Source: an uncultured Planctomycetota bacterium
GTDB lineage: Bacteria > Planctomycetota > Brocadiia > CAIUPP01
Reading direction: 5' to 3'
Assembly (NCBI GenBank): GCA_903901045.1
Contig: CAIUPP010000120.1
Span: forward strand, 47,763 to 111,762
Length of the DNA stretch: 64,000 nt
Shown here: positions 1 through 64,000 of the stretch, in pieces
How the letters are laid out: every line of letters starts with the position of its first letter
How positions within the stretch are numbered: position 1 is the stretch's first letter
Translations under genes and position numbers: made by a program
The notes under the pieces: generated by a model
Seen by the model: the letters and a program-made list of their open reading frames with translations, nothing else
Told to the model about the DNA's origin: nothing
Databases searched by the model: none

Positions 1-407
1 TGCGCGCGGGGTATGCGCACTTCGCGCAGGAGCGGGACTGCTCGCTCCTCATGGACCCGGCCTCGGACCGCGTGAGTTTCGTCAGCGACCGGAAGATTCT
101 CCTGCGCGTCCTGCGCAATATGCTGAAGAACGCCATCGAGGCCTCCTATCATGACGAAACCGTCACCCTGGGCTGCCGCCAGGAGGATGGCCGCGTCCAA
201 TTCTGGGTTCACAACTGCGCGTTCATCCCCCGCACGCAGCAGCTTCAGATATTTCAGCGCTCCTTCTCGACACACGGGGCCGGGCGCGGCCTGGGCACCT
301 ACAGCGTGAAGCTGCTCACCGAGCGATACCTGAAGGGCTCGGTATCCTTTAGCTCCTCCGAGTCCGCCGGAACCAGGTTTGTCGTCAGCGTGCCCTGCGC
401 GCTCTGA
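1..407 (+). CDS. Sensor histidine kinase, C-terminal ATPase domain (5' truncated)
   Basis: The reading frame is open from the left edge of the window, so the gene begins upstream. The visible part is a GHKL-type ATP-binding domain: the N-box is LRNMLKNAIEA, and a glycine-rich G2 region, GAGRGLGTYSVK, is followed by a typical C-terminal beta strand ending in VVSVP. The usual DxGxG G1 box is not recognisable; its place is taken by a stretch around VHNCAFIPRTQQLQIF. The family autophosphorylates a histidine and passes the phosphate to a response regulator. The partner and sensor domain lie outside the window. It ends about 70 bp before the PAP2-ArnT gene on the same strand. Confidence 0.8.
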   Translation, partial: RAGYAHFAQERDCSLLMDPASDRVSFVSDRKILLRVLRNMLKNAIEASYHDETVTLGCRQEDGRVQFWVHNCAFIPRTQQLQIFQRSFSTHGAGRGLGTYSVKLLTERYLKGSVSFSSSESAGTRFVVSVPCAL

Positions 408-475
408 CCATTCCGCCCACCCACCGCATATTTGCCGGGCGGGCGCGGCCGGTGGTAAGATAATCAGCCACAGCA

Positions 476-2908
476 ATGAGCGCCCCGATCATCCCTTGGA
501 CGGTCACTATGCGAAGGCTTGCTGACGGACAGTTGTCATATATTTCACGTGCCCTGCTGGTTGTGGTCCTGTTCGCATGCGCGGCGGCGCTGGTCCTGCC
601 GTTTGATCATGCCGTATCGGGGAGCATCAACAAGGACAGCTTGGAGGAGATGGACTCTCCAATGCGCGTCATCACCGGCCTGGGCGAGGGGGTGGTTCCG
701 GTCCTGCTATTCCTGCTGCTGGTGGTCTTCCTGGACGAGCAGCGGCTTGCGGTGGTTGGTTGTTCCACGCTGGCGGCGACGGGGCTGCTCGTGCAAGCCG
801 GCAAGTTCCTGGCGCACCGCGCCCGCCCGAACATGGGCGATTACGCTTCTTTCCCCTCGGGGCATGCGGCCGTTGCCTTTGCGGCGGCGGTGTTGCTTGC
901 CCGCCGCTATCCTCGCTGGAAGTGGCTCTTCTACGGGTGCGCGGCTCTCATCAGCGCGTCGCGCGTTCCGCTGAGAATGCACTATCCGTCGGACGTTCTT
1001 GCGGGGGCGGGGCTGGGAATACTGACAGCCTCCGCCGCGTGCTTGATTGCGGGGCGTCTTGAAACGGTACACCCGCAGAAATGGGCCGGGGCGGGGGCGA
1101 TCGTCTGCGCGGTCGGGATATGCGTCGGAATGATTGCGGCGCTTCCGAATGACAATCTGATGGCCGTCGGCGGACCCGTGCTGCTGCTGGTCGTTGCGCG
1201 TCTGACGTACATCCGCACCGCCTCGTTCTGGGAGGGGTTGTCGGGGCGAAGCCGGCAAATGGCCGCCGCGGCGCTCGTGACGGGGTGCGCCCTCCTCGCG
1301 TTCCTTCCGGGTCTCGGGCGCGTCGTGCTCTTCGACCGCGATGAGCCGCGCTTCGCCGAAGCCGCCCGCCAGATGATGCTGCGCGGCGACTACCTCGTCC
1401 CCTATTTCAACGATGAACCGCGCCTGCACAAACCCCCTCTGAGCAACTGGATCGCGACGGCCGCCTACCGGGTGGTCGGGGTCAATGAGTGGGGGGCGCG
1501 CCTCGGTTCCGCGCTGGCCGGCGTTCTGACCTGCCTGCTGGTATTCCTGTTTGCCCGCTCCGCCTTCAACCTGCGCACCGGCCTCCTCGCGGGGATTATC
1601 ACGGCCACGACGCTGCAAATCGTTGTGATGGGCCGAACCGGAACGGCGGACTCCATGCAATTGCTGACGGTGGTCGCCTGTTTCTTCGGAGTCTGGAAAG
1701 TCCTTGAAGGAGACCGACGGTTTCGCTGGTACGCGCTCATCTATGGCAGCGTGCTGGCGGGGGGGCTGCTCAAGGGGCCCGTTGTGGCGGCAATCCTGAT
1801 CCTGGCGGCGCTCCTCCTTGCCCTGCTACGGCGAGACCGCCAGGTGCTCACGCGGCTCCATCTGGTCGGCGGCATGCTGGCGGCGATTGCGCTTGCCTGC
1901 ATCTGGTTCATCCCCGCCAACCGGGCAACGCATGGGGCTTTTCTGGAGGTCGGAATCGGCCACCACATTATCGAACGCGCGTTCTCCACCGCCATGGACG
2001 GGCATAAGGGTCCCTTCTTCTACTACCTTGCGCTCCTGCCGGTCGCCTTCTTCCCATGGATTGCGCTGCTCCCCTCGTCGGCCGTGGCGCTATGGCGCGA
2101 GCGGGAAGAGTGGCGGCGCAGCGCCTTCTTCATCGCCTGGGCGCTGGCACCCTTCCTCCTGTTCTCGTTCTTGAAAACCAAACTACCGCACTATGTCCTG
2201 CCGGCATATCCGGCGCTGGCGATCATTGCAGCCTGGGGCCTTGACCGAGCGATGACCGGGGCGGAGCGCATGAGCCGCTCGTGGGCGAAATGGCTCGGCA
2301 TCGGCCTGTTCGGCCTCGTGGCGCTTGCGATAATAACGGCGCTCGCCGTGGTGGTCCCGTACCGCGATTTCGAGAAGATGGAGGTGAGCGCCCTGTCGGC
2401 GGCGACGCTGCTCTTCGTCATGGGCTGGTTTGCGATTGCCGACATAGTGAATCGAAAAGAGAATCTGCTAGTGGTGAACTTCGGCTGCGGCATGCTCCTG
2501 TTCACGCTGGTGGTTGGCTTGTTCTGCCTGCCGGAGTTCAACCGCTACTCCATCACTCCCGCATTGGCGAAGGCGGTGCGACAGGCCGCGCCGGAGGGAG
2601 AAGAGGTCCTGGCGCTCGGCTACCAGGAGCCCTCTCTGGTATTCTATTCGCGCCGCCACGTGGAAATCATCCCGAGGTGGGGCGTCGTGGCCGAGCGCCT
2701 GAAAGCGGGCCGGCCCTTCCTCTGCGTCGTGGATGAGAAGCATGTCGGCAAGATGCCGGAGGATATCAAGGCGGAGCTGTACGAGGTCGGGACGGTCGAC
2801 GGAGTCATGCCGTCGAATGCGCAGTGGGGCGAGTTGAAGCTTTTCGTGCCCAGGGAGGAGCGGGGCGCGCCGGCGGATGCGCCGCCCGCGCACGCCGGCC
2901 CCTCGTGA
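476..2908 (+). CDS. PAP2 phosphatase fused to ArnT-like glycosyltransferase
   Basis: An 810-residue multi-spanning membrane protein with two recognisable halves. Residues 1-195 carry the complete PAP2 signature: K110-X6-R117P118, PSGH at 127-130 and SR-X5-H-X3-D at 162-173. From about residue 280 a PMT/ArnT-type glycosyltransferase begins, with the acidic motif FDRDEPRFAEAARQM (286-300) and the LHKPPLSNW loop (about 317-325), followed by many hydrophobic segments and a soluble C-terminus. ArnT-type enzymes transfer a sugar from an undecaprenyl-phosphate carrier to lipid A or other periplasmic acceptors; PAP2 enzymes dephosphorylate lipid phosphates. The fusion suggests removal of a phosphate coupled to glycosylation in the inner membrane, or carrier recycling. 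The substrate is not shown by the sequence. No strong ribosome-binding site precedes the ATG. Confidence 0.82.
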   Translation: MSAPIIPWTVTMRRLADGQLSYISRALLVVVLFACAAALVLPFDHAVSGSINKDSLEEMDSPMRVITGLGEGVVPVLLFLLLVVFLDEQRLAVVGCSTLAATGLLVQAGKFLAHRARPNMGDYASFPSGHAAVAFAAAVLLARRYPRWKWLFYGCAALISASRVPLRMHYPSDVLAGAGLGILTASAACLIAGRLETVHPQKWAGAGAIVCAVGICVGMIAALPNDNLMAVGGPVLLLVVARLTYIRTASFWEGLSGRSRQMAAAALVTGCALLAFLPGLGRVVLFDRDEPRFAEAARQMMLRGDYLVPYFNDEPRLHKPPLSNWIATAAYRVVGVNEWGARLGSALAGVLTCLLVFLFARSAFNLRTGLLAGIITATTLQIVVMGRTGTADSMQLLTVVACFFGVWKVLEGDRRFRWYALIYGSVLAGGLLKGPVVAAILILAALLLALLRRDRQVLTRLHLVGGMLAAIALACIWFIPANRATHGAFLEVGIGHHIIERAFSTAMDGHKGPFFYYLALLPVAFFPWIALLPSSAVALWREREEWRRSAFFIAWALAPFLLFSFLKTKLPHYVLPAYPALAIIAAWGLDRAMTGAERMSRSWAKWLGIGLFGLVALAIITALAVVVPYRDFEKMEVSALSAATLLFVMGWFAIADIVNRKENLLVVNFGCGMLLFTLVVGLFCLPEFNRYSITPALAKAVRQAAPEGEEVLALGYQEPSLVFYSRRHVEIIPRWGVVAERLKAGRPFLCVVDEKHVGKMPEDIKAELYEVGTVDGVMPSNAQWGELKLFVPREERGAPADAPPAHAGPS

Positions 2909-2935
2909 ACTTCTCGCACAGGAGGAAAGGCCGTG

Positions 2936-3388
2936 ATGATCCAGGAGTTCAAGAAATTCATCGCTCGCGGCAACGTCATTGACCTGGCGGTGGCCGTCAT
3001 CATTGGCGCGGCGTTCGGGAAGATCGTCAACTCCCTGGTCGAGGGCGTCATCCTGCCCCCGCTCGGGCTCGTGCTGGGGAAAGTGGACTTCTCCAGCCTC
3101 TTCTACACCCTGGACCGCAGCCACGGCCTCCCCGGCTCGCTGGTCGAGGCCAGGGCCAAGGGGATCCCGGTCCTCGCCTACGGCGCGTTCATCAACGACG
3201 TGGTCAACTTCGTGATCATCGCCGCCGTCGTGTTCCTCCTGGTGCGGATGGTGAACCGCATCGAGCACCGGAAGGAAATGGCCCCGCCGCCCCCGGCGAC
3301 GAAAGAGTGCCCCTATTGCCTCTCCGCGATTCCCGTGAAAGCCACCCGTTGCGCGCATTGCACCTCGAACCTGCCGGGGGTGGGTTGA
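2936..3388 (+). CDS. mscL: Large-conductance mechanosensitive channel with C-terminal zinc ribbon
   Basis: The first 110 residues match MscL: an EFKKFIARGNVIDLAVAVII amphipathic helix and TM1, the LPPLGL loop near residue 41, and a second TM (about 88-106) after GAFINDVVNF. The pentameric channel opens on membrane tension and releases solutes during osmotic downshock. After a Pro-rich linker the usual cytoplasmic helix bundle is replaced by a four-cysteine ribbon, C126-X2-C129-X10-C140-X2-C143. AGGAGG at 2920-2925 serves either the GTG at 2933 or the ATG at 2936; family alignment (MIQEFKKF) favours the ATG. Confidence 0.9.
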   Translation: MIQEFKKFIARGNVIDLAVAVIIGAAFGKIVNSLVEGVILPPLGLVLGKVDFSSLFYTLDRSHGLPGSLVEARAKGIPVLAYGAFINDVVNFVIIAAVVFLLVRMVNRIEHRKEMAPPPPATKECPYCLSAIPVKATRCAHCTSNLPGVG

Positions 3389-3422
3389 GGCGGCGCCTGT
3401 CAGATTGATGGAGGAAAACGCC

Positions 3423-3986
3423 ATGTTCCGAAAACTGTCTTGCCGAAGGATGCTCGGGTTCGGGCTCATCGAGGTCATGGCCGTCAGCGCCATCATGACC
3501 AGCCTGAGCAGTCAGGGGGGGTATCAGTATGCCATCAACCAGGCGAACGAGACCAAGGGGGTCAACAACCTCAAGCAGATTTACCAGTTGCTGCTGATGG
3601 AGGACATGGGAGGCGGGTTGCCCAAGGCGGCCTTCTATCCCGACGGGGATCCGAAGAAGAACCCCAAGTCCATACTGAACCTGCTTCCCGGCTCCGAAAG
3701 CGCGCTGTTCGTCTCTCCTTTCGCGCCGGAGGGACTGAAGAGCAAAGGGCTGACCTTCGCCTGGAACGACGCCGTGAACGGCAAGACGATAGACAGCCTC
3801 CCCAAGGACACCTGGCTGCTCGTGGACCTTGCCGCCTTCATCGCGGACCCCTCCATCCCGAAGCCGACGCGCTACCTGATCCTCTATTCAGACGGGCGCG
3901 CGCTTGCCGTGGCCGAACTCCCGGGGGATATCAAGAAGGCCGTCGCCGACGCGCAGGCGAAATCGAAGGCGCAGGAACAGAAATAG
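3423..3986 (+). CDS. Pseudopilin-like secreted protein
   Basis: The N-terminus has a type IV prepilin leader: basic residues, then GFGLIEVMAVSAIMTSL, with the processing glycine and the Glu at +5. The remaining body of about 165 residues is soluble. It ends in a short YLILYSDGRALAVAEL segment that resembles the tail of the H-X9-DG/DUF1559 class seen elsewhere in this window. Such proteins are processed by a prepilin peptidase and held at the inner membrane or secreted by a type II-like machine. A GGAGG sequence followed by AAAACGCC places the start at the ATG at 3423, not the upstream in-frame codon at 3405. The hydrophobic helix is short (about 15 residues) for a major pilin. Confidence 0.65.
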   Translation: MFRKLSCRRMLGFGLIEVMAVSAIMTSLSSQGGYQYAINQANETKGVNNLKQIYQLLLMEDMGGGLPKAAFYPDGDPKKNPKSILNLLPGSESALFVSPFAPEGLKSKGLTFAWNDAVNGKTIDSLPKDTWLLVDLAAFIADPSIPKPTRYLILYSDGRALAVAELPGDIKKAVADAQAKSKAQEQK

Positions 3987-4071
3987 AAGTTGTCTTGCCG
4001 GGGCAAAGAGTCGTGCGGCCGCGTTGGATTGGCCCTCTTGGCGAAGGAGGCGCAAACGGGCATTCCATCCC

Positions 4072-5463
4072 TCACTCCGCCGCGTCGGCTTCCTCTCTCC
4101 TGCGATTTCGCGCGCGGTAGAGTATCCGCAGCGGAATCTCCGGGAAGGGGAGGTTGCGGCGCAGGAAATTCGCCAGGAACCGCGTGTACTGATCGGAGAT
4201 CAGGTGGGGGTGGCTGGCGAAGATAAGGAACGTGGGGGGGGCCACGGCGATCTGCGTCCCGTACAGCAGGTTGGGGCGCTTGCCGCGCGCGACATCCGGC
4301 GACCGCGTCTGCGCCGCAAGCTGGATGATCGCATTCAACTGCGCCGTCGGCACCTGGTGGCGCGCCTGATTCTGAAGCGACTGCGCCAGTTGCAGCGTCT
4401 CGTCGACGTTCATCTCCTCCTGCGCGCAGATGAAGCTGACCGGCGCGAAGGAAAGCCCGGACAGGTGGGCGTTCAGGTACTTGATGTACTCCTCGGTCGT
4501 GAACTTCCCGTTCGCCAGGTCCCACTTGTTGACGGTGATGATGCACGGCTTGCAGTCCGCCTCGATGGTCGAGGCCAGTTGCTTGTCCACGCGCGAGATC
4601 TCGGCGGTCACGTCCACCATGAGCAGCGCCACGTCGCACCGCTTGATGGCGCGCGCCGCGCGGGCCAGCGCATAGAATTCCACCGAATCGGCCAGCTTGG
4701 ACTTCCGCTTCAACCCCGCGGTGTCCACCGCCAGATAGCTCTTGCCGTTGCGCTCGAACCGCACGTCCACCGCATCGCGCGTGGTGCCGGGCAAAGCGCT
4801 GACGATCACCCGCTTCTCGCCCACCAGCGTGTTGGTCAGCGTGGACTTGCCGACGTTCTGCCGCCCCACGATCGCCAGCCGCAGCAGCGGCTCCGCAGGC
4901 GCGGTGACTTCCCCCGCCGGCAGCAGCGACACGAGAAGGTCCATCAGGTCCGTGCGCCCGTAGCTGTTCTTGGCGCTGACGTTCGCCACATTCTCGAAGC
5001 CGAGCTTCCCGAACTCCGCCGCGATCAGCGCGTGCTTCGCGTGCTCCACCTTGTTGGCGACCAGCACCACGGGGCGGCCGATCCGGCGCAGACGGTTGGC
5101 GATTTCGCCATCCAGCGGCACCATCCCCTGCTGGGCGTCCACCACAAAAAGGACCAGGTCCGCGCGCACGATGGCGGTTTCGATCTGCGTTTCCACCTCG
5201 GCGGCCAGGTCGTCGGGCGTGCCGATTCCGCCGGTATCCCAAAGCTCGATCAGGTGCGTTCCGTACTGGACCAGCGCGCTGATGCGGTCGCGCGTCACCC
5301 CGGCCATGGGGTCCACGATGGAGATGCGCTTGCGCGCCAGGCAATTGAGCAACGAGGACTTGCCGACGTTCGGCCGGCCGACGATGACCACCGACGGAAT
5401 GGTCCCGGCTGGGCGTTCACCCAGCCCGGATATCTCAGGAAAAGCAATGTCGCGACGCGCCAC
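4072..5463 (-). CDS. der: Ribosome-associated GTPase Der (EngA)
   Basis: A 463-residue protein with the diagnostic tandem GTPase domains: first P-loop GRPNVGKSS (29-37) with DTGGIG switch II and NKVE; second P-loop GRQNVGKST (200-208) with DTAGLK and NKWD; then a KH-like C-terminal domain. Der is an essential factor for 50S subunit assembly. Translation starts at a GTG preceded by AGGAG with an 8-nt spacer. It is convergent with the pseudopilin gene, with about 85 bp between the stops. Confidence 0.96.
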   Translation of the reverse strand: MARRDIAFPEISGLGERPAGTIPSVVIVGRPNVGKSSLLNCLARKRISIVDPMAGVTRDRISALVQYGTHLIELWDTGGIGTPDDLAAEVETQIETAIVRADLVLFVVDAQQGMVPLDGEIANRLRRIGRPVVLVANKVEHAKHALIAAEFGKLGFENVANVSAKNSYGRTDLMDLLVSLLPAGEVTAPAEPLLRLAIVGRQNVGKSTLTNTLVGEKRVIVSALPGTTRDAVDVRFERNGKSYLAVDTAGLKRKSKLADSVEFYALARAARAIKRCDVALLMVDVTAEISRVDKQLASTIEADCKPCIITVNKWDLANGKFTTEEYIKYLNAHLSGLSFAPVSFICAQEEMNVDETLQLAQSLQNQARHQVPTAQLNAIIQLAAQTRSPDVARGKRPNLLYGTQIAVAPPTFLIFASHPHLISDQYTRFLANFLRRNLPFPEIPLRILYRARNRRREEADAAE

Positions 5464-5590
5464 GGGAACGTCTCCTGAATAAGAGCGGAGAAAAAGGGAG
5501 GGAACGGACGATTTGCGATCACTGATTTGCGATTAGCAATTTCTGAATCTGCGAAATTCCGGCGCGCCGGTGCGTCGTTCAAATCGCCAA

Positions 5591-6652
5591 TCAGTCGTTC
5601 TTCTCGGCCTCCGGCAGATACGCCTCGCTCATGTCCGTGCCGTCCACGTCGCGGCGGATGATGGCATAAATCACGGTGTACGCCGAAATCTTGAGGCTCA
5701 CAATGTACCCCAGGAACAGCCCGCCGGCCAGGATCAGCAGCGTCCGCACCAGCACCATGGCGAACAGCATGGAGGCCTGCGTGCCATCCGGCGGAATGCC
5801 CGTGCAAATGAAATCGTTCAGCGCCTTGAAGTCCGCTGGCGCCATCCCGGCGCCCACGCTCACTCGGGCGATCCGCAACATGCAGAGCAGGAAGCAAGCC
5901 ACGAAAACGGTCGTCACCGTCCCGTAAACCAGCCCGACCAGCCAGCACCAGATCGTCTTCCAGGGGCGGGCGAAGAGGTAGTTGAAGGAACGGCTCACGG
6001 CATCGAAGGCGTCGGTCCCTTCCATGGCGATCGTCGGCCACAGGAAGAGGCCCCCGAACAGCGTTCCGATCAGCAGAATGAGGACGAAGAAACTGCTCAG
6101 CACCGCCAGGAAGAAGAAGATCCCCAGCAGAATGGGCCCGACCCACGGGATGCACCCGGCCAGGCCGAGCACGTAGTTGCACAGAAGGAAGAGCGCGGCA
6201 AAGAAGAGCGGCGCGATCGGCGCCCAGAAGAAGGAGCCGAATTTCCGGCAGGCGAAGTTCGTAGCGTCGGCGATGTCGATGCGCTTGCCCTTGGTGAACT
6301 CAACCGCCGCCAGGCGCGCGATGGCCCCGCCGAAGAAGGACCAGATGGAGAGCATAAGGACCAGGGCGACCCCCAGGAAGGCCGCATGGCGGAACGTCAT
6401 ACCGCAATGCGCTTTGCACCAGTCGGTTGTCGTCACATGGCTCCACAGCGCGTGCGCGCTCTGGGCGGGGTTGCGCAGCGCATCCTGAAACGCCAGTTGG
6501 GTCTCCGGCGCGCAGGAGGAGGCCAGGAGCAGCAGGTAGATCACCAGAAGGGAGACGTACACCCCCAGCGTGCCCAGGACGATCTTGCGCGCATCAAGCG
6601 CCAACCGGAAGCAGGAGAAGATGTCCCGCCAGCTCTGTTTGTGTTCCAGCAT
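5591..6652 (-). CDS. Multi-pass membrane protein of unknown function
   Basis: About 353 residues with roughly six hydrophobic segments: near residues 25-45 (LGVYVSLLVIYLLLLASS), 100-125, 155-180, 185-215, 245-270 and 300-325. There is an N-terminal cytoplasmic stretch MLEHKQSWRDIFSCFR. A conserved-looking FNYLFARPWKTIWCWLVG segment precedes the fifth span. No catalytic motif or known family is recognised. GGAGG followed by CTAAGAATC precedes the ATG at 6652, which rules out the longer in-frame start at 6688. It lies 130 bp upstream of der on the same strand and may be cotranscribed with it. Confidence 0.7.
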   Translation of the reverse strand: MLEHKQSWRDIFSCFRLALDARKIVLGTLGVYVSLLVIYLLLLASSCAPETQLAFQDALRNPAQSAHALWSHVTTTDWCKAHCGMTFRHAAFLGVALVLMLSIWSFFGGAIARLAAVEFTKGKRIDIADATNFACRKFGSFFWAPIAPLFFAALFLLCNYVLGLAGCIPWVGPILLGIFFFLAVLSSFFVLILLIGTLFGGLFLWPTIAMEGTDAFDAVSRSFNYLFARPWKTIWCWLVGLVYGTVTTVFVACFLLCMLRIARVSVGAGMAPADFKALNDFICTGIPPDGTQASMLFAMVLVRTLLILAGGLFLGYIVSLKISAYTVIYAIIRRDVDGTDMSEAYLPEAEKND

Positions 6653-6760
6653 GATTCTTAGCCTCCGTGAAGGGAGTGGAGGGGGCAAAAGCGCGTCCGC
6701 AACAATGAGTCCGAGTATAGGGGCGCAACCCCGCTTGTGTCAAGGCGTTTCGCGCGGTGG

Positions 6761-6899
6761 AACGGATTCAACGTTCAACATCCAACGTCCTACGTCCAAC
6801 CTTCCACTAACGACAATGGCCAACTATCGCGCATGACGTCCATCCGTTGTTCTTTGAACGTTGAAAGTTGGACGTCGGATGTCGAACGTTGAATCCGTT
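6761..6899. repeat. Imperfect inverted repeat (MITE/REP-like)
   Basis: The left arm (6761-6800) begins AACGGATTCAACGTTC and the right arm (6867-6899) is its reverse complement with two transition mismatches over about 30 positions. A spacer of about 65 bp separates them. The left arm also carries an extra TACGT insertion. The element sits between the membrane-protein gene and yacG and has no coding capacity. CAACGTTCAACATCCAACGTCC-type strings are typical of short dispersed palindromic elements in PVC genomes. Confidence 0.7.
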
Positions 6900-6902
6900 A
6901 GA

Positions 6903-7103
6903 TCACTCGCGATGGGGCGGCGCTCCGTCGTTGGCCTCATCCTCTTCAGCCGGCTTCTCTCCGGGCATGCGGTGCTCCTCGTTGAACCATTTCCCCAGGT
7001 CGACCAGTTTGCAGCGTTTGCTGCAGAAGGGGAAATAGGGCAGGTCCTTGATCTGCTCGTACTGAAGCGCCTTTCCGCAGCGCCGGCATGCGATGATGGG
7101 CAT
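6903..7103 (-). CDS. yacG: YacG-family zinc-binding protein (DNA gyrase inhibitor family)
   Basis: A 66-residue protein with the YacG zinc motif C6-X2-C9-X17-C27-X3-C31 in the context MPIIACRRCGKAL and YFPFCSKRCKLVDLGKW, and an acidic C-terminus. The family binds one zinc; E. coli YacG inhibits DNA gyrase by binding GyrB. It is the last gene of the dnaJ-grpE-fmdB-yacG run, 7 bp downstream of fmdB. The start is the ATG at 7103; longer in-frame starts lie inside fmdB and lack family similarity. Confidence 0.9.
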   Translation of the reverse strand: MPIIACRRCGKALQYEQIKDLPYFPFCSKRCKLVDLGKWFNEEHRMPGEKPAEEDEANDGAPPHRE

Positions 7104-7110
7104 ATGCGGC

Positions 7111-7386
7111 TCAGTCCTTCTTGGCGTTCGGGCAGCCCTTGCACTTCGACTCGCACGGAGTGCTGCTCGACTCCGCCTTCGCCTTGTCGGAGCTGTAGCT
7201 CTTCGAGCGGTAATCGGTCTGGTAGAAACCGTTCCCCTTGAACAGCACGGCCCCGCCGCTGCCGATCTTCCGCCGCAGCTTGCGCTTCTTGCACTTCGGG
7301 CAGGTGCGCAGGGGGGCATCGTTCATCTGCTGGAACTCTTCGAATTCGTGATGGCACGCCTCGCACTCGTACTCATAAGTCGGCAC
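7111..7386 (-). CDS. FmdB-family zinc ribbon protein
   Basis: 91 residues starting MPTYEYECEACHHEFEEFQQ, with the first zinc knuckle C8-X2-C11 and the second CPKC near residue 29, the classic FmdB/CxxC_CxxC_SSSS regulatory fold. The segment GNGFYQTDYRSKSY is also family-typical. An unusual extra Cys-rich tail, CESKCKGCPNAKKD, may form a third metal site. The role of the family is poorly defined; it is often linked to regulation of formamidase or one-carbon genes or to ribosome-proximal functions. The GTG start at 7386 follows GGAG with a short spacer. It lies 11 bp downstream of grpE. Confidence 0.88.
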   Translation of the reverse strand: MPTYEYECEACHHEFEEFQQMNDAPLRTCPKCKKRKLRRKIGSGGAVLFKGNGFYQTDYRSKSYSSDKAKAESSSTPCESKCKGCPNAKKD

Positions 7387-7397
7387 GACGCTCTCCT

Positions 7398-7988
7398 TTA
7401 CTCTGGCTTACCGGCCGGGTCCTCCGGCTTCTTGCTGATGACGACGCGCACCGGGCGCAGCAGCCGGTTGTGGATCGTGTATCCCTTCTGCGTCTGGTGC
7501 AGCACCTTGTCGGGCTCATGCTCCTGGGACTCCATGATCGAGATTGCTTCATGGACATCCGTGTCGAACGGCTCACCGGCGCGCGCCTCGATCTGCCGGA
7601 TGCCATGCTTGGCGAAGATATCGCGGATCTGCTTCTCGACCTGCTCAACCCCCACGATGATCTTCTCGAACGCCTCATGCTCTCTGGCGGCGCGGAGGGC
7701 CGCTTCCAGGTTGTCCGCCACCGGGAGAAGCTCGCGGGCGAAACCTTCCAGCGTGTACTGGGCGCGCTCCTGCATGTCGCGCTCCATGCGCTTCTGCGAG
7801 TTGATGAAATCGGCCGTCACGCGCTTCAGACGGTCCATCAGCGCGTCGTATTCCGCTGCCTTGCGCCGCAGGTCGGCCAGTTCCGCCGGCGCGGGAGAGG
7901 GCGCGGCGGCCTCGGGCGTCCTCCCTTCCTCCGTCGGTTGCTCGACCTGTGAAGGGGCGTCCTTCGGGCTGTTCGATTCGTTCGTCAT
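7398..7988 (-). CDS. grpE: Nucleotide exchange factor GrpE
   Basis: 196 residues: an acidic, disordered N-terminus of about 45 residues, a long coiled-coil helix (ELADLRRKAAEYDALMDRLK), then the family core with FARELLPVADNLEAALRA and a C-terminal beta domain around DTDVHEAISIMESQEHEPDKV. GrpE releases ADP from DnaK. The ATG at 7988 has AAAGGAG five bases upstream; the GTG two codons earlier overlaps that site and is unlikely. It starts 2 bp after the dnaJ stop, so translation is probably coupled. dnaK itself is not in the window. Confidence 0.95.
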   Translation of the reverse strand: MTNESNSPKDAPSQVEQPTEEGRTPEAAAPSPAPAELADLRRKAAEYDALMDRLKRVTADFINSQKRMERDMQERAQYTLEGFARELLPVADNLEAALRAAREHEAFEKIIVGVEQVEKQIRDIFAKHGIRQIEARAGEPFDTDVHEAISIMESQEHEPDKVLHQTQKGYTIHNRLLRPVRVVISKKPEDPAGKPE

Positions 7989-7990
7989 GG

Positions 7991-9118
7991 TCACTCCTTT
8001 CCCGCCAGCTCATCCAGGTACGTCTTGGCCTTTTCGAAGAAGGACTTGCGGCGGGGGGTGACGTTCCGGTCCTCCGTCGCCGCGAACTGGTGCATCAACT
8101 CCTCCTGCTCGCGCGTCAGCGTTCGAGGGACTTCGATCACCACGCGCACCATCTGGCTGCCGCGTCCGCGCCCGGCGAGGCTGGGAAAACCCTTGCCCGC
8201 GAGGCGGAAAACGCGCCCGCTCTGCGTGCCGCGCGGGACGTGCAGCGAAGCTTTCCCTTGCAGCGTGGGCACCTCGATCTCTGTTCCCAGCGCGGCCTGC
8301 GCGAAGCCGATCGGCACCTCGCACAGCACGTCATCCCCCTCGCGCTCGAAAATCGAATGCGGCTTGAGGCGGATATCGCAATACAGGTCGCCGCGCGGCG
8401 TGCCGTTGGGCCCTGCGTCCCCTTCGCCGCGCGCAATCAGCCGCTGGCCGTCCGCCACCCCGGCGGGGATGCGCAGCGGCACCTTCACCCGCGCGTTCTC
8501 GCGCCCGGAGCCGGAGCATTTCGCGCAGGGATCGCGCACCACCTGCCCCGCCCCGCGGCAGTTGGGGCAGGTCTGGCGCATGACGAACATCCCGCGCCGC
8601 TGCTCCACCTCGCCATGCCCGTGGCAGTAGGGGCAGGCGACCGGGCCCGTGCCGCGCTTGGCCCCCGTGCCGCGGCATTCCGCGCACAACTCGTTGCGGT
8701 TGATCTCAATCGTCTGCTCCACCCCGCGCATCGCCTCTTCGAACGTGAGTTCGATCTGGATGCGCCGGTGCGCCCCGCCGCGCTGCGCGCCGCGGCCGAA
8801 CGCATCCTCGAAGACGCTTCCCCCGAAGATGTCCGCGAAGTGGCTGAAAATATCATCCACGCCGGTGAAGTGGGGGCCGCCGGCCGCGCCGGAGGACATC
8901 CCCGCATGCCCGAACTGGTCGTACCGCGCCTTCTGCTGCGGGTCGCTGAGCACCTCGTAGGCCTCGGCGGCCTCCTTGAACTTCTGCTCCGCCTCCTTAT
9001 CGTCCGGGTTGCGGTCGGGATGGTGCTTCAGCGCCGCCTTGCGAAACGCCTTCTTCATCTCATCCGCCGAGGCGTTCCGGTCCACGCCCAGAACCTCATA
9101 GTAGTCGCGTTTCGACAT
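7991..9118 (-). CDS. dnaJ: Chaperone DnaJ (type I, full zinc region)
   Basis: 375 residues with a J domain (1-70; HPD at 33-35), a Gly/Phe-rich linker (about 70-115), four CxxCxGxG-type zinc repeats (C145/C148, C162/C165, C184/C187, C198/C201) and the C-terminal substrate-binding beta domains ([18 protein letters not shown]). It stimulates DnaK ATP hydrolysis and delivers substrates. It heads the dnaJ-grpE-fmdB-yacG run, a gene order different from the common hrcA-grpE-dnaK-dnaJ. A hairpin separates it from the groEL gene upstream. Confidence 0.96.
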
Positions 9119-9297
9119 GCCGTCTCTCTAGGTCAAGCCAGCCGCGTGCTGTAAAGTTTCGGGGCGCGCCGGGGGAGGAAGCTATGCTCCACGACCCTTC
9201 ATAATATCATCCCTGTCCAAATCCGGCAACAAACACGGCCCGCGTCCAGTCGCGGCGTTCCGCCGGGGCGGGCGCACAGACGTTCCCGGAAGCACGA

Positions 9298-9329
9298 ACG
9301 GCCAGCACCCGACTTTGGATGCTGGCCGT
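9298..9329 (-). terminator. Hairpin downstream of groEL
   Basis: A perfect 10-bp inverted repeat (ACGGCCAGCA / TGCTGGCCGT) with a 12-nt loop lies 25 bp past the groEL stop. On the minus strand it is followed by a T-rich TTCGTGCTTCC, so it could act as a partial terminator between groEL and dnaJ. Confidence 0.6.
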
Positions 9330-9353
9330 CCTGCGTGAGTCCTCGATAACTGC

Positions 9354-11039
<1,686 letters not shown>

Positions 11040-11108
11040 TTATTATGAACCGCCGAACGGCCGGCAGCTCATTCGGAGCCGCGGAACTTCGCGACTCCGG
11101 CGGCGTCA

Positions 11109-11396
11109 TTACTCGACCTTGGCCAGGACGTCGGACTCCCGCATGATCAGGAGTTCTTTGCCGTCCACCTTGATCTCCGTGCCGCCGTAGCGGGCGTAGA
11201 GGATCATGTCGCCTTTCTTGACGCTCATCGGGGCGCGCTTGCCGTCGTCCAGCAGCTTGCCTTCGCCGATAGCGACCACTTTGCCCTTCTGCGGCTTTTC
11301 CTTGGCGGTATCGGGCAGCACAATGCCGCCGGCCGTCTTGGTTTCAGCTTCCACCGGCTCGACCACGATTCGATCATCAAGGGGACGCACGTTCAT
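11109..11396 (-). CDS. groES: Co-chaperonin GroES
   Basis: 95 residues starting [18 protein letters not shown], with the mobile loop [20 protein letters not shown] and the roof-loop and beta-barrel elements [20 protein letters not shown]. It forms the heptameric lid of GroEL. AGGAGGTCTTACC precedes the start. It sits between the two groEL genes on the same strand, so it could serve either. The 69-bp upstream gap is AT-rich and may contain its own promoter. Confidence 0.96.
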
Positions 11397-11465
11397 TGGT
11401 AAGACCTCCTATATCTGTTATCTATTACTATACTTGTGCCAAATTGGGTTCGTTTTGCAGCGGGC

Positions 11466-13651
<2,186 letters not shown>

Positions 13652-14200
13652 TCAGAGGTTGGCGCAGATATCACTGACCGGCAGCACCTTGGCGAACGCG
13701 CCATTCAGCGCCGAAAGGAATGCGGCCTGCACATTCCCGGCAGAGACGACCGCATCGCCAAAGACCAGAGACCGCGTGGCGCACGCGTCATGAGCCAGGA
13801 GGCACTGAAAACCAAGGTCGGCGGCGGCGCGAGTGGTCGTATCGATGCACATGTGGGTCATCATGCCGGCGGTCACCAACTGCCCGATTTCGCGTTGGCG
13901 CAGGCACTCAAGAAGCGGCGTCCCGCGAAAGCTGTTCGGATAGTTCTTCTGGAAGACAGGTTCGCCTTTAATGGGGGCTGCGCTTTCATGGATTTCGACT
14001 CCCCGAGTGTTCGGCAGGAAGAAGGTGGCTCCCTGATGTGTCGAAATATGTTGAATGTGAATGACCAGCAGTGACTTCTTGCGGAAAGCCTGCAACAGCT
14101 TCCCTCCCTGAACCCCCGCCTCCGTGCTTCCGGCCAGTTCCATGGCGCCGCCGGGGAAATAGTCGTTCTGAATGTCGACGAGCACGAGCGCCTGATTCAT
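13652..14200 (-). CDS. Isochorismatase-family cysteine hydrolase
   Basis: 182 residues with the catalytic triad of the family in place: D9 (LVDIQNDYFPGG), K85 (FQKNYPNSFRGT) and C118 (GMMTHMCIDTTTRAAADLG), plus the cis-peptide-type VTAG before the nucleophile. Members hydrolyse nicotinamide, isochorismate, peroxyureidoacrylate and similar amides; the FxKxxxSxFxGTxL pattern fits the general cysteine hydrolase class and does not fix a substrate. GGAGAAGTCATCG precedes the ATG at 14200. Its upstream region runs directly into the GGAATATCC repeats of the neighbouring element. Confidence 0.85.
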   Translation of the reverse strand: MNQALVLVDIQNDYFPGGAMELAGSTEAGVQGGKLLQAFRKKSLLVIHIQHISTHQGATFFLPNTRGVEIHESAAPIKGEPVFQKNYPNSFRGTPLLECLRQREIGQLVTAGMMTHMCIDTTTRAAADLGFQCLLAHDACATRSLVFGDAVVSAGNVQAAFLSALNGAFAKVLPVSDICANL

Positions 14201-14266
14201 CGATGACTTCTCCTCCAATATCCGGGACGTTCCGGATCGTTGTCCCCCGGAACCGACACTGTGACT

Positions 14267-14344
14267 AAATAGGTTTATGTCCCCGGAATATCTCCGGAAT
14301 ATCTGTCCCCGGAATATCCGGAATATCACGGAATATCCGCAATA
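14267..14344. repeat. RAYT/REP-like repeat, left flank of the ESCO-like gene
   Basis: It begins AAATAGGTTTATGTCCCC, the reverse complement of the GGGGACATAAACCTATTT string common around REP-associated transposase elements. It continues as irregular repeats of CCGGAATATC. The 3' end and stop codon of the GNAT gene lie inside this array. A relative of the element occurs at 17791-17842. Confidence 0.65.
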
Positions 14345-14955
14345 TGAATCCCTTCAGGGCAGACGGCTCTCGCAAGCGCCTCTCCTTCGGGTTCTGTCAA
14401 CGGTGTAGTCCATCCGAGGCGCGCAGGCGTGATCGTGAAGTAACGCGCTGCTTCTGCGATCAGTCGTCGAGCGAATCCCATCCTACGCTTGCTTCGAGCG
14501 ACCCAAGCAAAATTGACTGCCCACTCCGTGGGCGGGTTGGCAATGTCCCTAAACTCGTGCTCCCTGTATTCCTGCCACGTGCATTCCCATCTCTGCGGCA
14601 GTTTGCCGAGTACTACAAGGCCGATGATGAACGTGCCCTGATATAGCAGAAACATGTGTATGTCGCTGTTGTCGGGACAATCCGATGGTACGTATGCCGG
14701 GAAGTCAAAGTGGGTATCGCGGTTGGCGACTGATGAGACAAGGTTGGCGCGCGCTTTCTGTGCACGGTGTGACCTGAAGTTCACGGCGGTAATTCGTTCG
14801 TTGCCCTCTTGCCATACGATCCTGTCTGTCTTAAGCGGTCTGGCAGGAAAACGAAGAGTCTGTTTGTTGTGATGCCGACGATGCGAGCGCCTATCTTCCG
14901 GGGATTCGGAGACGTAACGCATTCCGCACGCAGGGCATAATGCTGTGCACACCAT
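14326..14955 (-). CDS. Zinc-finger GNAT acetyltransferase resembling Eco1/ESCO
   Basis: 209 residues. The N-terminus is a C2H2-type finger, C7-X2-C10-X14-H25-X3-H29, in the context CPACGMRYVSESPEDRRSH; the CGMxY...PEDxxxH pattern and spacing are those of the Eco1/ESCO cohesin acetyltransferase finger. The C-terminal part (about 105-205) looks like a GNAT fold: WVARSKRRMGFARRLIAEAA is an acetyl-CoA-loop type RRxGxA motif, followed by a LTEPEGEALARAV segment that parallels the ESCO C-terminus (TPxGxxxA). Predicted role: lysine N-acetylation of an unknown target; there is no cohesin acetylation in bacteria. No strong ribosome-binding site precedes the ATG. The last codons (IADIP, stop) are supplied by the flanking GGATATTCC repeats. 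Confidence 0.65.
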   Translation of the reverse strand: MVCTALCPACGMRYVSESPEDRRSHRRHHNKQTLRFPARPLKTDRIVWQEGNERITAVNFRSHRAQKARANLVSSVANRDTHFDFPAYVPSDCPDNSDIHMFLLYQGTFIIGLVVLGKLPQRWECTWQEYREHEFRDIANPPTEWAVNFAWVARSKRRMGFARRLIAEAARYFTITPARLGWTTPLTEPEGEALARAVCPEGIHIADIP

Positions 14956-14979
14956 GAGATAATGAGACCAATTCTACGG

Positions 14980-15099
14980 AAAAGGATATCCGGATATCTG
15001 GGGGCACACGACCTATTTCCCCTCCACCGAGAATGGGCCGTGTGTCCCAGTATTTCCGAGAACTCCCGGAACTCTCCAGAACTCGAATGCCGTGTCGAG
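14980..15099. repeat. Right flank repeats of the ESCO-like gene
   Basis: Contains GGATATCCGGATATC, then GGGGCACACGACCTATTT (15001-15018). The outer 8 and inner 4 bases of that string invert those of the left element at 14267-14284. Short GAACTC/CGGAACTC repeats follow (15055-15085). I see no coding sequence here. Confidence 0.5.
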
Positions 15100-15807
15100 C
15101 TATTTCGCCCAGGTCACCTTGAGGATCGGTCCGCCCTTATCGGCCGCCTCGCGGCTGGCCCAGCGGCAGATGTTGATCTGGTCGTTCGTGCTGCGCAGCA
15201 ACCAGCCGACCGTCTTCTGCTGCGCCTTGCGCGCGGCCTGCACGTGCGCCGTCACGTCCAGTCCCTTCTCCAACGTGCCTGTTGCGCTCGTGCCGGGGAG
15301 TTTAATCGCGTCGCCCGCGGCGCTGTCTTCCGCGCCCAGCGCGCCGGGCAACTGCCAGGCGACCGCCGCGCCATTCGCTTTGTAGTAACGGGCGGTCCAG
15401 CTTGCGCCGGAAGACACCCCCTCCGCCACGCGGTCCTTTCCGCCTTCCACCCAGTCGTTGCGCAGCAAGCGGCGCACTTCCACGCTCGCGATGGTGCCGA
15501 CCTCGGGGCTGAGCGGCGTTCCCATCACCAACTCCGCCTTCTGGATGACCGCATCGGCGGGGATGGTGCTCAGGTCGAACTCCATCAGAATGTGGCTCTT
15601 CTCTCCGTTGTACTGGGTGTCGATGCTCAGGTAGGGCAAGTCGCCGAAATTGCGCTCGGAGCGGTCGCCGGGCACACCAGCGTTTTCGTTGGTGATACTG
15701 GCGTCCTTCGTCGCCTTGAGGCTATCCGTCGTCGGTTGGGCGGCGGCCTGCCATGCCACCAGCGCAAGCATCACCAGTCCTGCGGTCATTGCATGCAGCT
15801 TCTTCAT
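15100..15807 (-). CDS. Secreted DNRLRE-type carbohydrate-binding-like protein
   Basis: 235 residues with a clear signal peptide (MKKLHAMTAGLVMLALVAWQ, cleavage near AAAQ). The body is a beta-rich DNRLRE/CBM96-like fold: a YLSIDTQYNGEKSHILMEFDL strand pair, LVMGTPLSPEVGTIASVEVRRLL, and a W-rich terminal strand GWLLRSTNDQ...ILKVTWAK. In this class NFGxxPYLxID marks the start of the repeat (here NFGDLPYLSID). Probable extracellular or surface polysaccharide-binding module without a catalytic partner. AAAAGGATTATGCG precedes the ATG at 15807; the longer frame is not supported. Confidence 0.7.
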   Translation of the reverse strand: MKKLHAMTAGLVMLALVAWQAAAQPTTDSLKATKDASITNENAGVPGDRSERNFGDLPYLSIDTQYNGEKSHILMEFDLSTIPADAVIQKAELVMGTPLSPEVGTIASVEVRRLLRNDWVEGGKDRVAEGVSSGASWTARYYKANGAAVAWQLPGALGAEDSAAGDAIKLPGTSATGTLEKGLDVTAHVQAARKAQQKTVGWLLRSTNDQINICRWASREAADKGGPILKVTWAK

Positions 15808-16324
15808 CGCATAATCCTTTTCATGGAGCCATAGCATCCGGGAGTTCCCGGTAGTGCATCACTTGCGCGCGATGTCATTCTGAGCGTGGCGAAGAATCTT
15901 TCGGCAGATCAACCTCCAGCGCTTCGAAAGACCCTTCGCTGCGCTCAGGGTGACAATTTGCAGGCCCTTCCCGCGCGTAAGTGATGCACTACCAAGTTCC
16001 GGGACAACCTGCGGTTCACGACCACCGTGAACCTGCTTATCAGTATCATACCTTCCGCGGGTGCAGGAGCAAGAGGCCCTTCGGCAGATTTTGCCGCGAT
16101 GGCGCGAAAACTCGTCAAGGCAACCGGCGGCTGAATTGTGGAATTCCGGCGACATACGGCCGATTTCCCCTCTACCGAAGAGGAGTCCTCTGCCCCAGAA
16201 TCCTGTGGGGGGGGGGGCGAGGTGGGGACAAAACTTTCCTTTGAAAAGTTTTGTGTCCCTACCGGCCCGGCCTGCCAACCGGGATGGTTTCAACAGAGCA
16301 AGACAGCTTCGAGTCAAACCGCAG
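15808..16324. other. 517-bp gene-free stretch with a long hairpin element
   Basis: Holds the long palindromic element at 15849-15993, a G11 run near 16208 and a stem of ACAAAACTTT against AAAGTTTTGT (16228-16254) that may terminate the minus-strand MFS transcript. The rest shows nothing recognisable. Confidence 0.6.
15849..15993 (+). repeat. About 145-bp nested palindromic element
   Basis: The outer arms are 15851-15871 and 15972-15992 (20 of 21 paired). The inner arms are 15873-15903 and 15925-15955 (25 of 31 Watson-Crick). All six inner mismatches become G-U pairs in a plus-strand transcript and A-C mismatches on the minus strand, which suggests selection for, or origin from, a folded plus-strand RNA. 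The inner sequence TGTCATTCTGAGCG...CGCTCAGGGTGACA is a widespread bacterial interspersed palindrome class. Confidence 0.75.
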
Positions 16325-17542
16325 TCATGTGGATGCGGATGGGATGGCACGCGCCGCATTGTCCGTGCGCACCATGCTGCTGGCAACGAGCATGATGACG
16401 GCCACTCCCGCGGCGCAGATGAACACCCACTGATACCCCCAGGCAATCCATAGCAATCCGCCCAGCGCCGGCACCGACATGGAGATGGCGTGATTGATCG
16501 ATACCCCCAGCGAAAGCGACGGCGCGACGTGCTCGGGTTTGAGCGCGATCTTGGAAAGATACGTGTCGCGCGCCATGTTCACCCCGAAGAGCAACTGGTC
16601 GGCCACCATGCAGGCATACAGCAGCCAGATGGCGTACTGCACGTTGCCCGATTTCTGCGCAAACCCGTATCCGATGCAGATGCTGAAGATCAGGAGAGAG
16701 TCCGCCATCAGCACCTTGCGCTCACCGAACCGGTCTATAGCGCGGCCCAGCGCCGGCTGAAAAAGCACCCCCAGCGTCGCCGAAACGATCCACAGCTTGG
16801 CGAATATGATGGCGTCCTGGTGGAATATTTTGACCAGCACCCAGGGGCCGAAGGTGATGAATATCTGCTTGCGCGCGCCAAAGAGCAGTGCGAGAACGTA
16901 GTAGAGCCGGTATTCCCGCCGCCAGATGAACTTCGGCCGCCGCAGGTGCGCGTAGGGCATCTTCATCATCAAGAACAGCGCCGCCGCGCAGATGGCGATG
17001 GCTCCGCCGATGATGTACACGACGGCATAGTTCCTGGGCATCAGCCCCATGATGATCCACACCAGCGCGCAGCCCAGGACGCTGGCGGCGATGGTCGCGC
17101 CCTGAATCTGCCCCAGCCGGCGTCCCTTCTGTCCCTCCGACGCCAGTTCCATGCTTACGGAGGAGCGCACCGGCATGAGCATGTGCGAGCCCGAACTCCA
17201 GACCGTCAGCAGCACGATCATCAGCCACCAGCTTCCGCCCCAGATGCCGATGCCGATCATCCCCACGCCCACGCAAACCGCCGCGATCGCCGCGATGTAG
17301 GTCTCCGCCACGAAGAAGAGCGCGCCGGCGAAAAGCGCCGTCAGAAAGCCGGGAAGCTCGCGCGGGAACTCCAGAAACCCGCGCGAGTCTGCCGCCAGGC
17401 TGAAACGGTCGGAAAGGAAGTTATTGAAGGTCGTGTCGAACATGCTCCCCGCGACGCCAAGCAGCGCCATCCCCGCCACGAACAGCAGCAGGTTCGGGTG
17501 CGCGTTCCTTATGCGCTCGCGCAAGGAGTCCATCATCCGCAT
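16325..17542 (-). CDS. Major facilitator superfamily transporter
   Basis: 405 residues with about 12 hydrophobic segments, beginning NLLLFVAGMALLGVAGSMFD. A central loop MKMPYAHLRRPKFIWRREYR separates two six-helix halves. The second half contains GRAIDRFGERKVLMADSLL, the internal repeat of the MFS motif A (GxxxDRxGxRxxL). The first half has an FLSDRF...FLEFPRELPGF element typical of a group of PVC/Firmicutes MFS proteins of unknown substrate. It is the only obvious solute transporter near the glycan gene cluster and could import its products (inference). The start could also be one of the following Met codons at residues 3 or 4. Confidence 0.85.
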   Translation of the reverse strand: MRMMDSLRERIRNAHPNLLLFVAGMALLGVAGSMFDTTFNNFLSDRFSLAADSRGFLEFPRELPGFLTALFAGALFFVAETYIAAIAAVCVGVGMIGIGIWGGSWWLMIVLLTVWSSGSHMLMPVRSSVSMELASEGQKGRRLGQIQGATIAASVLGCALVWIIMGLMPRNYAVVYIIGGAIAICAAALFLMMKMPYAHLRRPKFIWRREYRLYYVLALLFGARKQIFITFGPWVLVKIFHQDAIIFAKLWIVSATLGVLFQPALGRAIDRFGERKVLMADSLLIFSICIGYGFAQKSGNVQYAIWLLYACMVADQLLFGVNMARDTYLSKIALKPEHVAPSLSLGVSINHAISMSVPALGGLLWIAWGYQWVFICAAGVAVIMLVASSMVRTDNAARAIPSAST

Positions 17543-18009
17543 GTTGAAGTCATCCAGTGCCGTTCGGAAGGGGGCAGAAGAGTCACGCCGTGGATTTCCG
17601 CCGAAGTTCCTATCGACAAATGCTACCGGGAGGCGGGGGAGGCGTCAAGTCAATGGGCTTGCGGAGAACTCATGGGAGTGGGAGGAAGCTCGAATGACGA
17701 AGCACGAATGACGAACCAAACGGAGGAAACGGAGGAAATCGGAAAGTCCTTGCGCGCGTAGGGCGCAGGGGGCGGGCCGATCCGAAATGGGGTTTATGTC
17801 CCCGGAATCCCCCGGAATCCCCCGGAATCCCACGGAATCCCCTGCCGGTCGCTCCCTTCCTTTCCGCAATACACAATTCCCTGGGCGGCTATCTTCATCG
17901 AACCCCTCCTGAATCAATACGTGCGTCAGTTGGGGACGCCATCCGCCCGGTGTCTCCCAGCCGCGCGTTGCGCGTTATGACGAGGTTCCCTTGTGCCCGC
18001 AAGCGAGCG
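17543..18009. repeat. 467-bp intergenic repeat region
   Basis: Carries a dispersed CGAATGACGAA element (17681-17716; relative at 13429). A GGTTTATGTCCCCGGAATCC element (17791-17842) follows, with four 10-bp units of CCCGGAATCC (17801-17840, the last with one change). It is related to the flank at 14267. There is no credible gene; a 90-codon frame across it is translated repeat. Confidence 0.7.
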
Positions 18010-18603
18010 TCACTCCAGGTTCGCGTGATGCTTCCAGAGAGCCTTGGTGTCCAGGTTGCGACGACGGCTGATCATCATGCACAGCGCGTCCCCGAACAGC
18101 AGCAGGGACTGGTCGAACAGAGTGGTCATGGGCTGCTGCGACTGAATCTCGTCCGGCCGCTCCAGCTTGGTGCAGGTGGGAATGCGGACGAAGATGTCGG
18201 TGATCGGCCGGAGGCTGCTTGCGGGGTTGGAGCCGATGTGGGCAATCCGTGCGCCGAGGCTCTTGGCCTTGCGGGCGATGGCGACCGGAACGAGCGATTC
18301 GCCGCTGCCGGAGCCGATGATGAGGAGGTCGCGCGGGCCGATGGCAGGCTCGGTGATCTGGCCGACGAGGTAGACGCGGACGCCCAGGTGTGCGAGGCGC
18401 TTCGCGAACCCCTGCAAGGCCAGGAAGACGCGCCCGACGCCGATGACGAACACCTGGTCGGCGGCGAGGATGGCTTCCAGAAGTTCCTCCGCGCTGGTCG
18501 GATCGACCTTGTTGAGGGCGAAGCGGACCTCGTCCGCGATGAGATTGGCGGTGTCGTGGAATTCATCGGTCTTTTTCGGCTTGCGTTTGGGTTGCTCAGT
18601 CAT
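18010..18603 (-). CDS. SIS-domain isomerase, 6-phospho-3-hexuloisomerase-like
   Basis: 197 residues forming one SIS domain: VFVIGVGRVFLALQGFAKRL (about 49-68), HLGVRVYLVGQITEPAIGPRDLLIIGSGSGES (phosphosugar-binding SGSGES near 103) and a C-terminal ALCMMISRRRN segment. Closest family: PHI (HxlB), which converts 6-phospho-3-hexulose to fructose 6-phosphate. The usual GAGRSG phosphate loop reads GVGRVF, with the serine replaced by valine, so the substrate may differ. It overlaps the epimerase-like gene by 8 bp (ATGACTGA), showing translational coupling. GGAGGGAGAAAC precedes the ATG. Confidence 0.8.
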   Translation of the reverse strand: MTEQPKRKPKKTDEFHDTANLIADEVRFALNKVDPTSAEELLEAILAADQVFVIGVGRVFLALQGFAKRLAHLGVRVYLVGQITEPAIGPRDLLIIGSGSGESLVPVAIARKAKSLGARIAHIGSNPASSLRPITDIFVRIPTCTKLERPDEIQSQQPMTTLFDQSLLLFGDALCMMISRRRNLDTKALWKHHANLE

Positions 18604-19351
18604 GTTTCTCCCTCCTCATCTCCAATCCGCGCTGGATGGCGTCGCGCATTTTCGCGGCATTCTGCGCGAGGCTTCCCGATTTGTCGAACAGGCTGGTGCT
18701 GCCGGCGACCAGGATATCCGCTCCGGCGGCGACCAGTCCCGGAATCGTGGCGAAAGATACTCTGCCGTCGACTTGAATGGGAATAGCCCTGCCCCGTTCA
18801 TCGAGGTAGCGGCGGCAGTCGGCGACTTTTCGGACGGCATAGGGCACCTGGGCGCCGCTCTTGCTGTTGGCGAAGCCGGGGCTGATCAGCGAGAGCGTCA
18901 CGAAATCAAGCTGTTCGACGATGTAATCGAGGGCGCACAGTGGCGTGGCCGGCATGAGCGCCACACCGGCGAGTATCCCCTGTTCCCGGATGAGATTCAG
19001 TATCCGGTCGATATGGAAAGCGGACTCGACGTGGAAGCAGAGCCGTTGCGCGCCGATGGGGGTGAATTCGCGGACGAAGAACTCGTTGTCTTTGACCATC
19101 AGATGGACGTCGAACGGCAGCTTCGTTTTCCTGCGCAGTTGCGCCACCGTTTCAATGCCGATGGGCATGCAGGGGCTGAATTGCGCATCGATCACATCCA
19201 CGTGGAGAAGGTCCACGCCGACGGCTTCGAACTCCTGTATGGCTCTTTCGAGGTTGCACAGGTCCGCGCAGATCAATGACGGGGCGATGAGCACGTCGCG
19301 CGGCGTCGGCCTCTTTCGCAACGTTCGTTTGCCGGATTCCGAGGTGGGCAT
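18596..19351 (-). CDS. Ribulose-phosphate 3-epimerase family protein
   Basis: About 251 residues, TIM barrel. Family landmarks: IAPSLICADLCNLERAI, the metal/catalytic HVDVIDAQFSP (canonical HVDVMDGxFVP), FDVHLMVKD, and the second catalytic Asp in IQVDGRVSF, followed by GADILVAGSTSLF. The Gly of the DVMDG loop is replaced by Ala. The family interconverts ribulose and xylulose 5-phosphate; relatives act on allulose 6-phosphate or, as hexulose-phosphate synthase, in formaldehyde fixation. Pairing with a hexuloisomerase-like SIS protein suggests a hexulose-phosphate route ending at fructose 6-phosphate (inference). TTGGAG before ATG 19351 supports that start over the GTG at 19378. Confidence 0.8.
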   Translation of the reverse strand: MPTSESGKRTLRKRPTPRDVLIAPSLICADLCNLERAIQEFEAVGVDLLHVDVIDAQFSPCMPIGIETVAQLRRKTKLPFDVHLMVKDNEFFVREFTPIGAQRLCFHVESAFHIDRILNLIREQGILAGVALMPATPLCALDYIVEQLDFVTLSLISPGFANSKSGAQVPYAVRKVADCRRYLDERGRAIPIQVDGRVSFATIPGLVAAGADILVAGSTSLFDKSGSLAQNAAKMRDAIQRGLEMRREKHD

Positions 19352-19500
19352 GGGACTTCGCTCCAAGAAAGACATCACGACCCGAACGGTTCGCGAGTGC
19401 CGCCGCGCGGTTGTTCGCGGCAGAGACGAATATCCACCCCGACTTCGATGAGGTCGAGAAGGATGTCACGGACCGTCCCGCAGATGCACCAGCGCCGGCT

Positions 19501-20430
19501 CTAAATGAACTCACGCTCGCGTTCGATTGCGGCGTCGATTCGCATGCGGTCGGCGTCGGTAATGACGTAATGCATGTGCGTGAACTCGGTGCTGAAGATA
19601 CCCAGCCGATGGAGAGCGTACTTGAGACCGCCCATCCAGATGCTGATATCGTGCGCGAACAAGTCCCAGAGGAACTCGTTGGAGCGTTTCTGCCATGCGT
19701 CGGCGGCGGCGCGGTCGCCGGCGGCGAAGGCGTCGAGCGCCCGGCGGATGAACCCTCCGATGAGAATGCCGCTGCCGAGAAGGTATCCGTCGTAGCCGTT
19801 GGCTGCGTAGCTCATCACGTCGAACTCGTACCCGGTCTCCAGCAGCAGTTCCGGGCGCTTTGCCTTGATCTGGGCGAACGCGTTCATGTATTCGGGCGAC
19901 ATCGAGGAGTCCTTGACGTAGGATACCCCGGGGTGCGCGATGATCTCCTTCCACAGCGACAGGTCGAGCGCGGAGTCGGCCGGCTGCTTCAAGACGTAGA
20001 TGCCGACCGGGACGCGCGCTGCCTCCAGCGGCTCAGTGAAATAGCGTTGGCAGAAGCCTTTCACCGCGAAACGGGCCAGCCAGGGAGGGGCGATGACGAT
20101 GGAATCGGCTCCGGCGTCCTGCGCGCGCAGGATGTTCTCTTTCACGCGAATGGCGGAGGTGTCGGAGACCTGCACTGCCAGGTGCAGCTTGCCGGCGGAG
20201 AGGCACTTCATCGCCCGGACAAGCTCGATGCGCTGATCGTTGAGCATGAGCGGCCCTTCGCCGCAACTGCCGGCGAGGAAAAGGCCGGTGATTCCAAGAC
20301 GCAGATGCTGTTCCACCACGCGCTCAAGGGAGGCATGGTCGATCTGTCCGTCGGACAGGAACGGCGTCGGCGTGGCCGACCAGATGAGCTTCACTTTGGG
20401 GTTCGTCTTTATCGCGGACGTTTTAGACAA
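19501..20430 (-). CDS. DapA/NanA-family Schiff-base aldolase, TTG start
   Basis: 309-residue TIM-barrel protein of the dihydrodipicolinate synthase/N-acetylneuraminate lyase family. It has GSCGEGPLM (about 55-62; canonical GTTGE), the catalytic Tyr in VGIYVLKQP (Y145) and the Schiff-base lysine K173 in YVKDSS. These enzymes cleave or make 2-keto acids such as sialic acid, 2-keto-3-deoxy sugars or dihydrodipicolinate. The non-anabolic context points to a sugar-acid lyase; the substrate is unknown. The TTG at 20430 has AAAGGAG nine bases upstream and there is no ATG alternative. It starts 16 bp after the amidohydrolase stop. Confidence 0.85.
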   Translation of the reverse strand: MSKTSAIKTNPKVKLIWSATPTPFLSDGQIDHASLERVVEQHLRLGITGLFLAGSCGEGPLMLNDQRIELVRAMKCLSAGKLHLAVQVSDTSAIRVKENILRAQDAGADSIVIAPPWLARFAVKGFCQRYFTEPLEAARVPVGIYVLKQPADSALDLSLWKEIIAHPGVSYVKDSSMSPEYMNAFAQIKAKRPELLLETGYEFDVMSYAANGYDGYLLGSGILIGGFIRRALDAFAAGDRAAADAWQKRSNEFLWDLFAHDISIWMGGLKYALHRLGIFSTEFTHMHYVITDADRMRIDAAIEREREFI

Positions 20431-20446
20431 GAGATTCTCCTTTAAT

Positions 20447-21328
20447 TCAGCGGGCCACACCCAAAAGCCTGGCCGCGTTTTCCCTGGCGATCTTGTTGAA
20501 AACTGCGTCGCTGATTTTCCCCTTGCTGCGCAGATCGAGCAGAAGATCCACCAGGGGGGTCGGCGTATCGGGCGCGCAGATGTCGAGGCCGAAGAACAAC
20601 TGATCCTGGAACTCCGCGAGGAACTGCACGGCATAGTCGCGATCCCGGGCCAGTGCGTTATGCCCGCTGCCTGCGGAAAGGTCCCCCAGGAGATTGCGGT
20701 AACGGCGCATCAACTTGGGCACGACGCCTTCGGCCCGAATGGGATACCTCGGATAGCCATAGCGATCCGCTGGCGTTTCGAGGGGGGCCATTTCCGCCCA
20801 GAATGTCGTCGAGTGCGCCAGGAAGGGGAGTTTGGGGAAACGCCGCAGCGACATCTCCAGTTGCGGCATGCCCGGCTCGTCGTAAAGTCCGTACGTGCTG
20901 CCAATCCGGGGGGCCATGTGGAACAGCACCGGCAGGCCGGCCGCCTCGGCGTGCTTGAAGAGGTTCTGCACCATGTCGTTCGAGAACGGCAGATTCGCCG
21001 TCACTTCACCGATCCCCTTGCATCCCTGCTCCTGGTAGTAGCGAAGCATTTGCCCCAGCGGAGCGTCCACGCTGTACGTCATGAACCGGGGGTCCACGTT
21101 GCAAAAGGGGATAAAGCGGTCCGGATGCCTGCGGCTCATCTCGATGATGTCTTCGTTGGCCTGCGTGAAATAAGCGCTCTCGCTGCTCACTATCGGCAGC
21201 AGAACGGCCCGTTCCACGCCGATGGCCTCATGGCGCGCAAGCAGTTGGTCCGTCGTGACCATGTACGGCTTGCCTCCGGAGGGGAAGCCCGGGATGCGGC
21301 AAGCGTGCGCGTGAATATCAATGAACAT
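20447..21328 (-). CDS. Amidohydrolase-2 family metal-dependent hydrolase (complete metal site)
   Basis: 293 residues; TIM barrel with H6-x-H8 (FIDIHAHA), H137 (VLFHMAPR), H172 (LAHSTTFWAEM) and D249 (FGLDI), the full ligand set of the ACMSD-like/amidohydrolase_2 family. These act as decarboxylases, lactonases or hydrolases. A lactonase role for a sugar acid beside a DapA-family aldolase is plausible but unproven. The paralogue at 23920 shares IPFCxxDPRF, RGIGE and TFWAE motifs but lacks one histidine. AAGGAAGAG lies 7 bases before the ATG. It is the first gene of a minus-strand run toward the SIS gene. Confidence 0.82.
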   Translation of the reverse strand: MFIDIHAHACRIPGFPSGGKPYMVTTDQLLARHEAIGVERAVLLPIVSSESAYFTQANEDIIEMSRRHPDRFIPFCNVDPRFMTYSVDAPLGQMLRYYQEQGCKGIGEVTANLPFSNDMVQNLFKHAEAAGLPVLFHMAPRIGSTYGLYDEPGMPQLEMSLRRFPKLPFLAHSTTFWAEMAPLETPADRYGYPRYPIRAEGVVPKLMRRYRNLLGDLSAGSGHNALARDRDYAVQFLAEFQDQLFFGLDICAPDTPTPLVDLLLDLRSKGKISDAVFNKIARENAARLLGVAR

Positions 21329-21439
21329 ATCAGACTCTTCCTTTTCAGCAGGCGGCAGGATATCTCAGCGCCCCGGTTCTTCTGTCAATGTCTCCGGGCA
21401 GCGCGCCGCCGGCTTGGGGGGGCGATTCAGCGGAGCCGA

Positions 21440-21477
21440 GAGACGCTCCCGCGATCTGGGATGCGCGGGAGCGTCTC
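21440..21477 (-). terminator. Strong hairpin after the CBM-like gene
   Basis: A perfect 14-bp inverted repeat (GAGACGCTCCCGCG / CGCGGGAGCGTCTC) with a 10-nt loop lies 28 bp past the stop of the minus-strand gene at 21505. No long T run follows, so it may be an attenuator or an mRNA-stabilising stem and not a full terminator. Confidence 0.65.
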
Positions 21478-21504
21478 CGCTGGCGCAAAGGGTTCTGCAA
21501 CCGT

Positions 21505-22140
21505 TCAGGGCTTCACGAAGAAGCGCATGTCATCCACGTACTGGACGCCCGCCACGTTGCCGTCCGCCCAGCCGCACTGCATGTCCACGTCCGTGTAATT
21601 GGTATTCGGATCGAGCATGCCCGTGACTTCGACCTGCGTCCATTCGCCCACTTTCGGAGTGAAGCCAATGTCAATGGGCGCAAACACGACGGAGCCTTCT
21701 CCCTTTTCGTTCGGATGCCAGGCCCGGATGCGCAGGATCAGGCGCGACGGCTTGGCAACGCCCGGCTCCGCATAAACCCACGCCGTGAAGCAGAGGGGCT
21801 TGCCCTTTTCCTGGAGGACGTCCCTTGAAACACCCGTGGCGAAGAAGTAGCAGGCGTCGACCTTTGCGCCATTCGCGTCCTTGGGAGGGTCTTTCAAGTT
21901 GAGTTTCAGGGACCACTGACCGTCCTTGGCTTTGTCCATCGAGGGAGCAAGAAAGGAGGCTACATCTTCGCGCGCCGGTATCATGGTCATGGACCAGCCC
22001 ACCGCCTTGCCATCCACCTGGTCCTCCAGGGACCCGTTGACGATGAAGTTCTTCGGTGTCTTGTCCTGGGCCAAAGCGCCCGTCGCCAGGCTTGCAGCGC
22101 ATACCATGCCGAGAAGCAGGGACGTAAACCGAGTGCCCAT
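21505..22140 (-). CDS. Secreted carbohydrate-binding-like beta-sandwich protein
   Basis: 211 residues with a signal peptide (MGTRFTSLLLGMVCAASLAT, cleavage near ALAQ). The body begins NFIVNGSLEDQVDGKAVGWS and ends VQYVDDMRFFVKP, the start and end signatures of CBM4/9/22-type jelly rolls (NGSLE... GW; YVDD.xF). No catalytic domain. It probably binds substrate outside the cell for the GH32-like enzyme encoded upstream on the same strand. AAGGAGG six bases before the ATG at 22140 fixes the start. Confidence 0.75.
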   Translation of the reverse strand: MGTRFTSLLLGMVCAASLATGALAQDKTPKNFIVNGSLEDQVDGKAVGWSMTMIPAREDVASFLAPSMDKAKDGQWSLKLNLKDPPKDANGAKVDACYFFATGVSRDVLQEKGKPLCFTAWVYAEPGVAKPSRLILRIRAWHPNEKGEGSVVFAPIDIGFTPKVGEWTQVEVTGMLDPNTNYTDVDMQCGWADGNVAGVQYVDDMRFFVKP

Positions 22141-22228
22141 ATGAGACCTCCTTGTCAAAAGAACAGGACCGTTTTGAGGAAGAGATGCCCCGGCAACGTG
22201 CCGTTGCCCTAGTTCGCCATGAGTCCGA

Positions 22229-23719
22229 CTATATCTTCGCCTTGGGAGGAATAGGCCCCTTCGGCAGTTTCATCGCAGGCGCCTCAAGCCGCCGGATGCG
22301 AACATCCTTGATCTCGGCGGCGCCGTCTTCGATGAAGAAACCTACGCTCCCGTCGCGTTTGTACATATTGAAAGTGGCCAGCCGAACGCTGCCGTCGATG
22401 CTGATTTCGATGTACGGCCCGTACGCCGAAATGCGAACGCGGAAAGCCTTCCCCGTTGCGAAGTTTACATGCCGCGTCTGGAGGCATTCAAAGCCGCGGC
22501 CAATGGCATTGAAGTTAATCCTTTCGTACAGCCGGTGCAACTCCACCGTCTGCCGCCCCTGAATGCAGGAGAGGCGCATGCACTGGTCTGCCGTGTCGTC
22601 GCTGCGGAAGACGATGCCGAACTCCGGCGCGTCCGCGGATGAGATGGTGGCCTCGAAATCGAAGTCGGCCCACGTGCCATCCAATAATTGCAGCCCCATG
22701 CCGGGGTGGCTTTGGCCTGAGAGATTGTTTCCGGCTGCCCGCCAATCGCCTCGATAAGCGCGTCCTTTGGAGAGAATCTCCTTCGTCGAAACGGCGCGCC
22801 ACGGTTCCGTCGCGACGGCGTCCCATCCCGCGTCAAAGGGGGTCAGGCGCAGGGCGCCGTCCGGGGCCGCCTGGACTATTTTGGGGGCCGCAAACATGCG
22901 CACCGGGTCGCCGGAGTCATCCCATTTGCCCACGCCGATCCAGTTGAAGACCATCATCTTCCCCCGCCATTCGCAGGGATGGAAATCATGGTTCGGAGCC
23001 GGCAGGAGCGTGTCATCCATCGGGCGGCGCCAGGGGCCGGCGAGTTGGTCGGCGATGCGGTAGACGTCGATCTGCGGGTAGACGATATGGCCGAACAGAT
23101 AGTAGCGGCCATTCAACTTGAAGACGGAGGGGACTTCAAAATCGGTGCTGATGCGAGGGGTGTAGAAGGGGGGCTCGACGGTCCAATGCAGGGCGTCCTT
23201 GCTGGTGAGGTGCGCCACGCAGCCCCGGCGGTTGAACGGGCCATCCTTTTCATGCGCGCAAACAAAGCTGTGGATGGTATCCCCTTCAATCCATATGGAC
23301 GGGTCGCGCCAGTCGGCGCGGCCGCTGCTGCAGAGGTCGGCCTCGTACCAGCGCGCGTCGGGCGCGGCGACGGGATTGTGGGGGACTTTCATCCAATGGA
23401 TGAGGTCGTCGGATATCGCTAGCCCGGTCTTCTGCAGGCGGCCGTCGTCGGCCTGGGCCAGGCAGGTATAGAGCATGTAGAAACGCCCCTTCCAAGGGAA
23501 GGTGTGCATGGTCCATATCTGGTCGTCGTCGGCCTCCCCCGGATCGCCCGTTCGCAGCGCGCTAGGCAACTGCTTCCAGTGCATGCCATCTTCACTGACG
23601 ATATGGCTGACGACATCGTGTCCGGTGATGTTCAAGTAAAAGAGATGGAGTTTGTCCTCGTGGACGATGACGTCAATGTCCCCAAGCTCAACCGGGTACA
23701 TTCCCCTGGCAATGAACAC
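22229..23719 (-). CDS. GH32/GH43-superfamily beta-propeller glycosidase with C-terminal beta-sandwich
   Basis: 496 residues, no signal peptide. The first 300 or so form a five-bladed propeller with acidic motifs in family order: a GDIDVI nucleophile-type strand near residue 14, WRDPSIW (the RDP transition-state stabiliser) and DFEVPSVF (general acid, usual WECPD). The last 180 (TWADFDFEATISS ... YGPYIEISIDGSVRLATF) are a LamG/GH32C-like sandwich. Activity is probably fructosidase- or arabinosidase-like; specificity unknown. GTG start at 23719 with AAGGAGG eight bases upstream. Transcription is predicted from the TTGACA promoter at 23852-23824 carrying the GntR-type operator. Confidence 0.78.
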   Translation of the reverse strand: MFIARGMYPVELGDIDVIVHEDKLHLFYLNITGHDVVSHIVSEDGMHWKQLPSALRTGDPGEADDDQIWTMHTFPWKGRFYMLYTCLAQADDGRLQKTGLAISDDLIHWMKVPHNPVAAPDARWYEADLCSSGRADWRDPSIWIEGDTIHSFVCAHEKDGPFNRRGCVAHLTSKDALHWTVEPPFYTPRISTDFEVPSVFKLNGRYYLFGHIVYPQIDVYRIADQLAGPWRRPMDDTLLPAPNHDFHPCEWRGKMMVFNWIGVGKWDDSGDPVRMFAAPKIVQAAPDGALRLTPFDAGWDAVATEPWRAVSTKEILSKGRAYRGDWRAAGNNLSGQSHPGMGLQLLDGTWADFDFEATISSADAPEFGIVFRSDDTADQCMRLSCIQGRQTVELHRLYERINFNAIGRGFECLQTRHVNFATGKAFRVRISAYGPYIEISIDGSVRLATFNMYKRDGSVGFFIEDGAAEIKDVRIRRLEAPAMKLPKGPIPPKAKI

Positions 23720-23794
23720 GGAACAACCCTCCTTTGTGCCTTTTTCTGCGCTGGGGATACGATACCCGCCTGCGCACAATTGGGCGCAAACCGC

Positions 23795-23852
23795 TTGCAG
23801 TTGCTTGGTATACCTCGTATACTAGGTTACAGGTCAAGGGGGCAATTGTCAA
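23795..23852. promoter_or_regulatory. Divergent promoters overlapped by a 19-bp GntR-type operator
   Basis: Minus strand: TTGACA (23852-23847), 17 bp, TAACCT (23829-23824). Plus strand: TTGCAG (23795-23800), 17 bp, TATACT (23818-23823). The 19-bp sequence at 23806-23824 (read on the minus strand TAGTATACGAGGTATACCA) covers the plus -10/spacer and the minus region just past -10. It matches the 41670 site at 16 of 19 positions. It would control the GH32-like gene on one side and the amidohydrolase/glycosidase/pseudopilin genes on the other. Confidence 0.7.
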
Positions 23853-23919
23853 CTATCCGCACAGGGAAATTGCAGAATGAAGATCGGAACCATCCCCGTG
23901 CCGCTTTGGAGGAGTGCCC

Positions 23920-24813
23920 ATGCTTATTGACGTGCATGGTCATATAGGGCGCGTGCTCTTCGACCGGCGGGAGTATATCGATGCGGCCAACCTGATCGCC
24001 AGAATGGATGCGTGGGGAATTGATGTTTGCTGCGTGCTGGCGCTGTGCGAACACTCCGAGGCGCCGTATCTGGAAGCGACCACGGAGGATGTCATCGCCG
24101 CGTGCTCGCGCTATCCCAAGCGACTGATTCCTTTCTGTACGATAGACCCTCGCTTCGCCGGCAACATTCCGACCGCCGATTTCCGCTGGCTCCTGGAGGA
24201 GTACAAATCGCGGGGGTGCAGAGGGATTGGCGAGATGCTGCCCAAGATGAACTTCGATGACCCGCGGTGCATCAACCTTTTCAGACAGGCGGGCGAGTCT
24301 GAGCTGCCCGTGCTGTTTGACGCCATGGACGGCGAAACCAGTTATGGCCTGGTGGCAGGGCCGGGGCTGCATCGTTTGGAGAAGACATTGCAGGAATGCC
24401 CCGGGACCATCTTCATCGGACATGGCCCGACCTTCTGGGCGGAAATCTCGGCCGACGTGCCCTCCGGGCAGCGGTCGGGCTATCCCAGGGGGCCCATTGC
24501 GCCGGGGGGCGCGGTGTCGCGATTGTTGCGCCAGTACCGGAATCTGTGGATTGATATCTCGGCGGGGAGCGGACATAACGCGTTGACCCGCGATCCGCAG
24601 TTCGGGCTGGCTTTCCTGCAGGAGTTCCAGGACCGTGCTCTCTTCGGAACCGACGCCTGCAAGCGGACCGACCTGGAGCGCGGCTGCCCGAATGTCACCT
24701 TCTTCCATGGGCTGCGGGAGGGATGGAAGATTCCCGAGTCGGCATGGGAAAAGATCGCGTGGCGGAACGCCGTCCGCCTGCTCAAGCTCCCCCTTTCGGA
24801 GGCGCGTTCATGA
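23920..24813 (+). CDS. Amidohydrolase-2 family protein with a replaced metal ligand
   Basis: 297 residues, paralogue of the 20447 gene (shared IPFC-x2-DPRF, RGIGE, GPTFWAEI, AGSGHNAL and FGxD motifs). H6-x-H8 (LIDVHGHIG), H168 and the late Asp (FGTDACKR) are present, but the strand-5 histidine is Asp: VLFDAMDG where the paralogue has VLFHMAPR. The metal site is therefore altered and the reaction may differ from, or depend less on, metal. GGAGGAGTGCCC precedes the ATG at 23920. The stop overlaps the next start (ATGA), so the two are coupled. Confidence 0.8.
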   Translation: MLIDVHGHIGRVLFDRREYIDAANLIARMDAWGIDVCCVLALCEHSEAPYLEATTEDVIAACSRYPKRLIPFCTIDPRFAGNIPTADFRWLLEEYKSRGCRGIGEMLPKMNFDDPRCINLFRQAGESELPVLFDAMDGETSYGLVAGPGLHRLEKTLQECPGTIFIGHGPTFWAEISADVPSGQRSGYPRGPIAPGGAVSRLLRQYRNLWIDISAGSGHNALTRDPQFGLAFLQEFQDRALFGTDACKRTDLERGCPNVTFFHGLREGWKIPESAWEKIAWRNAVRLLKLPLSEARS

Positions 24814-27173
24814 AACCTGGAACATTCGCGCTGGAGAATAGATATCTCCGGGCAACCTTTGCGGGAGACACGGGCAACCTGCTCGCACTGGAGGCGCAGG
24901 GGAGAGAGGGCTCCTTGATTGATCGCGTATTTTGCAGGTTCTCCATCGGAAAGGATACCTTTTCGGAAGACCTACAGGATTATCAGTGTTTCCGAACGGA
25001 GACTGTGCGGCTGGAAACAGGCCGCGATTGGGTTGAAGCGACTGTCAACATGCAGCACGTATCGGTGACGAGGAGATTCCGTCTGCGTCCGAATCATCCG
25101 CTGCTTGAAGTCAGCTACGCCATCCACGGCACCTCGCCTCAAGCAAAGCTTCAGCGGCTGGCGTTTCCCTGCGTTCTGTTTGCGGAAGATATCAACGACA
25201 TCACTGAGGATGACCACATCCTCGATTTCGACGGCGCGGAGTTGGGCAACGAACTCCAACTGCCCTGCTGGCGCGTGTTCTTCCGAAAAGGGCACCGTGA
25301 CGGGCTGCTTCTGGCGGCGCGCAGCAAGGACCAGATGAGCCATGTGGAGACCTACCGGAAGGGGCTCGAAGTCCGTCCGCATGTTATGGCCTCGTACAGC
25401 TCGGATAATGCGTATGTGGATTCGCCGCTGGCGGCGGACCGCACGTACACGGCGGATTTTGAAATCGGCCCGTGGCGCAAGTCGGAGCACAACGCCATTC
25501 TCCGACAGGCCGGCCTGCTGAAGCCGGCCAAGGTCGGCCCTGCGCTTCGCCGCGACTCCCGGGGCGCGGCAAAGTTGAATGGGGTGGTGTTCCGCGTCGA
25601 AGACCTGGCGCCGCGTTCGCAAGTGGCGAAAGGTTTCCACCCCTCCAAGTGGCTGATTGCCCGCGCGGCAGGCCCGGGAAACCCGAAAGTGCTCCTGGCC
25701 AACGCACATTGTTGCCCGCCCCCGCTGGCGCTCAAGCCGAAGTTGAAGGGGGTCTACCGCATTCTGGTCGGGACGCCTGGGGCCGCGTTGACGCTCCGCC
25801 TCAGCGGCAACCCCGCCGGAATTCAGCGCTATAACGCGCCGTCTCCTTTTCACTGTCTTCTCTCAAAACCGCCGGCCGCAGCGGGGAGTACCGGGATTGC
25901 CGAAATGTCGGGCCAGCCGAAAACGGAACTGGACTTCGGCATTGCGGAAATGGACGGCAGATCTTTGCGGCTGGAAACCACGCGGAATCCCTACTGGGCG
26001 AGCCGGATCGACTACATCCGCTTTGAGAAGCTCAGCCCCGCCCAGGAAGCGGCATGGCGCCGCCGCGAAAGAACGGCCTCAAGCGTTGACTTGACCGGGT
26101 TCGCCGACACCTACGACATCGCATATGTCTGGAGCGGCTTCCGGCGTCCCAGCCCGGAGCCCTTCCGCGATAGCATTTGGAACCACAAGCGCGCCGGCTA
26201 CAAACGAATCTATTGGCGCATCCATGGCGAGTGCACCGACTTCCCCACGAAGATCGGCACGATGCGCCCGATAGTGGGGCGCGCACACAATGTTTTTGAA
26301 CCCGCGGCTAAAGCGTACAGCCTCGCGCTGCAACGCTTCGACTTGTTGAAGACGGCTGTGGCCGCCGCGAAAGAGTTCAACGTCGAGCTTTACGGCTGGA
26401 TCCGCATTGCGTCCTACCAGAGCGGCCTCAAGCCGGAGTTTTTCGAGAAGCACCTGGAGTACGGAGAGGTAACCGAGAGCGGCTACGATTGGGGCATCAA
26501 GATGTGCTACGCCATCCCCGAGGTCCGGCGGTATACCGTCGGGATTCTGACGGATGCCGCCGCGTACGGATTGCAGGGGCTAAGCCTTGGCTTCCTGCGG
26601 CACCCGCCCTTTGTGCACTATCACCCCGTTCTGGTGGACGGCTACCGGCGCAAGTACGGCCGCCTGCCGCCGCGCGACATGCATGGCCGCCTGCCGGCGA
26701 AGTATGATCTCGGACACGATCATACGTTGCCGGAAATGACTCGGGAGTGGGTGCGCTGGTACCAGTACCGGGCGGATTTCGTCACGCAATTCGGCCGGGA
26801 ACTGCGCGCGTCGCTGAATCGGGCCGGTCTGCGACACGTCCAGGTCTCTTTGTGGCTGCGGCCCAATCAATGCCTCTTTGACGGCATAGACATGAAGGCG
26901 TGGCTTGCCGAGGGACTCTGCAATGAAGTGGTGGCCGATCGCTACATCGCGACGGAAGACCCCGCGCTGATTACCGAGCCTCGCCCGAACTGGCGGCGGA
27001 TGGTGCAGGCCAAAGCGCGGCTGATCCGCGGCGCGGGTTACGACCTGGCGTATGCGCAGAAGAATGCCCGCCGCTTTGCCGCGGAAGGCTATGACGGTTT
27101 CTCCACCTACGAGTCGAATGACGCGGTCGTCAACCCGGAGTGGCTGAACGTCTATGAAGGCCTGCGCCGATAG
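24810..27173 (+). CDS. Large cytoplasmic TIM-barrel glycosidase-like protein
   Basis: 787 residues without a signal peptide. Residues 1-240 resemble a beta-supersandwich N-terminal domain of glycosidases (LENRYLRATFAGDTGNLLALEAQ). A middle beta domain (to about 440) has YIRFEKLSP, and the C-terminal half resembles a glycosyl-hydrolase-like TIM barrel: AYVWSGFRRPSPEPFRDSIW, LYGWIRIASYQSGLKPEF, LQGLSLGFLRHPPFVHYHP and GYDGFSTYESN. No known GH family motif can be assigned with confidence. GGAGGCGCGTTC precedes the ATG. Coupled to the amidohydrolase by a 4-bp overlap and followed by a pseudopilin gene. Confidence 0.62.
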   Translation: MKPGTFALENRYLRATFAGDTGNLLALEAQGREGSLIDRVFCRFSIGKDTFSEDLQDYQCFRTETVRLETGRDWVEATVNMQHVSVTRRFRLRPNHPLLEVSYAIHGTSPQAKLQRLAFPCVLFAEDINDITEDDHILDFDGAELGNELQLPCWRVFFRKGHRDGLLLAARSKDQMSHVETYRKGLEVRPHVMASYSSDNAYVDSPLAADRTYTADFEIGPWRKSEHNAILRQAGLLKPAKVGPALRRDSRGAAKLNGVVFRVEDLAPRSQVAKGFHPSKWLIARAAGPGNPKVLLANAHCCPPPLALKPKLKGVYRILVGTPGAALTLRLSGNPAGIQRYNAPSPFHCLLSKPPAAAGSTGIAEMSGQPKTELDFGIAEMDGRSLRLETTRNPYWASRIDYIRFEKLSPAQEAAWRRRERTASSVDLTGFADTYDIAYVWSGFRRPSPEPFRDSIWNHKRAGYKRIYWRIHGECTDFPTKIGTMRPIVGRAHNVFEPAAKAYSLALQRFDLLKTAVAAAKEFNVELYGWIRIASYQSGLKPEFFEKHLEYGEVTESGYDWGIKMCYAIPEVRRYTVGILTDAAAYGLQGLSLGFLRHPPFVHYHPVLVDGYRRKYGRLPPRDMHGRLPAKYDLGHDHTLPEMTREWVRWYQYRADFVTQFGRELRASLNRAGLRHVQVSLWLRPNQCLFDGIDMKAWLAEGLCNEVVADRYIATEDPALITEPRPNWRRMVQAKARLIRGAGYDLAYAQKNARRFAAEGYDGFSTYESNDAVVNPEWLNVYEGLRR

Positions 27174-27221
27174 GGCCCATGCGCAGACGGCGCGGTGTCG
27201 ATCTGCCCGCGAGGTGAAGCC

Positions 27222-28466
27222 ATGAGCAATCCGCTGAAGCGGCGAGTGAACGCGCTCCCGAGTGCGTTCACCTTGATCGAGCTGCTCGTCGTCATAGCCA
27301 TCATCGCCATTCTGGCGGCTCTATTGCTGCCGGCGCTGGCCGCGGCGCGAGAGAAGGCGCGGCGCACCGCCTGCCTGAACAATCTCAACCAGCAGGGCAA
27401 GGCGCTGGAGATGTATTACGGCGACTATGGCGGCTATGTCCCCTCCAACCCGAACTGGTCCAACATCAGCGGCCCGCCGCCGCAGGCCATCGGCGTGGGC
27501 TGGTCGCCGGACACGGGGCTGATCAGCGATTCGCGGACCGGCGAAGAAATCCTCACGAACAGCTACATCAATTCCACTCCCGCCGTCGGCAGCTTCGTGG
27601 ATTGCTTCACGCGCGGGTTCAAGATGATCGGCTCGGAGTGGGGGGCAGGCCACTTCACCCAGGCCCCCTGGGGGCTGTCCTACCTGGTCTGGTGCGGCTA
27701 TTCGCCGGACGCGCGCATCTTCTTCTGCCCGACGCTGAACGGCACGGGAGGGGACTATCGCAAGCCGATGATCTCGACCAATTGGGACATGTTCGTGCGC
27801 CAGATGCCCTCCGGCTGCACACAGGAGGAGATCGCCGCGTGCCGGACGGGGCAGAGCCAGCGCGCCGGCGGGGGCTTCACCCGCGAGGCGATCTTCTTCG
27901 GCGACTTGAGCGCGCTGAAGACCAACATGCGCGTCGGCACCGTTTCCGGGGTGACGGTCCTCGACGGGTTCGGCGAGGGCAATATGGAGTTCTGCGGCTA
28001 CGCCTACCGCAATATGCCGAACAACATGGGCAATGTGGATGCGCCGCTCTACCCCGCCGTGAAGCCGCAACTGCCGTACAACATCACCATCGGAAAGCCC
28101 ACTTTTCGCACGGAGAAGCTGCTCGGTTCCCGGTCGGTGGTGTGCGACACGTTCATGCTGGACCATGGCGGGTATGGCATCGGCAACCCCGGCGGGCCGT
28201 GGTTCGGCAACGAGCCGATCCCCGGCCTGGGGTACTGGGGACATCGCGAAGGGTGCAACGTCCTCTATGGCGACCAGCATGCCGCGTGGTTCGGCGACCC
28301 GCAGCAGCGCATCATCTGGTACGACGAGGGCGCGGGACGCGTGGAAGGTTACGTGTACGATATCGGCCATTGCACCAACGGCCACTCCGATCCCTCCAGC
28401 GGGCTCGGGCCGGGGGACAAGGTTATCTGGCAGATCTTCGACAACGCCGCGGGGCTGGACCTGTAA
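27222..28466 (+). CDS. H-X9-DG/DUF1559-like pseudopilin-type secreted protein
   Basis: 414 residues. Prepilin leader ending [20 protein letters not shown] (cleavage before Phe, Glu+5), then the family helix [20 protein letters not shown]. The large exported domain ends with [20 protein letters not shown], a version of the H-X9-DG tail. Such proteins are highly expanded in Lentisphaerota and Planctomycetota and are assumed to be exported or assembled by type II/IV-like machinery; function unknown. The first 65 or so residues are nearly the same as those of the gene at 52161. GAGGTGAAGCC precedes the ATG. It closes the plus-strand unit starting at 23920. Confidence 0.85.
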
Positions 28467-28491
28467 GCGATTCGGCAATCCCTCACGTCGC

Positions 28492-29640
28492 TCAGCACAG
28501 TTTCTTCCATTCATCCACCATCGCCAGCACGTTCTCCCATGGGAATGTGGCTTTGGCTGAGGAACAGGGCGTGATGAGGAGCCCCGTCTTGCCGAAGGCC
28601 TCGAACACGTGGCGAACAGCCCCGCGAACTTCCTCCGGCCTCTCATAGGGCATATGAACCGTGTCGCTGGGGCCGGTCCAGAAACTGGTCGTTGCGCCCA
28701 GCGTGGCGGCCAACAACCGCGCGTTCCCATCGCGCAGGAAGACATCCGGACAGACAAGGCTGTCAATCCGCAGCGAAGCCAGCCAGTCCAGGATCGGGAC
28801 ATAACCGGTCAGCAGGGTGTAGCTGAACAGCTTCCCTGCGGAGTGCGTCAGGGCGGCCTCGCGTTTCAGCCGGTCCCCGAGAAAGCGCTTCAGAACGGCC
28901 GGGCTGTAGAGATCGCAGGATTCGTAGAAGCCGTTGCGACGGACCCCATCCGCCCCCATGTCCAGGCCGAGCTCCATAATCTTCAAGTTGTACTGGTGGT
29001 TCACCTCCAGGTATGCATCGATCAGGTCCGGTTCCGTCACGCAGAGGATGGAAGCCTCTTCCGGTCCAAACATGTTCACGGCGCCGGTAAGGCCCATGCC
29101 GGCGGAAAGGAAAAGGGCCACACGATAACGTTCCGCCAACCGCTTGGCTTGCTGGAACCGGAAGCGGATTCGCGCCAAATCATCAATCTCGCGCGGAGGC
29201 AGCAGGATGTGGCGCAAGCAGTCCACGTCCTGCATGCTCTTGATCCACGGTTCGACGAAATGGGATGGGTTGTAGTCGTGGAGGAAAGGGACATCGAGAC
29301 CCGGCAGCCAGTGTTCATCGAATCGCACGGATGAGCGCAGTTCGCCGGAGGGCGTCGTCCAGACCTTGTGGATGATGTCGCCTTCCATCCAGACGCGCGA
29401 ACTGACTCCAGGTCCCGGATAGTAACCGATTGTGGTCTGCAGGACTTGGTCCACCCCCAACTCGCCCGTCATGTACTCCAGCATTTCACGGTCGGATGGG
29501 CCGAATGGGAATTGCCAACGTTTGCCCCAACGCTGGTCTTCCGGCTGAAAGTTCATGAACGGCGCGCAGGGGACGTGGTCCACCGATTGTCGCCGCATGG
29601 CCGCCAGCACGCGTTCCCCTGAAGTCATACCCGTCTTCAT
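28492..29640 (-). CDS. Uroporphyrinogen decarboxylase/MtaA superfamily protein
   Basis: 382 residues with URO-D family landmarks: SGERVLAAMRRQSVDHVPCAP at the N-terminus, LGVDQVLQTTIGY, MGADGVRRNGFYE, DWLASLRIDSLVCPDVFL and a C-terminal LITPCSSAKATFPWENVLAMVDEWKKL. In glycan-rich PVC loci these are usually not heme enzymes but corrinoid-linked methyltransferase or demethylase relatives. The zinc motif HxCG of MtaA is HSAG here, so a canonical MtaA activity is doubtful. The start at 29640 is the best guess; Met 29628 is an alternative and neither has a strong ribosome-binding site. It is convergent with the 27222 gene, 26 bp apart. Confidence 0.78.
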   Translation of the reverse strand: MKTGMTSGERVLAAMRRQSVDHVPCAPFMNFQPEDQRWGKRWQFPFGPSDREMLEYMTGELGVDQVLQTTIGYYPGPGVSSRVWMEGDIIHKVWTTPSGELRSSVRFDEHWLPGLDVPFLHDYNPSHFVEPWIKSMQDVDCLRHILLPPREIDDLARIRFRFQQAKRLAERYRVALFLSAGMGLTGAVNMFGPEEASILCVTEPDLIDAYLEVNHQYNLKIMELGLDMGADGVRRNGFYESCDLYSPAVLKRFLGDRLKREAALTHSAGKLFSYTLLTGYVPILDWLASLRIDSLVCPDVFLRDGNARLLAATLGATTSFWTGPSDTVHMPYERPEEVRGAVRHVFEAFGKTGLLITPCSSAKATFPWENVLAMVDEWKKLC

Positions 29641-29660
29641 AAAGTGTTTTGCATCGGCCG

Positions 29661-29896
29661 CTACCGGCGCCGGACCTCCATCAGAGAAATACCCCAGGGC
29701 TTTCCCCCCTCGACAGGCTCGAACTTGAACGTCAGGCCGTCCTTTCCCACGGTCGTCCCCATGTGACCCCTTCCCAATTCTTGTACCAGGCGCTATGAGA
29801 GAATCGGGTGATAGTAACCGATTGGCCGTGACGGAGGAAGGGGCGCGTCGCAGGCGCAAGGATCGCCATGCGGGAGTTCTCCAGGTCAAGGGTCAT
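29661..29896 (-). pseudogene. Small frameshifted ORF behind the LamG lipoprotein gene
   Basis: An ATG overlapping the stop of the 29893 gene (ATGA) opens a 54-codon frame with coherent sequence, including RFSHSAWYKNWEGVTWG. An overlapping frame, offset by -1, continues for 33 codons as GTTVGKDGLTFKFEPVEGGK...SLMEVRRR before TAG at 29661. Joining the two at the GTCACATGGGG region gives a plausible 80-residue protein domain. It is either a decayed gene, an assembly indel or recoding. No family is recognised. Confidence 0.35.
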
Positions 29897-32616
29897 TCGG
29901 AGGATGCGGCGTAGTACATGCTATTGCGGAAGAGTTGGCGCATGACGTAGCGTGTGCGGTCGCTGGGCTTCCACCATGCCCAGCCGGAAAGCTCGGGATG
30001 CTGCGCCCACACCAGTCCCCGGCGCGCGCCGTAGTGGAAACTGCCCGAGATGGACAGCGCGGGAGCCATACCCAGGGTGGTGACCGAAACCATGTCGGCT
30101 CCCGGCGCGCCTGTGCGCAGGGGACTGCCGCACATATGCACGAAGCGCACGGCGGGCCGACCCTCTTCATCGCGGAAAGCGCCGGTGATGCCCGCCATGG
30201 CGGGATGACCGCCGCCGAGGCAAACGTCGGCGAGTTGCGTTCCGTTGAAGGTTGCGGGTGCGGTCTGGAACAGGCAGAGGTGCTGGGCCGGGTCGCCGGG
30301 GCCGCCCTCGTTCAAGCCGGCGCAAATGCCGACGAAGCCGCAACTGCTTCGGAGAACGCTGCGTATCCGGTTGCGCATGGCGAGAGGGTCCTTGTACTGC
30401 GGTGGGCCGCCCCCCGGCGCCCAGAAAACGGAGTACCCACCCTCTTCCAGTCTCCCATCAAGCAGCTCCTTCTCCATGAGCACGTCGAATGAGAGGCCGT
30501 ATTGATCGAACGTTTTGAAGTTCTTCCAATGATTGCGATGCGTCTCGCCAAGCAGCGCCAGTCGGTGCGTGCGCATGAAATCTTCCAGTTTCGTGCGATC
30601 CTCCGGTGAGTCCTCCCATGAGATCGGCGGGGCGGCCTGTTCGCGAAGGACCGCCAGGTTCAGCGCGGATTCAGCGCCGATGGAGAAGCCGCGCAACTCC
30701 ATCTCCAGTCCCTTCATGCCCGGCAGTGCGCCGAGGAGCATCCGGGTCAGAGGGTGCGTCGGGAGAGGGATGCCCCCCGCGGCGGCCAACTGGCCATCAA
30801 TGTAGAGTTCCACCGCCGCGTCGCCGGTGTCCGTCGCCCGCCAGGTGAGGCCGATATGCCGCCAGGTATCCCGCGTCCAGGTCGTTCGCTCATTAGCGTA
30901 AAGGACGCTCTCCTCGTTGGGGGAGAAACTCCGCAGGATGAGGAACTGGTCGCGCGGATCATAGTAGAGTTGCCACGTGTTCTCGCCGCCGTCCGACAAC
31001 CAGACGAGGTTGTGGGGATCGGGCGCGTCAATACTCAGGGTGTCCGTCTTCATCCAGAAACTCAGAGACCCCTTTGCGCCAAGATGGACGACGTTCCCGG
31101 GCTTCGCGATAGATCCGGTCTTACCGAGCGCCGATGGGCCAACGGGGATGCCGACCGCCTCCTGCAACGGGCCGGCGGAGTTTGCCGGGATGGAAACGCC
31201 GGCAGCGTGGTAAAGCAGCGCCTTGAAGAATGCGTAGCGCGCCGCGTTCTCGGCTGCGCCATTCACGCTTTCAAATGTCGGGTGCCAGAAGTACCAGCCG
31301 AAGGGCGCCGCGGCGGTCAGAACAACGCGTCCTTTGCCGGCCTTCGCGGCGACGGCGCATGGCAGGCCGGTCAGTGGCTCCGTTGCGGCTACCGATACGA
31401 TGTCCGATGGCGGCGCGTCGTACAGCGGTCCGCGCCGCGTCAGCAACTCCAGACGACCGTTGCACCCCGCCATCCAGTTCCCAGGAACCGCCTTCAAGAT
31501 AGTGGAATCGAGGTTCAATCGGATTTCCGTGGACCCTTCGCAGCCGGCGTTGCGCAGCCCGAACTTGACCAGGCCCAGGTCGCGCACCAGCGTGGCCGAC
31601 TTGCCGACGGCCAGCAGGCCGCCCCCCTTGAGAACGTATTCGGCGATGGCCTTGTCACGCGCGGGGTTCGGCGGCCAGAAGTCGTTATCCGGCAGGATCA
31701 GGGCCGCTGTCCCCCCCAGCGCGGCGGGGAGTTCGGCGTCGTTGACAACTCGGAAGTGCGCCAGCCCCATCGTTCTGAGTCCGCACGGCAACGAATACGT
31801 CAGCGCCCCCTCCGGCACGAGAAGGAGCACGCCGCCATCGGCGTCGATGGCGCCCTGCTCGGCTTCCGTGATGAACCCGAGCCGCCGGGCGGCGTCCACT
31901 TCGGGCTTCACCTGCGGCGCGCGGTTGACGTGGGGATACGCTGCGGCCGGGATCGGTCGATCATAGAAAGCCACCTCGCGGAGGTTCACATTTTCCGGGC
32001 CCACCAGAAAATTCAGCCGCCCCGCGGGAAAGGCGGGCACGATAGCGCGGTCGTAGGGCCGGTCGTTGATGGAGGTGCGCAGGTACATCCGCCCGTCGTC
32101 AAGGCGCTCCCATGAGAGCAGGACGCGCAGCCAGGAGCCTTCCGCTTCGTTGAGATACAGGTCGATGCCAAACTCATGCGGCGGCCGGGCGACTTTGAAG
32201 AACACTCTCCCAATCGTCACGCGCAGGACCGTCTGCCCAGTCGCATCCGTCACCCACAGGACCGGCTCGTCTTTCTCGTAGGAAGTCCGGGTCGAATAGG
32301 TGAACTCCAGCAGAATCGAGCCGCCGCTCGGGCGGAGCAGATCATCGCTCTCCCACGCGATGCGGCCGCCGGGACCGAAGGCCAGCATCTCCGGGGGGCG
32401 GTCGCCGCATGCCTCACAGCGGACCTCGCCGGAAAGTGCGGGGGAAATCCCGGTTGCTTGGATGACGGAGGCTTTATCGGGCAGGATACGCGCCAGAACA
32501 ACGGGAGGCATCTTCGCTCCTTTCATCTCGGATGACGTTTCACGGAGAGCCGAGCATCCGGAGGGCAGGGCCCACGCGCTCAATACGGCGATGGATAATA
32601 TCAGGCATTTTCGCAT
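29893..32616 (-). CDS. LamG-containing exported protein with amidotransferase-like domains
   Basis: 907 residues. N-terminal signal with a near-lipobox (SAWALPSGC; Pro at -3 is unusual). Two concanavalin-A-like folds are visible: about 75-225 (GGSILLEFTYSTRTSYEKDEPVL ... LREVAFYDRP) and about 515-660 (GSLSFWMKTDTLSIDAPDPHN ... LRGFSIGAES). Between them lies a GATase1-like segment (PDNDFWPPNPARDKAIAEYVLKGGGLLAVG), and at the end a second one (YSVFWAPGGGPPQYKD ... CGFVGICAGLNEG). Probably a cell-surface glycan-binding or processing protein. First gene of a minus-strand run; its stop overlaps the start of a small frameshifted ORF. Confidence 0.68.
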   Translation of the reverse strand: MRKCLILSIAVLSAWALPSGCSALRETSSEMKGAKMPPVVLARILPDKASVIQATGISPALSGEVRCEACGDRPPEMLAFGPGGRIAWESDDLLRPSGGSILLEFTYSTRTSYEKDEPVLWVTDATGQTVLRVTIGRVFFKVARPPHEFGIDLYLNEAEGSWLRVLLSWERLDDGRMYLRTSINDRPYDRAIVPAFPAGRLNFLVGPENVNLREVAFYDRPIPAAAYPHVNRAPQVKPEVDAARRLGFITEAEQGAIDADGGVLLLVPEGALTYSLPCGLRTMGLAHFRVVNDAELPAALGGTAALILPDNDFWPPNPARDKAIAEYVLKGGGLLAVGKSATLVRDLGLVKFGLRNAGCEGSTEIRLNLDSTILKAVPGNWMAGCNGRLELLTRRGPLYDAPPSDIVSVAATEPLTGLPCAVAAKAGKGRVVLTAAAPFGWYFWHPTFESVNGAAENAARYAFFKALLYHAAGVSIPANSAGPLQEAVGIPVGPSALGKTGSIAKPGNVVHLGAKGSLSFWMKTDTLSIDAPDPHNLVWLSDGGENTWQLYYDPRDQFLILRSFSPNEESVLYANERTTWTRDTWRHIGLTWRATDTGDAAVELYIDGQLAAAGGIPLPTHPLTRMLLGALPGMKGLEMELRGFSIGAESALNLAVLREQAAPPISWEDSPEDRTKLEDFMRTHRLALLGETHRNHWKNFKTFDQYGLSFDVLMEKELLDGRLEEGGYSVFWAPGGGPPQYKDPLAMRNRIRSVLRSSCGFVGICAGLNEGGPGDPAQHLCLFQTAPATFNGTQLADVCLGGGHPAMAGITGAFRDEEGRPAVRFVHMCGSPLRTGAPGADMVSVTTLGMAPALSISGSFHYGARRGLVWAQHPELSGWAWWKPSDRTRYVMRQLFRNSMYYAASSE

Positions 32617-32737
32617 CTGGAACGTTACCTCTCAACCAGAATATTGCGGAGGAAGGCCCCCTCTGTTCGAGGCAATCCAACGATTCTGTCATTTGTCGGA
32701 CCTTGTGGCGCGCGGCCCCGGGAGGTTGCCGGCGCCG

Positions 32738-33700
32738 TCAGCCGCTATCCCGGTCCATGCCCATCGTAATCGGATCCTGATAGGGGAAGATATCAGTCAA
32801 GTAGCTGCTATACGTCTGAATGGATTCTATGCGCGCCGAGTTCATTGTCTTCTTGAACTCGTCATAGTCCATCCCGTCGCCGGCCAGAATCGTGAGTATG
32901 GAGTTGCACCCCGAAGAGACCAAGGCGGTGAACCCGTCCTTGGTGACCTGGTGCATCCCTTCGCCGGTCCTGACCAGCCGCACTCTATGCGGGTCAACGG
33001 CTACGGTTGCGGTATGTTCGGGCTCCCAAACCGCGCGCAGGCCATCCATGAAATGGGCCATTGGCCGACCGGTCGGGGTCTTGAAAAGGAACAGAAATAC
33101 ATTCCGGTCGAGTGAGAGGCGCTCCGTGAACGTTGCCTTTGCCGGCCATCCGGACTGGGGAGAGAAATCCGCTCGGATATCGGCTGGACGCGCCAACCCC
33201 AGGCAAATGGGGATGAAGTTCGAGTACTTGGTCAGGCAGCCGCACCACTGCGTCCCGCAGGAGACCACTTGCAGTTGTTGGGGATCCCAGACAAAGCTGA
33301 TCGCCGGAAGCGCTCGCTTCAGGCCCTCGCTCCACAGACGCGCATTTTTGAATGACCACATTTCATAAGCCGACCATGCTTGAATCACGCTCGTGACGGC
33401 TCCGCCGGGCTGGCGGCCCCGCTCGGACATCGTGCGCAGCAAATCCCTTCCGAGCAAGGCCACGGTTTCCGGGCTTGAGTCATACGGGTCGATGATACAG
33501 CGTTCCCCGAAATGCTTCAGGCCCAGAGTCTTCAGCTCATCCTTCTCCTTGGGCGCAAGGGACAGGATGCAGAGGGCGCTTTCCTGGTTCGGCGCTTCCT
33601 GCTGCATCCACTGCTCCCATTTGCCGAGATACTCCGTTCGTTCTTCAGCAATGCGAGGCAGGGCGTGGACAAAGAGCAACAACTTGGATAGCACTCTCAT
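32738..33700 (-). CDS. Uncharacterised protein beside glycosidase genes
   Basis: 320 residues starting MRVLSKLLLFVHALPRIAEE, which has only a weak hydrophobic stretch, so export is uncertain. No domain is recognised. There are ten cysteines or so, including a cluster CGTQWCGC near residue 150. The C-terminal segment contains KDGFTALVSSGCNSILTILAGDG and DIFPYQDPITMGMDRDSG. GGAAGGGATTGGCTT precedes ATG 33700; the longer frame (33754) is less likely. On the minus strand between the GH36-like and LamG genes, so probably part of the same pathway. Confidence 0.5.
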   Translation of the reverse strand: MRVLSKLLLFVHALPRIAEERTEYLGKWEQWMQQEAPNQESALCILSLAPKEKDELKTLGLKHFGERCIIDPYDSSPETVALLGRDLLRTMSERGRQPGGAVTSVIQAWSAYEMWSFKNARLWSEGLKRALPAISFVWDPQQLQVVSCGTQWCGCLTKYSNFIPICLGLARPADIRADFSPQSGWPAKATFTERLSLDRNVFLFLFKTPTGRPMAHFMDGLRAVWEPEHTATVAVDPHRVRLVRTGEGMHQVTKDGFTALVSSGCNSILTILAGDGMDYDEFKKTMNSARIESIQTYSSYLTDIFPYQDPITMGMDRDSG

Positions 33701-33836
33701 AAGCCAATCCCTTCCTGCCTTGTGCGATGTCGATAGCTGGGCGCATTTCCCCAAATGGCCAACGATCCGCGATCCTCACAGGCCAAACAGCCGGCGTCTT
33801 GCCTTTCAAGTTTGGCAACGCCGGCCGAGCTTCATC

Positions 33837-35312
33837 TTATTGATCTGCCCCCACAACGTGCGGGGCCTTGCGCCATGCGCGTGATATTTTCCTCAGTGTG
33901 GCGAGCCGCACCGGCGGGGCGACCGGCTCCGCGTCGAACGAGCGGACGAAGCGCTCGGAGTAGAAGAGGCAGGGCACGCCGATCCTGTGGCTGTTGGAGG
34001 TGTACCTAAGCCACTTGCCGAAGTCATACGGTATCCAGTCGTCCGCATCAACCAGATGGTGGGGCAATGTCGCGCGAGCGAGGTCTGCGCGCGCTTTCAT
34101 TGCGGCGATCACGTCCCCTTTCACCGCGCCGGTGTCGTGCAGGCGGACCATGTCGAACGTGTCATGGAAGTAGGGGTGGACGGAACTGCTGGTGACCAGC
34201 GCGTCGGACTTCGCGGCCTTGGCGGCCCGGTAGAGGGTCTTCTGCAGGAGGTAAAGCAATTCGCAACCCCAGGCGCGGACGTGGAGGCGGATGAGGGGGT
34301 GGGGGTCCGCAATTGCCCGGTTGCGGCCGAAATGCTCGTAGGAGCGGGCGCCGCGTTCGCAGGGAATGCAGGAGAGCATGTCCACCTTGAAACCATCCGC
34401 GTCGAACCCGTCCGGGGAGAGCAGATGGCGCACCTGGGCGGCGAGGAACCGCCGGTAGGCCGGGTGCGTCGGATCCGCCGCCAGGCGTTTCTTGCCTGCA
34501 AAGGCGCACCAGGCGTCGGGCAAGCCATCGTGGTACCAGAGCGGCGTCCAGAGCAGAACGCGCCGCCCCTTCTCATGCTGCCCAGCGATGAATCCTTTCA
34601 GATCAGGCCATTGCGCCGGGTGCGGTTTCCATACGCCGCCGGGAGACCAGCCGCCATCAACGATCACCGTGCCGAACGGAACACCCGCTTCGTCCAGACG
34701 GCGGATCCAACGCTCGTAAAGCCCCTGAATGCAGTAGGCCAGGCACCGGGATTCGAGGCCCGGTCCCTCCAACGCCAGCGACATGCCGACCTGGTCCCCC
34801 CAGCCGCAATAGGTCGGGCGGCTCCACCAGGCAGGCGTTTTCCGGGCACGGGCTTTGTACGCCGCGGGATATAGACGAGCCAGTCCGCGTCGAAGGAGCG
34901 CGTAGCGATCTTCTCCGGCTGCGCCCGCGATGACGCGCGCGCGAATGTGCTTCGCGGCTGCGGGAAGGGGAGTGTGGCCTTCGAGATCCACCCGCACGCG
35001 GACGCCCCTTGAAGTCACGTCGAACGCGGCGTAGTTCCATCGATGCCAGCCGGCTTCAGCCTGCACTCCGATGAAGGCGCGGTGCGTCCCACTCTCCACC
35101 ACCACGGCATACGGCGATGGGCTGAAACGCGCCCCCGCCTCCGCGGTGTCTTTCGTGCCGATGCGGATTGTTCCCGGCGCGGGATAGGGCGCGGTGCGGT
35201 GCTCGATGGAGGGCGCAGGGCACCAGACGCGCTTCGGCGCGAATCCGATGGCGGCTGCGAAAATGTTCAACACCAATTCATCGTCCCGTTTGCGACGGAC
35301 GGCGCCTGTCAA
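33837..35312 (-). CDS. Clan GH-D (GH36/GH31-like) alpha-glycosidase, TTG start
   Basis: 491 residues, cytoplasmic by absence of a signal. A beta-domain of about 165 residues precedes a TIM barrel with YCGWGDQVGMSL, VPFGTVIVDGGWSPGG, RVLLWTPLWYHDG and the nucleophile strand DGFDADGFKVDMLSC (the K-x-D of GH27/36/31), then VRLHDTGAVKGD in place of the acid/base strand. Likely an alpha-galactosidase-type enzyme; substrate unknown. The TTG at 35312 has GGAGG seven bases upstream and the overlapping ATG is out of frame. It follows the 35340 gene by 27 bp. Confidence 0.72.
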   Translation of the reverse strand: MTGAVRRKRDDELVLNIFAAAIGFAPKRVWCPAPSIEHRTAPYPAPGTIRIGTKDTAEAGARFSPSPYAVVVESGTHRAFIGVQAEAGWHRWNYAAFDVTSRGVRVRVDLEGHTPLPAAAKHIRARVIAGAAGEDRYALLRRGLARLYPAAYKARARKTPAWWSRPTYCGWGDQVGMSLALEGPGLESRCLAYCIQGLYERWIRRLDEAGVPFGTVIVDGGWSPGGVWKPHPAQWPDLKGFIAGQHEKGRRVLLWTPLWYHDGLPDAWCAFAGKKRLAADPTHPAYRRFLAAQVRHLLSPDGFDADGFKVDMLSCIPCERGARSYEHFGRNRAIADPHPLIRLHVRAWGCELLYLLQKTLYRAAKAAKSDALVTSSSVHPYFHDTFDMVRLHDTGAVKGDVIAAMKARADLARATLPHHLVDADDWIPYDFGKWLRYTSNSHRIGVPCLFYSERFVRSFDAEPVAPPVRLATLRKISRAWRKAPHVVGADQ

Positions 35313-35339
35313 GGTTCATCCTCCGTTAAGGTTGGCTCA

Positions 35340-38300
35340 TCAAGGAGCGGCGGGCTCGGCCGGTTGAACGACAAAGCGCGTTTCGGCCTTCACGCCGGAG
35401 GCCGCGTCGGTGACGGCGCACTTCCATTCCCCCGCTGCGGCGTCGAGCGCCAGGGGAACGGCAACCGTCGCGGACCCCTTGGGCGCGTTGACATTCATGG
35501 TATGGACCAGCACAAGCGCGCCCTTGGGGTCCATCACCTCGACGTGATATACCCGGCGCTGCGCTTTTGCCGCAGGGGTGGCGTTGCTCATGGAGAGCAA
35601 AAGCACGGTCCCCGGTTTCACTGTGGTCTTGTCAAACGCGGCCGCGATCTTCTCGACCTTGTCGGGGAGCAAAGCCAGGATCGCCGGTTCTCCTTCGGTC
35701 AGCGTCATCTTGATTGCATCCGTTCGCCCGGCATACTTGCCCTGGCGGACGTCATAGACGTGGCCGGTCGCCGGGAGATGAACCGTGACCTCATTGGACG
35801 CACGTTCTTTGGAGTCGAGCGCCTGCGACAGCCCGGTCCAGAGCATGACATACTCGCCCTCGCCGTCGGAGTAGCGAATGACCTCCGCGTTGACCTGCCT
35901 CTGGTTCGGAGGCGTGGCGTTCTCGATGACGATAACCGGTTTCAGGCCCGCCAGGGAAAGAATCCCCTGGTAGAGGGATTGGCTGTTGATGCGCCGCTCC
36001 CCCTTGGCGCGCGTGACCGTGCCCACCTCGCCATTGGCGCCGCCGGCGCGGAAGATATCGTAATCCGTGAAGAGCAGATTGGTGAAGAGGGCCTGTCCTT
36101 TTCCATCGGCCTTTCGGATGAGAGCCGGCTTGTCGGGACCGAAGTGCGCCAGCGCTTCGCCGCCAGCGATGACGATGCCGCTCTCGGCGTGGATGGCCTG
36201 CTGCTCGCCGAAGGTCCGTCCGGTGAGTTTGACCCTTTCTGGAAGAGTGATCGGCAATAATGAGAGGTCGGAGGCGGGCTTGTCGCGCGCGATGCCGAAG
36301 AGATCGTCCAGCACTCCCTTGCCGCGCGGCTTTCCATGGCCGTCAAAGAGTCCGGTCCAGGCGTCCCCCATCACCGTTCCGCCCGCGGCCACAAAGGCCC
36401 GAATCTGTTCGGCTTCCTTGTCCGAGATTGCTGTGGACATCGGGAGAATGAGCAGATGGAAGCCCTCCTTTTGCAAAACGCCCTTCTCGATCTCCTCGTA
36501 GGAGACATAGCGGAACTCGTAACCGCAATCGGTGAGCAGGCTGGTCAGGCCGGTCTGGTTCGCCTCAAAGAGGTTCAAGTCGAGCTTCGGCACGAGGCCG
36601 AGAGTCGCCACATGGGCGCTGACCTGCGAGTAGTGAATGGCGATGGGGTCGCTCAGGCGTTTGGCCCCTTTGAGCAGCGTGGAGAGTCCGCGCTGCGTTT
36701 CCCGGTAGACCCGCGCCATATCGCGCGCTCCCGGCGCTTCGGTGTAGTCCGGCATGAAGGGGCCGAAGTCGGCGTAGTACGCGTAGTTCGCGTAAGCGTC
36801 GAAATCGCTTGCGAGCGCCTCCCAGACAAGCTCGCCGGCGGGTTCGCGAAAATTCGAGGTGTAGCCGCGCCACATCGTGACGAAGTCCTGCGGCGTCTGG
36901 AAGGACTGACTCTGGCGCGGCATGACTCCGCCGTAGTTGGCGATCATGTGGCTGGCATTCATGAGGCGCCAATAATCGTAGGCGGTATAGCCGTTTGCGG
37001 AGCGCGTGCCGGACATGCCGACGCGCGCGCCGGGGAACTGCTTTCGAGCGGACTGCTCACAGAACGTCAGGTAGTCCGCCAGCTTCCACTCGTTGAACCG
37101 CCATGCGTCGACGAGCGGCGACTTGTTTGTGCGAGCGGCCGCGTCTTTCGCCAGGATCGGCTCCACTTCGCTCCAGGCCTTGTAGGTCGTTTCCCATTCG
37201 CGGTTCAATGCTTCAATTATGGCGTAATCCCTCTTCAGGAATTCCCGGAAGCCGGCCAGGCAGGTGGGGGAGTGGCAGAGGTCCTCACCCGGCTCCTTGG
37301 CCCACAGGTAGGACATGTACTCCCATTCGTCCGTCGCGATGATGCCGAACGGTTCCTCCTGGCGGCAGAGGGGGCCGATCTGCGCGAAGTATTCCTCCGC
37401 CTTGGCGCGTGTTGCGGGGTCCGTCAGGCAGGGCTGGCGCACCTTCACCTGGCGTGGGGCGTGGGAATTGAAGCCGGGGACGTCGCACCAGAAGAACATG
37501 TCAATGTCGGAGGCCTCCATGCGCGCCTCGTTGCCGGGCCACGCTCCGGAAATGACCCCCGTCATCCCCAGTTCCGCATCGAGCCAGGGGATGCCGCCGT
37601 AAAGCAGATAGGAGAAATCGCGGTTGCGGTGCAGCGCGACCATCAGAGGCTTGCGAACGGTCTGAACGACGTCGTTGCCGCGCACGGTCTTGAGCGTCAA
37701 CTCCAGAACGCGCGTCAGGGCGTTGGCGACAGGTGCTTCCACCCGCGCGCTCTTGGCGTTCGCCTCCAGGGGCACGGAGCCGCGGGCCAGGAGCCGGCTG
37801 AACAGGTCGCGGAGTTCCCAATCGATACGCGCGTTCTGTGTCTCGCCATCCACGGTGGCCGTGCAGACCGCCGTGTTCCCGTTCTCATAGGAATCCTTGT
37901 CCAGAGCCATGCCGCGAATCGTCGGATTGGAGATGACGCGGACAAAGGCGCTATCCCATTCGATGGCTCGGTTCTGCTCATCGTAGAGCTGGGCGTCCAC
38001 AGAATAATATCCACGCGGCAGCCCCGGGAGTTTCACGGAGACCTTGTTGACGCCCGGCGCCAGGGTGACGCGCTGAGTACTGCGGGTCAACTCAGGGTAG
38101 GTGGCGCGGCCTATTTCCACCGTGCCGAGACGTTTATTCTCGAACATATCCCAGGCGGCGGAGGTGTCCCGCACGACCACGTCCAGGCGGGCGTTGAAAG
38201 GGGCCTCCCGTTTCGAGGTGATCATGATGTCCGCCGGCCTGTCCGCATGCATGGCGGGGATACCATCCCCATCCGCCAGCGCCACGACACTGACGTCCGG

Positions 38301-39728
38301 CTCCTTCTTCGCGGCCCAGAGGACCATGCGTGTCAGGAGCGCAAAATGGAACTCCTCGTCGCCGGCATAATATATGGGAATGAGAGCGGAGTAGCGGCGA
38401 TGGTGGTCATTGCAGGAGGTGCCAATCACTCGCCCCTGTCCGTTGGTCGCCATCGAGTACACGTTGCTGTAGCTGCCGCCCAACATGGAGGAGAGCGGCG
38501 TAAGCGGTGGGCCGTTGCGCAGGAAGGGAGGGGGATCCACCCGCTGTTTGAGCAGTTCGACCAGCCGTTCCTCCTTGGGATCCATCCCGGGCCACACCAG
38601 CCCCATCCCTCCGGCCACCTTGTCGGAGAGGAGCTTCCATGTGTCGTCGGGGAACCACTTGGAGGAGAGCGCACCGAGGATGACGACCTCAGGATTCTTC
38701 GCCAGCTTGGCGGCGATCATCTCCTTCTCGTAATCGGCCATCTTGCCGAAGCTCCCGCGCGTGTCGCCGCCGGTGGTGAGCGGCACGACGTCGTATTCCA
38801 CGTCCAGCCGCTGCGCCAGTTCGACCGTCTCCCGCAGGCGGGTCCAGTCCTCCAGCACGAGGATCCTCGTCTTGCCGCGATAGTACGGGTTGGCCCAGGG
38901 GATGTGCGGCGTCACCACCTGGCGGGTGGGGACGTAATCGCTGCGCGGGCCGTCTCCGTATGAAGACAGAATCGTCGGTTCAGCGGCCGGCGGCGTGAAC
39001 GTTGCGGCGCGGAAATTGTCCGAGATGCGGAACTCGTCCAGCAGCACGGTGGACTTGTTGGCGAACTCCGAGCCCAGCATCAGTTGAAGCGGGGGACATG
39101 CCTCGATAAGGCTCTTCAACGCCTTGATGTCCTCCGGCTTGTACGTGGTGCGAACGGACTCGCGCCCGTCATACAGCAGGCGGGCATCTCCGGCCTCCAC
39201 ATCCCAACTCGCCACGACGTGAAGCCACTTGCCGGCCGGAACATGTCCGCCCCACAGTAAGACGCCCCCGTTGACTCCCGCATCAGTATACAACTGACGC
39301 CAAATCAACAAGTCCTTCTCCAGAATCAGCTCGATGCACCACGATCTCCCGGCCTCCCAGCCGCCGGAGTGGAACAGATAGCGGCGGCCGCCCCAACTGG
39401 AGTGGTCAAAGTCGGCATCCATGAGCCAGAAATCCAGCGTGCCCTTGAGCGGGTTGATGTTGCCTGTGGGGGAGTAGTAGACGATCGGCCCCGGTATCAT
39501 CAGCGCGCTGCCGAACTTGCCGTCAGTGAAGACCGGCTTCGAGCCATCGAACTTGGCTGGCTTCGGATTGCCCTTGGCGAAGTCCGCGTCCATGCCCGGG
39601 CCGTTCAGGTGAGCCAGGAAGAGCGTGTGATCATCCTGCGGCGTCGGCCCGGCGGGAATCGTTTCTGCGGCGGCCGGTGAGGCCATCCAGACGGCGAGGA
39701 GCAGAAGGGCGATCCAGGAACGTTGCAT
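35340..39728 (-). CDS. Giant secreted LamG-GH42-like beta-galactosidase
   Basis: 1462 residues. Signal peptide MQRSWIALLLLAVWMASPAA. Domains: LamG (about 30-235; GTLDFWLMDADFDHSSWGG ... LLDEFRISDN), a GATase-like domain (about 270-490; ILVLEDWTRLRETVELAQRL), beta linkers (500-690), a GH42-type barrel (about 700-1000; GIIATDEWEYMSYLW and SPTCLAGFREFLKRDYAIIEALN, where GH42 has SPxxxxxFRxWLxxRYxxxxxLN), a trimerisation-like domain (1080-1200; AEQIRAFVAAGGTVMGD) and C-terminal Ig-like beta domains. Probably cuts beta-galactosides or related bonds outside the cytoplasm. AAGGAGAGGAC precedes ATG 39728. Heads a minus-strand run with the GH36-like gene. Confidence 0.78.
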   Translation of the reverse strand: MQRSWIALLLLAVWMASPAAAETIPAGPTPQDDHTLFLAHLNGPGMDADFAKGNPKPAKFDGSKPVFTDGKFGSALMIPGPIVYYSPTGNINPLKGTLDFWLMDADFDHSSWGGRRYLFHSGGWEAGRSWCIELILEKDLLIWRQLYTDAGVNGGVLLWGGHVPAGKWLHVVASWDVEAGDARLLYDGRESVRTTYKPEDIKALKSLIEACPPLQLMLGSEFANKSTVLLDEFRISDNFRAATFTPPAAEPTILSSYGDGPRSDYVPTRQVVTPHIPWANPYYRGKTRILVLEDWTRLRETVELAQRLDVEYDVVPLTTGGDTRGSFGKMADYEKEMIAAKLAKNPEVVILGALSSKWFPDDTWKLLSDKVAGGMGLVWPGMDPKEERLVELLKQRVDPPPFLRNGPPLTPLSSMLGGSYSNVYSMATNGQGRVIGTSCNDHHRRYSALIPIYYAGDEEFHFALLTRMVLWAAKKEPDVSVVALADGDGIPAMHADRPADIMITSKREAPFNARLDVVVRDTSAAWDMFENKRLGTVEIGRATYPELTRSTQRVTLAPGVNKVSVKLPGLPRGYYSVDAQLYDEQNRAIEWDSAFVRVISNPTIRGMALDKDSYENGNTAVCTATVDGETQNARIDWELRDLFSRLLARGSVPLEANAKSARVEAPVANALTRVLELTLKTVRGNDVVQTVRKPLMVALHRNRDFSYLLYGGIPWLDAELGMTGVISGAWPGNEARMEASDIDMFFWCDVPGFNSHAPRQVKVRQPCLTDPATRAKAEEYFAQIGPLCRQEEPFGIIATDEWEYMSYLWAKEPGEDLCHSPTCLAGFREFLKRDYAIIEALNREWETTYKAWSEVEPILAKDAAARTNKSPLVDAWRFNEWKLADYLTFCEQSARKQFPGARVGMSGTRSANGYTAYDYWRLMNASHMIANYGGVMPRQSQSFQTPQDFVTMWRGYTSNFREPAGELVWEALASDFDAYANYAYYADFGPFMPDYTEAPGARDMARVYRETQRGLSTLLKGAKRLSDPIAIHYSQVSAHVATLGLVPKLDLNLFEANQTGLTSLLTDCGYEFRYVSYEEIEKGVLQKEGFHLLILPMSTAISDKEAEQIRAFVAAGGTVMGDAWTGLFDGHGKPRGKGVLDDLFGIARDKPASDLSLLPITLPERVKLTGRTFGEQQAIHAESGIVIAGGEALAHFGPDKPALIRKADGKGQALFTNLLFTDYDIFRAGGANGEVGTVTRAKGERRINSQSLYQGILSLAGLKPVIVIENATPPNQRQVNAEVIRYSDGEGEYVMLWTGLSQALDSKERASNEVTVHLPATGHVYDVRQGKYAGRTDAIKMTLTEGEPAILALLPDKVEKIAAAFDKTTVKPGTVLLLSMSNATPAAKAQRRVYHVEVMDPKGALVLVHTMNVNAPKGSATVAVPLALDAAAGEWKCAVTDAASGVKAETRFVVQPAEPAAP

Positions 39729-39797
39729 GTCCTCTCCTTCAAGGTTCAGCATGAGAAGAAATTGTCATTGCTCGTTTGACGGCATTCAGCGATTCAT

Positions 39798-41570
39798 TCA
39801 TCCGCCCCAGTAGGGCGGAAAGCGCGCGTCCAATCGGTGTTCACCCAGGCGCCGGATACTCCGAAACACCGGTTTGGAAGGTTTCAGACTCAAACGTGCC
39901 CTGAGTTCATCGAGATGTCCGAAGCGCGAGATGATCTTCCAGTACTCATGGGGTGCTTCATCATTGGCGTTCACGACCGCAGGGTCCCAGAAGCCCACTC
40001 CGGCGGCCCCCTTCTCATAGCATTCGATTCCTTTGAGCAGGAATGTGGGGTAGGGCCAATAGTTGGCGTTGGGGTGGCCGACGTGCGCAAAATCGATCAT
40101 CGGAATTACCCGCACTCCCTCGCGGGCGCACGCCTCCATGAAGAAGTCCATGTCCCACACGCGCTTGACGCCGCCGAACGTGAATTTATGTATGGCGGGA
40201 TAGACCTCGTCAATCAACTGCTCCCTGGCGAGCCGCCGCAGGTCGAGTCCGTAGCGAAGGTTGTCCTCTTCGCAGTTCAGCGTAGTCATGCTGATTTCGA
40301 GCCGTCGGCCGTTCACCCGCCGCTTCGCCTCCTCATTCAGCACGGTCCGCAATTCGCGGACGAATGTGGTGATGATGTCGGCACGCAGCGTGGCTATTCG
40401 CGGGTCTGATTCTTCCAGCCGTCGAGGGTCCTCGCCGAACCGCGCCTGGAAAAGTGCGCAGAACGAAGGCTCGTATAATGTGACGGGGAACCCGCGCGTG
40501 AACACGATGTGTGCGCCGTCGGCGCCGAGGGCCACCGCCTCCCCCAGCACGTCGAGCAAGTGCTTCCTGACCTCCGGCACGGCCCAACTCATCCGAGCCA
40601 CCTGCGTCCCGTCCCGATCCACCGTCCGCCATTCCGGGTGTTGCCCAAAGAAAGGGGACTCGAAGAAGTCTGTGAAAGGCTCGTGGTACGACCAGAGGGC
40701 GGGACGGAACCCTATGTGCACTTTCATACCCAAGGCGTGAGCCCCGTCAATCAGCACTTTCGTCGGGTTGATACCCTTGCGCGCCAGTTCCCTGCAGGAT
40801 TCGGCCTGCCAGCACTGACCCTTATCGGCGAAACTGTTCTGCGCCTGCCCCCACATTGTGCCGTGCCGGGAAGGATAGCAGACTTGGTCCGCGCCGCCAA
40901 TATGGAGCAGGAGAGTACTGAAATCCGTGTCCCTGAAGATCTCCAATTCGGACAACAATGATTCGACCGTGGTCGGACGCCTGGCCGCCATGAAACTGAA
41001 ATGGTCGCACGTGGTGGCAAGACGCCTGGGCTTCGCATCATCTCGATCGGCGCAGAAGCCCGCTATCTCTGCGGCATGTAGGGGGATCATCTTCACATAC
41101 GCCACGCCGCAGCCGGCGGCGGCATTGTCCGACAACGGCACGTGCTGGATGTGCAGGCACTGGTCCGGTTTCAACTCGGCCACTTTCCAAAAGACCTCCT
41201 GCATCCACCAGTAGCCGGGACCTTTTGAGCTGGCTATCGGTGTCGGCGCCGTTTCGCCGTCCAGCTTCAGCCATGCATGACTCGGTGTGGCGTTAGTGGC
41301 ATAGAGGCCGATGAACAGCGCATGCCAGCCGCTGACGCACAACGGAAGCCGGAGAGGCGCGACATCGGCGTCACCCGAGGCCCAGACCATGTTGCCGGTC
41401 AATTCCTCCGCTTCATAGAGGATAACCTTCCAACAGCCCTTGGCGAGTCGTGATGTCAGCGCAGAGGGAGGCAGACAGCGGCGCATGTCGGCCACGACTA
41501 CGGCCTTCGATGCATTCGCCCACGCCGCTGCGGAGACGGCAGCCCACGGTTGGATTACCTCTGCTTGCAT
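39798..41570 (-). CDS. TIM-barrel glycosidase-like protein
   Basis: About 590 residues. An N-terminal beta domain (MQAEVIQPWAAVSAAAWANASKAVVVADMR, CLHIQHVPLSDNAAAG) precedes a barrel with KVLIDGAHALGMKVHIGFRP, SWAVPEVRKHLLDVLGEAVALGADGAHI, EISMTTLNCEEDNLRYGLDL and GAAGVGFWDPAVVNANDE. It resembles the glycosyl-hydrolase-like GHL6/GHL10 group; no catalytic pair can be assigned with certainty. The start is uncertain: ATG 41570 has GGAAGG six bases upstream; the frame is open to 41768 but that would run across the operator. Divergent from the DUF4838 gene and predicted to share its operator. Confidence 0.62.
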   Translation of the reverse strand: MQAEVIQPWAAVSAAAWANASKAVVVADMRRCLPPSALTSRLAKGCWKVILYEAEELTGNMVWASGDADVAPLRLPLCVSGWHALFIGLYATNATPSHAWLKLDGETAPTPIASSKGPGYWWMQEVFWKVAELKPDQCLHIQHVPLSDNAAAGCGVAYVKMIPLHAAEIAGFCADRDDAKPRRLATTCDHFSFMAARRPTTVESLLSELEIFRDTDFSTLLLHIGGADQVCYPSRHGTMWGQAQNSFADKGQCWQAESCRELARKGINPTKVLIDGAHALGMKVHIGFRPALWSYHEPFTDFFESPFFGQHPEWRTVDRDGTQVARMSWAVPEVRKHLLDVLGEAVALGADGAHIVFTRGFPVTLYEPSFCALFQARFGEDPRRLEESDPRIATLRADIITTFVRELRTVLNEEAKRRVNGRRLEISMTTLNCEEDNLRYGLDLRRLAREQLIDEVYPAIHKFTFGGVKRVWDMDFFMEACAREGVRVIPMIDFAHVGHPNANYWPYPTFLLKGIECYEKGAAGVGFWDPAVVNANDEAPHEYWKIISRFGHLDELRARLSLKPSKPVFRSIRRLGEHRLDARFPPYWGG

Positions 41571-41637
41571 CGCAACCTTCCAGCGGAGCCGATAGCCGTC
41601 AAGAGATGCTGCGAGGTGCCGGACAAACAGGCAGCGC

Positions 41638-41708
41638 TTGACAGGCCGATAATCACTTACTAGAATAACTGGTATTCGTGGTATACCATAGTCTCCGTGC
41701 AAAGTAAA
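41638..41708. promoter_or_regulatory. Divergent promoters with a GntR-type operator
   Basis: Plus strand: TTGACA (41638-41643), 17 bp, TAGAAT (41661-41666). Minus strand: TTTACT (41708-41703), 17 bp, TATACC (41685-41680). The 19-bp operator TGGTATTCGTGGTATACCA (41670-41688) begins 3 bp past the plus -10 and covers the minus -10. It contains the perfect palindrome TGGTATACCA. It matches the 23806 site in 16 of 19 positions and the gntR site in 13 of 19. Confidence 0.72.
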
Positions 41709-41743
41709 GAGGCCCAATTCCCTTCCCTCTGGAGAAGCGCGCG

Positions 41744-44299
41744 ATGATTTGCCGACACCTATTTCCATGTCTGTTCGCTGCGGTCATGACCGTCGGTTTG
41801 GTCTCTGCCTCTTGGGCGCAGGAAGGGATCAGTCTGGTGCGTGACGGAAAGGCGACCGCCACGGTGGTGGTGCCGGATGAGAACAATGCGCTGGCAAAGT
41901 CCGCGGCGAACTTCCTGGTCAGCACTCTGGAGAAATCCACCGGCGTTCGCCTCCCCATCGTCGAGGAAGCCAAAGCGCCCGCCGGAACCAAAGTGTTCAT
42001 CGGCGCAACCAAGGCAGCGCAGAAGATCGGTCTGGACGTCGATAAGCTTTCGGGTCTGAGTTGCGTCCTCCGCGTATCCGGCGGCGACCTGTATCTCGCC
42101 GGCAACGACCAGAGCAAGAACATCAAGGACAACCCGGTGTGCGTCACGGCGGCCAGCCGGAAAGCGGTTCACATCTTCCTTCACGACTACGCAGGGGCGC
42201 GGTGGCTGGTGCCCAACGCGCAAGAGCTCGGAACGGAGATTCCCAAGCGCAGTTCGATTGCCGCGCCCGCCAACCTGAATCGCTCATGGACGCCCGCTTT
42301 CGACTGGGTGGCGGCCTTCAATCCATCGGAAGGATACGAGTTCAACTCGATCTTCCTTAGCAGCGCAGCCTACAAGTCCTACGGCGGACATTCCTACTAT
42401 GACGCGGTGCCGGCCGCGAAGTATGCCAAGGACCATCCGGAGTACTTCGCAATGCTCGGCGGCGTCCGCAACAGCGCGTCCAATCATCTGTGCATCGGCA
42501 ACCCCGAAGTGCAGAATCTGATCTACGCCGAAATGCTCCGCTGGCTGGACGCCGGGTTCAACATGGTGCAACTGGCCCAGACCGACGGCTACAGGCCCTG
42601 CGAATGCGACAAGTGCGTGGCTATTCATGCCGACCCCAACGAACGCGTCTGGATCGTCCACAATATGCTGGCGCAGCGCCTGGCGAAGGACCGCCCGGGG
42701 AAGAAGGTGGTCATCCTTGCCTATGGTCCGACCTATGATCCGCCGAAGACTATCTCCCATTTCGGGCCGAACGTCGTCATCGAGCTTTGCCATTACGATT
42801 ACGGCGCTTTCGCGGCGTGGCAGGGGAAAGCCGACCAGTTCTTCGTCTACCTCTATAACTGGGGGGAATATCACGCGCTGGGCTTCGCGCCGAAGTCCAC
42901 GCCGCGGATGATCGCTCAGCAGACCAAGTTCTTCCGCGACCAGCATGTGCGCGGCGTGTACTGCTGCGGACTCGGCGAAAGCTGGGGGCTGGAAGGCCCG
43001 GTCTACTATGTCTACAACGCCTGCCTCGATAATCCGGACTGCGATTGGCAGGCCGAACTGGACAACTACTACCGCGCGGCGTTCGGCAAAGCGTATGTGC
43101 CGATGAAGCAGTTCTTCGATTCGTTGTATGCGCGGCTGGAGCTGAACGGGGCGGACTCTTCCTGGACGCCCGTGCTGCCGCCCTATGGTCTGCCCACCAT
43201 GCCGGGATCTCCGGAGACGCAGTATTCCTATTTCTTCCCGCCCGACTTGCTCAAGAAGATGGAGGCCAAGCTGGCGCGCGCGAAAGAACTGGAGCCCAGC
43301 GGCGCGGTGAACGCCCGCCTTCACCTGGTGGAGCGCTCCTTCCTTTATGTGCAGGATATCGCGAACATCTTCCATCTCTATCATGCGTACCAGATCGAAC
43401 CGAACTGGCAGACCTTCGAGCCGCTGGCTCGGGCGATCAAGCAGCGCGATGCGCGGGTGAAGGAGTTGTTCGTCAAGGGCGGGCCGCGCGCGCTGTTCGA
43501 CGGCTTCCCGCCGATGTTCGCCTACGGCAGCCAGACCAGCGCGCTCGCGGGGGGGACCTTGAGTGCGGCATTGTCCGCGCCGGTGAACTGGGATGTGGAT
43601 GCGTTGCGGGAGAAGAAAGTGTTGCCGGGCGTGGGCCGCAAAAAGATCGTGGTGCGCCGCGCCACGGCGCCGGTCAAGCTTGACGGCCTTCTGGACGAAG
43701 CCGACTGGGCCGCCGCCGATACGGGAGAGTTCGTCGAGATCGGCATGGGGCGGCTCGACGCGCCAACGCGCGTGAAGCTGCTGTATGACGACAAGAATTT
43801 GTACGCCTCCTTTGAATGCGAGGAGCCGCTCATTGAGAAACTGAAGGCCACGCTGAAGTCCCACGGACGGGATTCGGGCGTGTACAGCCAGGACTGCGTG
43901 GAGGTCTTCATCGACCCGCTCGGGAATGCGGACCGCTACTACCATTTCATCTGCAGCGCCCTTCCCAATTCCACCTTTGACGGGGCCCTCGGGCTTCGAA
44001 CCGACCCGGTGGACCCGCTCTTTGGCCAGGAAGATGCTTCATGGAACGGGGAATGGAGTTACGCCGGGCGGATGGATGTTGAAGGGAAGCGCTGGACGGT
44101 GGAGATCGCCATGCCATTCAAGACGCTGGGCGTTACGCCGGCGACTCAGGGGACGATGTGGAAGATGAACCTGGGCCGCGAGCGTTATGTGCAAGTCTCC
44201 GTTCCGGGTGCACCGGAGGAATTGTCGCTCTGGTCGCCCAACCTGGAGCAACGCCGGTTCGGCTCCTTCGAGGCCATGGGAGACGTGGTCTTTCAGTAG
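41744..44299 (+). CDS. Secreted DUF4838 protein with C-terminal CBM9
   Basis: 851 residues. Signal peptide MICRHLFPCLFAAVMTVGLV, cleavage near SWAQ. An alpha-glucuronidase-like N-terminal domain (about 30-150; NALAKSAANFLVSTLEKSTG, FIGATKAAQKIGL) leads into a DUF4838 barrel (about 160-560; DYAGARWLVPNAQELGTEIP, QLAQTDGYRPCECDKC, YLYNWGEYHALGF, VYCCGLGESWGLEG). Residues 635-851 are a CBM9-like sandwich (KLDGLLDEADWAAADTGEF ... EVFIDPLGNADRYYHF). It probably attacks a uronic-acid or acetylated glycan outside the cell. First gene of the long plus-strand unit; its promoter carries the operator. The CBM9 part is duplicated in the next gene. Confidence 0.82.
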   Translation: MICRHLFPCLFAAVMTVGLVSASWAQEGISLVRDGKATATVVVPDENNALAKSAANFLVSTLEKSTGVRLPIVEEAKAPAGTKVFIGATKAAQKIGLDVDKLSGLSCVLRVSGGDLYLAGNDQSKNIKDNPVCVTAASRKAVHIFLHDYAGARWLVPNAQELGTEIPKRSSIAAPANLNRSWTPAFDWVAAFNPSEGYEFNSIFLSSAAYKSYGGHSYYDAVPAAKYAKDHPEYFAMLGGVRNSASNHLCIGNPEVQNLIYAEMLRWLDAGFNMVQLAQTDGYRPCECDKCVAIHADPNERVWIVHNMLAQRLAKDRPGKKVVILAYGPTYDPPKTISHFGPNVVIELCHYDYGAFAAWQGKADQFFVYLYNWGEYHALGFAPKSTPRMIAQQTKFFRDQHVRGVYCCGLGESWGLEGPVYYVYNACLDNPDCDWQAELDNYYRAAFGKAYVPMKQFFDSLYARLELNGADSSWTPVLPPYGLPTMPGSPETQYSYFFPPDLLKKMEAKLARAKELEPSGAVNARLHLVERSFLYVQDIANIFHLYHAYQIEPNWQTFEPLARAIKQRDARVKELFVKGGPRALFDGFPPMFAYGSQTSALAGGTLSAALSAPVNWDVDALREKKVLPGVGRKKIVVRRATAPVKLDGLLDEADWAAADTGEFVEIGMGRLDAPTRVKLLYDDKNLYASFECEEPLIEKLKATLKSHGRDSGVYSQDCVEVFIDPLGNADRYYHFICSALPNSTFDGALGLRTDPVDPLFGQEDASWNGEWSYAGRMDVEGKRWTVEIAMPFKTLGVTPATQGTMWKMNLGRERYVQVSVPGAPEELSLWSPNLEQRRFGSFEAMGDVVFQ

Positions 44300-44415
44300 A
44301 GCGAGAGCGTATGTGCCATTTGGCCTTTGCGCGCAGGCTTGTGAAACGCAATGCCGGCCGCTGCAATCGTACGCCGCGGTTGCAGGTGGATGCCGGCTGC
44401 CCGGTCACCGCGCGC
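43585..44415 (+). repeat. CBM9 duplication, copy 1
   Basis: Direct repeat of about 830 bp with 45690-46520. Similarity starts near the GATGCG before the CBM9 module, includes the whole module and the stop codon, and continues through the first 40 or so codons of the following frame (TPRLQVDA in both). By eye, long stretches keep about four of five bases. Confidence 0.8.
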
Positions 44416-46398
44416 GATATTAAGCACAAGACGATTGAAACCGGGAGCGCGGGGCTGCTCGTCCTGGCCTGTTTCCTGTCCCTCAGTGTGGCGTCCGGAT
44501 GCGCCTCAAAAGAGGGAACGGTTACTCGTGAAGGTCGAGATGCGCACGTTGTTGAGATCGGCCCTGAACAGATTGTCCTGACGGACGGCTTGCAAGTGTA
44601 CATGTTCCAGACGTCAAAGGGCACGCTGGTTGCCATGGCGCAATTGAGCCTTCCGCCGGGGTATCAATTGCCGGAGAGGAACGTCTTCCCCTCCATCCCC
44701 GGGTGGATCATTTCGCGCAACCAAGGGAAGAGCTGGCAGCGATGGTCGCCCAAGGGAGTCGTGCCGTCCAGCGCTTATGAACCCGTGGCGCCCGGACCCA
44801 GGTTCGAGGGCACGGCGACGGAATTGAAAGACGGAACCGTGATGCTTCTGGAGTGGATCGCCGACGGGCCGCTACCCGACGGCAATTGGACCGGGAGCCT
44901 CTGGGAATCGCGCGACGATTGCGGGACACTCCAAGGCCCGATCCCGGTGACGGTCCATCTTCCCCAGGCGAAGACCGGCTACGACGATTCCGGCCGCCCG
45001 GGCAGCAGCATCTGCTTCCACCGCCCGCTGGTGGAACTTCCGGGGGGCGACCTGATCACCCCGGTGTACTGCCTGTTCAAGGGAGACAATACCCCGGTCG
45101 CCTACCAACCCACGATGCTCAAGATGCGTTGCGTGCTGCTGCGCTCGGCGGATCGAGGGCGCTCCTGGGGATATCTCTCAACGATTGCCGTGAATCCCGC
45201 CGTGGGGCAGGAGGGTTTCGACGAGCCGGTGATGATTCGCCTGTCCGCCGGACCGAAGGCCGGCCGCCTGATTTGCGTGATGCGGACGGGGCGTGATACC
45301 CACCTGTACCAGACCCACAGCGATGACGACGGCGCGACATGGTCCGAACCGCATTCTATCGGCCTCTTCGGGGTCGATCCGGACATGATCGAGCTGTCTG
45401 ATGGCGCGCTTGTCTGCGGCTTCCTGTGGCGAACGGGAGGCGACAGCTTTAACCCAAGGGCTCCGGTGTACCTGGCGGTCAGCAAGGACCAGGGCGACAC
45501 ATGGGAAGATCTGATCAAATTTCCGCAAGGTCAGGATCCCCGTTTCCGCCGCTGGAGTGAATATGGCGGCATTCGAGAGATTGCCCCAGGCCGACTCATC
45601 GTTCTGTACGACGTCATTCCCGATGGATGGACCGGGACGGTTCGCTATGTTGCGAGCCGCGAGATACGGTTGCCCGCGCCGGGGGACTGGCGGGCGGATG
45701 CGTCCCTCGAAAAGAACGTTCTTCCGACAGTGGGACGTAAGACGATGCGGGTGCGCCGCGCCACGGCGCCGCTCAAGCTTGACGGCCTGCTGGCCGAAGC
45801 TGACTGGGCCGCGGCCGACACGGGGGAGTTCGTTGAGATCGGCATGGGCCGGCTCGAAGCGCCGACGCTCGTCAGGTTGCTGTACGACGACCAGAATATC
45901 TATGTCGCCTTCGAGTGCGTGGAACCGCTCATCGAGAAGCTGGAGAGTTCTCTCAGGCCGCACGGACGCGATGGCGACGTGTATGCCCAGGACTGCGTGG
46001 AGGTCTTCGCCGACCCGATGGGGCATGGGGACCGGTATTATCACTTCATCTGCAGTGCCTTGCCCGATTCCACTTTTGACGGAGCGCTTGGGTTGTGCGC
46101 TGGCCCGGCGGACCCGCTCGCCGGCAAGGAAGATGCCTCGTGGAACGGCGACTGGAGTTACGTGGGGCGGATGGACCGCGAGGAGAAGCGCTGGTCCGTG
46201 GAGATGGCCATTCCTTTCAAAACGCTCGGCGTCCCGCCTCCGACGCAAGGCACGCGGTGGAAGATGAACCTGGGCCGGGAGCGCTTCGTTCATAACCTCA
46301 CCGCCTCGGAGCAGCCGGAGTTGTCCCTCTGGTCGCCCAACATGGAGCAAAGATCGTTCCACTCTTTCGAGGCCATGGGAGACGTGGTGTTTCAATAG
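44311..46398 (+). CDS. Sialidase-fold lipoprotein with C-terminal CBM9
   Basis: About 695 residues. A signal-like segment TGSAGLLVLACFLSLSVASGC with a lipobox-type VASGC is preceded by 40 residues that align with the N-terminus of the 46426 protein (FAR...TPRLQVDAxC), so the leader is a fused remnant. A BNR/sialidase propeller follows with Asp boxes SRNQGKSW, SADRGRSW, HSDDDGATW and SKDQGDTW, then a CBM9 module (about 480-695) duplicated from the previous gene. Substrate: probably a terminal glycan sugar; the sialidase Arg triad was not verified. Start uncertain; the ATG at 44311 is used, with no strong ribosome-binding site seen. Confidence 0.72.
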   Translation: MCHLAFARRLVKRNAGRCNRTPRLQVDAGCPVTARDIKHKTIETGSAGLLVLACFLSLSVASGCASKEGTVTREGRDAHVVEIGPEQIVLTDGLQVYMFQTSKGTLVAMAQLSLPPGYQLPERNVFPSIPGWIISRNQGKSWQRWSPKGVVPSSAYEPVAPGPRFEGTATELKDGTVMLLEWIADGPLPDGNWTGSLWESRDDCGTLQGPIPVTVHLPQAKTGYDDSGRPGSSICFHRPLVELPGGDLITPVYCLFKGDNTPVAYQPTMLKMRCVLLRSADRGRSWGYLSTIAVNPAVGQEGFDEPVMIRLSAGPKAGRLICVMRTGRDTHLYQTHSDDDGATWSEPHSIGLFGVDPDMIELSDGALVCGFLWRTGGDSFNPRAPVYLAVSKDQGDTWEDLIKFPQGQDPRFRRWSEYGGIREIAPGRLIVLYDVIPDGWTGTVRYVASREIRLPAPGDWRADASLEKNVLPTVGRKTMRVRRATAPLKLDGLLAEADWAAADTGEFVEIGMGRLEAPTLVRLLYDDQNIYVAFECVEPLIEKLESSLRPHGRDGDVYAQDCVEVFADPMGHGDRYYHFICSALPDSTFDGALGLCAGPADPLAGKEDASWNGDWSYVGRMDREEKRWSVEMAIPFKTLGVPPPTQGTRWKMNLGRERFVHNLTASEQPELSLWSPNMEQRSFHSFEAMGDVVFQ

Positions 46399-46520
46399 CG
46401 CCGTTTGGCCGGAATGAGAGGACGCATGGACCATTTCGATTTTGCGCGGAGCTTTCTGAAGTTCACCACGGACCACTCCAACCACACGCCGCGGCTGCAG
46501 GTGGATGCGAGTTGCACGCT
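45690..46520 (+). repeat. CBM9 duplication, copy 2
   Basis: Partner of 43585-44415. This copy is followed by the intact downstream gene (46426), so it is the arrangement from which the truncated N-terminus in copy 1 was probably derived. Confidence 0.8.
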
Positions 46521-47169
46521 CACGCCCCGCGGCGGGCCGGGCACAACGTATTACCTGACCGCGTCATGCATTTCGGAATCCATGTATGCGCCGGCGAACC
46601 TAGTGCATCAGCCGGCGTCGGAATTCGTCATGATCGCCTCCCCCGGGGAAGAGTACATGATCATCAAGTGCTTCGCCGCCGCGCGCCCGGACCTGTGCGA
46701 GGCGCACCGCGTCGGGCAGAAGATGTCCACGCACTGCGGCCAGAGCTCCACCATGCTGAAAGTGGAGGTGGACATGGCGCTCGCCGCGCGCGTGCGCAAG
46801 CTGGTGGAGTACGACGAAATCCGCAGCGCGATCCTGGGGAACCGCTGCCTCAACGGAAGGACGGCGTTCCGCGACGAGGAGGGGACGGAGGTGGTCATGG
46901 ACTACCCCATACGCATTTGCAACATCCCGCATGACCAGCGGCGGTGGCAGGTGGATACCGGGCGCGTCCTGCTGCCGAGCCGGCCGGGGAACCTGGGCCT
47001 GACCGTCTCCCGCCTGTCCCCGGCTTACATCGTTTTCAATGATTGGGATTGGGCCGAGGTGGCTATTCTGAGCCTCGCCACGTCCGATCAAAAGAAGCTC
47101 AGCGCCGCGCAGTACTGCGATATCCGCCGCTTGACGACGAAGAATGAGATCTTCTGTTTGGAGGGATGA
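46426..47169 (+). CDS. Uncharacterised cytoplasmic protein of the glycan locus
   Basis: 247 residues; no signal peptide and no known domain. Begins MDHFDFARSFLKFTTDHSNH, then TPRLQVDASCTLTP, and contains YYLTASCISESMYAPANLVHQ, a Cys-rich middle (IIKCFAAARPDLCEAHRVGQ, THCGQSS) and a soluble C-terminus ending NEIFCLEG. Its first 40 residues were duplicated to form the N-terminus of the upstream sialidase-like gene. AGGACGC precedes the ATG. It lies 28 bp after the lipoprotein stop and 3 bp before the next gene, so it belongs to the operon. Confidence 0.65.
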   Translation: MDHFDFARSFLKFTTDHSNHTPRLQVDASCTLTPRGGPGTTYYLTASCISESMYAPANLVHQPASEFVMIASPGEEYMIIKCFAAARPDLCEAHRVGQKMSTHCGQSSTMLKVEVDMALAARVRKLVEYDEIRSAILGNRCLNGRTAFRDEEGTEVVMDYPIRICNIPHDQRRWQVDTGRVLLPSRPGNLGLTVSRLSPAYIVFNDWDWAEVAILSLATSDQKKLSAAQYCDIRRLTTKNEIFCLEG

Positions 47170-47172
47170 CCC

Positions 47173-48282
47173 TTGCTGGCCTGCCGATCCTCGGAATTTG
47201 TGTACCGAAACCCGAAGCCGCACCTGCGCAGCCGGCAGGCTTATCATCCAACCCTGCTGCGCCGCCCCGATGGGGAGTTGCTGTGCAGCTTCGATCTTTG
47301 CGATGCGGTGGAGAGCCTGGACTACCGCACACACCTGTCGCGCTCTTCCGACGAAGGACGGAACTGGCAGTTTCAGGGGCAGCTTCCCACGGATGAAGCG
47401 CAATGCGCCTTGCCCGTCAGCCTTCGCCTTTGCCAGATGAGAGATGGCTCGATTGTCGGTTTCGGAGGACGCTGGCGCCGCGACAACCCGGAGGAAGGGC
47501 AGGTGAACCGCGAGACACAGGGCATGGCGCCGATGGAACTCATCCTCCTGAAGTCGGCGGATGGGGGACGTCGTTGGGGAAAGCCGAAGGTCATTGCCCC
47601 GCCCCTTGTGGGGCCCGGGTTCGAGATATGTCATCGCATCGTGGAACTTCCCGGCGGGCGCTGGCTGGCCCCGACGGGCACCTGGCGCGGGTGGAACGGC
47701 GAGCATCCCTCCGGGGACATGGCTATCGTGCTTATCAGCGATGACCAAGGCAAGAGTTGGCTGCGCTTCGGGGTCAGTTTTGACGGGCGCAAGACGGGAA
47801 CCATTCACTTTGAGCAATCGGTGGCTCCGTTGCCCGATGGGCGGCTGCTGGCGGTTTCCTGGGCGTATGACCCGCTCACCGGTCGCACGCTTCCCACCCC
47901 TTATTGTTTCAGCGCGGACAAGGGCGAGACGTTCGGCGCGCCGCGTCCGACGGGGTTCCTCGGGCAGACCTGCAAGCTTCTTCCGCTGGCGGATGGCCGC
48001 CTCCTGTGCGTGTACCGCCGCGATGACAGCCCCGGGCTCTGGGGCACTTTGTCGCACCTGGAGGGGGATGACTGGATCATCGACGAGTCCGCCCTGCTGT
48101 GGGGAAAGGGGTTGTCCAACTCCGGGATGGACGGCACCTCCAGCGTCGCCGACGGGCTGAGCGACCTGAAGTTCGGCTATCCGTCGCTCCTGCAATTGCC
48201 CTCAGGAGAGGTTCTGGTCGCTTTCTGGTGTTTTGAGAACTGGTCAACCAATATCCGCCTGCTGCGGCTGGATATTCGCTGA
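47173..48282 (+). CDS. Sialidase-fold (BNR) hydrolase, TTG start
   Basis: 369 residues without a signal peptide. Six-bladed propeller Asp boxes: SSDEGRNWQF, SADGGRRWGKP, SDDQGKSWLRF and SADKGETFGAP; strand motifs HPTLLRRPDGELLCSF, RIVELPGGRWLAPTG and SLLQLPSGEVLVAFW are typical of the GH33/BNR superfamily. The FRIP Arg motif is not obvious. GGAGG eight bases before TTG 47173 sets the start; there is no in-frame ATG nearby. It sits 3 bp after the previous stop and 24 bp before the DapA-family gene; a sialidase plus NanA-like pairing hints at, but does not prove, sialic-acid use. Confidence 0.75.
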   Translation: MLACRSSEFVYRNPKPHLRSRQAYHPTLLRRPDGELLCSFDLCDAVESLDYRTHLSRSSDEGRNWQFQGQLPTDEAQCALPVSLRLCQMRDGSIVGFGGRWRRDNPEEGQVNRETQGMAPMELILLKSADGGRRWGKPKVIAPPLVGPGFEICHRIVELPGGRWLAPTGTWRGWNGEHPSGDMAIVLISDDQGKSWLRFGVSFDGRKTGTIHFEQSVAPLPDGRLLAVSWAYDPLTGRTLPTPYCFSADKGETFGAPRPTGFLGQTCKLLPLADGRLLCVYRRDDSPGLWGTLSHLEGDDWIIDESALLWGKGLSNSGMDGTSSVADGLSDLKFGYPSLLQLPSGEVLVAFWCFENWSTNIRLLRLDIR

Positions 48283-48306
48283 GAATTTCAGAAGGGAATA
48301 CTTCCC

Positions 48307-49194
48307 ATGGCTCGCAAGTCTTCCGAAGAGGTCAAGGCGCTTCTGGACGGTCCGGTCAACTCCATCTTCACCAGCTTTCTTCCGGACGGCGCGATTGACT
48401 GGGTGGGGGTGCGCAATCAGATTGAAGTCGGCATTGCCGGCGGCAGCAAGGTGAGCCTGCTGACCGCTGGCGACAGCCAGTTGTGGTACATGAGCGAGTC
48501 GGAGGTGGCCGAATTGACGCGCGTGCTGGTGGATCAGACGCGCGGCCGCGCGCTGACGGTGGCCGCTACCAGCACCTGGTGGACGGGGCAGGCGGTGAAG
48601 TTCGCCGAGTTCTGCCGCGACCTCGGCGTGGACGTCCTCATGAACCTTCCCGCCATCAACGCCATGACCTCCCCGGCGCTGGTTTCGCACTACAAGGCCG
48701 TTGCGAAGATCATGCCGATCATGCTGGTCGGCGTCCCCTCGCGTGAAGTGCTCGACGCGCTGCTGGAGACGCCGAACATCTGCTGCTTCAAGGAGGATGG
48801 CACCGAGGACTATGGGATTGATGTCAGCTGGCGCTACGGCAAGCGCTTGAAGCTCATGACCGGCGGGTTGCTCTGGCGGCATTACACGCAATGGCCCTAT
48901 GGCTGCCGGGCGTTCTTCTCCTGGCCCACCTGCTTCAAGCCGGAGATCGGCGCGCGCTACTGGGCTGCGGTGCAGGCCGGCGATGAGCCGGTTGTGCAGG
49001 ACGTTCTTCGGAACGTCGACAAACCGTACTTCGACCGGTGCGCCGGATTCCCCTGCGGGAATCAGGGGGTGCAACGCGCGATCCTGGAGCTTCACGGGGT
49101 CGCCCGGCGCTACCTGCGTTCTCCGCTCGCGAGCGTTTCGGATGCGGACATGGACAAAGTGAGGCAATTGATGTCGGACCTCGGGCTTGAATAG
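48307..49194 (+). CDS. DapA/NanA-family protein lacking the catalytic tyrosine
   Basis: 295-residue TIM-barrel protein of the dihydrodipicolinate synthase/N-acetylneuraminate lyase family: VNSIFTSFLPDGAIDW at the start, the Schiff-base lysine K162 in NICCFKEDGTEDYG, and a helical C-terminus. The GTTGE loop reads LTAGDSQLW and the proton-shuttling Tyr of the Y-N-x-P motif is Val (IMLVGVPSR, V141), whereas the paralogue at 19501 keeps its Tyr. It may catalyse a different aldol or dehydration step, or have no aldolase activity. It is inside the GntR-controlled plus-strand unit. Confidence 0.82.
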   Translation: MARKSSEEVKALLDGPVNSIFTSFLPDGAIDWVGVRNQIEVGIAGGSKVSLLTAGDSQLWYMSESEVAELTRVLVDQTRGRALTVAATSTWWTGQAVKFAEFCRDLGVDVLMNLPAINAMTSPALVSHYKAVAKIMPIMLVGVPSREVLDALLETPNICCFKEDGTEDYGIDVSWRYGKRLKLMTGGLLWRHYTQWPYGCRAFFSWPTCFKPEIGARYWAAVQAGDEPVVQDVLRNVDKPYFDRCAGFPCGNQGVQRAILELHGVARRYLRSPLASVSDADMDKVRQLMSDLGLE

Positions 49195-49220
49195 CCGGAG
49201 TCCGGCGCAAGGGGGCCGCC

Positions 49221-51302
49221 ATGAAGACGCGAAAGAAACCGCTGAACGGCTGTTTTTATCGAATCCTCTGGGACTGCGACCACCCCGGTTTCGTCAAGCT
49301 GTTCAATAAACTGGAGCCGCAGCGGTTCATGCGGCAGGTGAAAGAGGGCGGGTTCGGGAGCGTGGGGCTCTTCGCGAAGGATTCGCTCGGCCAAAGCCTT
49401 TATCCGACGGAGATCGGGCATCGGCATCCGGGACTTTCTCGCGATTTCCTTGGGGAGATGACGGCAGCGGCAAAGGCCGAAGGGCTCGTCGTAGTCGCGT
49501 ATTACAACTGCACACAGGACCCTTACCACGCCCAGACGCACCCGGAATGGCGCGAGCGCAGCCAGGCGCAAGGTGAGATGATGGCCGCCGAGAGCACCGC
49601 ATCCACCCCCTTCGTTTGTCTCCACGGCGGCTTTGCGGAGAAGATACTGATTCCTCAGTTGCTCGAGATTGCCGAGCGCTACCCGATCGACGGCATCTTC
49701 CTGGACATCGGCGCCGAGCCCCATACCCGGCGGCTGTGCGCATGCGAAACGTGCCGGTCGGACTACCGGCGTGAATTCGGGCGCGAACTGCCCGCGCCCG
49801 GCGCTCCGCGGGAGGAGTGGATGGAGTATGCGTTGTGGCGCAAGGCGCGGCACCATGCGGCGCAGACAGGGATTCTCCACGCCGTGCGAACGCTTCACCC
49901 CGAGCTTTCGCTGGCGGTCAACTACGCCCATTCCGCGCGGCAGCCGGAGCCGCCGGAGGGGGTGGACTATCTCTCACTGGACGTGGAGGAGCACACCAAT
50001 CCGCTGCTGGGCGCGCCGACCTACCTGCGCCATGCGAACGCGGTGGGGCTGCCGGTCGAAATGTTCCTGTCGCACATGCAGCACTGGTGGTGGGACTGGG
50101 ACTTGCGCCCGCAGCCGGCGATGCGGCTTCAAGCGGCGGAGATAGTGGCCAACGGCGGGACGGTGTGCGTGGGATCGAACCTGCACCCGACCGGACGCCT
50201 GGACAACCGAGTCATGGCGCAGTTGAAACAGCTCAACGCATTTCTCCGCGAACGCGAGCCTCTTTGTCGCGATGCAAAGCCCCTCGCGAATGTCGCCGTT
50301 CTGCACTCGGCCGCCACGCTGACGGCGCAGAGCGCCGTGGGCTATTCGCACGGCTCCCTTGTGAAGGCCATGATCCCTTTTCGCGGTGCGGCGCGAATCT
50401 TGATGGAGGGGCATGTCCCTTTTCAGTTCCTCAACGAGGCGGATCTGGGGCAGAAGGTCGGGGCGTATGACCTGCTCATTCTCCCGGAGCAATCGGCGTT
50501 GTCCGATGCGACCGTGCGCGCGGTGGCGGAGTTCGTGGCGGGGGGCGGACGCCTGCTGGCCGTCGGGGAAACGGCTTCGCAGGATGAGGCCGGACGCGTT
50601 CGGAAAGAGGCGGCGCTGGACGAACTGCTGGGCATCCGAACCCTTGGCGTCGTGCCGCACGCCTGCGCGTATGGCCGATTCCGCGAGGAGTACGGAGCCG
50701 TTCCCGGCGTGCCGCTGCTGCTGGAAGGGAGTTGGATGCGCGTCGAGGCGAACGGGGCGACCGTGCTGGCGGAACTGATAGAACCGTATCACGGCGTCGG
50801 CGCGGATCAGGAGTATCAGGCGATGGGGGTCGGCTTGCCACCGCCCGGGGAGAAGGTCATCGGAGCTGCCGCCACGATCTGCGACGCCGGAAAGGGGTGC
50901 GCAGCGTACATCGCGGGACCGGTCTGCACCCAGTACGGACTCAAGACGCAGTTGGAATGGCGCGACGCCATGCTCTGGATTATTCGCAAGATGTCGCCAA
51001 ATAGCCTTTTGGAAACGGATGCTCCCCCCACGGTGGAGATTGCGCTGGCCAGCCAGGAGGGTCGCATACTCTGCCACGTCATAAACTACGGAAACGAAAA
51101 GGGATACTCTCTCCGCCAGTTGCCGGAATACGTCGCCCCGATATTCAATATCGGTATCACGCTACGCCTAAATCGTGTAAGCGAAGTGACTTGCTATCCC
51201 GGCGGGGAGATGCTGGAGTTCTCCCAGCGTACAGGTGCCGTATTCTTCCGCCTGCCGCGGCTGGATATTCACTCGATTGTGGCCTTGGAACTCGGCGCCT
51301 AA
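49221..51302 (+). CDS. Cytoplasmic GH29/GH42-like barrel protein with trimerisation-type domain
   Basis: 693 residues, no signal peptide. TIM barrel (about 1-345): FMRQVKEGGFGSVGLFAKDSLG, VVVAYYNCTQDPYHAQTHPEW, YPIDGIFLDIGAEPH, LCACETCRSDYRREFGRELP. Then a GATase1-like beta-galactosidase trimerisation domain (about 375-520; AYDLLILPEQSALSDATVRA) and a small beta domain. Related proteins are annotated as alpha-fucosidase-like or GH42-like; the specificity cannot be read. Last enzyme of the plus-strand unit, 117 bp before gntR. Confidence 0.7.
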   Translation: MKTRKKPLNGCFYRILWDCDHPGFVKLFNKLEPQRFMRQVKEGGFGSVGLFAKDSLGQSLYPTEIGHRHPGLSRDFLGEMTAAAKAEGLVVVAYYNCTQDPYHAQTHPEWRERSQAQGEMMAAESTASTPFVCLHGGFAEKILIPQLLEIAERYPIDGIFLDIGAEPHTRRLCACETCRSDYRREFGRELPAPGAPREEWMEYALWRKARHHAAQTGILHAVRTLHPELSLAVNYAHSARQPEPPEGVDYLSLDVEEHTNPLLGAPTYLRHANAVGLPVEMFLSHMQHWWWDWDLRPQPAMRLQAAEIVANGGTVCVGSNLHPTGRLDNRVMAQLKQLNAFLREREPLCRDAKPLANVAVLHSAATLTAQSAVGYSHGSLVKAMIPFRGAARILMEGHVPFQFLNEADLGQKVGAYDLLILPEQSALSDATVRAVAEFVAGGGRLLAVGETASQDEAGRVRKEAALDELLGIRTLGVVPHACAYGRFREEYGAVPGVPLLLEGSWMRVEANGATVLAELIEPYHGVGADQEYQAMGVGLPPPGEKVIGAAATICDAGKGCAAYIAGPVCTQYGLKTQLEWRDAMLWIIRKMSPNSLLETDAPPTVEIALASQEGRILCHVINYGNEKGYSLRQLPEYVAPIFNIGITLRLNRVSEVTCYPGGEMLEFSQRTGAVFFRLPRLDIHSIVALELGA

Positions 51303-51316
51303 AGACAGAATCTTTC

Positions 51317-51369
51317 TTGACATTTTATCTTTCCCGGCCTATATTATATCTGGTATACACGGAATTCCG
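51317..51369 (+). promoter_or_regulatory. gntR promoter with operator at the start site
   Basis: TTGACA (51317-51322), 17 bp, TATATT (51340-51345) is a near-consensus sigma70 promoter. The operator-like TGGTATACACGGAATTCCG (51351-51369) begins 5 bp past -10, over the predicted start. This predicts autorepression by the GntR protein encoded 50 bp downstream. The second half-site is weaker than at 23806 and 41670. Confidence 0.75.
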
Positions 51370-51419
51370 CAGGTAGTTGCGGTCGTTATTTAGTTCTGGC
51401 AAAGAGGGGGAAGGCATTC

Positions 51420-52121
51420 ATGGCGATATCGGAACTGACCAAGTATAACGTGCAACATCGGTCCGGCAACGCATATGCCGAGATACGGGATGCGATTCTT
51501 GACGGGCAGTTCACGCCCGGGACGCAGCTCAACGAACGGCAGCTTGCTGAGGAGTATGGCGTCAGCCGGACGCCGGTGCGCGACGCTCTGACGCGGCTGG
51601 CGTCGGAAGGGCTCGTCAAGCAGATTCCGCACATCGGCGTGTTCGTGCGAAGGCTGGACGTGGAAGAGGCGCTCGAATTGCTGGAGTTGCGCCGGGCTCT
51701 GGAGGCCGCCGCCGCCGAGTCCGCCTCCAGGCGCTTGAGCCTTGATCAGGCCGATGAGTTGCTGAAGCTTGGCGAGGAGGTGGACGCCAGCATCAACGAA
51801 TCCGACGACAGCGACAAGACAAGGGCATTGGAACTCAAGTTCCACCGCGCCATCGCCGATCTGTGTGCAAACCGGGAACTGGTGCGCGTTCTGGCGAACA
51901 TCAAGGCCGTTTACCTGACGTTGTTTCCTCAGGCCATCCGGCCCGTCATTCGCGGTCAAAAGCGCATCACGGCGGTCACGCACGTGGAGATCGCGCGCGC
52001 CATTGCATCGGGCGATGTGAAGAAAGCGCATGAGGTCATGTGGGAGCATTTTGAACCGACACTCGGTGAACTCCGCAAGAACTTTGCTGAGGAGGGAAAC
52101 GGAAAGACAGAGACGGCCTGA
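51420..52121 (+). CDS. GntR-family transcriptional regulator, FCD subfamily
   Basis: 233 residues. Winged helix-turn-helix at about 15-75 (AYAEIRDAILDGQFTPGTQL, LAEEYGVSRTPVRDAL, the FadR-type recognition helix) and an all-alpha FCD ligand domain at 80-220 with FHRAIADLCANRELV (H142), H188 and H209 in positions where FCD proteins bind metal and sugar acids. FCD regulators commonly respond to sugar acids or pathway intermediates and bind TGGTNNNNACCA-like sites, in agreement with the three operators found here. Likely local repressor of the glycan units (inference). It is followed 39 bp later by a pseudopilin gene. Confidence 0.92.
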   Translation: MAISELTKYNVQHRSGNAYAEIRDAILDGQFTPGTQLNERQLAEEYGVSRTPVRDALTRLASEGLVKQIPHIGVFVRRLDVEEALELLELRRALEAAAAESASRRLSLDQADELLKLGEEVDASINESDDSDKTRALELKFHRAIADLCANRELVRVLANIKAVYLTLFPQAIRPVIRGQKRITAVTHVEIARAIASGDVKKAHEVMWEHFEPTLGELRKNFAEEGNGKTETA

Positions 52122-52160
52122 ATCGGGAGGTCGGAGTCGGTTGTTGGAAAAGGCATTTGA

Positions 52161-53516
52161 ATGAAAGGGATGGGTATGAAGACAATACGAAGCTTCTTAA
52201 GCGCGTTCACGCTCATTGAACTGCTTGTCGTCATTGCAATCATCGCCATTCTGGCTGGGATGCTTCTGCCGGCGCTGGCGGCGGCGCGCGAAAAGGCGCG
52301 GCGCACGGCCTGCCTGAACAACCTCAGCCAGTTCTCCAAGGCTCTGGAAAGCTATAGCAGCGACTACGCCCAGTACTTCCCCTGCTCCACCGCCTACGGC
52401 GTGGACCCGAAGTGCAAGACTTTTGACTATTCGAATGCGGGCAACTGGCCCGGCTATTATGCCGCGGACTTCTATGATAACGACGTGAAGCAAAATAAGG
52501 GCCTCTGGGTGCGCGGGACGGACACCACTCACCCGGTTCAGACCGTTGGGTATTCGGGGAATGTCAACGGAAGCTGGAGCTCCGGTCCTGAGAAGTACTG
52601 GCGCACGATAGCCGTCGGTTTCGGCGGCGGCAGTGGGGCGGGCGCGACGGTCCTCGGCCCCTCCGGCCTCGGTTTCCTTGCCAGCAGCAGCTACGTCGCC
52701 GACATTCGCACCTTCTACTGCCCCAGCAGCACGAACATGGGGGTCAGTTGGTGGAACAGCCAGAACATGGTCGCCTGGGCCTGGAACTCCGACACGATTC
52801 GCTCCTATATGCGCGGCAGAACGGACTCGCAGGTCATGTTTGCCCCGCCGCAGGACACGGGCGGCGCCACGAGTTACGGGAGTTTCGTCCAATCCACCTA
52901 CTGCTACCGGAACGTTCCGTTCGTTGGGACGGAGGGCTACAGCCGCGGCTGCTGCTTCCCCTGTGCGATCCCCTGGACCACTCCGCGTCTGCAGATCGCG
53001 GAGAATTGGGCGCCGCTGTTTAAGACTCAGAAACAGTTGGCCGGCCGCGCGATCATCAGCGACGCGTGGACAAAGAGCATGGCCGATAAGGGGCAGGCGG
53101 CTGATGTGGCGGACGGATGGGAAGCGCACCGCGACGGCTACAACGTCCTCTATGGCGACTGGAGCGCCAAGTGGTACGGCGACCCGCAGCAGCAGGAGAT
53201 CTGGGCGTACGCCGCGCTGGACGTTGATGGCGGCTCGGCCGGATACGACAAATATATCGGCGCCAGCGCCAACATGACCGCCGATGGCAACCGGTTGGTG
53301 TACGCCAGCATCAACCGCTGCTCGAACGGCGGCACACATGGCTGGCCGTATGGTTGGACCGACTGGAACCATGGCGGCACCAACAGTTTCAGCGCCGTCT
53401 GGACACCCGGCTCAAGCGACACCGCCAGACTCTGGCTGCCGAATTCGAGCGGCATGTCCACCTGGCACCGTTTCGACGTGACCGCAGGAATGGATACGAA
53501 GGGCAACCAGCCGTAA
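52161..53516 (+). CDS. H-X9-DG/DUF1559-like pseudopilin-type secreted protein
   Basis: Up to 451 residues. Prepilin leader [20 protein letters not shown] and family helix [20 protein letters not shown], then a Gly/Ser/aromatic-rich exported domain with [20 protein letters not shown] as the H-X9-DG-type tail. The first 65 residues are very close to the 27222 protein, including the DNA, while the remainder has diverged. Met 52161, 52170 and 52176 are all possible starts; AAAGGGATGGGT before 52176 is a fair ribosome-binding site. Ends the gntR transcript and is followed by a strong terminator. Confidence 0.85.
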
Positions 53517-53963
53517 GGTTGTTCCGCGGTTAGTGTGCTTTCACGACCCGCCAACGCGAGTTGGCGGGTCGTGTTGCTTCGGCGGCAGGAGAATGGGCCG
53601 TGCGGCTCCCCGCCTCTCCGCCGGGACAACGCCACGCCGGTCCCGGACGTCCTCTGCAGCGTGACACCCGTTTCCATGGATGGGGAATCCCGCATTACCG
53701 ATCTGAAGGACTTGTCGGAACGTAACGCACTTGAGGGCAGGCTCGTGGCCCGCCCTCAGTTTGTGGGCCAGGCGTCCCGCGCGCGTGGCGGACGCGATGC
53801 GGGGTCAACTGAGGCGCAGCAGATGCGCCTCGACCTGCAGGTTCACGACGATTATGGCCCGTCAGTCATCTGAGAAATTCCGGACAAACGTGCTCTCGGA
53901 TTGTGCGCACGACTTGGCTGGACGGACAGGAAACTGACGGTTTTTTGTGAGGGAGGGCGTCTG
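53517..53963. other. 447-bp gene-free interval with two hairpins
   Basis: Contains the terminator at 53542-53573 and a second imperfect stem (53732-53742 with 53748-53758, one mismatch). A 112-codon frame crosses it but looks non-coding. No operator of the GGTATAC type is present, so the next transcript is probably not in that regulon. Confidence 0.6.
53542..53573 (+). terminator. Rho-independent terminator after the gntR unit
   Basis: A perfect 14-bp stem (CACGACCCGCCAAC / GTTGGCGGGTCGTG) with a GCGA tetraloop is followed by TTGCTTC. It lies 26 bp past the pseudopilin stop. Confidence 0.85.
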
Positions 53964-56900
53964 ATGCGTTTCGGCATGCTGGCTCGGGTATTGCTTGTCG
54001 TTTGCGCGGGTTCCCTGGGCATAACGGCTGTTGAGGGGCAGACTAACCTGGTTGCGAACCCGGGCGTCGAGGAACTGGGAAAGGACGGCCAGATGCCTGC
54101 CTCCTGGCCGGTGCGCGTCCGGCCGAACACGCGCTTCTTCGTTGACCGACAGGAAAAGCACTCCGGCAACGCCTCACTTTCCGCTGTCGCGCTGGAAGGC
54201 GCGAGCGGAAAGGACTTCGAGTCCTTGGGCAGCGTGGCTATGAACCTCTCCCCCGCCAGCGTCGTGGCGCACCCTGGCGAGACATTCGAGTACGGTCTCT
54301 GGTACCGATCCAAGGGCTGGGCCACAGTGTTCATCCAGCCCTATCTCAAAGGGCCCACGGGGTTCAATCCCGACAACGGCGCGGAATACATCAACTACGT
54401 CACGGCCGCCGAGGCCAAGGACGTCTCGGAATGGAAGCGCCTGGAGGGGACCTTCGTGGCGCCGAACAAGACCGAGCAACTGTACACGCTGGTTGTCGGC
54501 GCCTGGCTCCACGAGGCCGGCGCGCAGGTCTGGTTTGACGACGTGACGTTGGCGAAGAAGTCGGTCATGGCCGTGCAGGAGACCAAGGTTCCGCCGTCCA
54601 CCGGCGGTCAACAGGCCAAGCCGGTATCTCTGGCCCGCATGCCGCTCACTACGTGGGCCGCCGTCAAGACCGGGCCCTGGCACTTCACCAGCGCCGTTGC
54701 GTTCCCGCAAGGCGCCATTGTGGACCCGGCCAATGTCCGATTGGTGGATGAACAGGGGAAGGAACTCCCCGCCGAGTTCTCGGCGCTCGATCGCTGGGGA
54801 CCGTCGCCCCAGGATTTCGTCCGCTGGATGCGAATTGAGTTCCCGGCTGAGGTGCAGGCCGGGAAGGCGGGACAGTACTCCATTGAATACGGCACACAAG
54901 TCAGACGCGCGGTGATTGCCCGGCCTGTGGAGGTGAAGGAGTCGGCGGACGCCATCGAAGTCGACGCGGGGCGGCTGGTCTTCACTGTCCGAAAGCGCGG
55001 CACGAACTTTCTCGACAAAGTTCTGCTGGACGGCCAGACGGTACTCTCCGGCACGCCCGAAAGCGGCCCCTTCATGCTGGACCATCAGCAGCGTGAGTAC
55101 CGTGCGTCGCTCGATCCGGCGCCTGAGGTCGTCGTGCATGAGCGAAACGCCCTGCGGGTGGTCATCCGAATCACGGGCCGCCACTATCCCGTCCAGGCCG
55201 TGCAGGTCGACAAGCGCGACCGCTGGCCGGCCGTGCTGGGCAAGTACCATACCTACATCGTGGCCTATGCCGGCCAGCCATACCTCAGGATTTATCACAC
55301 CTTCGTGATTACGGAGGATACCACGCAGGTCAGGTACCGCGACATCGGTCTGCGCATTCCCGCCAATGGACAGGCCGCCGCATTCGGGGTGGACGGCCAG
55401 GTGATTGAGCAGCCGGCCGCAGCGAATCCTTACTTGCTCCAGCGCGACATAGATGACCTGGCCCTCTATGCGCTGCCCAAAGAAGGGCAGAAGGTCGAAC
55501 AGGCCAGGAAACAGAAATCCGACGGTTGGTTTTCGCTCGGCTCCACGGCGGTGGTCGTGCGCGACCTCTGGCAGAATTACCCGAAGGAACTGGAGGTCGT
55601 GCCCGGTCCGGCGCAGTCCCAATTGGTGATCCACTTCTGGCCCCGTCATGGGGAGAAGACGCCCGACCGTAAATTGACCCGGAACAACGTCGGGCTGCTC
55701 TGGTTCTGCCACGAGGGGGAGGAATTGAGCTTTACGCCGCCCAAGGAGTACGTTGATTTCGTCCCGTCCAGCGAGAGTCCGGAATGGGGCCAGATGGCGG
55801 CCTCGCCCGGCGCCAACGCCATGGGCTTGGCCAAGACGCACGAGTTCCTCCTCATCTTTGGGGAGACAGCGGCCTCGCGGCCCAAGTTGGGCGATCTGGC
55901 CGCGCTCTACCAACAAGACCCTCATGCGCTACAGTCCCCCGAGAGCCTTTGCGCAAGCGGCGCTTTCGGCCGGATCCATCCCTATGACATCAAACGATTT
56001 CCGATCGAGGAAGATTCCATCCGTGCTCCGTTTGAGTTCTTCATGCGCACGGCGGAGCGGTTGCGCGATTATGGCATGTTTAATTTCGGAGACCTCCACG
56101 AAGGCCTTCAGTATGGCAAGGCGGATGTGTACGCCATGCACCGGCATTGGAACGGGGCGCACCATGAAGAGCCGCGGATGCCGTGGATCCTCTACGCGCG
56201 CTCTGGCGATCCCCTCTACTTGACGATGGCGCGACGCAACGCTCAGCACGTCATGGACGTGGACACGGTGCATTATGGGGACGAGCGTTTCGCCGAGTTC
56301 AAGGCTGTTACCGGACAAACCTTTCCGCACTTCTTGCACTGGATGGGCGGATCCGGGCCCTCGTACTTCGAGGCAAATGTGGAGAACAAGTTCTGGTGGT
56401 ACTATTTCACGGGCAACCCGCGCGGTCTGGACACTGCTCGCGAGTGGATTGAGGCGATCATTGCGCGGCCCACGCCCAGCACGGGACGGGAGGGGAGCGG
56501 CACGTTTTCCGCCATCATTGAGGCGTATGAGGCCACGTGGGACCCCCGCCTGCTGAAGCCGATGGAGGCTTTCAAGCGCTCGCAGTTCTCTGTCGAACCA
56601 TGGGAAGGACATTTTCAGGGATATGCGCCTTCTTTGGAGAAGTACAACATACTGACGCGCAGTAAGGAGAGCGCTGATCGTTTGGTCCGCTGGGCACGAC
56701 ATGGCGGAGCCGGATACGGCAGCGAATTACGCATTGACTCTCATGCTTACTGGCTGACGCGTGATCCGGCGCTGCTTCAGGCGTCGGTCACCTCGGCTTA
56801 CAGCCGCAGTCTGAGCGTCTATCATGAACCCGGTTCCAAGCTCGACGGGTTTGGCGGGGACAGTTCACTGCTTGCCTACACATACTACATGAACGGCATG

Positions 56901-57584
56901 CCCTTCGTCCTGGCCGCTCTCGTCGATGCCGGCGAGAAGGCGCCCAAGCCGAACCTGCGAGGATGGCAAGGCAACGTGATCTCCCTGCAAGGGCTGGGCG
57001 CGTTCCATTTCATGAAGGAGGCGGGCAAACCCGTCACCGTGGACTGCGCGGGATCCTACGCGTCGAGCAAGGGCGACCTGATCGGCCCGGATGGGAAGAT
57101 CATCAAGCAGTACGTCTTCGGGACCGAGAAGATCGCTCTGCCCGCGGCGGCCGCGGCGGGCGAGTACATGATCCGGTTCACCGACCCGGACGGCTGGCGC
57201 GGCATGAACGTAACGACCGACGCACCCAAGGCCGTCTTCCAGATGACGAACAACTGGGGATTCAACTCCGGCATCCTGGCGATGTATTTTTGGGTTCCGA
57301 AGGAGACGACATCCTTTAGCGTCGGTTTCAAGACCCGCACGATTGCCGGTGTGGGCCGGGTGTTTGATCCGGAGGGGGCTGAAGCGGGTGTGGTCTACTA
57401 TCCTCAGGAGCAGCCTGCGCTGTTGGAGATCAAGCCGAAACCAGAGCAGACGGGCAAGCTCTGGCGGCTGTTCATGTCCGAAGGGGATAACAGCAACCAT
57501 TTCACGCTCACCGGTGTGCCGCCTTTTGTTTGCGGCGATCCAGACCGCTTCTTCCTGCCTCAGTTGAAAGCACAGACTCCGTGA
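53964..57584 (+). CDS. Secreted PcRGLX/YetA-like (PL26-like) lyase with N-terminal CBM
   Basis: 1206 residues. Signal peptide MRFGMLARVLLVVCAGSLGI. Domains: CBM4/9-like jelly roll (about 28-190; NLVANPGVEELGKDGQMPAS ... VWFDDVTLAK), RIFT-type barrel (about 215-320; AFPQGAIVDPANVRLVDEQG), beta-sandwich (about 325-560; LRIYHTFVITEDTTQVRYRD), alpha/alpha toroid (about 600-980; LHEGLQYGKADVYAMHRHWN, GGSGPSYFEANVENKFWWYY) and a C-terminal beta domain. This order fits exo-rhamnogalacturonan lyase-like proteins. It suggests a pectin- or rhamnose-containing target. GGAGGGCGTCTG precedes ATG 53964. Confidence 0.72.
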   Translation: MRFGMLARVLLVVCAGSLGITAVEGQTNLVANPGVEELGKDGQMPASWPVRVRPNTRFFVDRQEKHSGNASLSAVALEGASGKDFESLGSVAMNLSPASVVAHPGETFEYGLWYRSKGWATVFIQPYLKGPTGFNPDNGAEYINYVTAAEAKDVSEWKRLEGTFVAPNKTEQLYTLVVGAWLHEAGAQVWFDDVTLAKKSVMAVQETKVPPSTGGQQAKPVSLARMPLTTWAAVKTGPWHFTSAVAFPQGAIVDPANVRLVDEQGKELPAEFSALDRWGPSPQDFVRWMRIEFPAEVQAGKAGQYSIEYGTQVRRAVIARPVEVKESADAIEVDAGRLVFTVRKRGTNFLDKVLLDGQTVLSGTPESGPFMLDHQQREYRASLDPAPEVVVHERNALRVVIRITGRHYPVQAVQVDKRDRWPAVLGKYHTYIVAYAGQPYLRIYHTFVITEDTTQVRYRDIGLRIPANGQAAAFGVDGQVIEQPAAANPYLLQRDIDDLALYALPKEGQKVEQARKQKSDGWFSLGSTAVVVRDLWQNYPKELEVVPGPAQSQLVIHFWPRHGEKTPDRKLTRNNVGLLWFCHEGEELSFTPPKEYVDFVPSSESPEWGQMAASPGANAMGLAKTHEFLLIFGETAASRPKLGDLAALYQQDPHALQSPESLCASGAFGRIHPYDIKRFPIEEDSIRAPFEFFMRTAERLRDYGMFNFGDLHEGLQYGKADVYAMHRHWNGAHHEEPRMPWILYARSGDPLYLTMARRNAQHVMDVDTVHYGDERFAEFKAVTGQTFPHFLHWMGGSGPSYFEANVENKFWWYYFTGNPRGLDTAREWIEAIIARPTPSTGREGSGTFSAIIEAYEATWDPRLLKPMEAFKRSQFSVEPWEGHFQGYAPSLEKYNILTRSKESADRLVRWARHGGAGYGSELRIDSHAYWLTRDPALLQASVTSAYSRSLSVYHEPGSKLDGFGGDSSLLAYTYYMNGMPFVLAALVDAGEKAPKPNLRGWQGNVISLQGLGAFHFMKEAGKPVTVDCAGSYASSKGDLIGPDGKIIKQYVFGTEKIALPAAAAAGEYMIRFTDPDGWRGMNVTTDAPKAVFQMTNNWGFNSGILAMYFWVPKETTSFSVGFKTRTIAGVGRVFDPEGAEAGVVYYPQEQPALLEIKPKPEQTGKLWRLFMSEGDNSNHFTLTGVPPFVCGDPDRFFLPQLKAQTP

Positions 57585-57633
57585 TTGCCCTTGGGAAATT
57601 CTGGTTTACATGGTTTGAATGAAACGAGGTTGT

Positions 57634-58986
57634 ATGAAAGACGCGTCTTCCACCCCCGCCCTTCTGGGCGGGGCCAAGGCTGTTCAATGCGATGCCAAGG
57701 ATGTCAGGGACGCATTCACCTGGCCCATCATCACCCAGGAGGATGAAGCGGCTGTGCTGGATGTGCTCCGGCGCGGGGCCATGTCCGGGCTGGATGTTAC
57801 CTATGCCTTCGAGAAGGAATTTGCGGCGTGGCAGGGGCGGCGTTACGCCCTGGCGCACAGCACCGGCACGGCGGCGTTGGAGGCGGCGATGTTCGCCTGC
57901 GGCGTCGGACGCGGCGACGAGATCATCTGCCCCAGCGTCACCTATTGGGCTTCCTGCCTGCAGGTTTTCTGCCTGGGCGGGACGGTGGTGTTCGCCGAAG
58001 TGCAGCCGCATTCCCTCTGCATCGACCCCGCCGATATCGAGAAGCGCATCACGCCGCGAACGAAGGCGATCATGGTCGTCCACTACCTCGGCCACCCCGC
58101 CGACATGGACCCGATCATGGCGATTGCGCGGAAGCACAAGATCAAGGTGATCGAGGACGTCTCCCATGCGCAGGGGGGGCTGTACAAGGGGCGCAAGGTG
58201 GGGACGTTCGGGGATGTCGCGGCCATGTCGCTCATGAGCGGCAAGTCGCTGGCCATCGGCGAAGCGGGCATTCTGGTGACGGACGACCGCGGGATGTTCG
58301 AGCGCGCGGTTGCCTGGGGTCATTATGAACGCTTCGCGACTCCGGAGTCGGTGGAGAGCCCGGAGCTCAAGCCGCTGGCGGGGCTGCCGTTGGGAGGGCA
58401 CAAGTACCGCATCCACCAACTCAGTTCCGCGGTGGGGCGGGTTCAACTGAAACATTATGACGCGCGCGCCCAGGAGATTCGGAAGGCGATGAATTATTTC
58501 TGGGACCTGCTGGAGGGCGTGCCGGGCATTCGGGCGCATCGCACCGACCCCAAAGACCCTTCAACGACGATGGGCGGTTGGTATTCCGCGCACGGTCTCT
58601 ACGCGCCGGAAGAACTGGGCGGGCTCTCCGTGACGCGTTTCGCCGAGGCGGTGCGCGCGGAGGGATGCTCCTGCACGCCGGGCGCGAACAAGCCGTTGCA
58701 TCTGCACGCGCTGTTCAACACGGCGGATATCTACGGCGACCATCGCCCGACGCGCATCGCGTTCAGTGACCGGGATATCCGCCAGCCGGAAGGAAGCCTG
58801 CCGGTCAGCGAGAAGATCATGTCGCGCACGTACAGCGTCCCCTGGTTCAAGAAGTTCTACCCTGAAGTGATCGAAATGTACGCCGGCGCTTTCCGCAAGG
58901 TTGCCGAGAACTACAAGGCGCTTCTGCCCGGCGATCCCGGCGACGGACCGACGCTCGGCGGCTGGCATTTCTTTGCGCACCGTTAG
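57634..58986 (+). CDS. DegT/DnrJ/EryC1-family PLP aminotransferase
   Basis: 450 residues. Fold-type I landmarks: AHSTGTAALEAAMFACGVGRGDEI (72-97), SVTYWAS, the PLP-binding Asp in KVIEDVSHAQGG (D175) and the Schiff-base Lys of MSLMSGKSLAIGEAGILVT (K204), then the DegT YRIHQLSSAVGRVQL helix. Family members transaminate keto-sugars, often nucleotide sugars for surface polysaccharides, or act as dehydratases. In this catabolic context the substrate may be a free keto-sugar (inference). ACGAGG before ATG 57634 supports that start over 57619. It is 50 bp after the PL26-like gene. Confidence 0.88.
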   Translation: MKDASSTPALLGGAKAVQCDAKDVRDAFTWPIITQEDEAAVLDVLRRGAMSGLDVTYAFEKEFAAWQGRRYALAHSTGTAALEAAMFACGVGRGDEIICPSVTYWASCLQVFCLGGTVVFAEVQPHSLCIDPADIEKRITPRTKAIMVVHYLGHPADMDPIMAIARKHKIKVIEDVSHAQGGLYKGRKVGTFGDVAAMSLMSGKSLAIGEAGILVTDDRGMFERAVAWGHYERFATPESVESPELKPLAGLPLGGHKYRIHQLSSAVGRVQLKHYDARAQEIRKAMNYFWDLLEGVPGIRAHRTDPKDPSTTMGGWYSAHGLYAPEELGGLSVTRFAEAVRAEGCSCTPGANKPLHLHALFNTADIYGDHRPTRIAFSDRDIRQPEGSLPVSEKIMSRTYSVPWFKKFYPEVIEMYAGAFRKVAENYKALLPGDPGDGPTLGGWHFFAHR

Positions 58987-59004
58987 AAGGAAAGCGAGAA
59001 GAGA

Positions 59005-59784
59005 ATGAGGATCTTCATCCTGGTGGACATGGAAGGGATCAGCGGCATCTGCCGGAGCACGCAAGTCACTCCGGGCACGGCGGACTATGCGGCGGCGCGC
59101 ACGTTTCTGACGCGCGACGTGAACGCGTGTGTGCAGGGATGCTTCGAAGGGGGCGCGACGGAGGTCGTCGTGCGCGACGCGCATTGGGCGGGGTTCAATC
59201 TTCTCTGGGATGACCTCGACCCTCGCGCTCGCTATGTGCAGGGACGGTCGCTCAGGGAGCGCATTCCCGGAATCGCCGATTGCAGCGGGCTGATCCTTCT
59301 GGGCTATCACGCCATGGCGGGGACAGCCGCGGCCATTCTCGAACATACGATGAGCTCGGCCCAGTGGCAGAATCTCTGGATGAACGGAAAGAAGGCGGGG
59401 GAGGTGGCGCTCGACGCAGGCATGGCGGGGGACCGTGGCGTGCCGACGATCATGGTCAGCGGCGACGACAAGCTCTGCCGTGAAGCGCGGGCGCTGCTGC
59501 CCGGCGTCGTTGCCGTGCAGGTGAAAGAGGGACTCGACGTGGAGGGGGGCATCCTGCTGACTGCCGACGAAGCGCACCGGCGGATCCGCAACGGCGCGGC
59601 CCGGGCGGTCCGCAAGTGCCGCGCGATCAAGCCGCACAAGGTCCGCAAGCCTGTCACCCTGCGCCTGGAACTCGTTTCGCGCGGCGTCGTTCCCGTCGCC
59701 CGGGAGAATATCAAAGTCATCGACGGCCGGACTTTTGAGGTCAAGGCCCGGACGGTGGAGGAAGCGCTGAATATGTTGCTCTGA
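59005..59784 (+). CDS. M55-family D-aminopeptidase (DppA-like)
   Basis: 259 residues with all zinc ligands of DppA: D8 and E10 (ILVDMEGISG), H60 (VVRDAHWAGFN), H102 (LLGYHAMAG) and the H114 region (ILEHT). The family hydrolyses short D-amino-acid peptides in the cytoplasm. Its place between an aminotransferase and a secreted glycosidase suggests recycling of peptidoglycan or glycopeptide fragments, or an amidase use on amidated sugars (inference). It starts 18 bp after the aminotransferase stop. Confidence 0.9.
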   Translation: MRIFILVDMEGISGICRSTQVTPGTADYAAARTFLTRDVNACVQGCFEGGATEVVVRDAHWAGFNLLWDDLDPRARYVQGRSLRERIPGIADCSGLILLGYHAMAGTAAAILEHTMSSAQWQNLWMNGKKAGEVALDAGMAGDRGVPTIMVSGDDKLCREARALLPGVVAVQVKEGLDVEGGILLTADEAHRRIRNGAARAVRKCRAIKPHKVRKPVTLRLELVSRGVVPVARENIKVIDGRTFEVKARTVEEALNMLL

Positions 59785-59854
59785 GGCGGCGGGCGGATGG
59801 TTCGGGGCCTGCCTGGGACCACCTGTAGCGATTGAACTCAATAGGAAGAGACCC

Positions 59855-62173
59855 ATGAATATTGCGCACTACTGGCGACGCGCGGTCGCAATTGCCGTGA
59901 TGGCCGTCGTTCCACTCACGAGCCTCGGGGCGGAGGATGCAGTCAGGCCGACGGTGATGAAGTTCGATTTCGGTCCGAAAGGGCAGCAGGTCCTCGCGGG
60001 TTTCACCGGCGTCGATCCCGAAACCGCTTACACGCCCCAGCGGGGGTACGGGTTCACCATCAAGCCCAAGACGGCTGTGGCCGGGGGCATTGCCGATCCG
60101 CTGGCTAACGACTCGGTTCTGGAGGCCACGTTCCAGGTGGACCTTCCCAATGGATCGTACGAGGTGGGAATCTGGACCGGCTACCTGCAATGGGGGGGGA
60201 ACTATGCGTACACCTGGGCGAACCCGCAGATCGTCACGGCCAACGGCGTCAGCCTTGTGAACCTCACCATTACGCCGGAAATTTATCAGCGCGACTTCTT
60301 CTTCAAGTGCAGCGATACGGACGTTACGCCGGGAACGGACCTGTGGAAGACGTTCGTCGACGACTGGTTCCCGTACAAGCAGGCCACCGTGGAAGTGAAG
60401 GATGGCAAGCTGAAGGTGCAGAACAGCGGCAACGCCTATCTGAACGGCCTGGTCATCGCGCCGAGCGCGAAGAAGGAGGAACTGGCCGGCGACTTGGCCG
60501 CCGCAGCCGCCGCGCGGAGGAAGGTGTTTGAACAGGGCTGGCTGCCCGGCAAATGGGCCCCGGCAACTCCTCCGCCGCCGACGGCTGACGAACAGCGGTT
60601 GGGATACATCCTGTTCCAGCCCGACACCGTGAACCTTGCCCAACCGTCCGTCGCACCGCGCCCGGAGCAGAGGGCGGGCGAGGTGCGCGTTTTCGCCGCG
60701 CGCGGAGAGTATGAGCCGGCCACGCTGGGCATCTTCCCGCTCAATGACGCCGCCTCTCTCTCTGTGTCCGTGAGCGACATGATGGGGCCCGACGGGGCGG
60801 TGCTGCCAGCCGGCGAAGTGGAGGTGCGCCTCGTGCGCATGTACGCGACTCCGGGGCCGACCTTTACCCCCTTCTACATGGTTCCGGCCGCGAAGGTGGC
60901 GTTGCTCAAGGGGTTGCCGAGGCAGTTCTGGTTCACGCTGCATGTTCCGGAGGGGGCCAAGCCCGGCTTCTATCGCGGAAGCATCGAGTTCTCTTCGGAA
61001 CGCGGCAGCAGGCGCGTCGGGCTGCTCTTGAACGTGCTGGACCTGAGCCTGCCGGATGTCACGAAGAAGGAGACCGGCGCGCCACTGTTTGAAGTCCCGT
61101 ACTACGGCCCCACGTGGTACAGCTGGCTCGGCACGGCGGAGACGGCCGCCTTCGGCAAGGCGAAAGGGCTGGCGTACCTGAAGGCAGACCTGCAGTTCAT
61201 GCGCGAGCGCGGGCTCTCGCCCTCCGCCACGCTGCACGGGACTTCCATCACTGATTTCTACAAGTTGACGCGCGAGATGGGATATACCATCCCGATCAGC
61301 GATTATGGCCTGGTGGGAGGGCCGGTCCTCCTGGGCTGGGACACAAACGTGTGCCCGCTGGAGAAGGAAACGGGCTTTGCGCCGGGCACGGCGGAGTTCA
61401 ACAAGGTGCTGTTCGCGTACCTGGACAAGGTGCTGGCCGGATGGGAGAAGGAGGGGGTCCCGCCGGGGGATATTCTGTTCAACGTGACCGATGAAATCGG
61501 GAGCCATCAGGGTGCTCGGGGGGCGGAGAAAGCGAGAAAGATTCTCCAGGCAATTCATGACTACGGCAAGGTGCACACCATCGTCTTTGCCGATGGGCCC
61601 GTGGAGTTGCAGAATCTCCCCGTGTCGGACTGGTTCGTCATGTCGTACTACGCCATGCCCTTCGACCAGCCGCTCTTCGATCAGGTTCGCGCGAGCAAGG
61701 CGCATCTTGGGGTGTACACCCTCGGCCTGACGCGCATGGGGTACGGCTTCTACCTCTGGCGCACGGGCGCGCAGATGCACTGGTGCTGGCACTACTTTAT
61801 CTGGGGCGGGGCCCCCTACAACACCGTCGGCAGCAACACGATGGGCTATCTCACCGTGCCGGGGGTGGACGGGCCGCTCCCCACGATTCAGTCCGAGGCG
61901 GTGCGCGAGGGAATTGATGACTACCGATACGTCCTCTGCCTCGACAAGCTCATGGCCCAAGCCGAGAAATCGAAGAACGAGAAGGTCGTCGCGCAGCTGG
62001 GCGCAGCGCGCCAGGCGCGGGGGGAAACGTGGGATTTCGTCGATCCCAACTGGAACCGATTGAATGGCGCGGGAACTTGGACGCCGGAAGTGTACGGGAA
62101 GCTGCGTTGGCGAATCGCGCGCGCTGCGCTCGAATTGCAGACGGCGCTGCGCGATGCCGGCGATGCCAAGTGA
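59855..62173 (+). CDS. Secreted malectin-like CBM plus GH123/DUF4091-like protein
   Basis: 772 residues. Signal peptide MNIAHYWRRAVAIAVMAVVP. An N-terminal malectin/CBM-like module (about 30-205: TVMKFDFGPKGQQVL ... VQNSGNAYLNGLVIAPS) is followed by a DUF4091/GH123-like region: ARGEYEPATLGIFPLNDAAS (beta domain, about 285-420) and a barrel with VTDEIGSHQGARGAEKARKI (putative DE acid pair), DWFVMSYYAMPF, WHYFIWGGAPYN and AVREGIDDYRYVLCLDKLM, the last a DUF4091 hallmark (EGIDDYRY). GH123 enzymes cleave beta-N-acetylgalactosaminides by substrate-assisted catalysis. It is probably extracellular. Confidence 0.72.
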   Translation: MNIAHYWRRAVAIAVMAVVPLTSLGAEDAVRPTVMKFDFGPKGQQVLAGFTGVDPETAYTPQRGYGFTIKPKTAVAGGIADPLANDSVLEATFQVDLPNGSYEVGIWTGYLQWGGNYAYTWANPQIVTANGVSLVNLTITPEIYQRDFFFKCSDTDVTPGTDLWKTFVDDWFPYKQATVEVKDGKLKVQNSGNAYLNGLVIAPSAKKEELAGDLAAAAAARRKVFEQGWLPGKWAPATPPPPTADEQRLGYILFQPDTVNLAQPSVAPRPEQRAGEVRVFAARGEYEPATLGIFPLNDAASLSVSVSDMMGPDGAVLPAGEVEVRLVRMYATPGPTFTPFYMVPAAKVALLKGLPRQFWFTLHVPEGAKPGFYRGSIEFSSERGSRRVGLLLNVLDLSLPDVTKKETGAPLFEVPYYGPTWYSWLGTAETAAFGKAKGLAYLKADLQFMRERGLSPSATLHGTSITDFYKLTREMGYTIPISDYGLVGGPVLLGWDTNVCPLEKETGFAPGTAEFNKVLFAYLDKVLAGWEKEGVPPGDILFNVTDEIGSHQGARGAEKARKILQAIHDYGKVHTIVFADGPVELQNLPVSDWFVMSYYAMPFDQPLFDQVRASKAHLGVYTLGLTRMGYGFYLWRTGAQMHWCWHYFIWGGAPYNTVGSNTMGYLTVPGVDGPLPTIQSEAVREGIDDYRYVLCLDKLMAQAEKSKNEKVVAQLGAARQARGETWDFVDPNWNRLNGAGTWTPEVYGKLRWRIARAALELQTALRDAGDAK

Positions 62174-62210
62174 GCAGGGAAGCCCGGAAAGTAGGAAAGG
62201 AATGACCCCG

Positions 62211-63584
62211 ATGAAGAGACGCATGCAGTCCGTTGCGCTCCTGGCGGTCGGTTTTTGGGGGCTGGCTGTTTCCTCCGCGCCGGCTGCCGACCCGGCCAGC
62301 GTATCGCTCATCTTGACGGCTCGCGAATTGCAGCGCGCCGGCAAGGAGCTTTGCGTTCGGCTCGACGCGCAGACGATCCTCGCCTCCGCCGGCATCCAGG
62401 GCAAGCCGGAGGCCAATGCCATTACATTGAAGACTTTCTCCGGCGCGGACGCGGTGGGTGTGGAGACCCCCTGCGCCGTTTTCGACGACATTGACTCGGC
62501 GGTGCCGCCCGGGTCGCAGTTCTACGTCGTCTGGAGCGCTCCGTCCAAAGTGCAGGGGGACCTTCGCGCGGAGATCAGTGTGGACGCTCTCGGCACAAAA
62601 CCCCGAGCCGAGCCGCCGCGCAACGCTGCTGTCAGCGGGCCGAACTGGGTGAAGAATGCCGGCTTTGAATTGCCTCCCAGCGCGGCCATGCTCGCGGGCA
62701 AGGAGGTGCCCATGAACTGGTCAAGCTACCTGTACAAGCCCGATACAATTCGGCTTTCGGCGCAGGAGGCGCATTCCGGAAAGTACTCCATGCAATTGGA
62801 CAACCCCAACGGCGTCATGGTCATCTTCGGGCAGGGGTGGCAGGTTCCGAGGGAACTGGCCGACCGCAAGGCGAAGATGTTCTATCGTTCATACGAGAAA
62901 GTCGCGGGCGCCGGCCAGAAGGGGGGCTGCATGTACTCTATCCGGTGCTTCGGCGCGGCCAGCAACTACCTCGGGAGCCTTGGCAAGGCCATGCCGACGA
63001 GCACCGACGCCCGCGGTTGGACGTTAGTGCAAGGAATCGGGAGCCTGATCGCCGACACTCATGATGTGGACTTCCAGTTCTACATCCCCGACAACGCCCC
63101 GAAGCAGACAACCTACGTGGATGATTTCCAGTTCCAGCCGGAAGCGCAATGGCTAGCGGCATTGACTCTGCGGCCGACCATGCTATCGGCGGCTGAAGGG
63201 AACCTGTCCGCATACTCCACCATCAGTCCGGGGGAAGGCGTTTTTGTCGGGAAGGATGCGATGCTTTTCCGAGGCAAGGAAACGCGCGGGTCCGTTCCGC
63301 TGCTGTTGCGACAGGATTTCGCCGCCGCGCAGTTGGCAGGCGCGCAGATACGGGCCACGCTGGTCCCGGCCGCCAATCCGATGAAGGAGCCGCTGGTTCA
63401 GGCCGCAGCGCCGCTGCAGATGAGTAAAGAGCAGACGTTGGCGCTCTCTGTCAAGGACCTGAAACCGGGGAGCTACGAAGTGCGTCTGGAGGTTCTCCTG
63501 CCCGACAGCAGCCGGGTTGAGGCCGCGCGCGGAACCGTCAAAATTGAGGATGACCCGTTCTCCGGCGCGCCACCGGCGCCATAG
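62211..63584 (+). CDS. Secreted beta-sandwich (CBM-like) protein
   Basis: 457 residues. Signal peptide MKRRMQSVALLAVGFWGLAV, cleavage near APAA. Residues about 145-310 form a CBM4/9-type jelly roll: NWVKNAGFELPPSAAM...MNW ... GKYSMQLDN ... TTYVDDFQFQPE. The flanking regions are Ig-like beta strands (LKPGSYEVRLEVLLPD). No catalytic domain. It probably binds the same polymer as the neighbouring enzymes. AAAGGAATGACCCCG precedes ATG 62211. Its 3' end overlaps the antisense recombinase frame by 47 bp. Confidence 0.7.
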   Translation: MKRRMQSVALLAVGFWGLAVSSAPAADPASVSLILTARELQRAGKELCVRLDAQTILASAGIQGKPEANAITLKTFSGADAVGVETPCAVFDDIDSAVPPGSQFYVVWSAPSKVQGDLRAEISVDALGTKPRAEPPRNAAVSGPNWVKNAGFELPPSAAMLAGKEVPMNWSSYLYKPDTIRLSAQEAHSGKYSMQLDNPNGVMVIFGQGWQVPRELADRKAKMFYRSYEKVAGAGQKGGCMYSIRCFGAASNYLGSLGKAMPTSTDARGWTLVQGIGSLIADTHDVDFQFYIPDNAPKQTTYVDDFQFQPEAQWLAALTLRPTMLSAAEGNLSAYSTISPGEGVFVGKDAMLFRGKETRGSVPLLLRQDFAAAQLAGAQIRATLVPAANPMKEPLVQAAAPLQMSKEQTLALSVKDLKPGSYEVRLEVLLPDSSRVEAARGTVKIEDDPFSGAPPAP

Positions 63585-64000
63585 ATGAGGGCCTGATTGT
63601 TATGAACCGATCTTGAGGCGGTGGTTTTGATGGTGATTGCGGGGGAATGACATCCCGGTGGCCCAGCCAACGTGAGACCTTGAAAATGCTCACCCCTGCC
63701 TGCACCAGGAGGCTTGCGAACGTGTGCCGAAGGACGTGCGGGGTGATGCCGGAGAGCCCGGCGCGTGTCGCTGTCCGATTCAGTTGGCGCCGAAGTTTGT
63801 TGACCGAGCGTAGGGCAATGCAGACGCCGCTCTCCTTGCGATGGGCAACGAGCAGGGTCTTGAGGCGTGCGCACAGAGGAATGGTGCGGTTGCGCCGGCT
63901 CTTGGTGTTGAAGCCTTCCTTGTTGCGCACGTGGAGCAGGCCGCGCTCAAAGTCGATGTCGGGCCACTCCAGATGAAACGACTCCGATAGGCGCAGTCCG
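63538..64000 (-). pseudogene. Tyrosine recombinase (integrase), C-terminally damaged, runs off the window
   Basis: The minus-strand frame is open to the window edge. It carries the catalytic Arg (GLRLSESFHLEW), the beta-hairpin Lys region (LLHVRNKEGFNTKSRRNRTIPL), the HxxR box (GITPHVLRHTFASLLVQAG) and WLGHRD. After that a normal enzyme has a xTxxxYxH segment; here the frame reads VIPPQSPSKPPPQDRFITIR with no tyrosine nucleophile, and it overlaps the 3' end of the CBM gene. It is probably a decayed mobile-element integrase truncated at its 3' end. Confidence 0.72.

Follow-up and report, generated by a model that had tools for sequence, protein, structure and literature searches.

A predicted autoregulated GntR/FCD regulon of a sugar-degradation gene cluster in an uncultured Planctomycetota bacterium

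Does one regulator control the large gene cluster in which it is encoded? The original prediction for this locus proposed that one FadR-type GntR repressor uses three sites to coordinate five or more transcription units. Our analysis of the window (the whole 64 kb stretch of DNA) supports this, with about five units, as the best reading, although repression itself is what we infer. The 51420 protein quite probably represses five predicted transcription units, its own promoter included, through operators of the TGGTATAC type. The units are as follows.

22229-23719, minus strand: unit A, first gene, GH32/GH43-like, start GTG at 23719, site GGAGGG.
18010-22158, minus strand: rest of unit A (presumed operon extent), with 21505, amidohydrolase-2 (20447), N-acetylneuraminate-lyase/DHDPS-type aldolase (19501), ribulose-phosphate-epimerase family (18596) and 6-phospho-3-hexuloisomerase (18010; HxlB, over cut-off).
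23920-28466, plus strand: unit B, with amidohydrolase-2, gene 24810-27173 and a DUF1559 pseudopilin (27222-28466).
28492-41570, minus strand: unit C, with 39798, 35340 (GH42-like, 1470 aa), 33837, 32738, 29893 and 28492 (URO-D/MtaA-like).
41744-51302, plus strand: unit D, with DUF4838+CBM9, BNR (sialidase-fold)+CBM9, 46405, BNR (47173), DHDPS/KdgD-like (48307) and GHL6 (49221).
51420-52121, plus strand: GntR/FCD transcription factor, 233 aa; Pfam GntR at residues 17-76, FCD at 86-212.

The cluster is rich in predicted sugar-degrading enzymes, and several of its genes belong to no Pfam family. The sequences and coordinates originally given for the three sites were re-read in the window and all of them stand.

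23806-23824: operator 1 (predicted), TGGTATACCTCGTATACTA, read as TGGTATAC-CTC-GTATACTA, in divergent region 23720-23919; core TGGTATACC at 23806-23814, accessory GTATAC at 23817-23822.
41670-41688: operator 2 (predicted), TGGTATTCGTGGTATACCA, read as TGGTATTC-GTG-GTATACCA, in divergent region 41571-41743; perfect core TGGTATACCA at 41679-41688, accessory GTATTC at 41672-41677.
51351-51369, plus strand: operator 3 (predicted), TGGTATACACGGAATTCCG, at the gntR promoter.

From operator 1 it is 86 bp to the start predicted on the minus strand (23719) and 95 bp to that on the plus strand (23920), operator 2 is 99 and 55 bp from its two predicted starts, and the gntR start is 50 bp from operator 3. 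Since gene 39798 on the minus strand most likely starts at ATG 41570 (ribosome site GAAGGT), operator 2 is intergenic and not within the longest ORF. The gene list of the window holds two divergent intergenic regions in all (23720-23919 and 41571-41743), and TGGTATAC is present in both. Sites 1 and 2 agree at 16 of 19 positions, as had been claimed, if one of them is reverse-complemented, and at 15 of 19 in the same orientation. These two divergent sites are full. The gntR site is weaker and makes a poor 19-mer: its left half is a perfect TGGTATAC, its right half a degenerate GAATTCCG, and it has three mismatches to the 19-mer consensus.

Could such a similarity arise by chance? The seed TGGTATAC was drawn from the gntR leader/promoter, and circularity was therefore avoided. 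It has four exact matches in the 64 kb window, every one inside the three sites, where 0.10 were expected, and Markov shuffles of the two divergent regions themselves give 0.0033 and 0.0025 for its occurrence there by chance. Over the 4.77 Mb genome, TGGTATAC-N3-GTATACCA and TGGTATAC-N3-GTATAC, each at one mismatch or fewer, are found at sites 1 and 2 and nowhere else. Many promoter-less matches had been named as grounds for refutation; the outcome favours the prediction for the full 19-mer, which has no further place at that threshold. Less clean is the shorter core TGGTATACC, which gives 16 matches at 11 places (6 matches in the control), namely sites 1 and 2, three C77/C31 sites, five places within ORFs (C23, C26, C35:22430, C68, C118) and C21:52056. 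At C21:52056 the core is a lone one without a second box, on TTGACA-N15-TATACC. With up to three mismatches the 19-mer does no better than chance in the genome (6 places, where its reversed control has 10), so that the right half of the gntR site is not credible alone; at up to two mismatches genome-wide, TGGTATAC-N3-GTATAC has 7 matches against 11 in the control and TGGTATAC-N2-GTATAC has 7 against 4. A chance resemblance can draw on the loose 19-mer scan, but the exact 8-mer seed test, the local shuffles and the lack of any other place at one mismatch or fewer make it so very unlikely already that we give it next to no credence.

If the sites are operators, their position relative to promoters becomes important. 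The predicted promoters are listed here.

TTGACA 51317-51322, N17, TATATT 51340-51345, plus strand: gntR promoter, with operator 3 covering the expected start site.
41638-41666, plus strand: promoter of the plus operon (41744), TTGACA 41638-41643, N17, TAGAAT 41661-41666, 3 nt from operator 2.
41680-41708, minus strand: weak promoter of the minus operon at operator 2, TTTACT-N17-TATACC, -10 inside operator 2.
23824-23852, minus strand: weak promoter of the minus operon (23719), TTGACA 23852-23847, N17, TAACCT, last base in operator 1.
23795-23823, plus strand: weak promoter of the plus operon (23920), TTGCAG-N17-TATACT, -10 in operator 1.

The succession of TTGACA-N17-TATATT and operator at gntR is confirmed, with TGGTATAC from 51351. 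The overlap of operators with -10 elements, originally claimed for both divergons, is borne out at site 2, where 3 nt separate TAGAAT from the operator and the opposing -10 lies within it. At site 1 the promoters are weak (TAACCT on the minus strand matches 3 of 6 consensus positions) and were missed by a standard scan of 14000-30000, which found three promoters elsewhere against 3.9 expected. In the scan of 41000-52500 the gntR and 41638 promoters were the sole 11/12 matches, and the total showed no excess (3 found, 2.3 in shuffles). The two best promoters carry operators at the -10 or start site, which is a repressor position. We therefore hold it improbable that the 51420 protein activates any of the promoters instead of repressing it, even though some FCD regulators, CitO being described as one, do activate.

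How are the operators built? The three sites of the original prediction are real, but from their letters its 19-bp palindrome appears better read as a 10-bp FadR-type core TGGTATACCA (GT-N2-AC class) with a GTATAC half-site 9 bp along. The core with its TKGT...ACMA feature is complete, as an exact TGGTATACCA, in the right half of predicted site 2, with near matches in the left half of predicted site 1 and at predicted site 3. A layout of core and second box is already described for FadR-subfamily regulators (PMC4494728), where the weaker box is placed at a distance of 7-12 nt from the centre of the site, and where a single mid-divergon site is reported to control both operons; the accessory box of the window is 7 or 12 nt from the core centre. 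With UxuR, GntR and HypR, members of that subfamily with GT-N2-AC operators, our system shares, as far as that study describes them, the domain pair, the TKGT/ACMA core, Arg at the Arg35 and Arg45 positions and a single site within the divergon, and the taxonomy table of the study is without bacteria of this kind (PMC4494728).

GTATAC is self-complementary, and sequence therefore does not tell an inverted-repeat reading from a direct-repeat (NanR-like) one. In the latter, at least two dimers would bind GGTATA direct repeats head to tail and cooperatively, the palindrome being a by-product of the self-complementary GTATAC. E. coli NanR is a repressor of the same GntR/FCD kind, with operators made of GGTATA repeats that serve three operons of a single sugar-acid regulon; its dimers are reported to bind (GGTATA)2-3, but to bind a lone repeat poorly (PMC8012715). 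Repeats at a spacing of 9 bp can be read in site 2 (GGTATT/GGTATA) and site 1 (GGTATA/CGTATA), and the NCBIfam NanR model matches the 51420 protein at 67.9 bits, but this is far under the 260-bit cut-off, a good second repeat is missing from site 3, and site 2 and the C77 and C31 sites have the whole palindrome TGGTATACCA. Unlike NanR, moreover, the 51420 protein is without the 32-residue N-terminal extension (its GntR match starts at residue 17, after 16 residues), the core here is palindromic and no lyase of the cluster exceeds the NanA cut-off. We consider this mode of binding unlikely. The best lyase candidate, gene 19501, scores 86.5 bits against the Neu5Ac lyase (NanA) cut-off of 281 and has Glu-Phe aligned with the NAL Asp-Glu pair, which we take to be D191-E192; sialic-acid catabolism was dropped as a firm claim.

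The preferred reading, a palindromic core to which an FCD dimer would bind, draws on the regulator as well. The 51420 protein scores 75.6 bits with Pfam GntR (cut-off 27) and 74.8 with FCD (cut-off 24.3), and its AlphaFold model (pLDDT 88.5) finds its nearest folds among FCD regulators, including Atu1419/VanR and PmiR. The specific NCBIfam models all stay below their cut-offs, the highest score being that of phnR_burk (108.1 against 271.5 bits) and those of UxuR and ExuR being far lower (35.7 against 442 and 32.8 against 396 bits). In an alignment anchored on the ER and SRT motifs, R40, R50, T51, R54 and H71 take the positions of FadR Arg35, Arg45, Thr46, Arg49 and His65; R40, S49-R50-T51 and R54 are invariant in a nine-row alignment, and H71 varies. 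FadR Arg35 and Arg45 are both described as specific for G, and an Arg at the Arg35 position as going with a preference for G/C within TKGT/ACMA boxes (PMC4494728). The link of regulator to sites accordingly appears to have support beyond neighbourhood, from these contact arginines, from paralog sites and from doublets upstream of relatives.

The fold match extends to a likeness of sites. As described for Atu1419, a VanR group FCD regulator of Agrobacterium fabrum (PMC7797058), there is a short palindrome around GTATAC over -10 elements, and the sites lie at the regulator's own promoter and at neighbouring catabolic promoters; unlike the window operators, the Atu1419 palindrome is ATGTATACAT, with one G per half. 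Atu1419 is reported there as a tetramer able to bind distant palindromes, with N5,N10-methylenetetrahydrofolate as proposed effector.

The closest relative in the genome is the C77 paralog, 44% identical to the 51420 protein and with the same residues at the contact positions; its own TTGACA promoter carries an exact TGGTATACCA, followed by a GTACAC box 8 bp along. Counting this one, there are three such sites, at C77:411, C77:9711 and C31:38847, with the same TGGTATAC core and all on TTGACA promoters. It could be asked, then, whether the C77 paralog also, or instead, reads the window operators, as shared core and contact residues would allow; however, the accessory box is spaced 8 bp at all three C77/C31 sites against 9 bp in the window, and the 51420 regulator is encoded in the very cluster concerned and has one of the sites at the promoter of its gene, which leaves such crossed control quite unlikely. 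We may even suggest, as a long shot, that the two sister regulators share one TGGTATAC core and are insulated by where the accessory half-site falls (9 against 8 bp), other relatives using 9 or 11 bp; the box would in that case set regulator identity and not just strength. Upstream of C153, one of the six other FCD genes of the genome, no TGGT...ACCA-like palindrome was seen, and a search of 392 phylum genomes gave no regulator relative nearer than the own-genome paralog.

Are the sites kept in relatives? The nearest regulator relatives are P0002-P0006 (54-74% identical, on contigs of 0.8-4.7 kb) and P0007 (46%, 758 kb contig); six of the seven named rows among 120 listed protein relatives are Verrucomicrobia, Kiritimatiellae and Lentisphaerae, with one more called Micrarchaeota. 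A scan of named genomes for the regulator (62 loci) was set aside, its matches being distant, mostly to the HTH and mostly from Enterobacterales. Within 250 bp upstream, a GTATAC doublet (gap 2-5) stands before 10 of 49 relatives, against 0.33 expected from shuffling, where none of 200 runs gave more than 3, and was not found in that stretch before the other 39. These 49 are fetched loci, excluding duplicates of the same place (seven: L127, L131, L134, L135, L143, L145, L148), own-genome rows (L014, L126) and short matches (L042, L043). Under a fixed rule, exact GTATAC is upstream of 13 of 56 regulators. By this 56-regulator table, on which we rely although its outcome is weaker than that of a 17-regulator table of eye-picked sites, residue 40 of these 13 is basic in 3 of 4 regulators with a GG-type site and in none of the 9 others (Fisher 0.014, on rows that are not independent), and of the 24 regulators whose residue 40 is basic, 21 lack an exact GTATAC upstream. 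Spacing classes cluster weakly at best on the regulator tree, values as low being reached in 20/500 shuffles (gap 5), 95/500 (gap 3) and 47/200 (all).

The DUF4838 gene has relatives above threshold in two other genomes of the 392 (G195, 44%; G213, 36-37%) and a paralog in its own genome (C60, 36-37%). The G195 relative has an isolated GTATAC some 1.3 kb upstream of it. Doublets are seen upstream of regulators (the 10 of 49), but for the DUF4838 relatives in G195, G213 and C60 the result is negative, as the upstream DNA read (722 bp in G213) contains no doublet.

These doublets, enriched upstream of FCD genes beyond composition, also bear on whether TGGTATAC might be an extended -10 element (TGn-TATAc) and not an operator. 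At the TTGACA promoters of C77 and C31 it does coincide with the -10, TATACT and TATACC fall within sites 1 and 2, and the single TGGTATACC at C21:52056, which has no second box, is on a TTGACA-N15-TATACC sequence. Yet at sites 2 and 3 TGGTATAC comes just past a TTGACA-N17-TAGAAT or TATATT, and the second box and the ACCA end are left unexplained, so we hold this to be highly improbable.

Returning to repression by the 51420 protein, it is from the DNA that we infer binding, repression, start sites, cooperativity, inducer and operon extents. The core would hold one dimer, and the accessory GTATAC-like box would take up another dimer or subunit. As all three operators overlap a predicted -10 or an expected start site, the bound protein would block RNA polymerase, both ways at the two divergons and also at gntR, as negative autoregulation. 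Since the same sign stands at both divergent regions and before gntR, one protein likely holds about 20 genes off, probably until a sugar-derived acid appears. H142, H188 and H210, which we take to be the positions of the FCD family metal site, are conserved in 57, 59 and 52 of 60 rows, and the fourth position, E138, is variable (N 22, D 12, E 9 of 60). As the FCD domain keeps the three histidines at these positions, the inducer would be a carboxylate; the presence of two DHDPS/NAL-type aldolases and of DUF4838, BNR and GH42/GHL6 proteins suggests a keto-deoxy sugar acid or uronate, which the cluster's own enzymes would free.

Judged from sequence, an autoregulated GntR/FCD regulon of five predicted units would be real but ordinary, of a well-known kind. 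For a large sugar-degradation cluster it offers a pair of regulator and operator that can be put to the test, and it brings together some 20 genes, several of which have no Pfam family, as a single predicted regulon. The two paralogs, which share one core but differ in spacing, are in turn a natural experiment on the role of the accessory box in FadR-type operators.

The three sites claimed as operators by the original prediction are present in the sequence as described. A gene list drawn up from codon usage and ribosome-binding sites leaves the window with just two divergent intergenic regions, 23720-23919 and 41571-41743; one site lies in each, and the third is on the predicted promoter of gntR.

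23806-23824, site 1, 86 and 95 bp from the predicted start codons
41670-41688, site 2, 99 and 55 bp from the predicted start codons
51351-51369, site 3, 50 bp from the predicted gntR start codon
23719 down to 18010, minus strand, predicted unit A
23920-28466, plus strand, predicted unit B
41570 down to 28492, minus strand, predicted unit C
41744-51302, plus strand, predicted unit D
51420-52121, plus strand, gntR, GntR/FCD regulator of 233 aa, predicted unit E

Operon extents were drawn from short gaps alone. A perfect TGGTATACCA lies within site 2 (41679-41688), a near match, TGGTATACCT, on the left side of site 1, and the corresponding sequence of site 3 is TGGTATACAC. In every one of these sites a second GTATAC-like box follows 9 bp along (GTATTC, GTATAC and GAATTC).

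In a test of chance that is not circular, the 8-mer TGGTATAC, taken from the gntR leader, has 4 exact matches in 64 kb against 0.10 expected, all within the three sites, and Markov shuffles of the divergent regions give P values of 0.0033 and 0.0025 for one match in each. GTATAC occurs six times in the window, four times in the sites and twice within predicted genes. The rarity of the 19-mer consensus is partly circular because the consensus was built from the same sites: with up to 3 mismatches it is found at 3 places in the window against 0.02 expected, and across the genome one mismatch returns sites 1 and 2 alone, while up to 3 mismatches give 6 places, fewer than the 10 of the reversed control. 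The short core TGGTATACC by itself occurs at 11 places, 5 of them within ORFs.

At site 2 and at gntR the putative operator starts 3 and 5 nt beyond the -10 of a predicted TTGACA promoter, and the remaining predicted promoters are weak; a standard promoter scan returned none at site 1. Between 41000 and 52500 only TTGACA-N17-TAGAAT (site 2, plus) and TTGACA-N17-TATATT (gntR) match at 11 of 12 positions, and the scan total of 3 is at the level of shuffles (2.3). The protein probably represses both divergons and gntR itself by occluding a -10 or a start site, and a carboxylate bound in the metal site of its FCD domain would relieve repression.

The cluster encodes GH32/43-like, GH42-like, GHL6, DUF4838 and two BNR proteins, two amidohydrolase-2 proteins, an NAL-like aldolase, an epimerase, a KdgD-like DHDPS protein and a 6-phospho-3-hexuloisomerase (HxlB) scoring over its cut-off. 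This gene content suggests that the inducer is a uronate or a keto-deoxy sugar acid. At 18010-20634 one predicted operon combines HxlB, the epimerase, of the ribulose/allulose-phosphate type, and the NAL-like aldolase, an unusual combination if the route is one for sugar acids. The catalytic lysine and tyrosine of NAL align with Lys and Tyr in the aldolase, whereas the Asp-Glu pair of NAL is not conserved there. The 41744 and 44158 proteins have nearly identical C-terminal ends (SLWSPNxEQR.FxSFEAMGDVVFQ), and ORFs 44158 and 46405 have a common TPRLQVDA segment near the start, both signs of tandem duplication (41744-46398). Elsewhere, at 9354-13169, two adjoining cpn60 chaperonin genes stand beside dnaJ and grpE.

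The regulator has GntR and FCD domains, its predicted structure is confident (pLDDT 88.5, pTM 0.81), and the nearest solved folds are FCD regulators. H142, H188 and H210, presumably the FCD metal ligands, are kept in 57, 59 and 52 of 60 rows. A short N-terminal arm, [KR]Y[NGE][VI], precedes the winged HTH in all nine aligned regulators (window 51420-51470 and the close relatives P0002-P0009), is KYGI in the paralog on contig C77 of the same genome, and possibly makes a dimer-dimer or minor-groove contact. Aligned on the ER and SRT motifs, R40 and R50 correspond to FadR Arg35 and Arg45, both G-specific contacts according to PMC4494728, which also ascribes to Arg at the Arg35 position a strong preference for a G/C pair within TKGT/ACMA boxes; the preferred position is taken to be the K of TKGT. 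By a fixed rule applied to 56 regulators, 13 of them with exact GTATAC upstream, residue 40 is basic in 3 of 4 with a GG-type site versus 0 of 9 without (Fisher 0.014, the rows not being independent). Against this link, exact GTATAC is absent upstream of 21 of the 24 regulators in which residue 40 is basic.

TGGT...ACCA-like palindromes precede five of the six other FCD genes of the genome, on contigs C77, C35, C130 (TCTAGTGGTATTCCACTAGA), C95 (TGGTACATTAAGTGTACCA) and C17 (TGGTCGACCGGTGGACCA), and none was found upstream of the one on C153. Upstream DNA was retrieved for 49 FCD regulators of the phylum; a GTATAC doublet (gap 2-5) lies within the 250 bp upstream of 10 of them and is lacking in the other 39. 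Markov-shuffled versions of these sequences gave 0.33 on average and never more than 3 in 200 runs. The counts are not independent because the rows are related. The density of exact GTATAC is 1.23 per kb over the upstream DNA (12,149 bases) versus 0.038 per kb over the rest of these loci (159,052 bases), and the most frequent doublet gaps are 5 (period 11, 10 matches) and 3 (period 9, 8 matches). Upstream of the FCD genes of loci L024 and L128 three GTATAC-like boxes stand in a row with a 9 bp period, in L024 as a symmetric triple, GTCTAC-ATT-GTATAC-AAT-GTAGAC.

The closest paralog of the regulator in its own genome (C77:8984-9640, 44% identical) is its sister in a tree of 56 (support 100/99). 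Its promoter, TTGACA-N18-TATACC, carries TGGTATACCAGTACAC (C77:9705), which recurs at C31:38841 on TTGACA-N17-TATACC; C77:411 has TGGTATACCAGTATAC on TTGACA-N16-TATACT. At all three sites the second box comes 8 bp along. The TGGTATACCAGTAYAC sites together with this GntR/FCD paralog would form a second, sister regulon. With one mismatch allowed, a scan for TGGTATAC-N2-GTATAC returns the same three places and, at two, adds only the upstream region of the FCD gene on C35 (7 matches in total vs 4 in the control). The stretch gatgatYtcaacagagYaatg is common to the DNA preceding the C31 and C77:411 sites, which therefore are not independent and may descend from one duplication. A lone TGGTATACC core at C21:52056 (L106:1484-1509), on TTGACA-N15-TATACC between two divergent ORFs and without second box, is possibly another target. 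Genes for DUF1559 pseudopilins turn up repeatedly within or next to units with TGGTATAC sites (window 27195-28466 and 52161-53516; C77; C31, where the ORF begins about 300 bp downstream of the site).

Literature searches on exact palindromes with GntR gave no paper on this regulator, nor did those on GntR regulons in Planctomycetes among the matches listed. PMC4494728 describes FadR-subfamily operators with TKGT/ACMA cores, some of them of a GT-N2-AC class; a single site in the middle of a divergon can serve the operons on both sides, and in 13 groups a weaker box lies nearby, 7-12 nt from the centre of the site. In PMC7797058 an FCD repressor binds a GTATAC palindrome of 10 bp that overlaps -10 elements, and in PMC8012715 NanR binds GGTATA repeats. 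As its elements are already described there, the predicted regulon is of a known type. Spacing classes are weakly clustered at best on the 56-regulator tree, and the one point that could exceed the ordinary is the spacing of 9 versus 8 bp, which may separate the two sister regulators.
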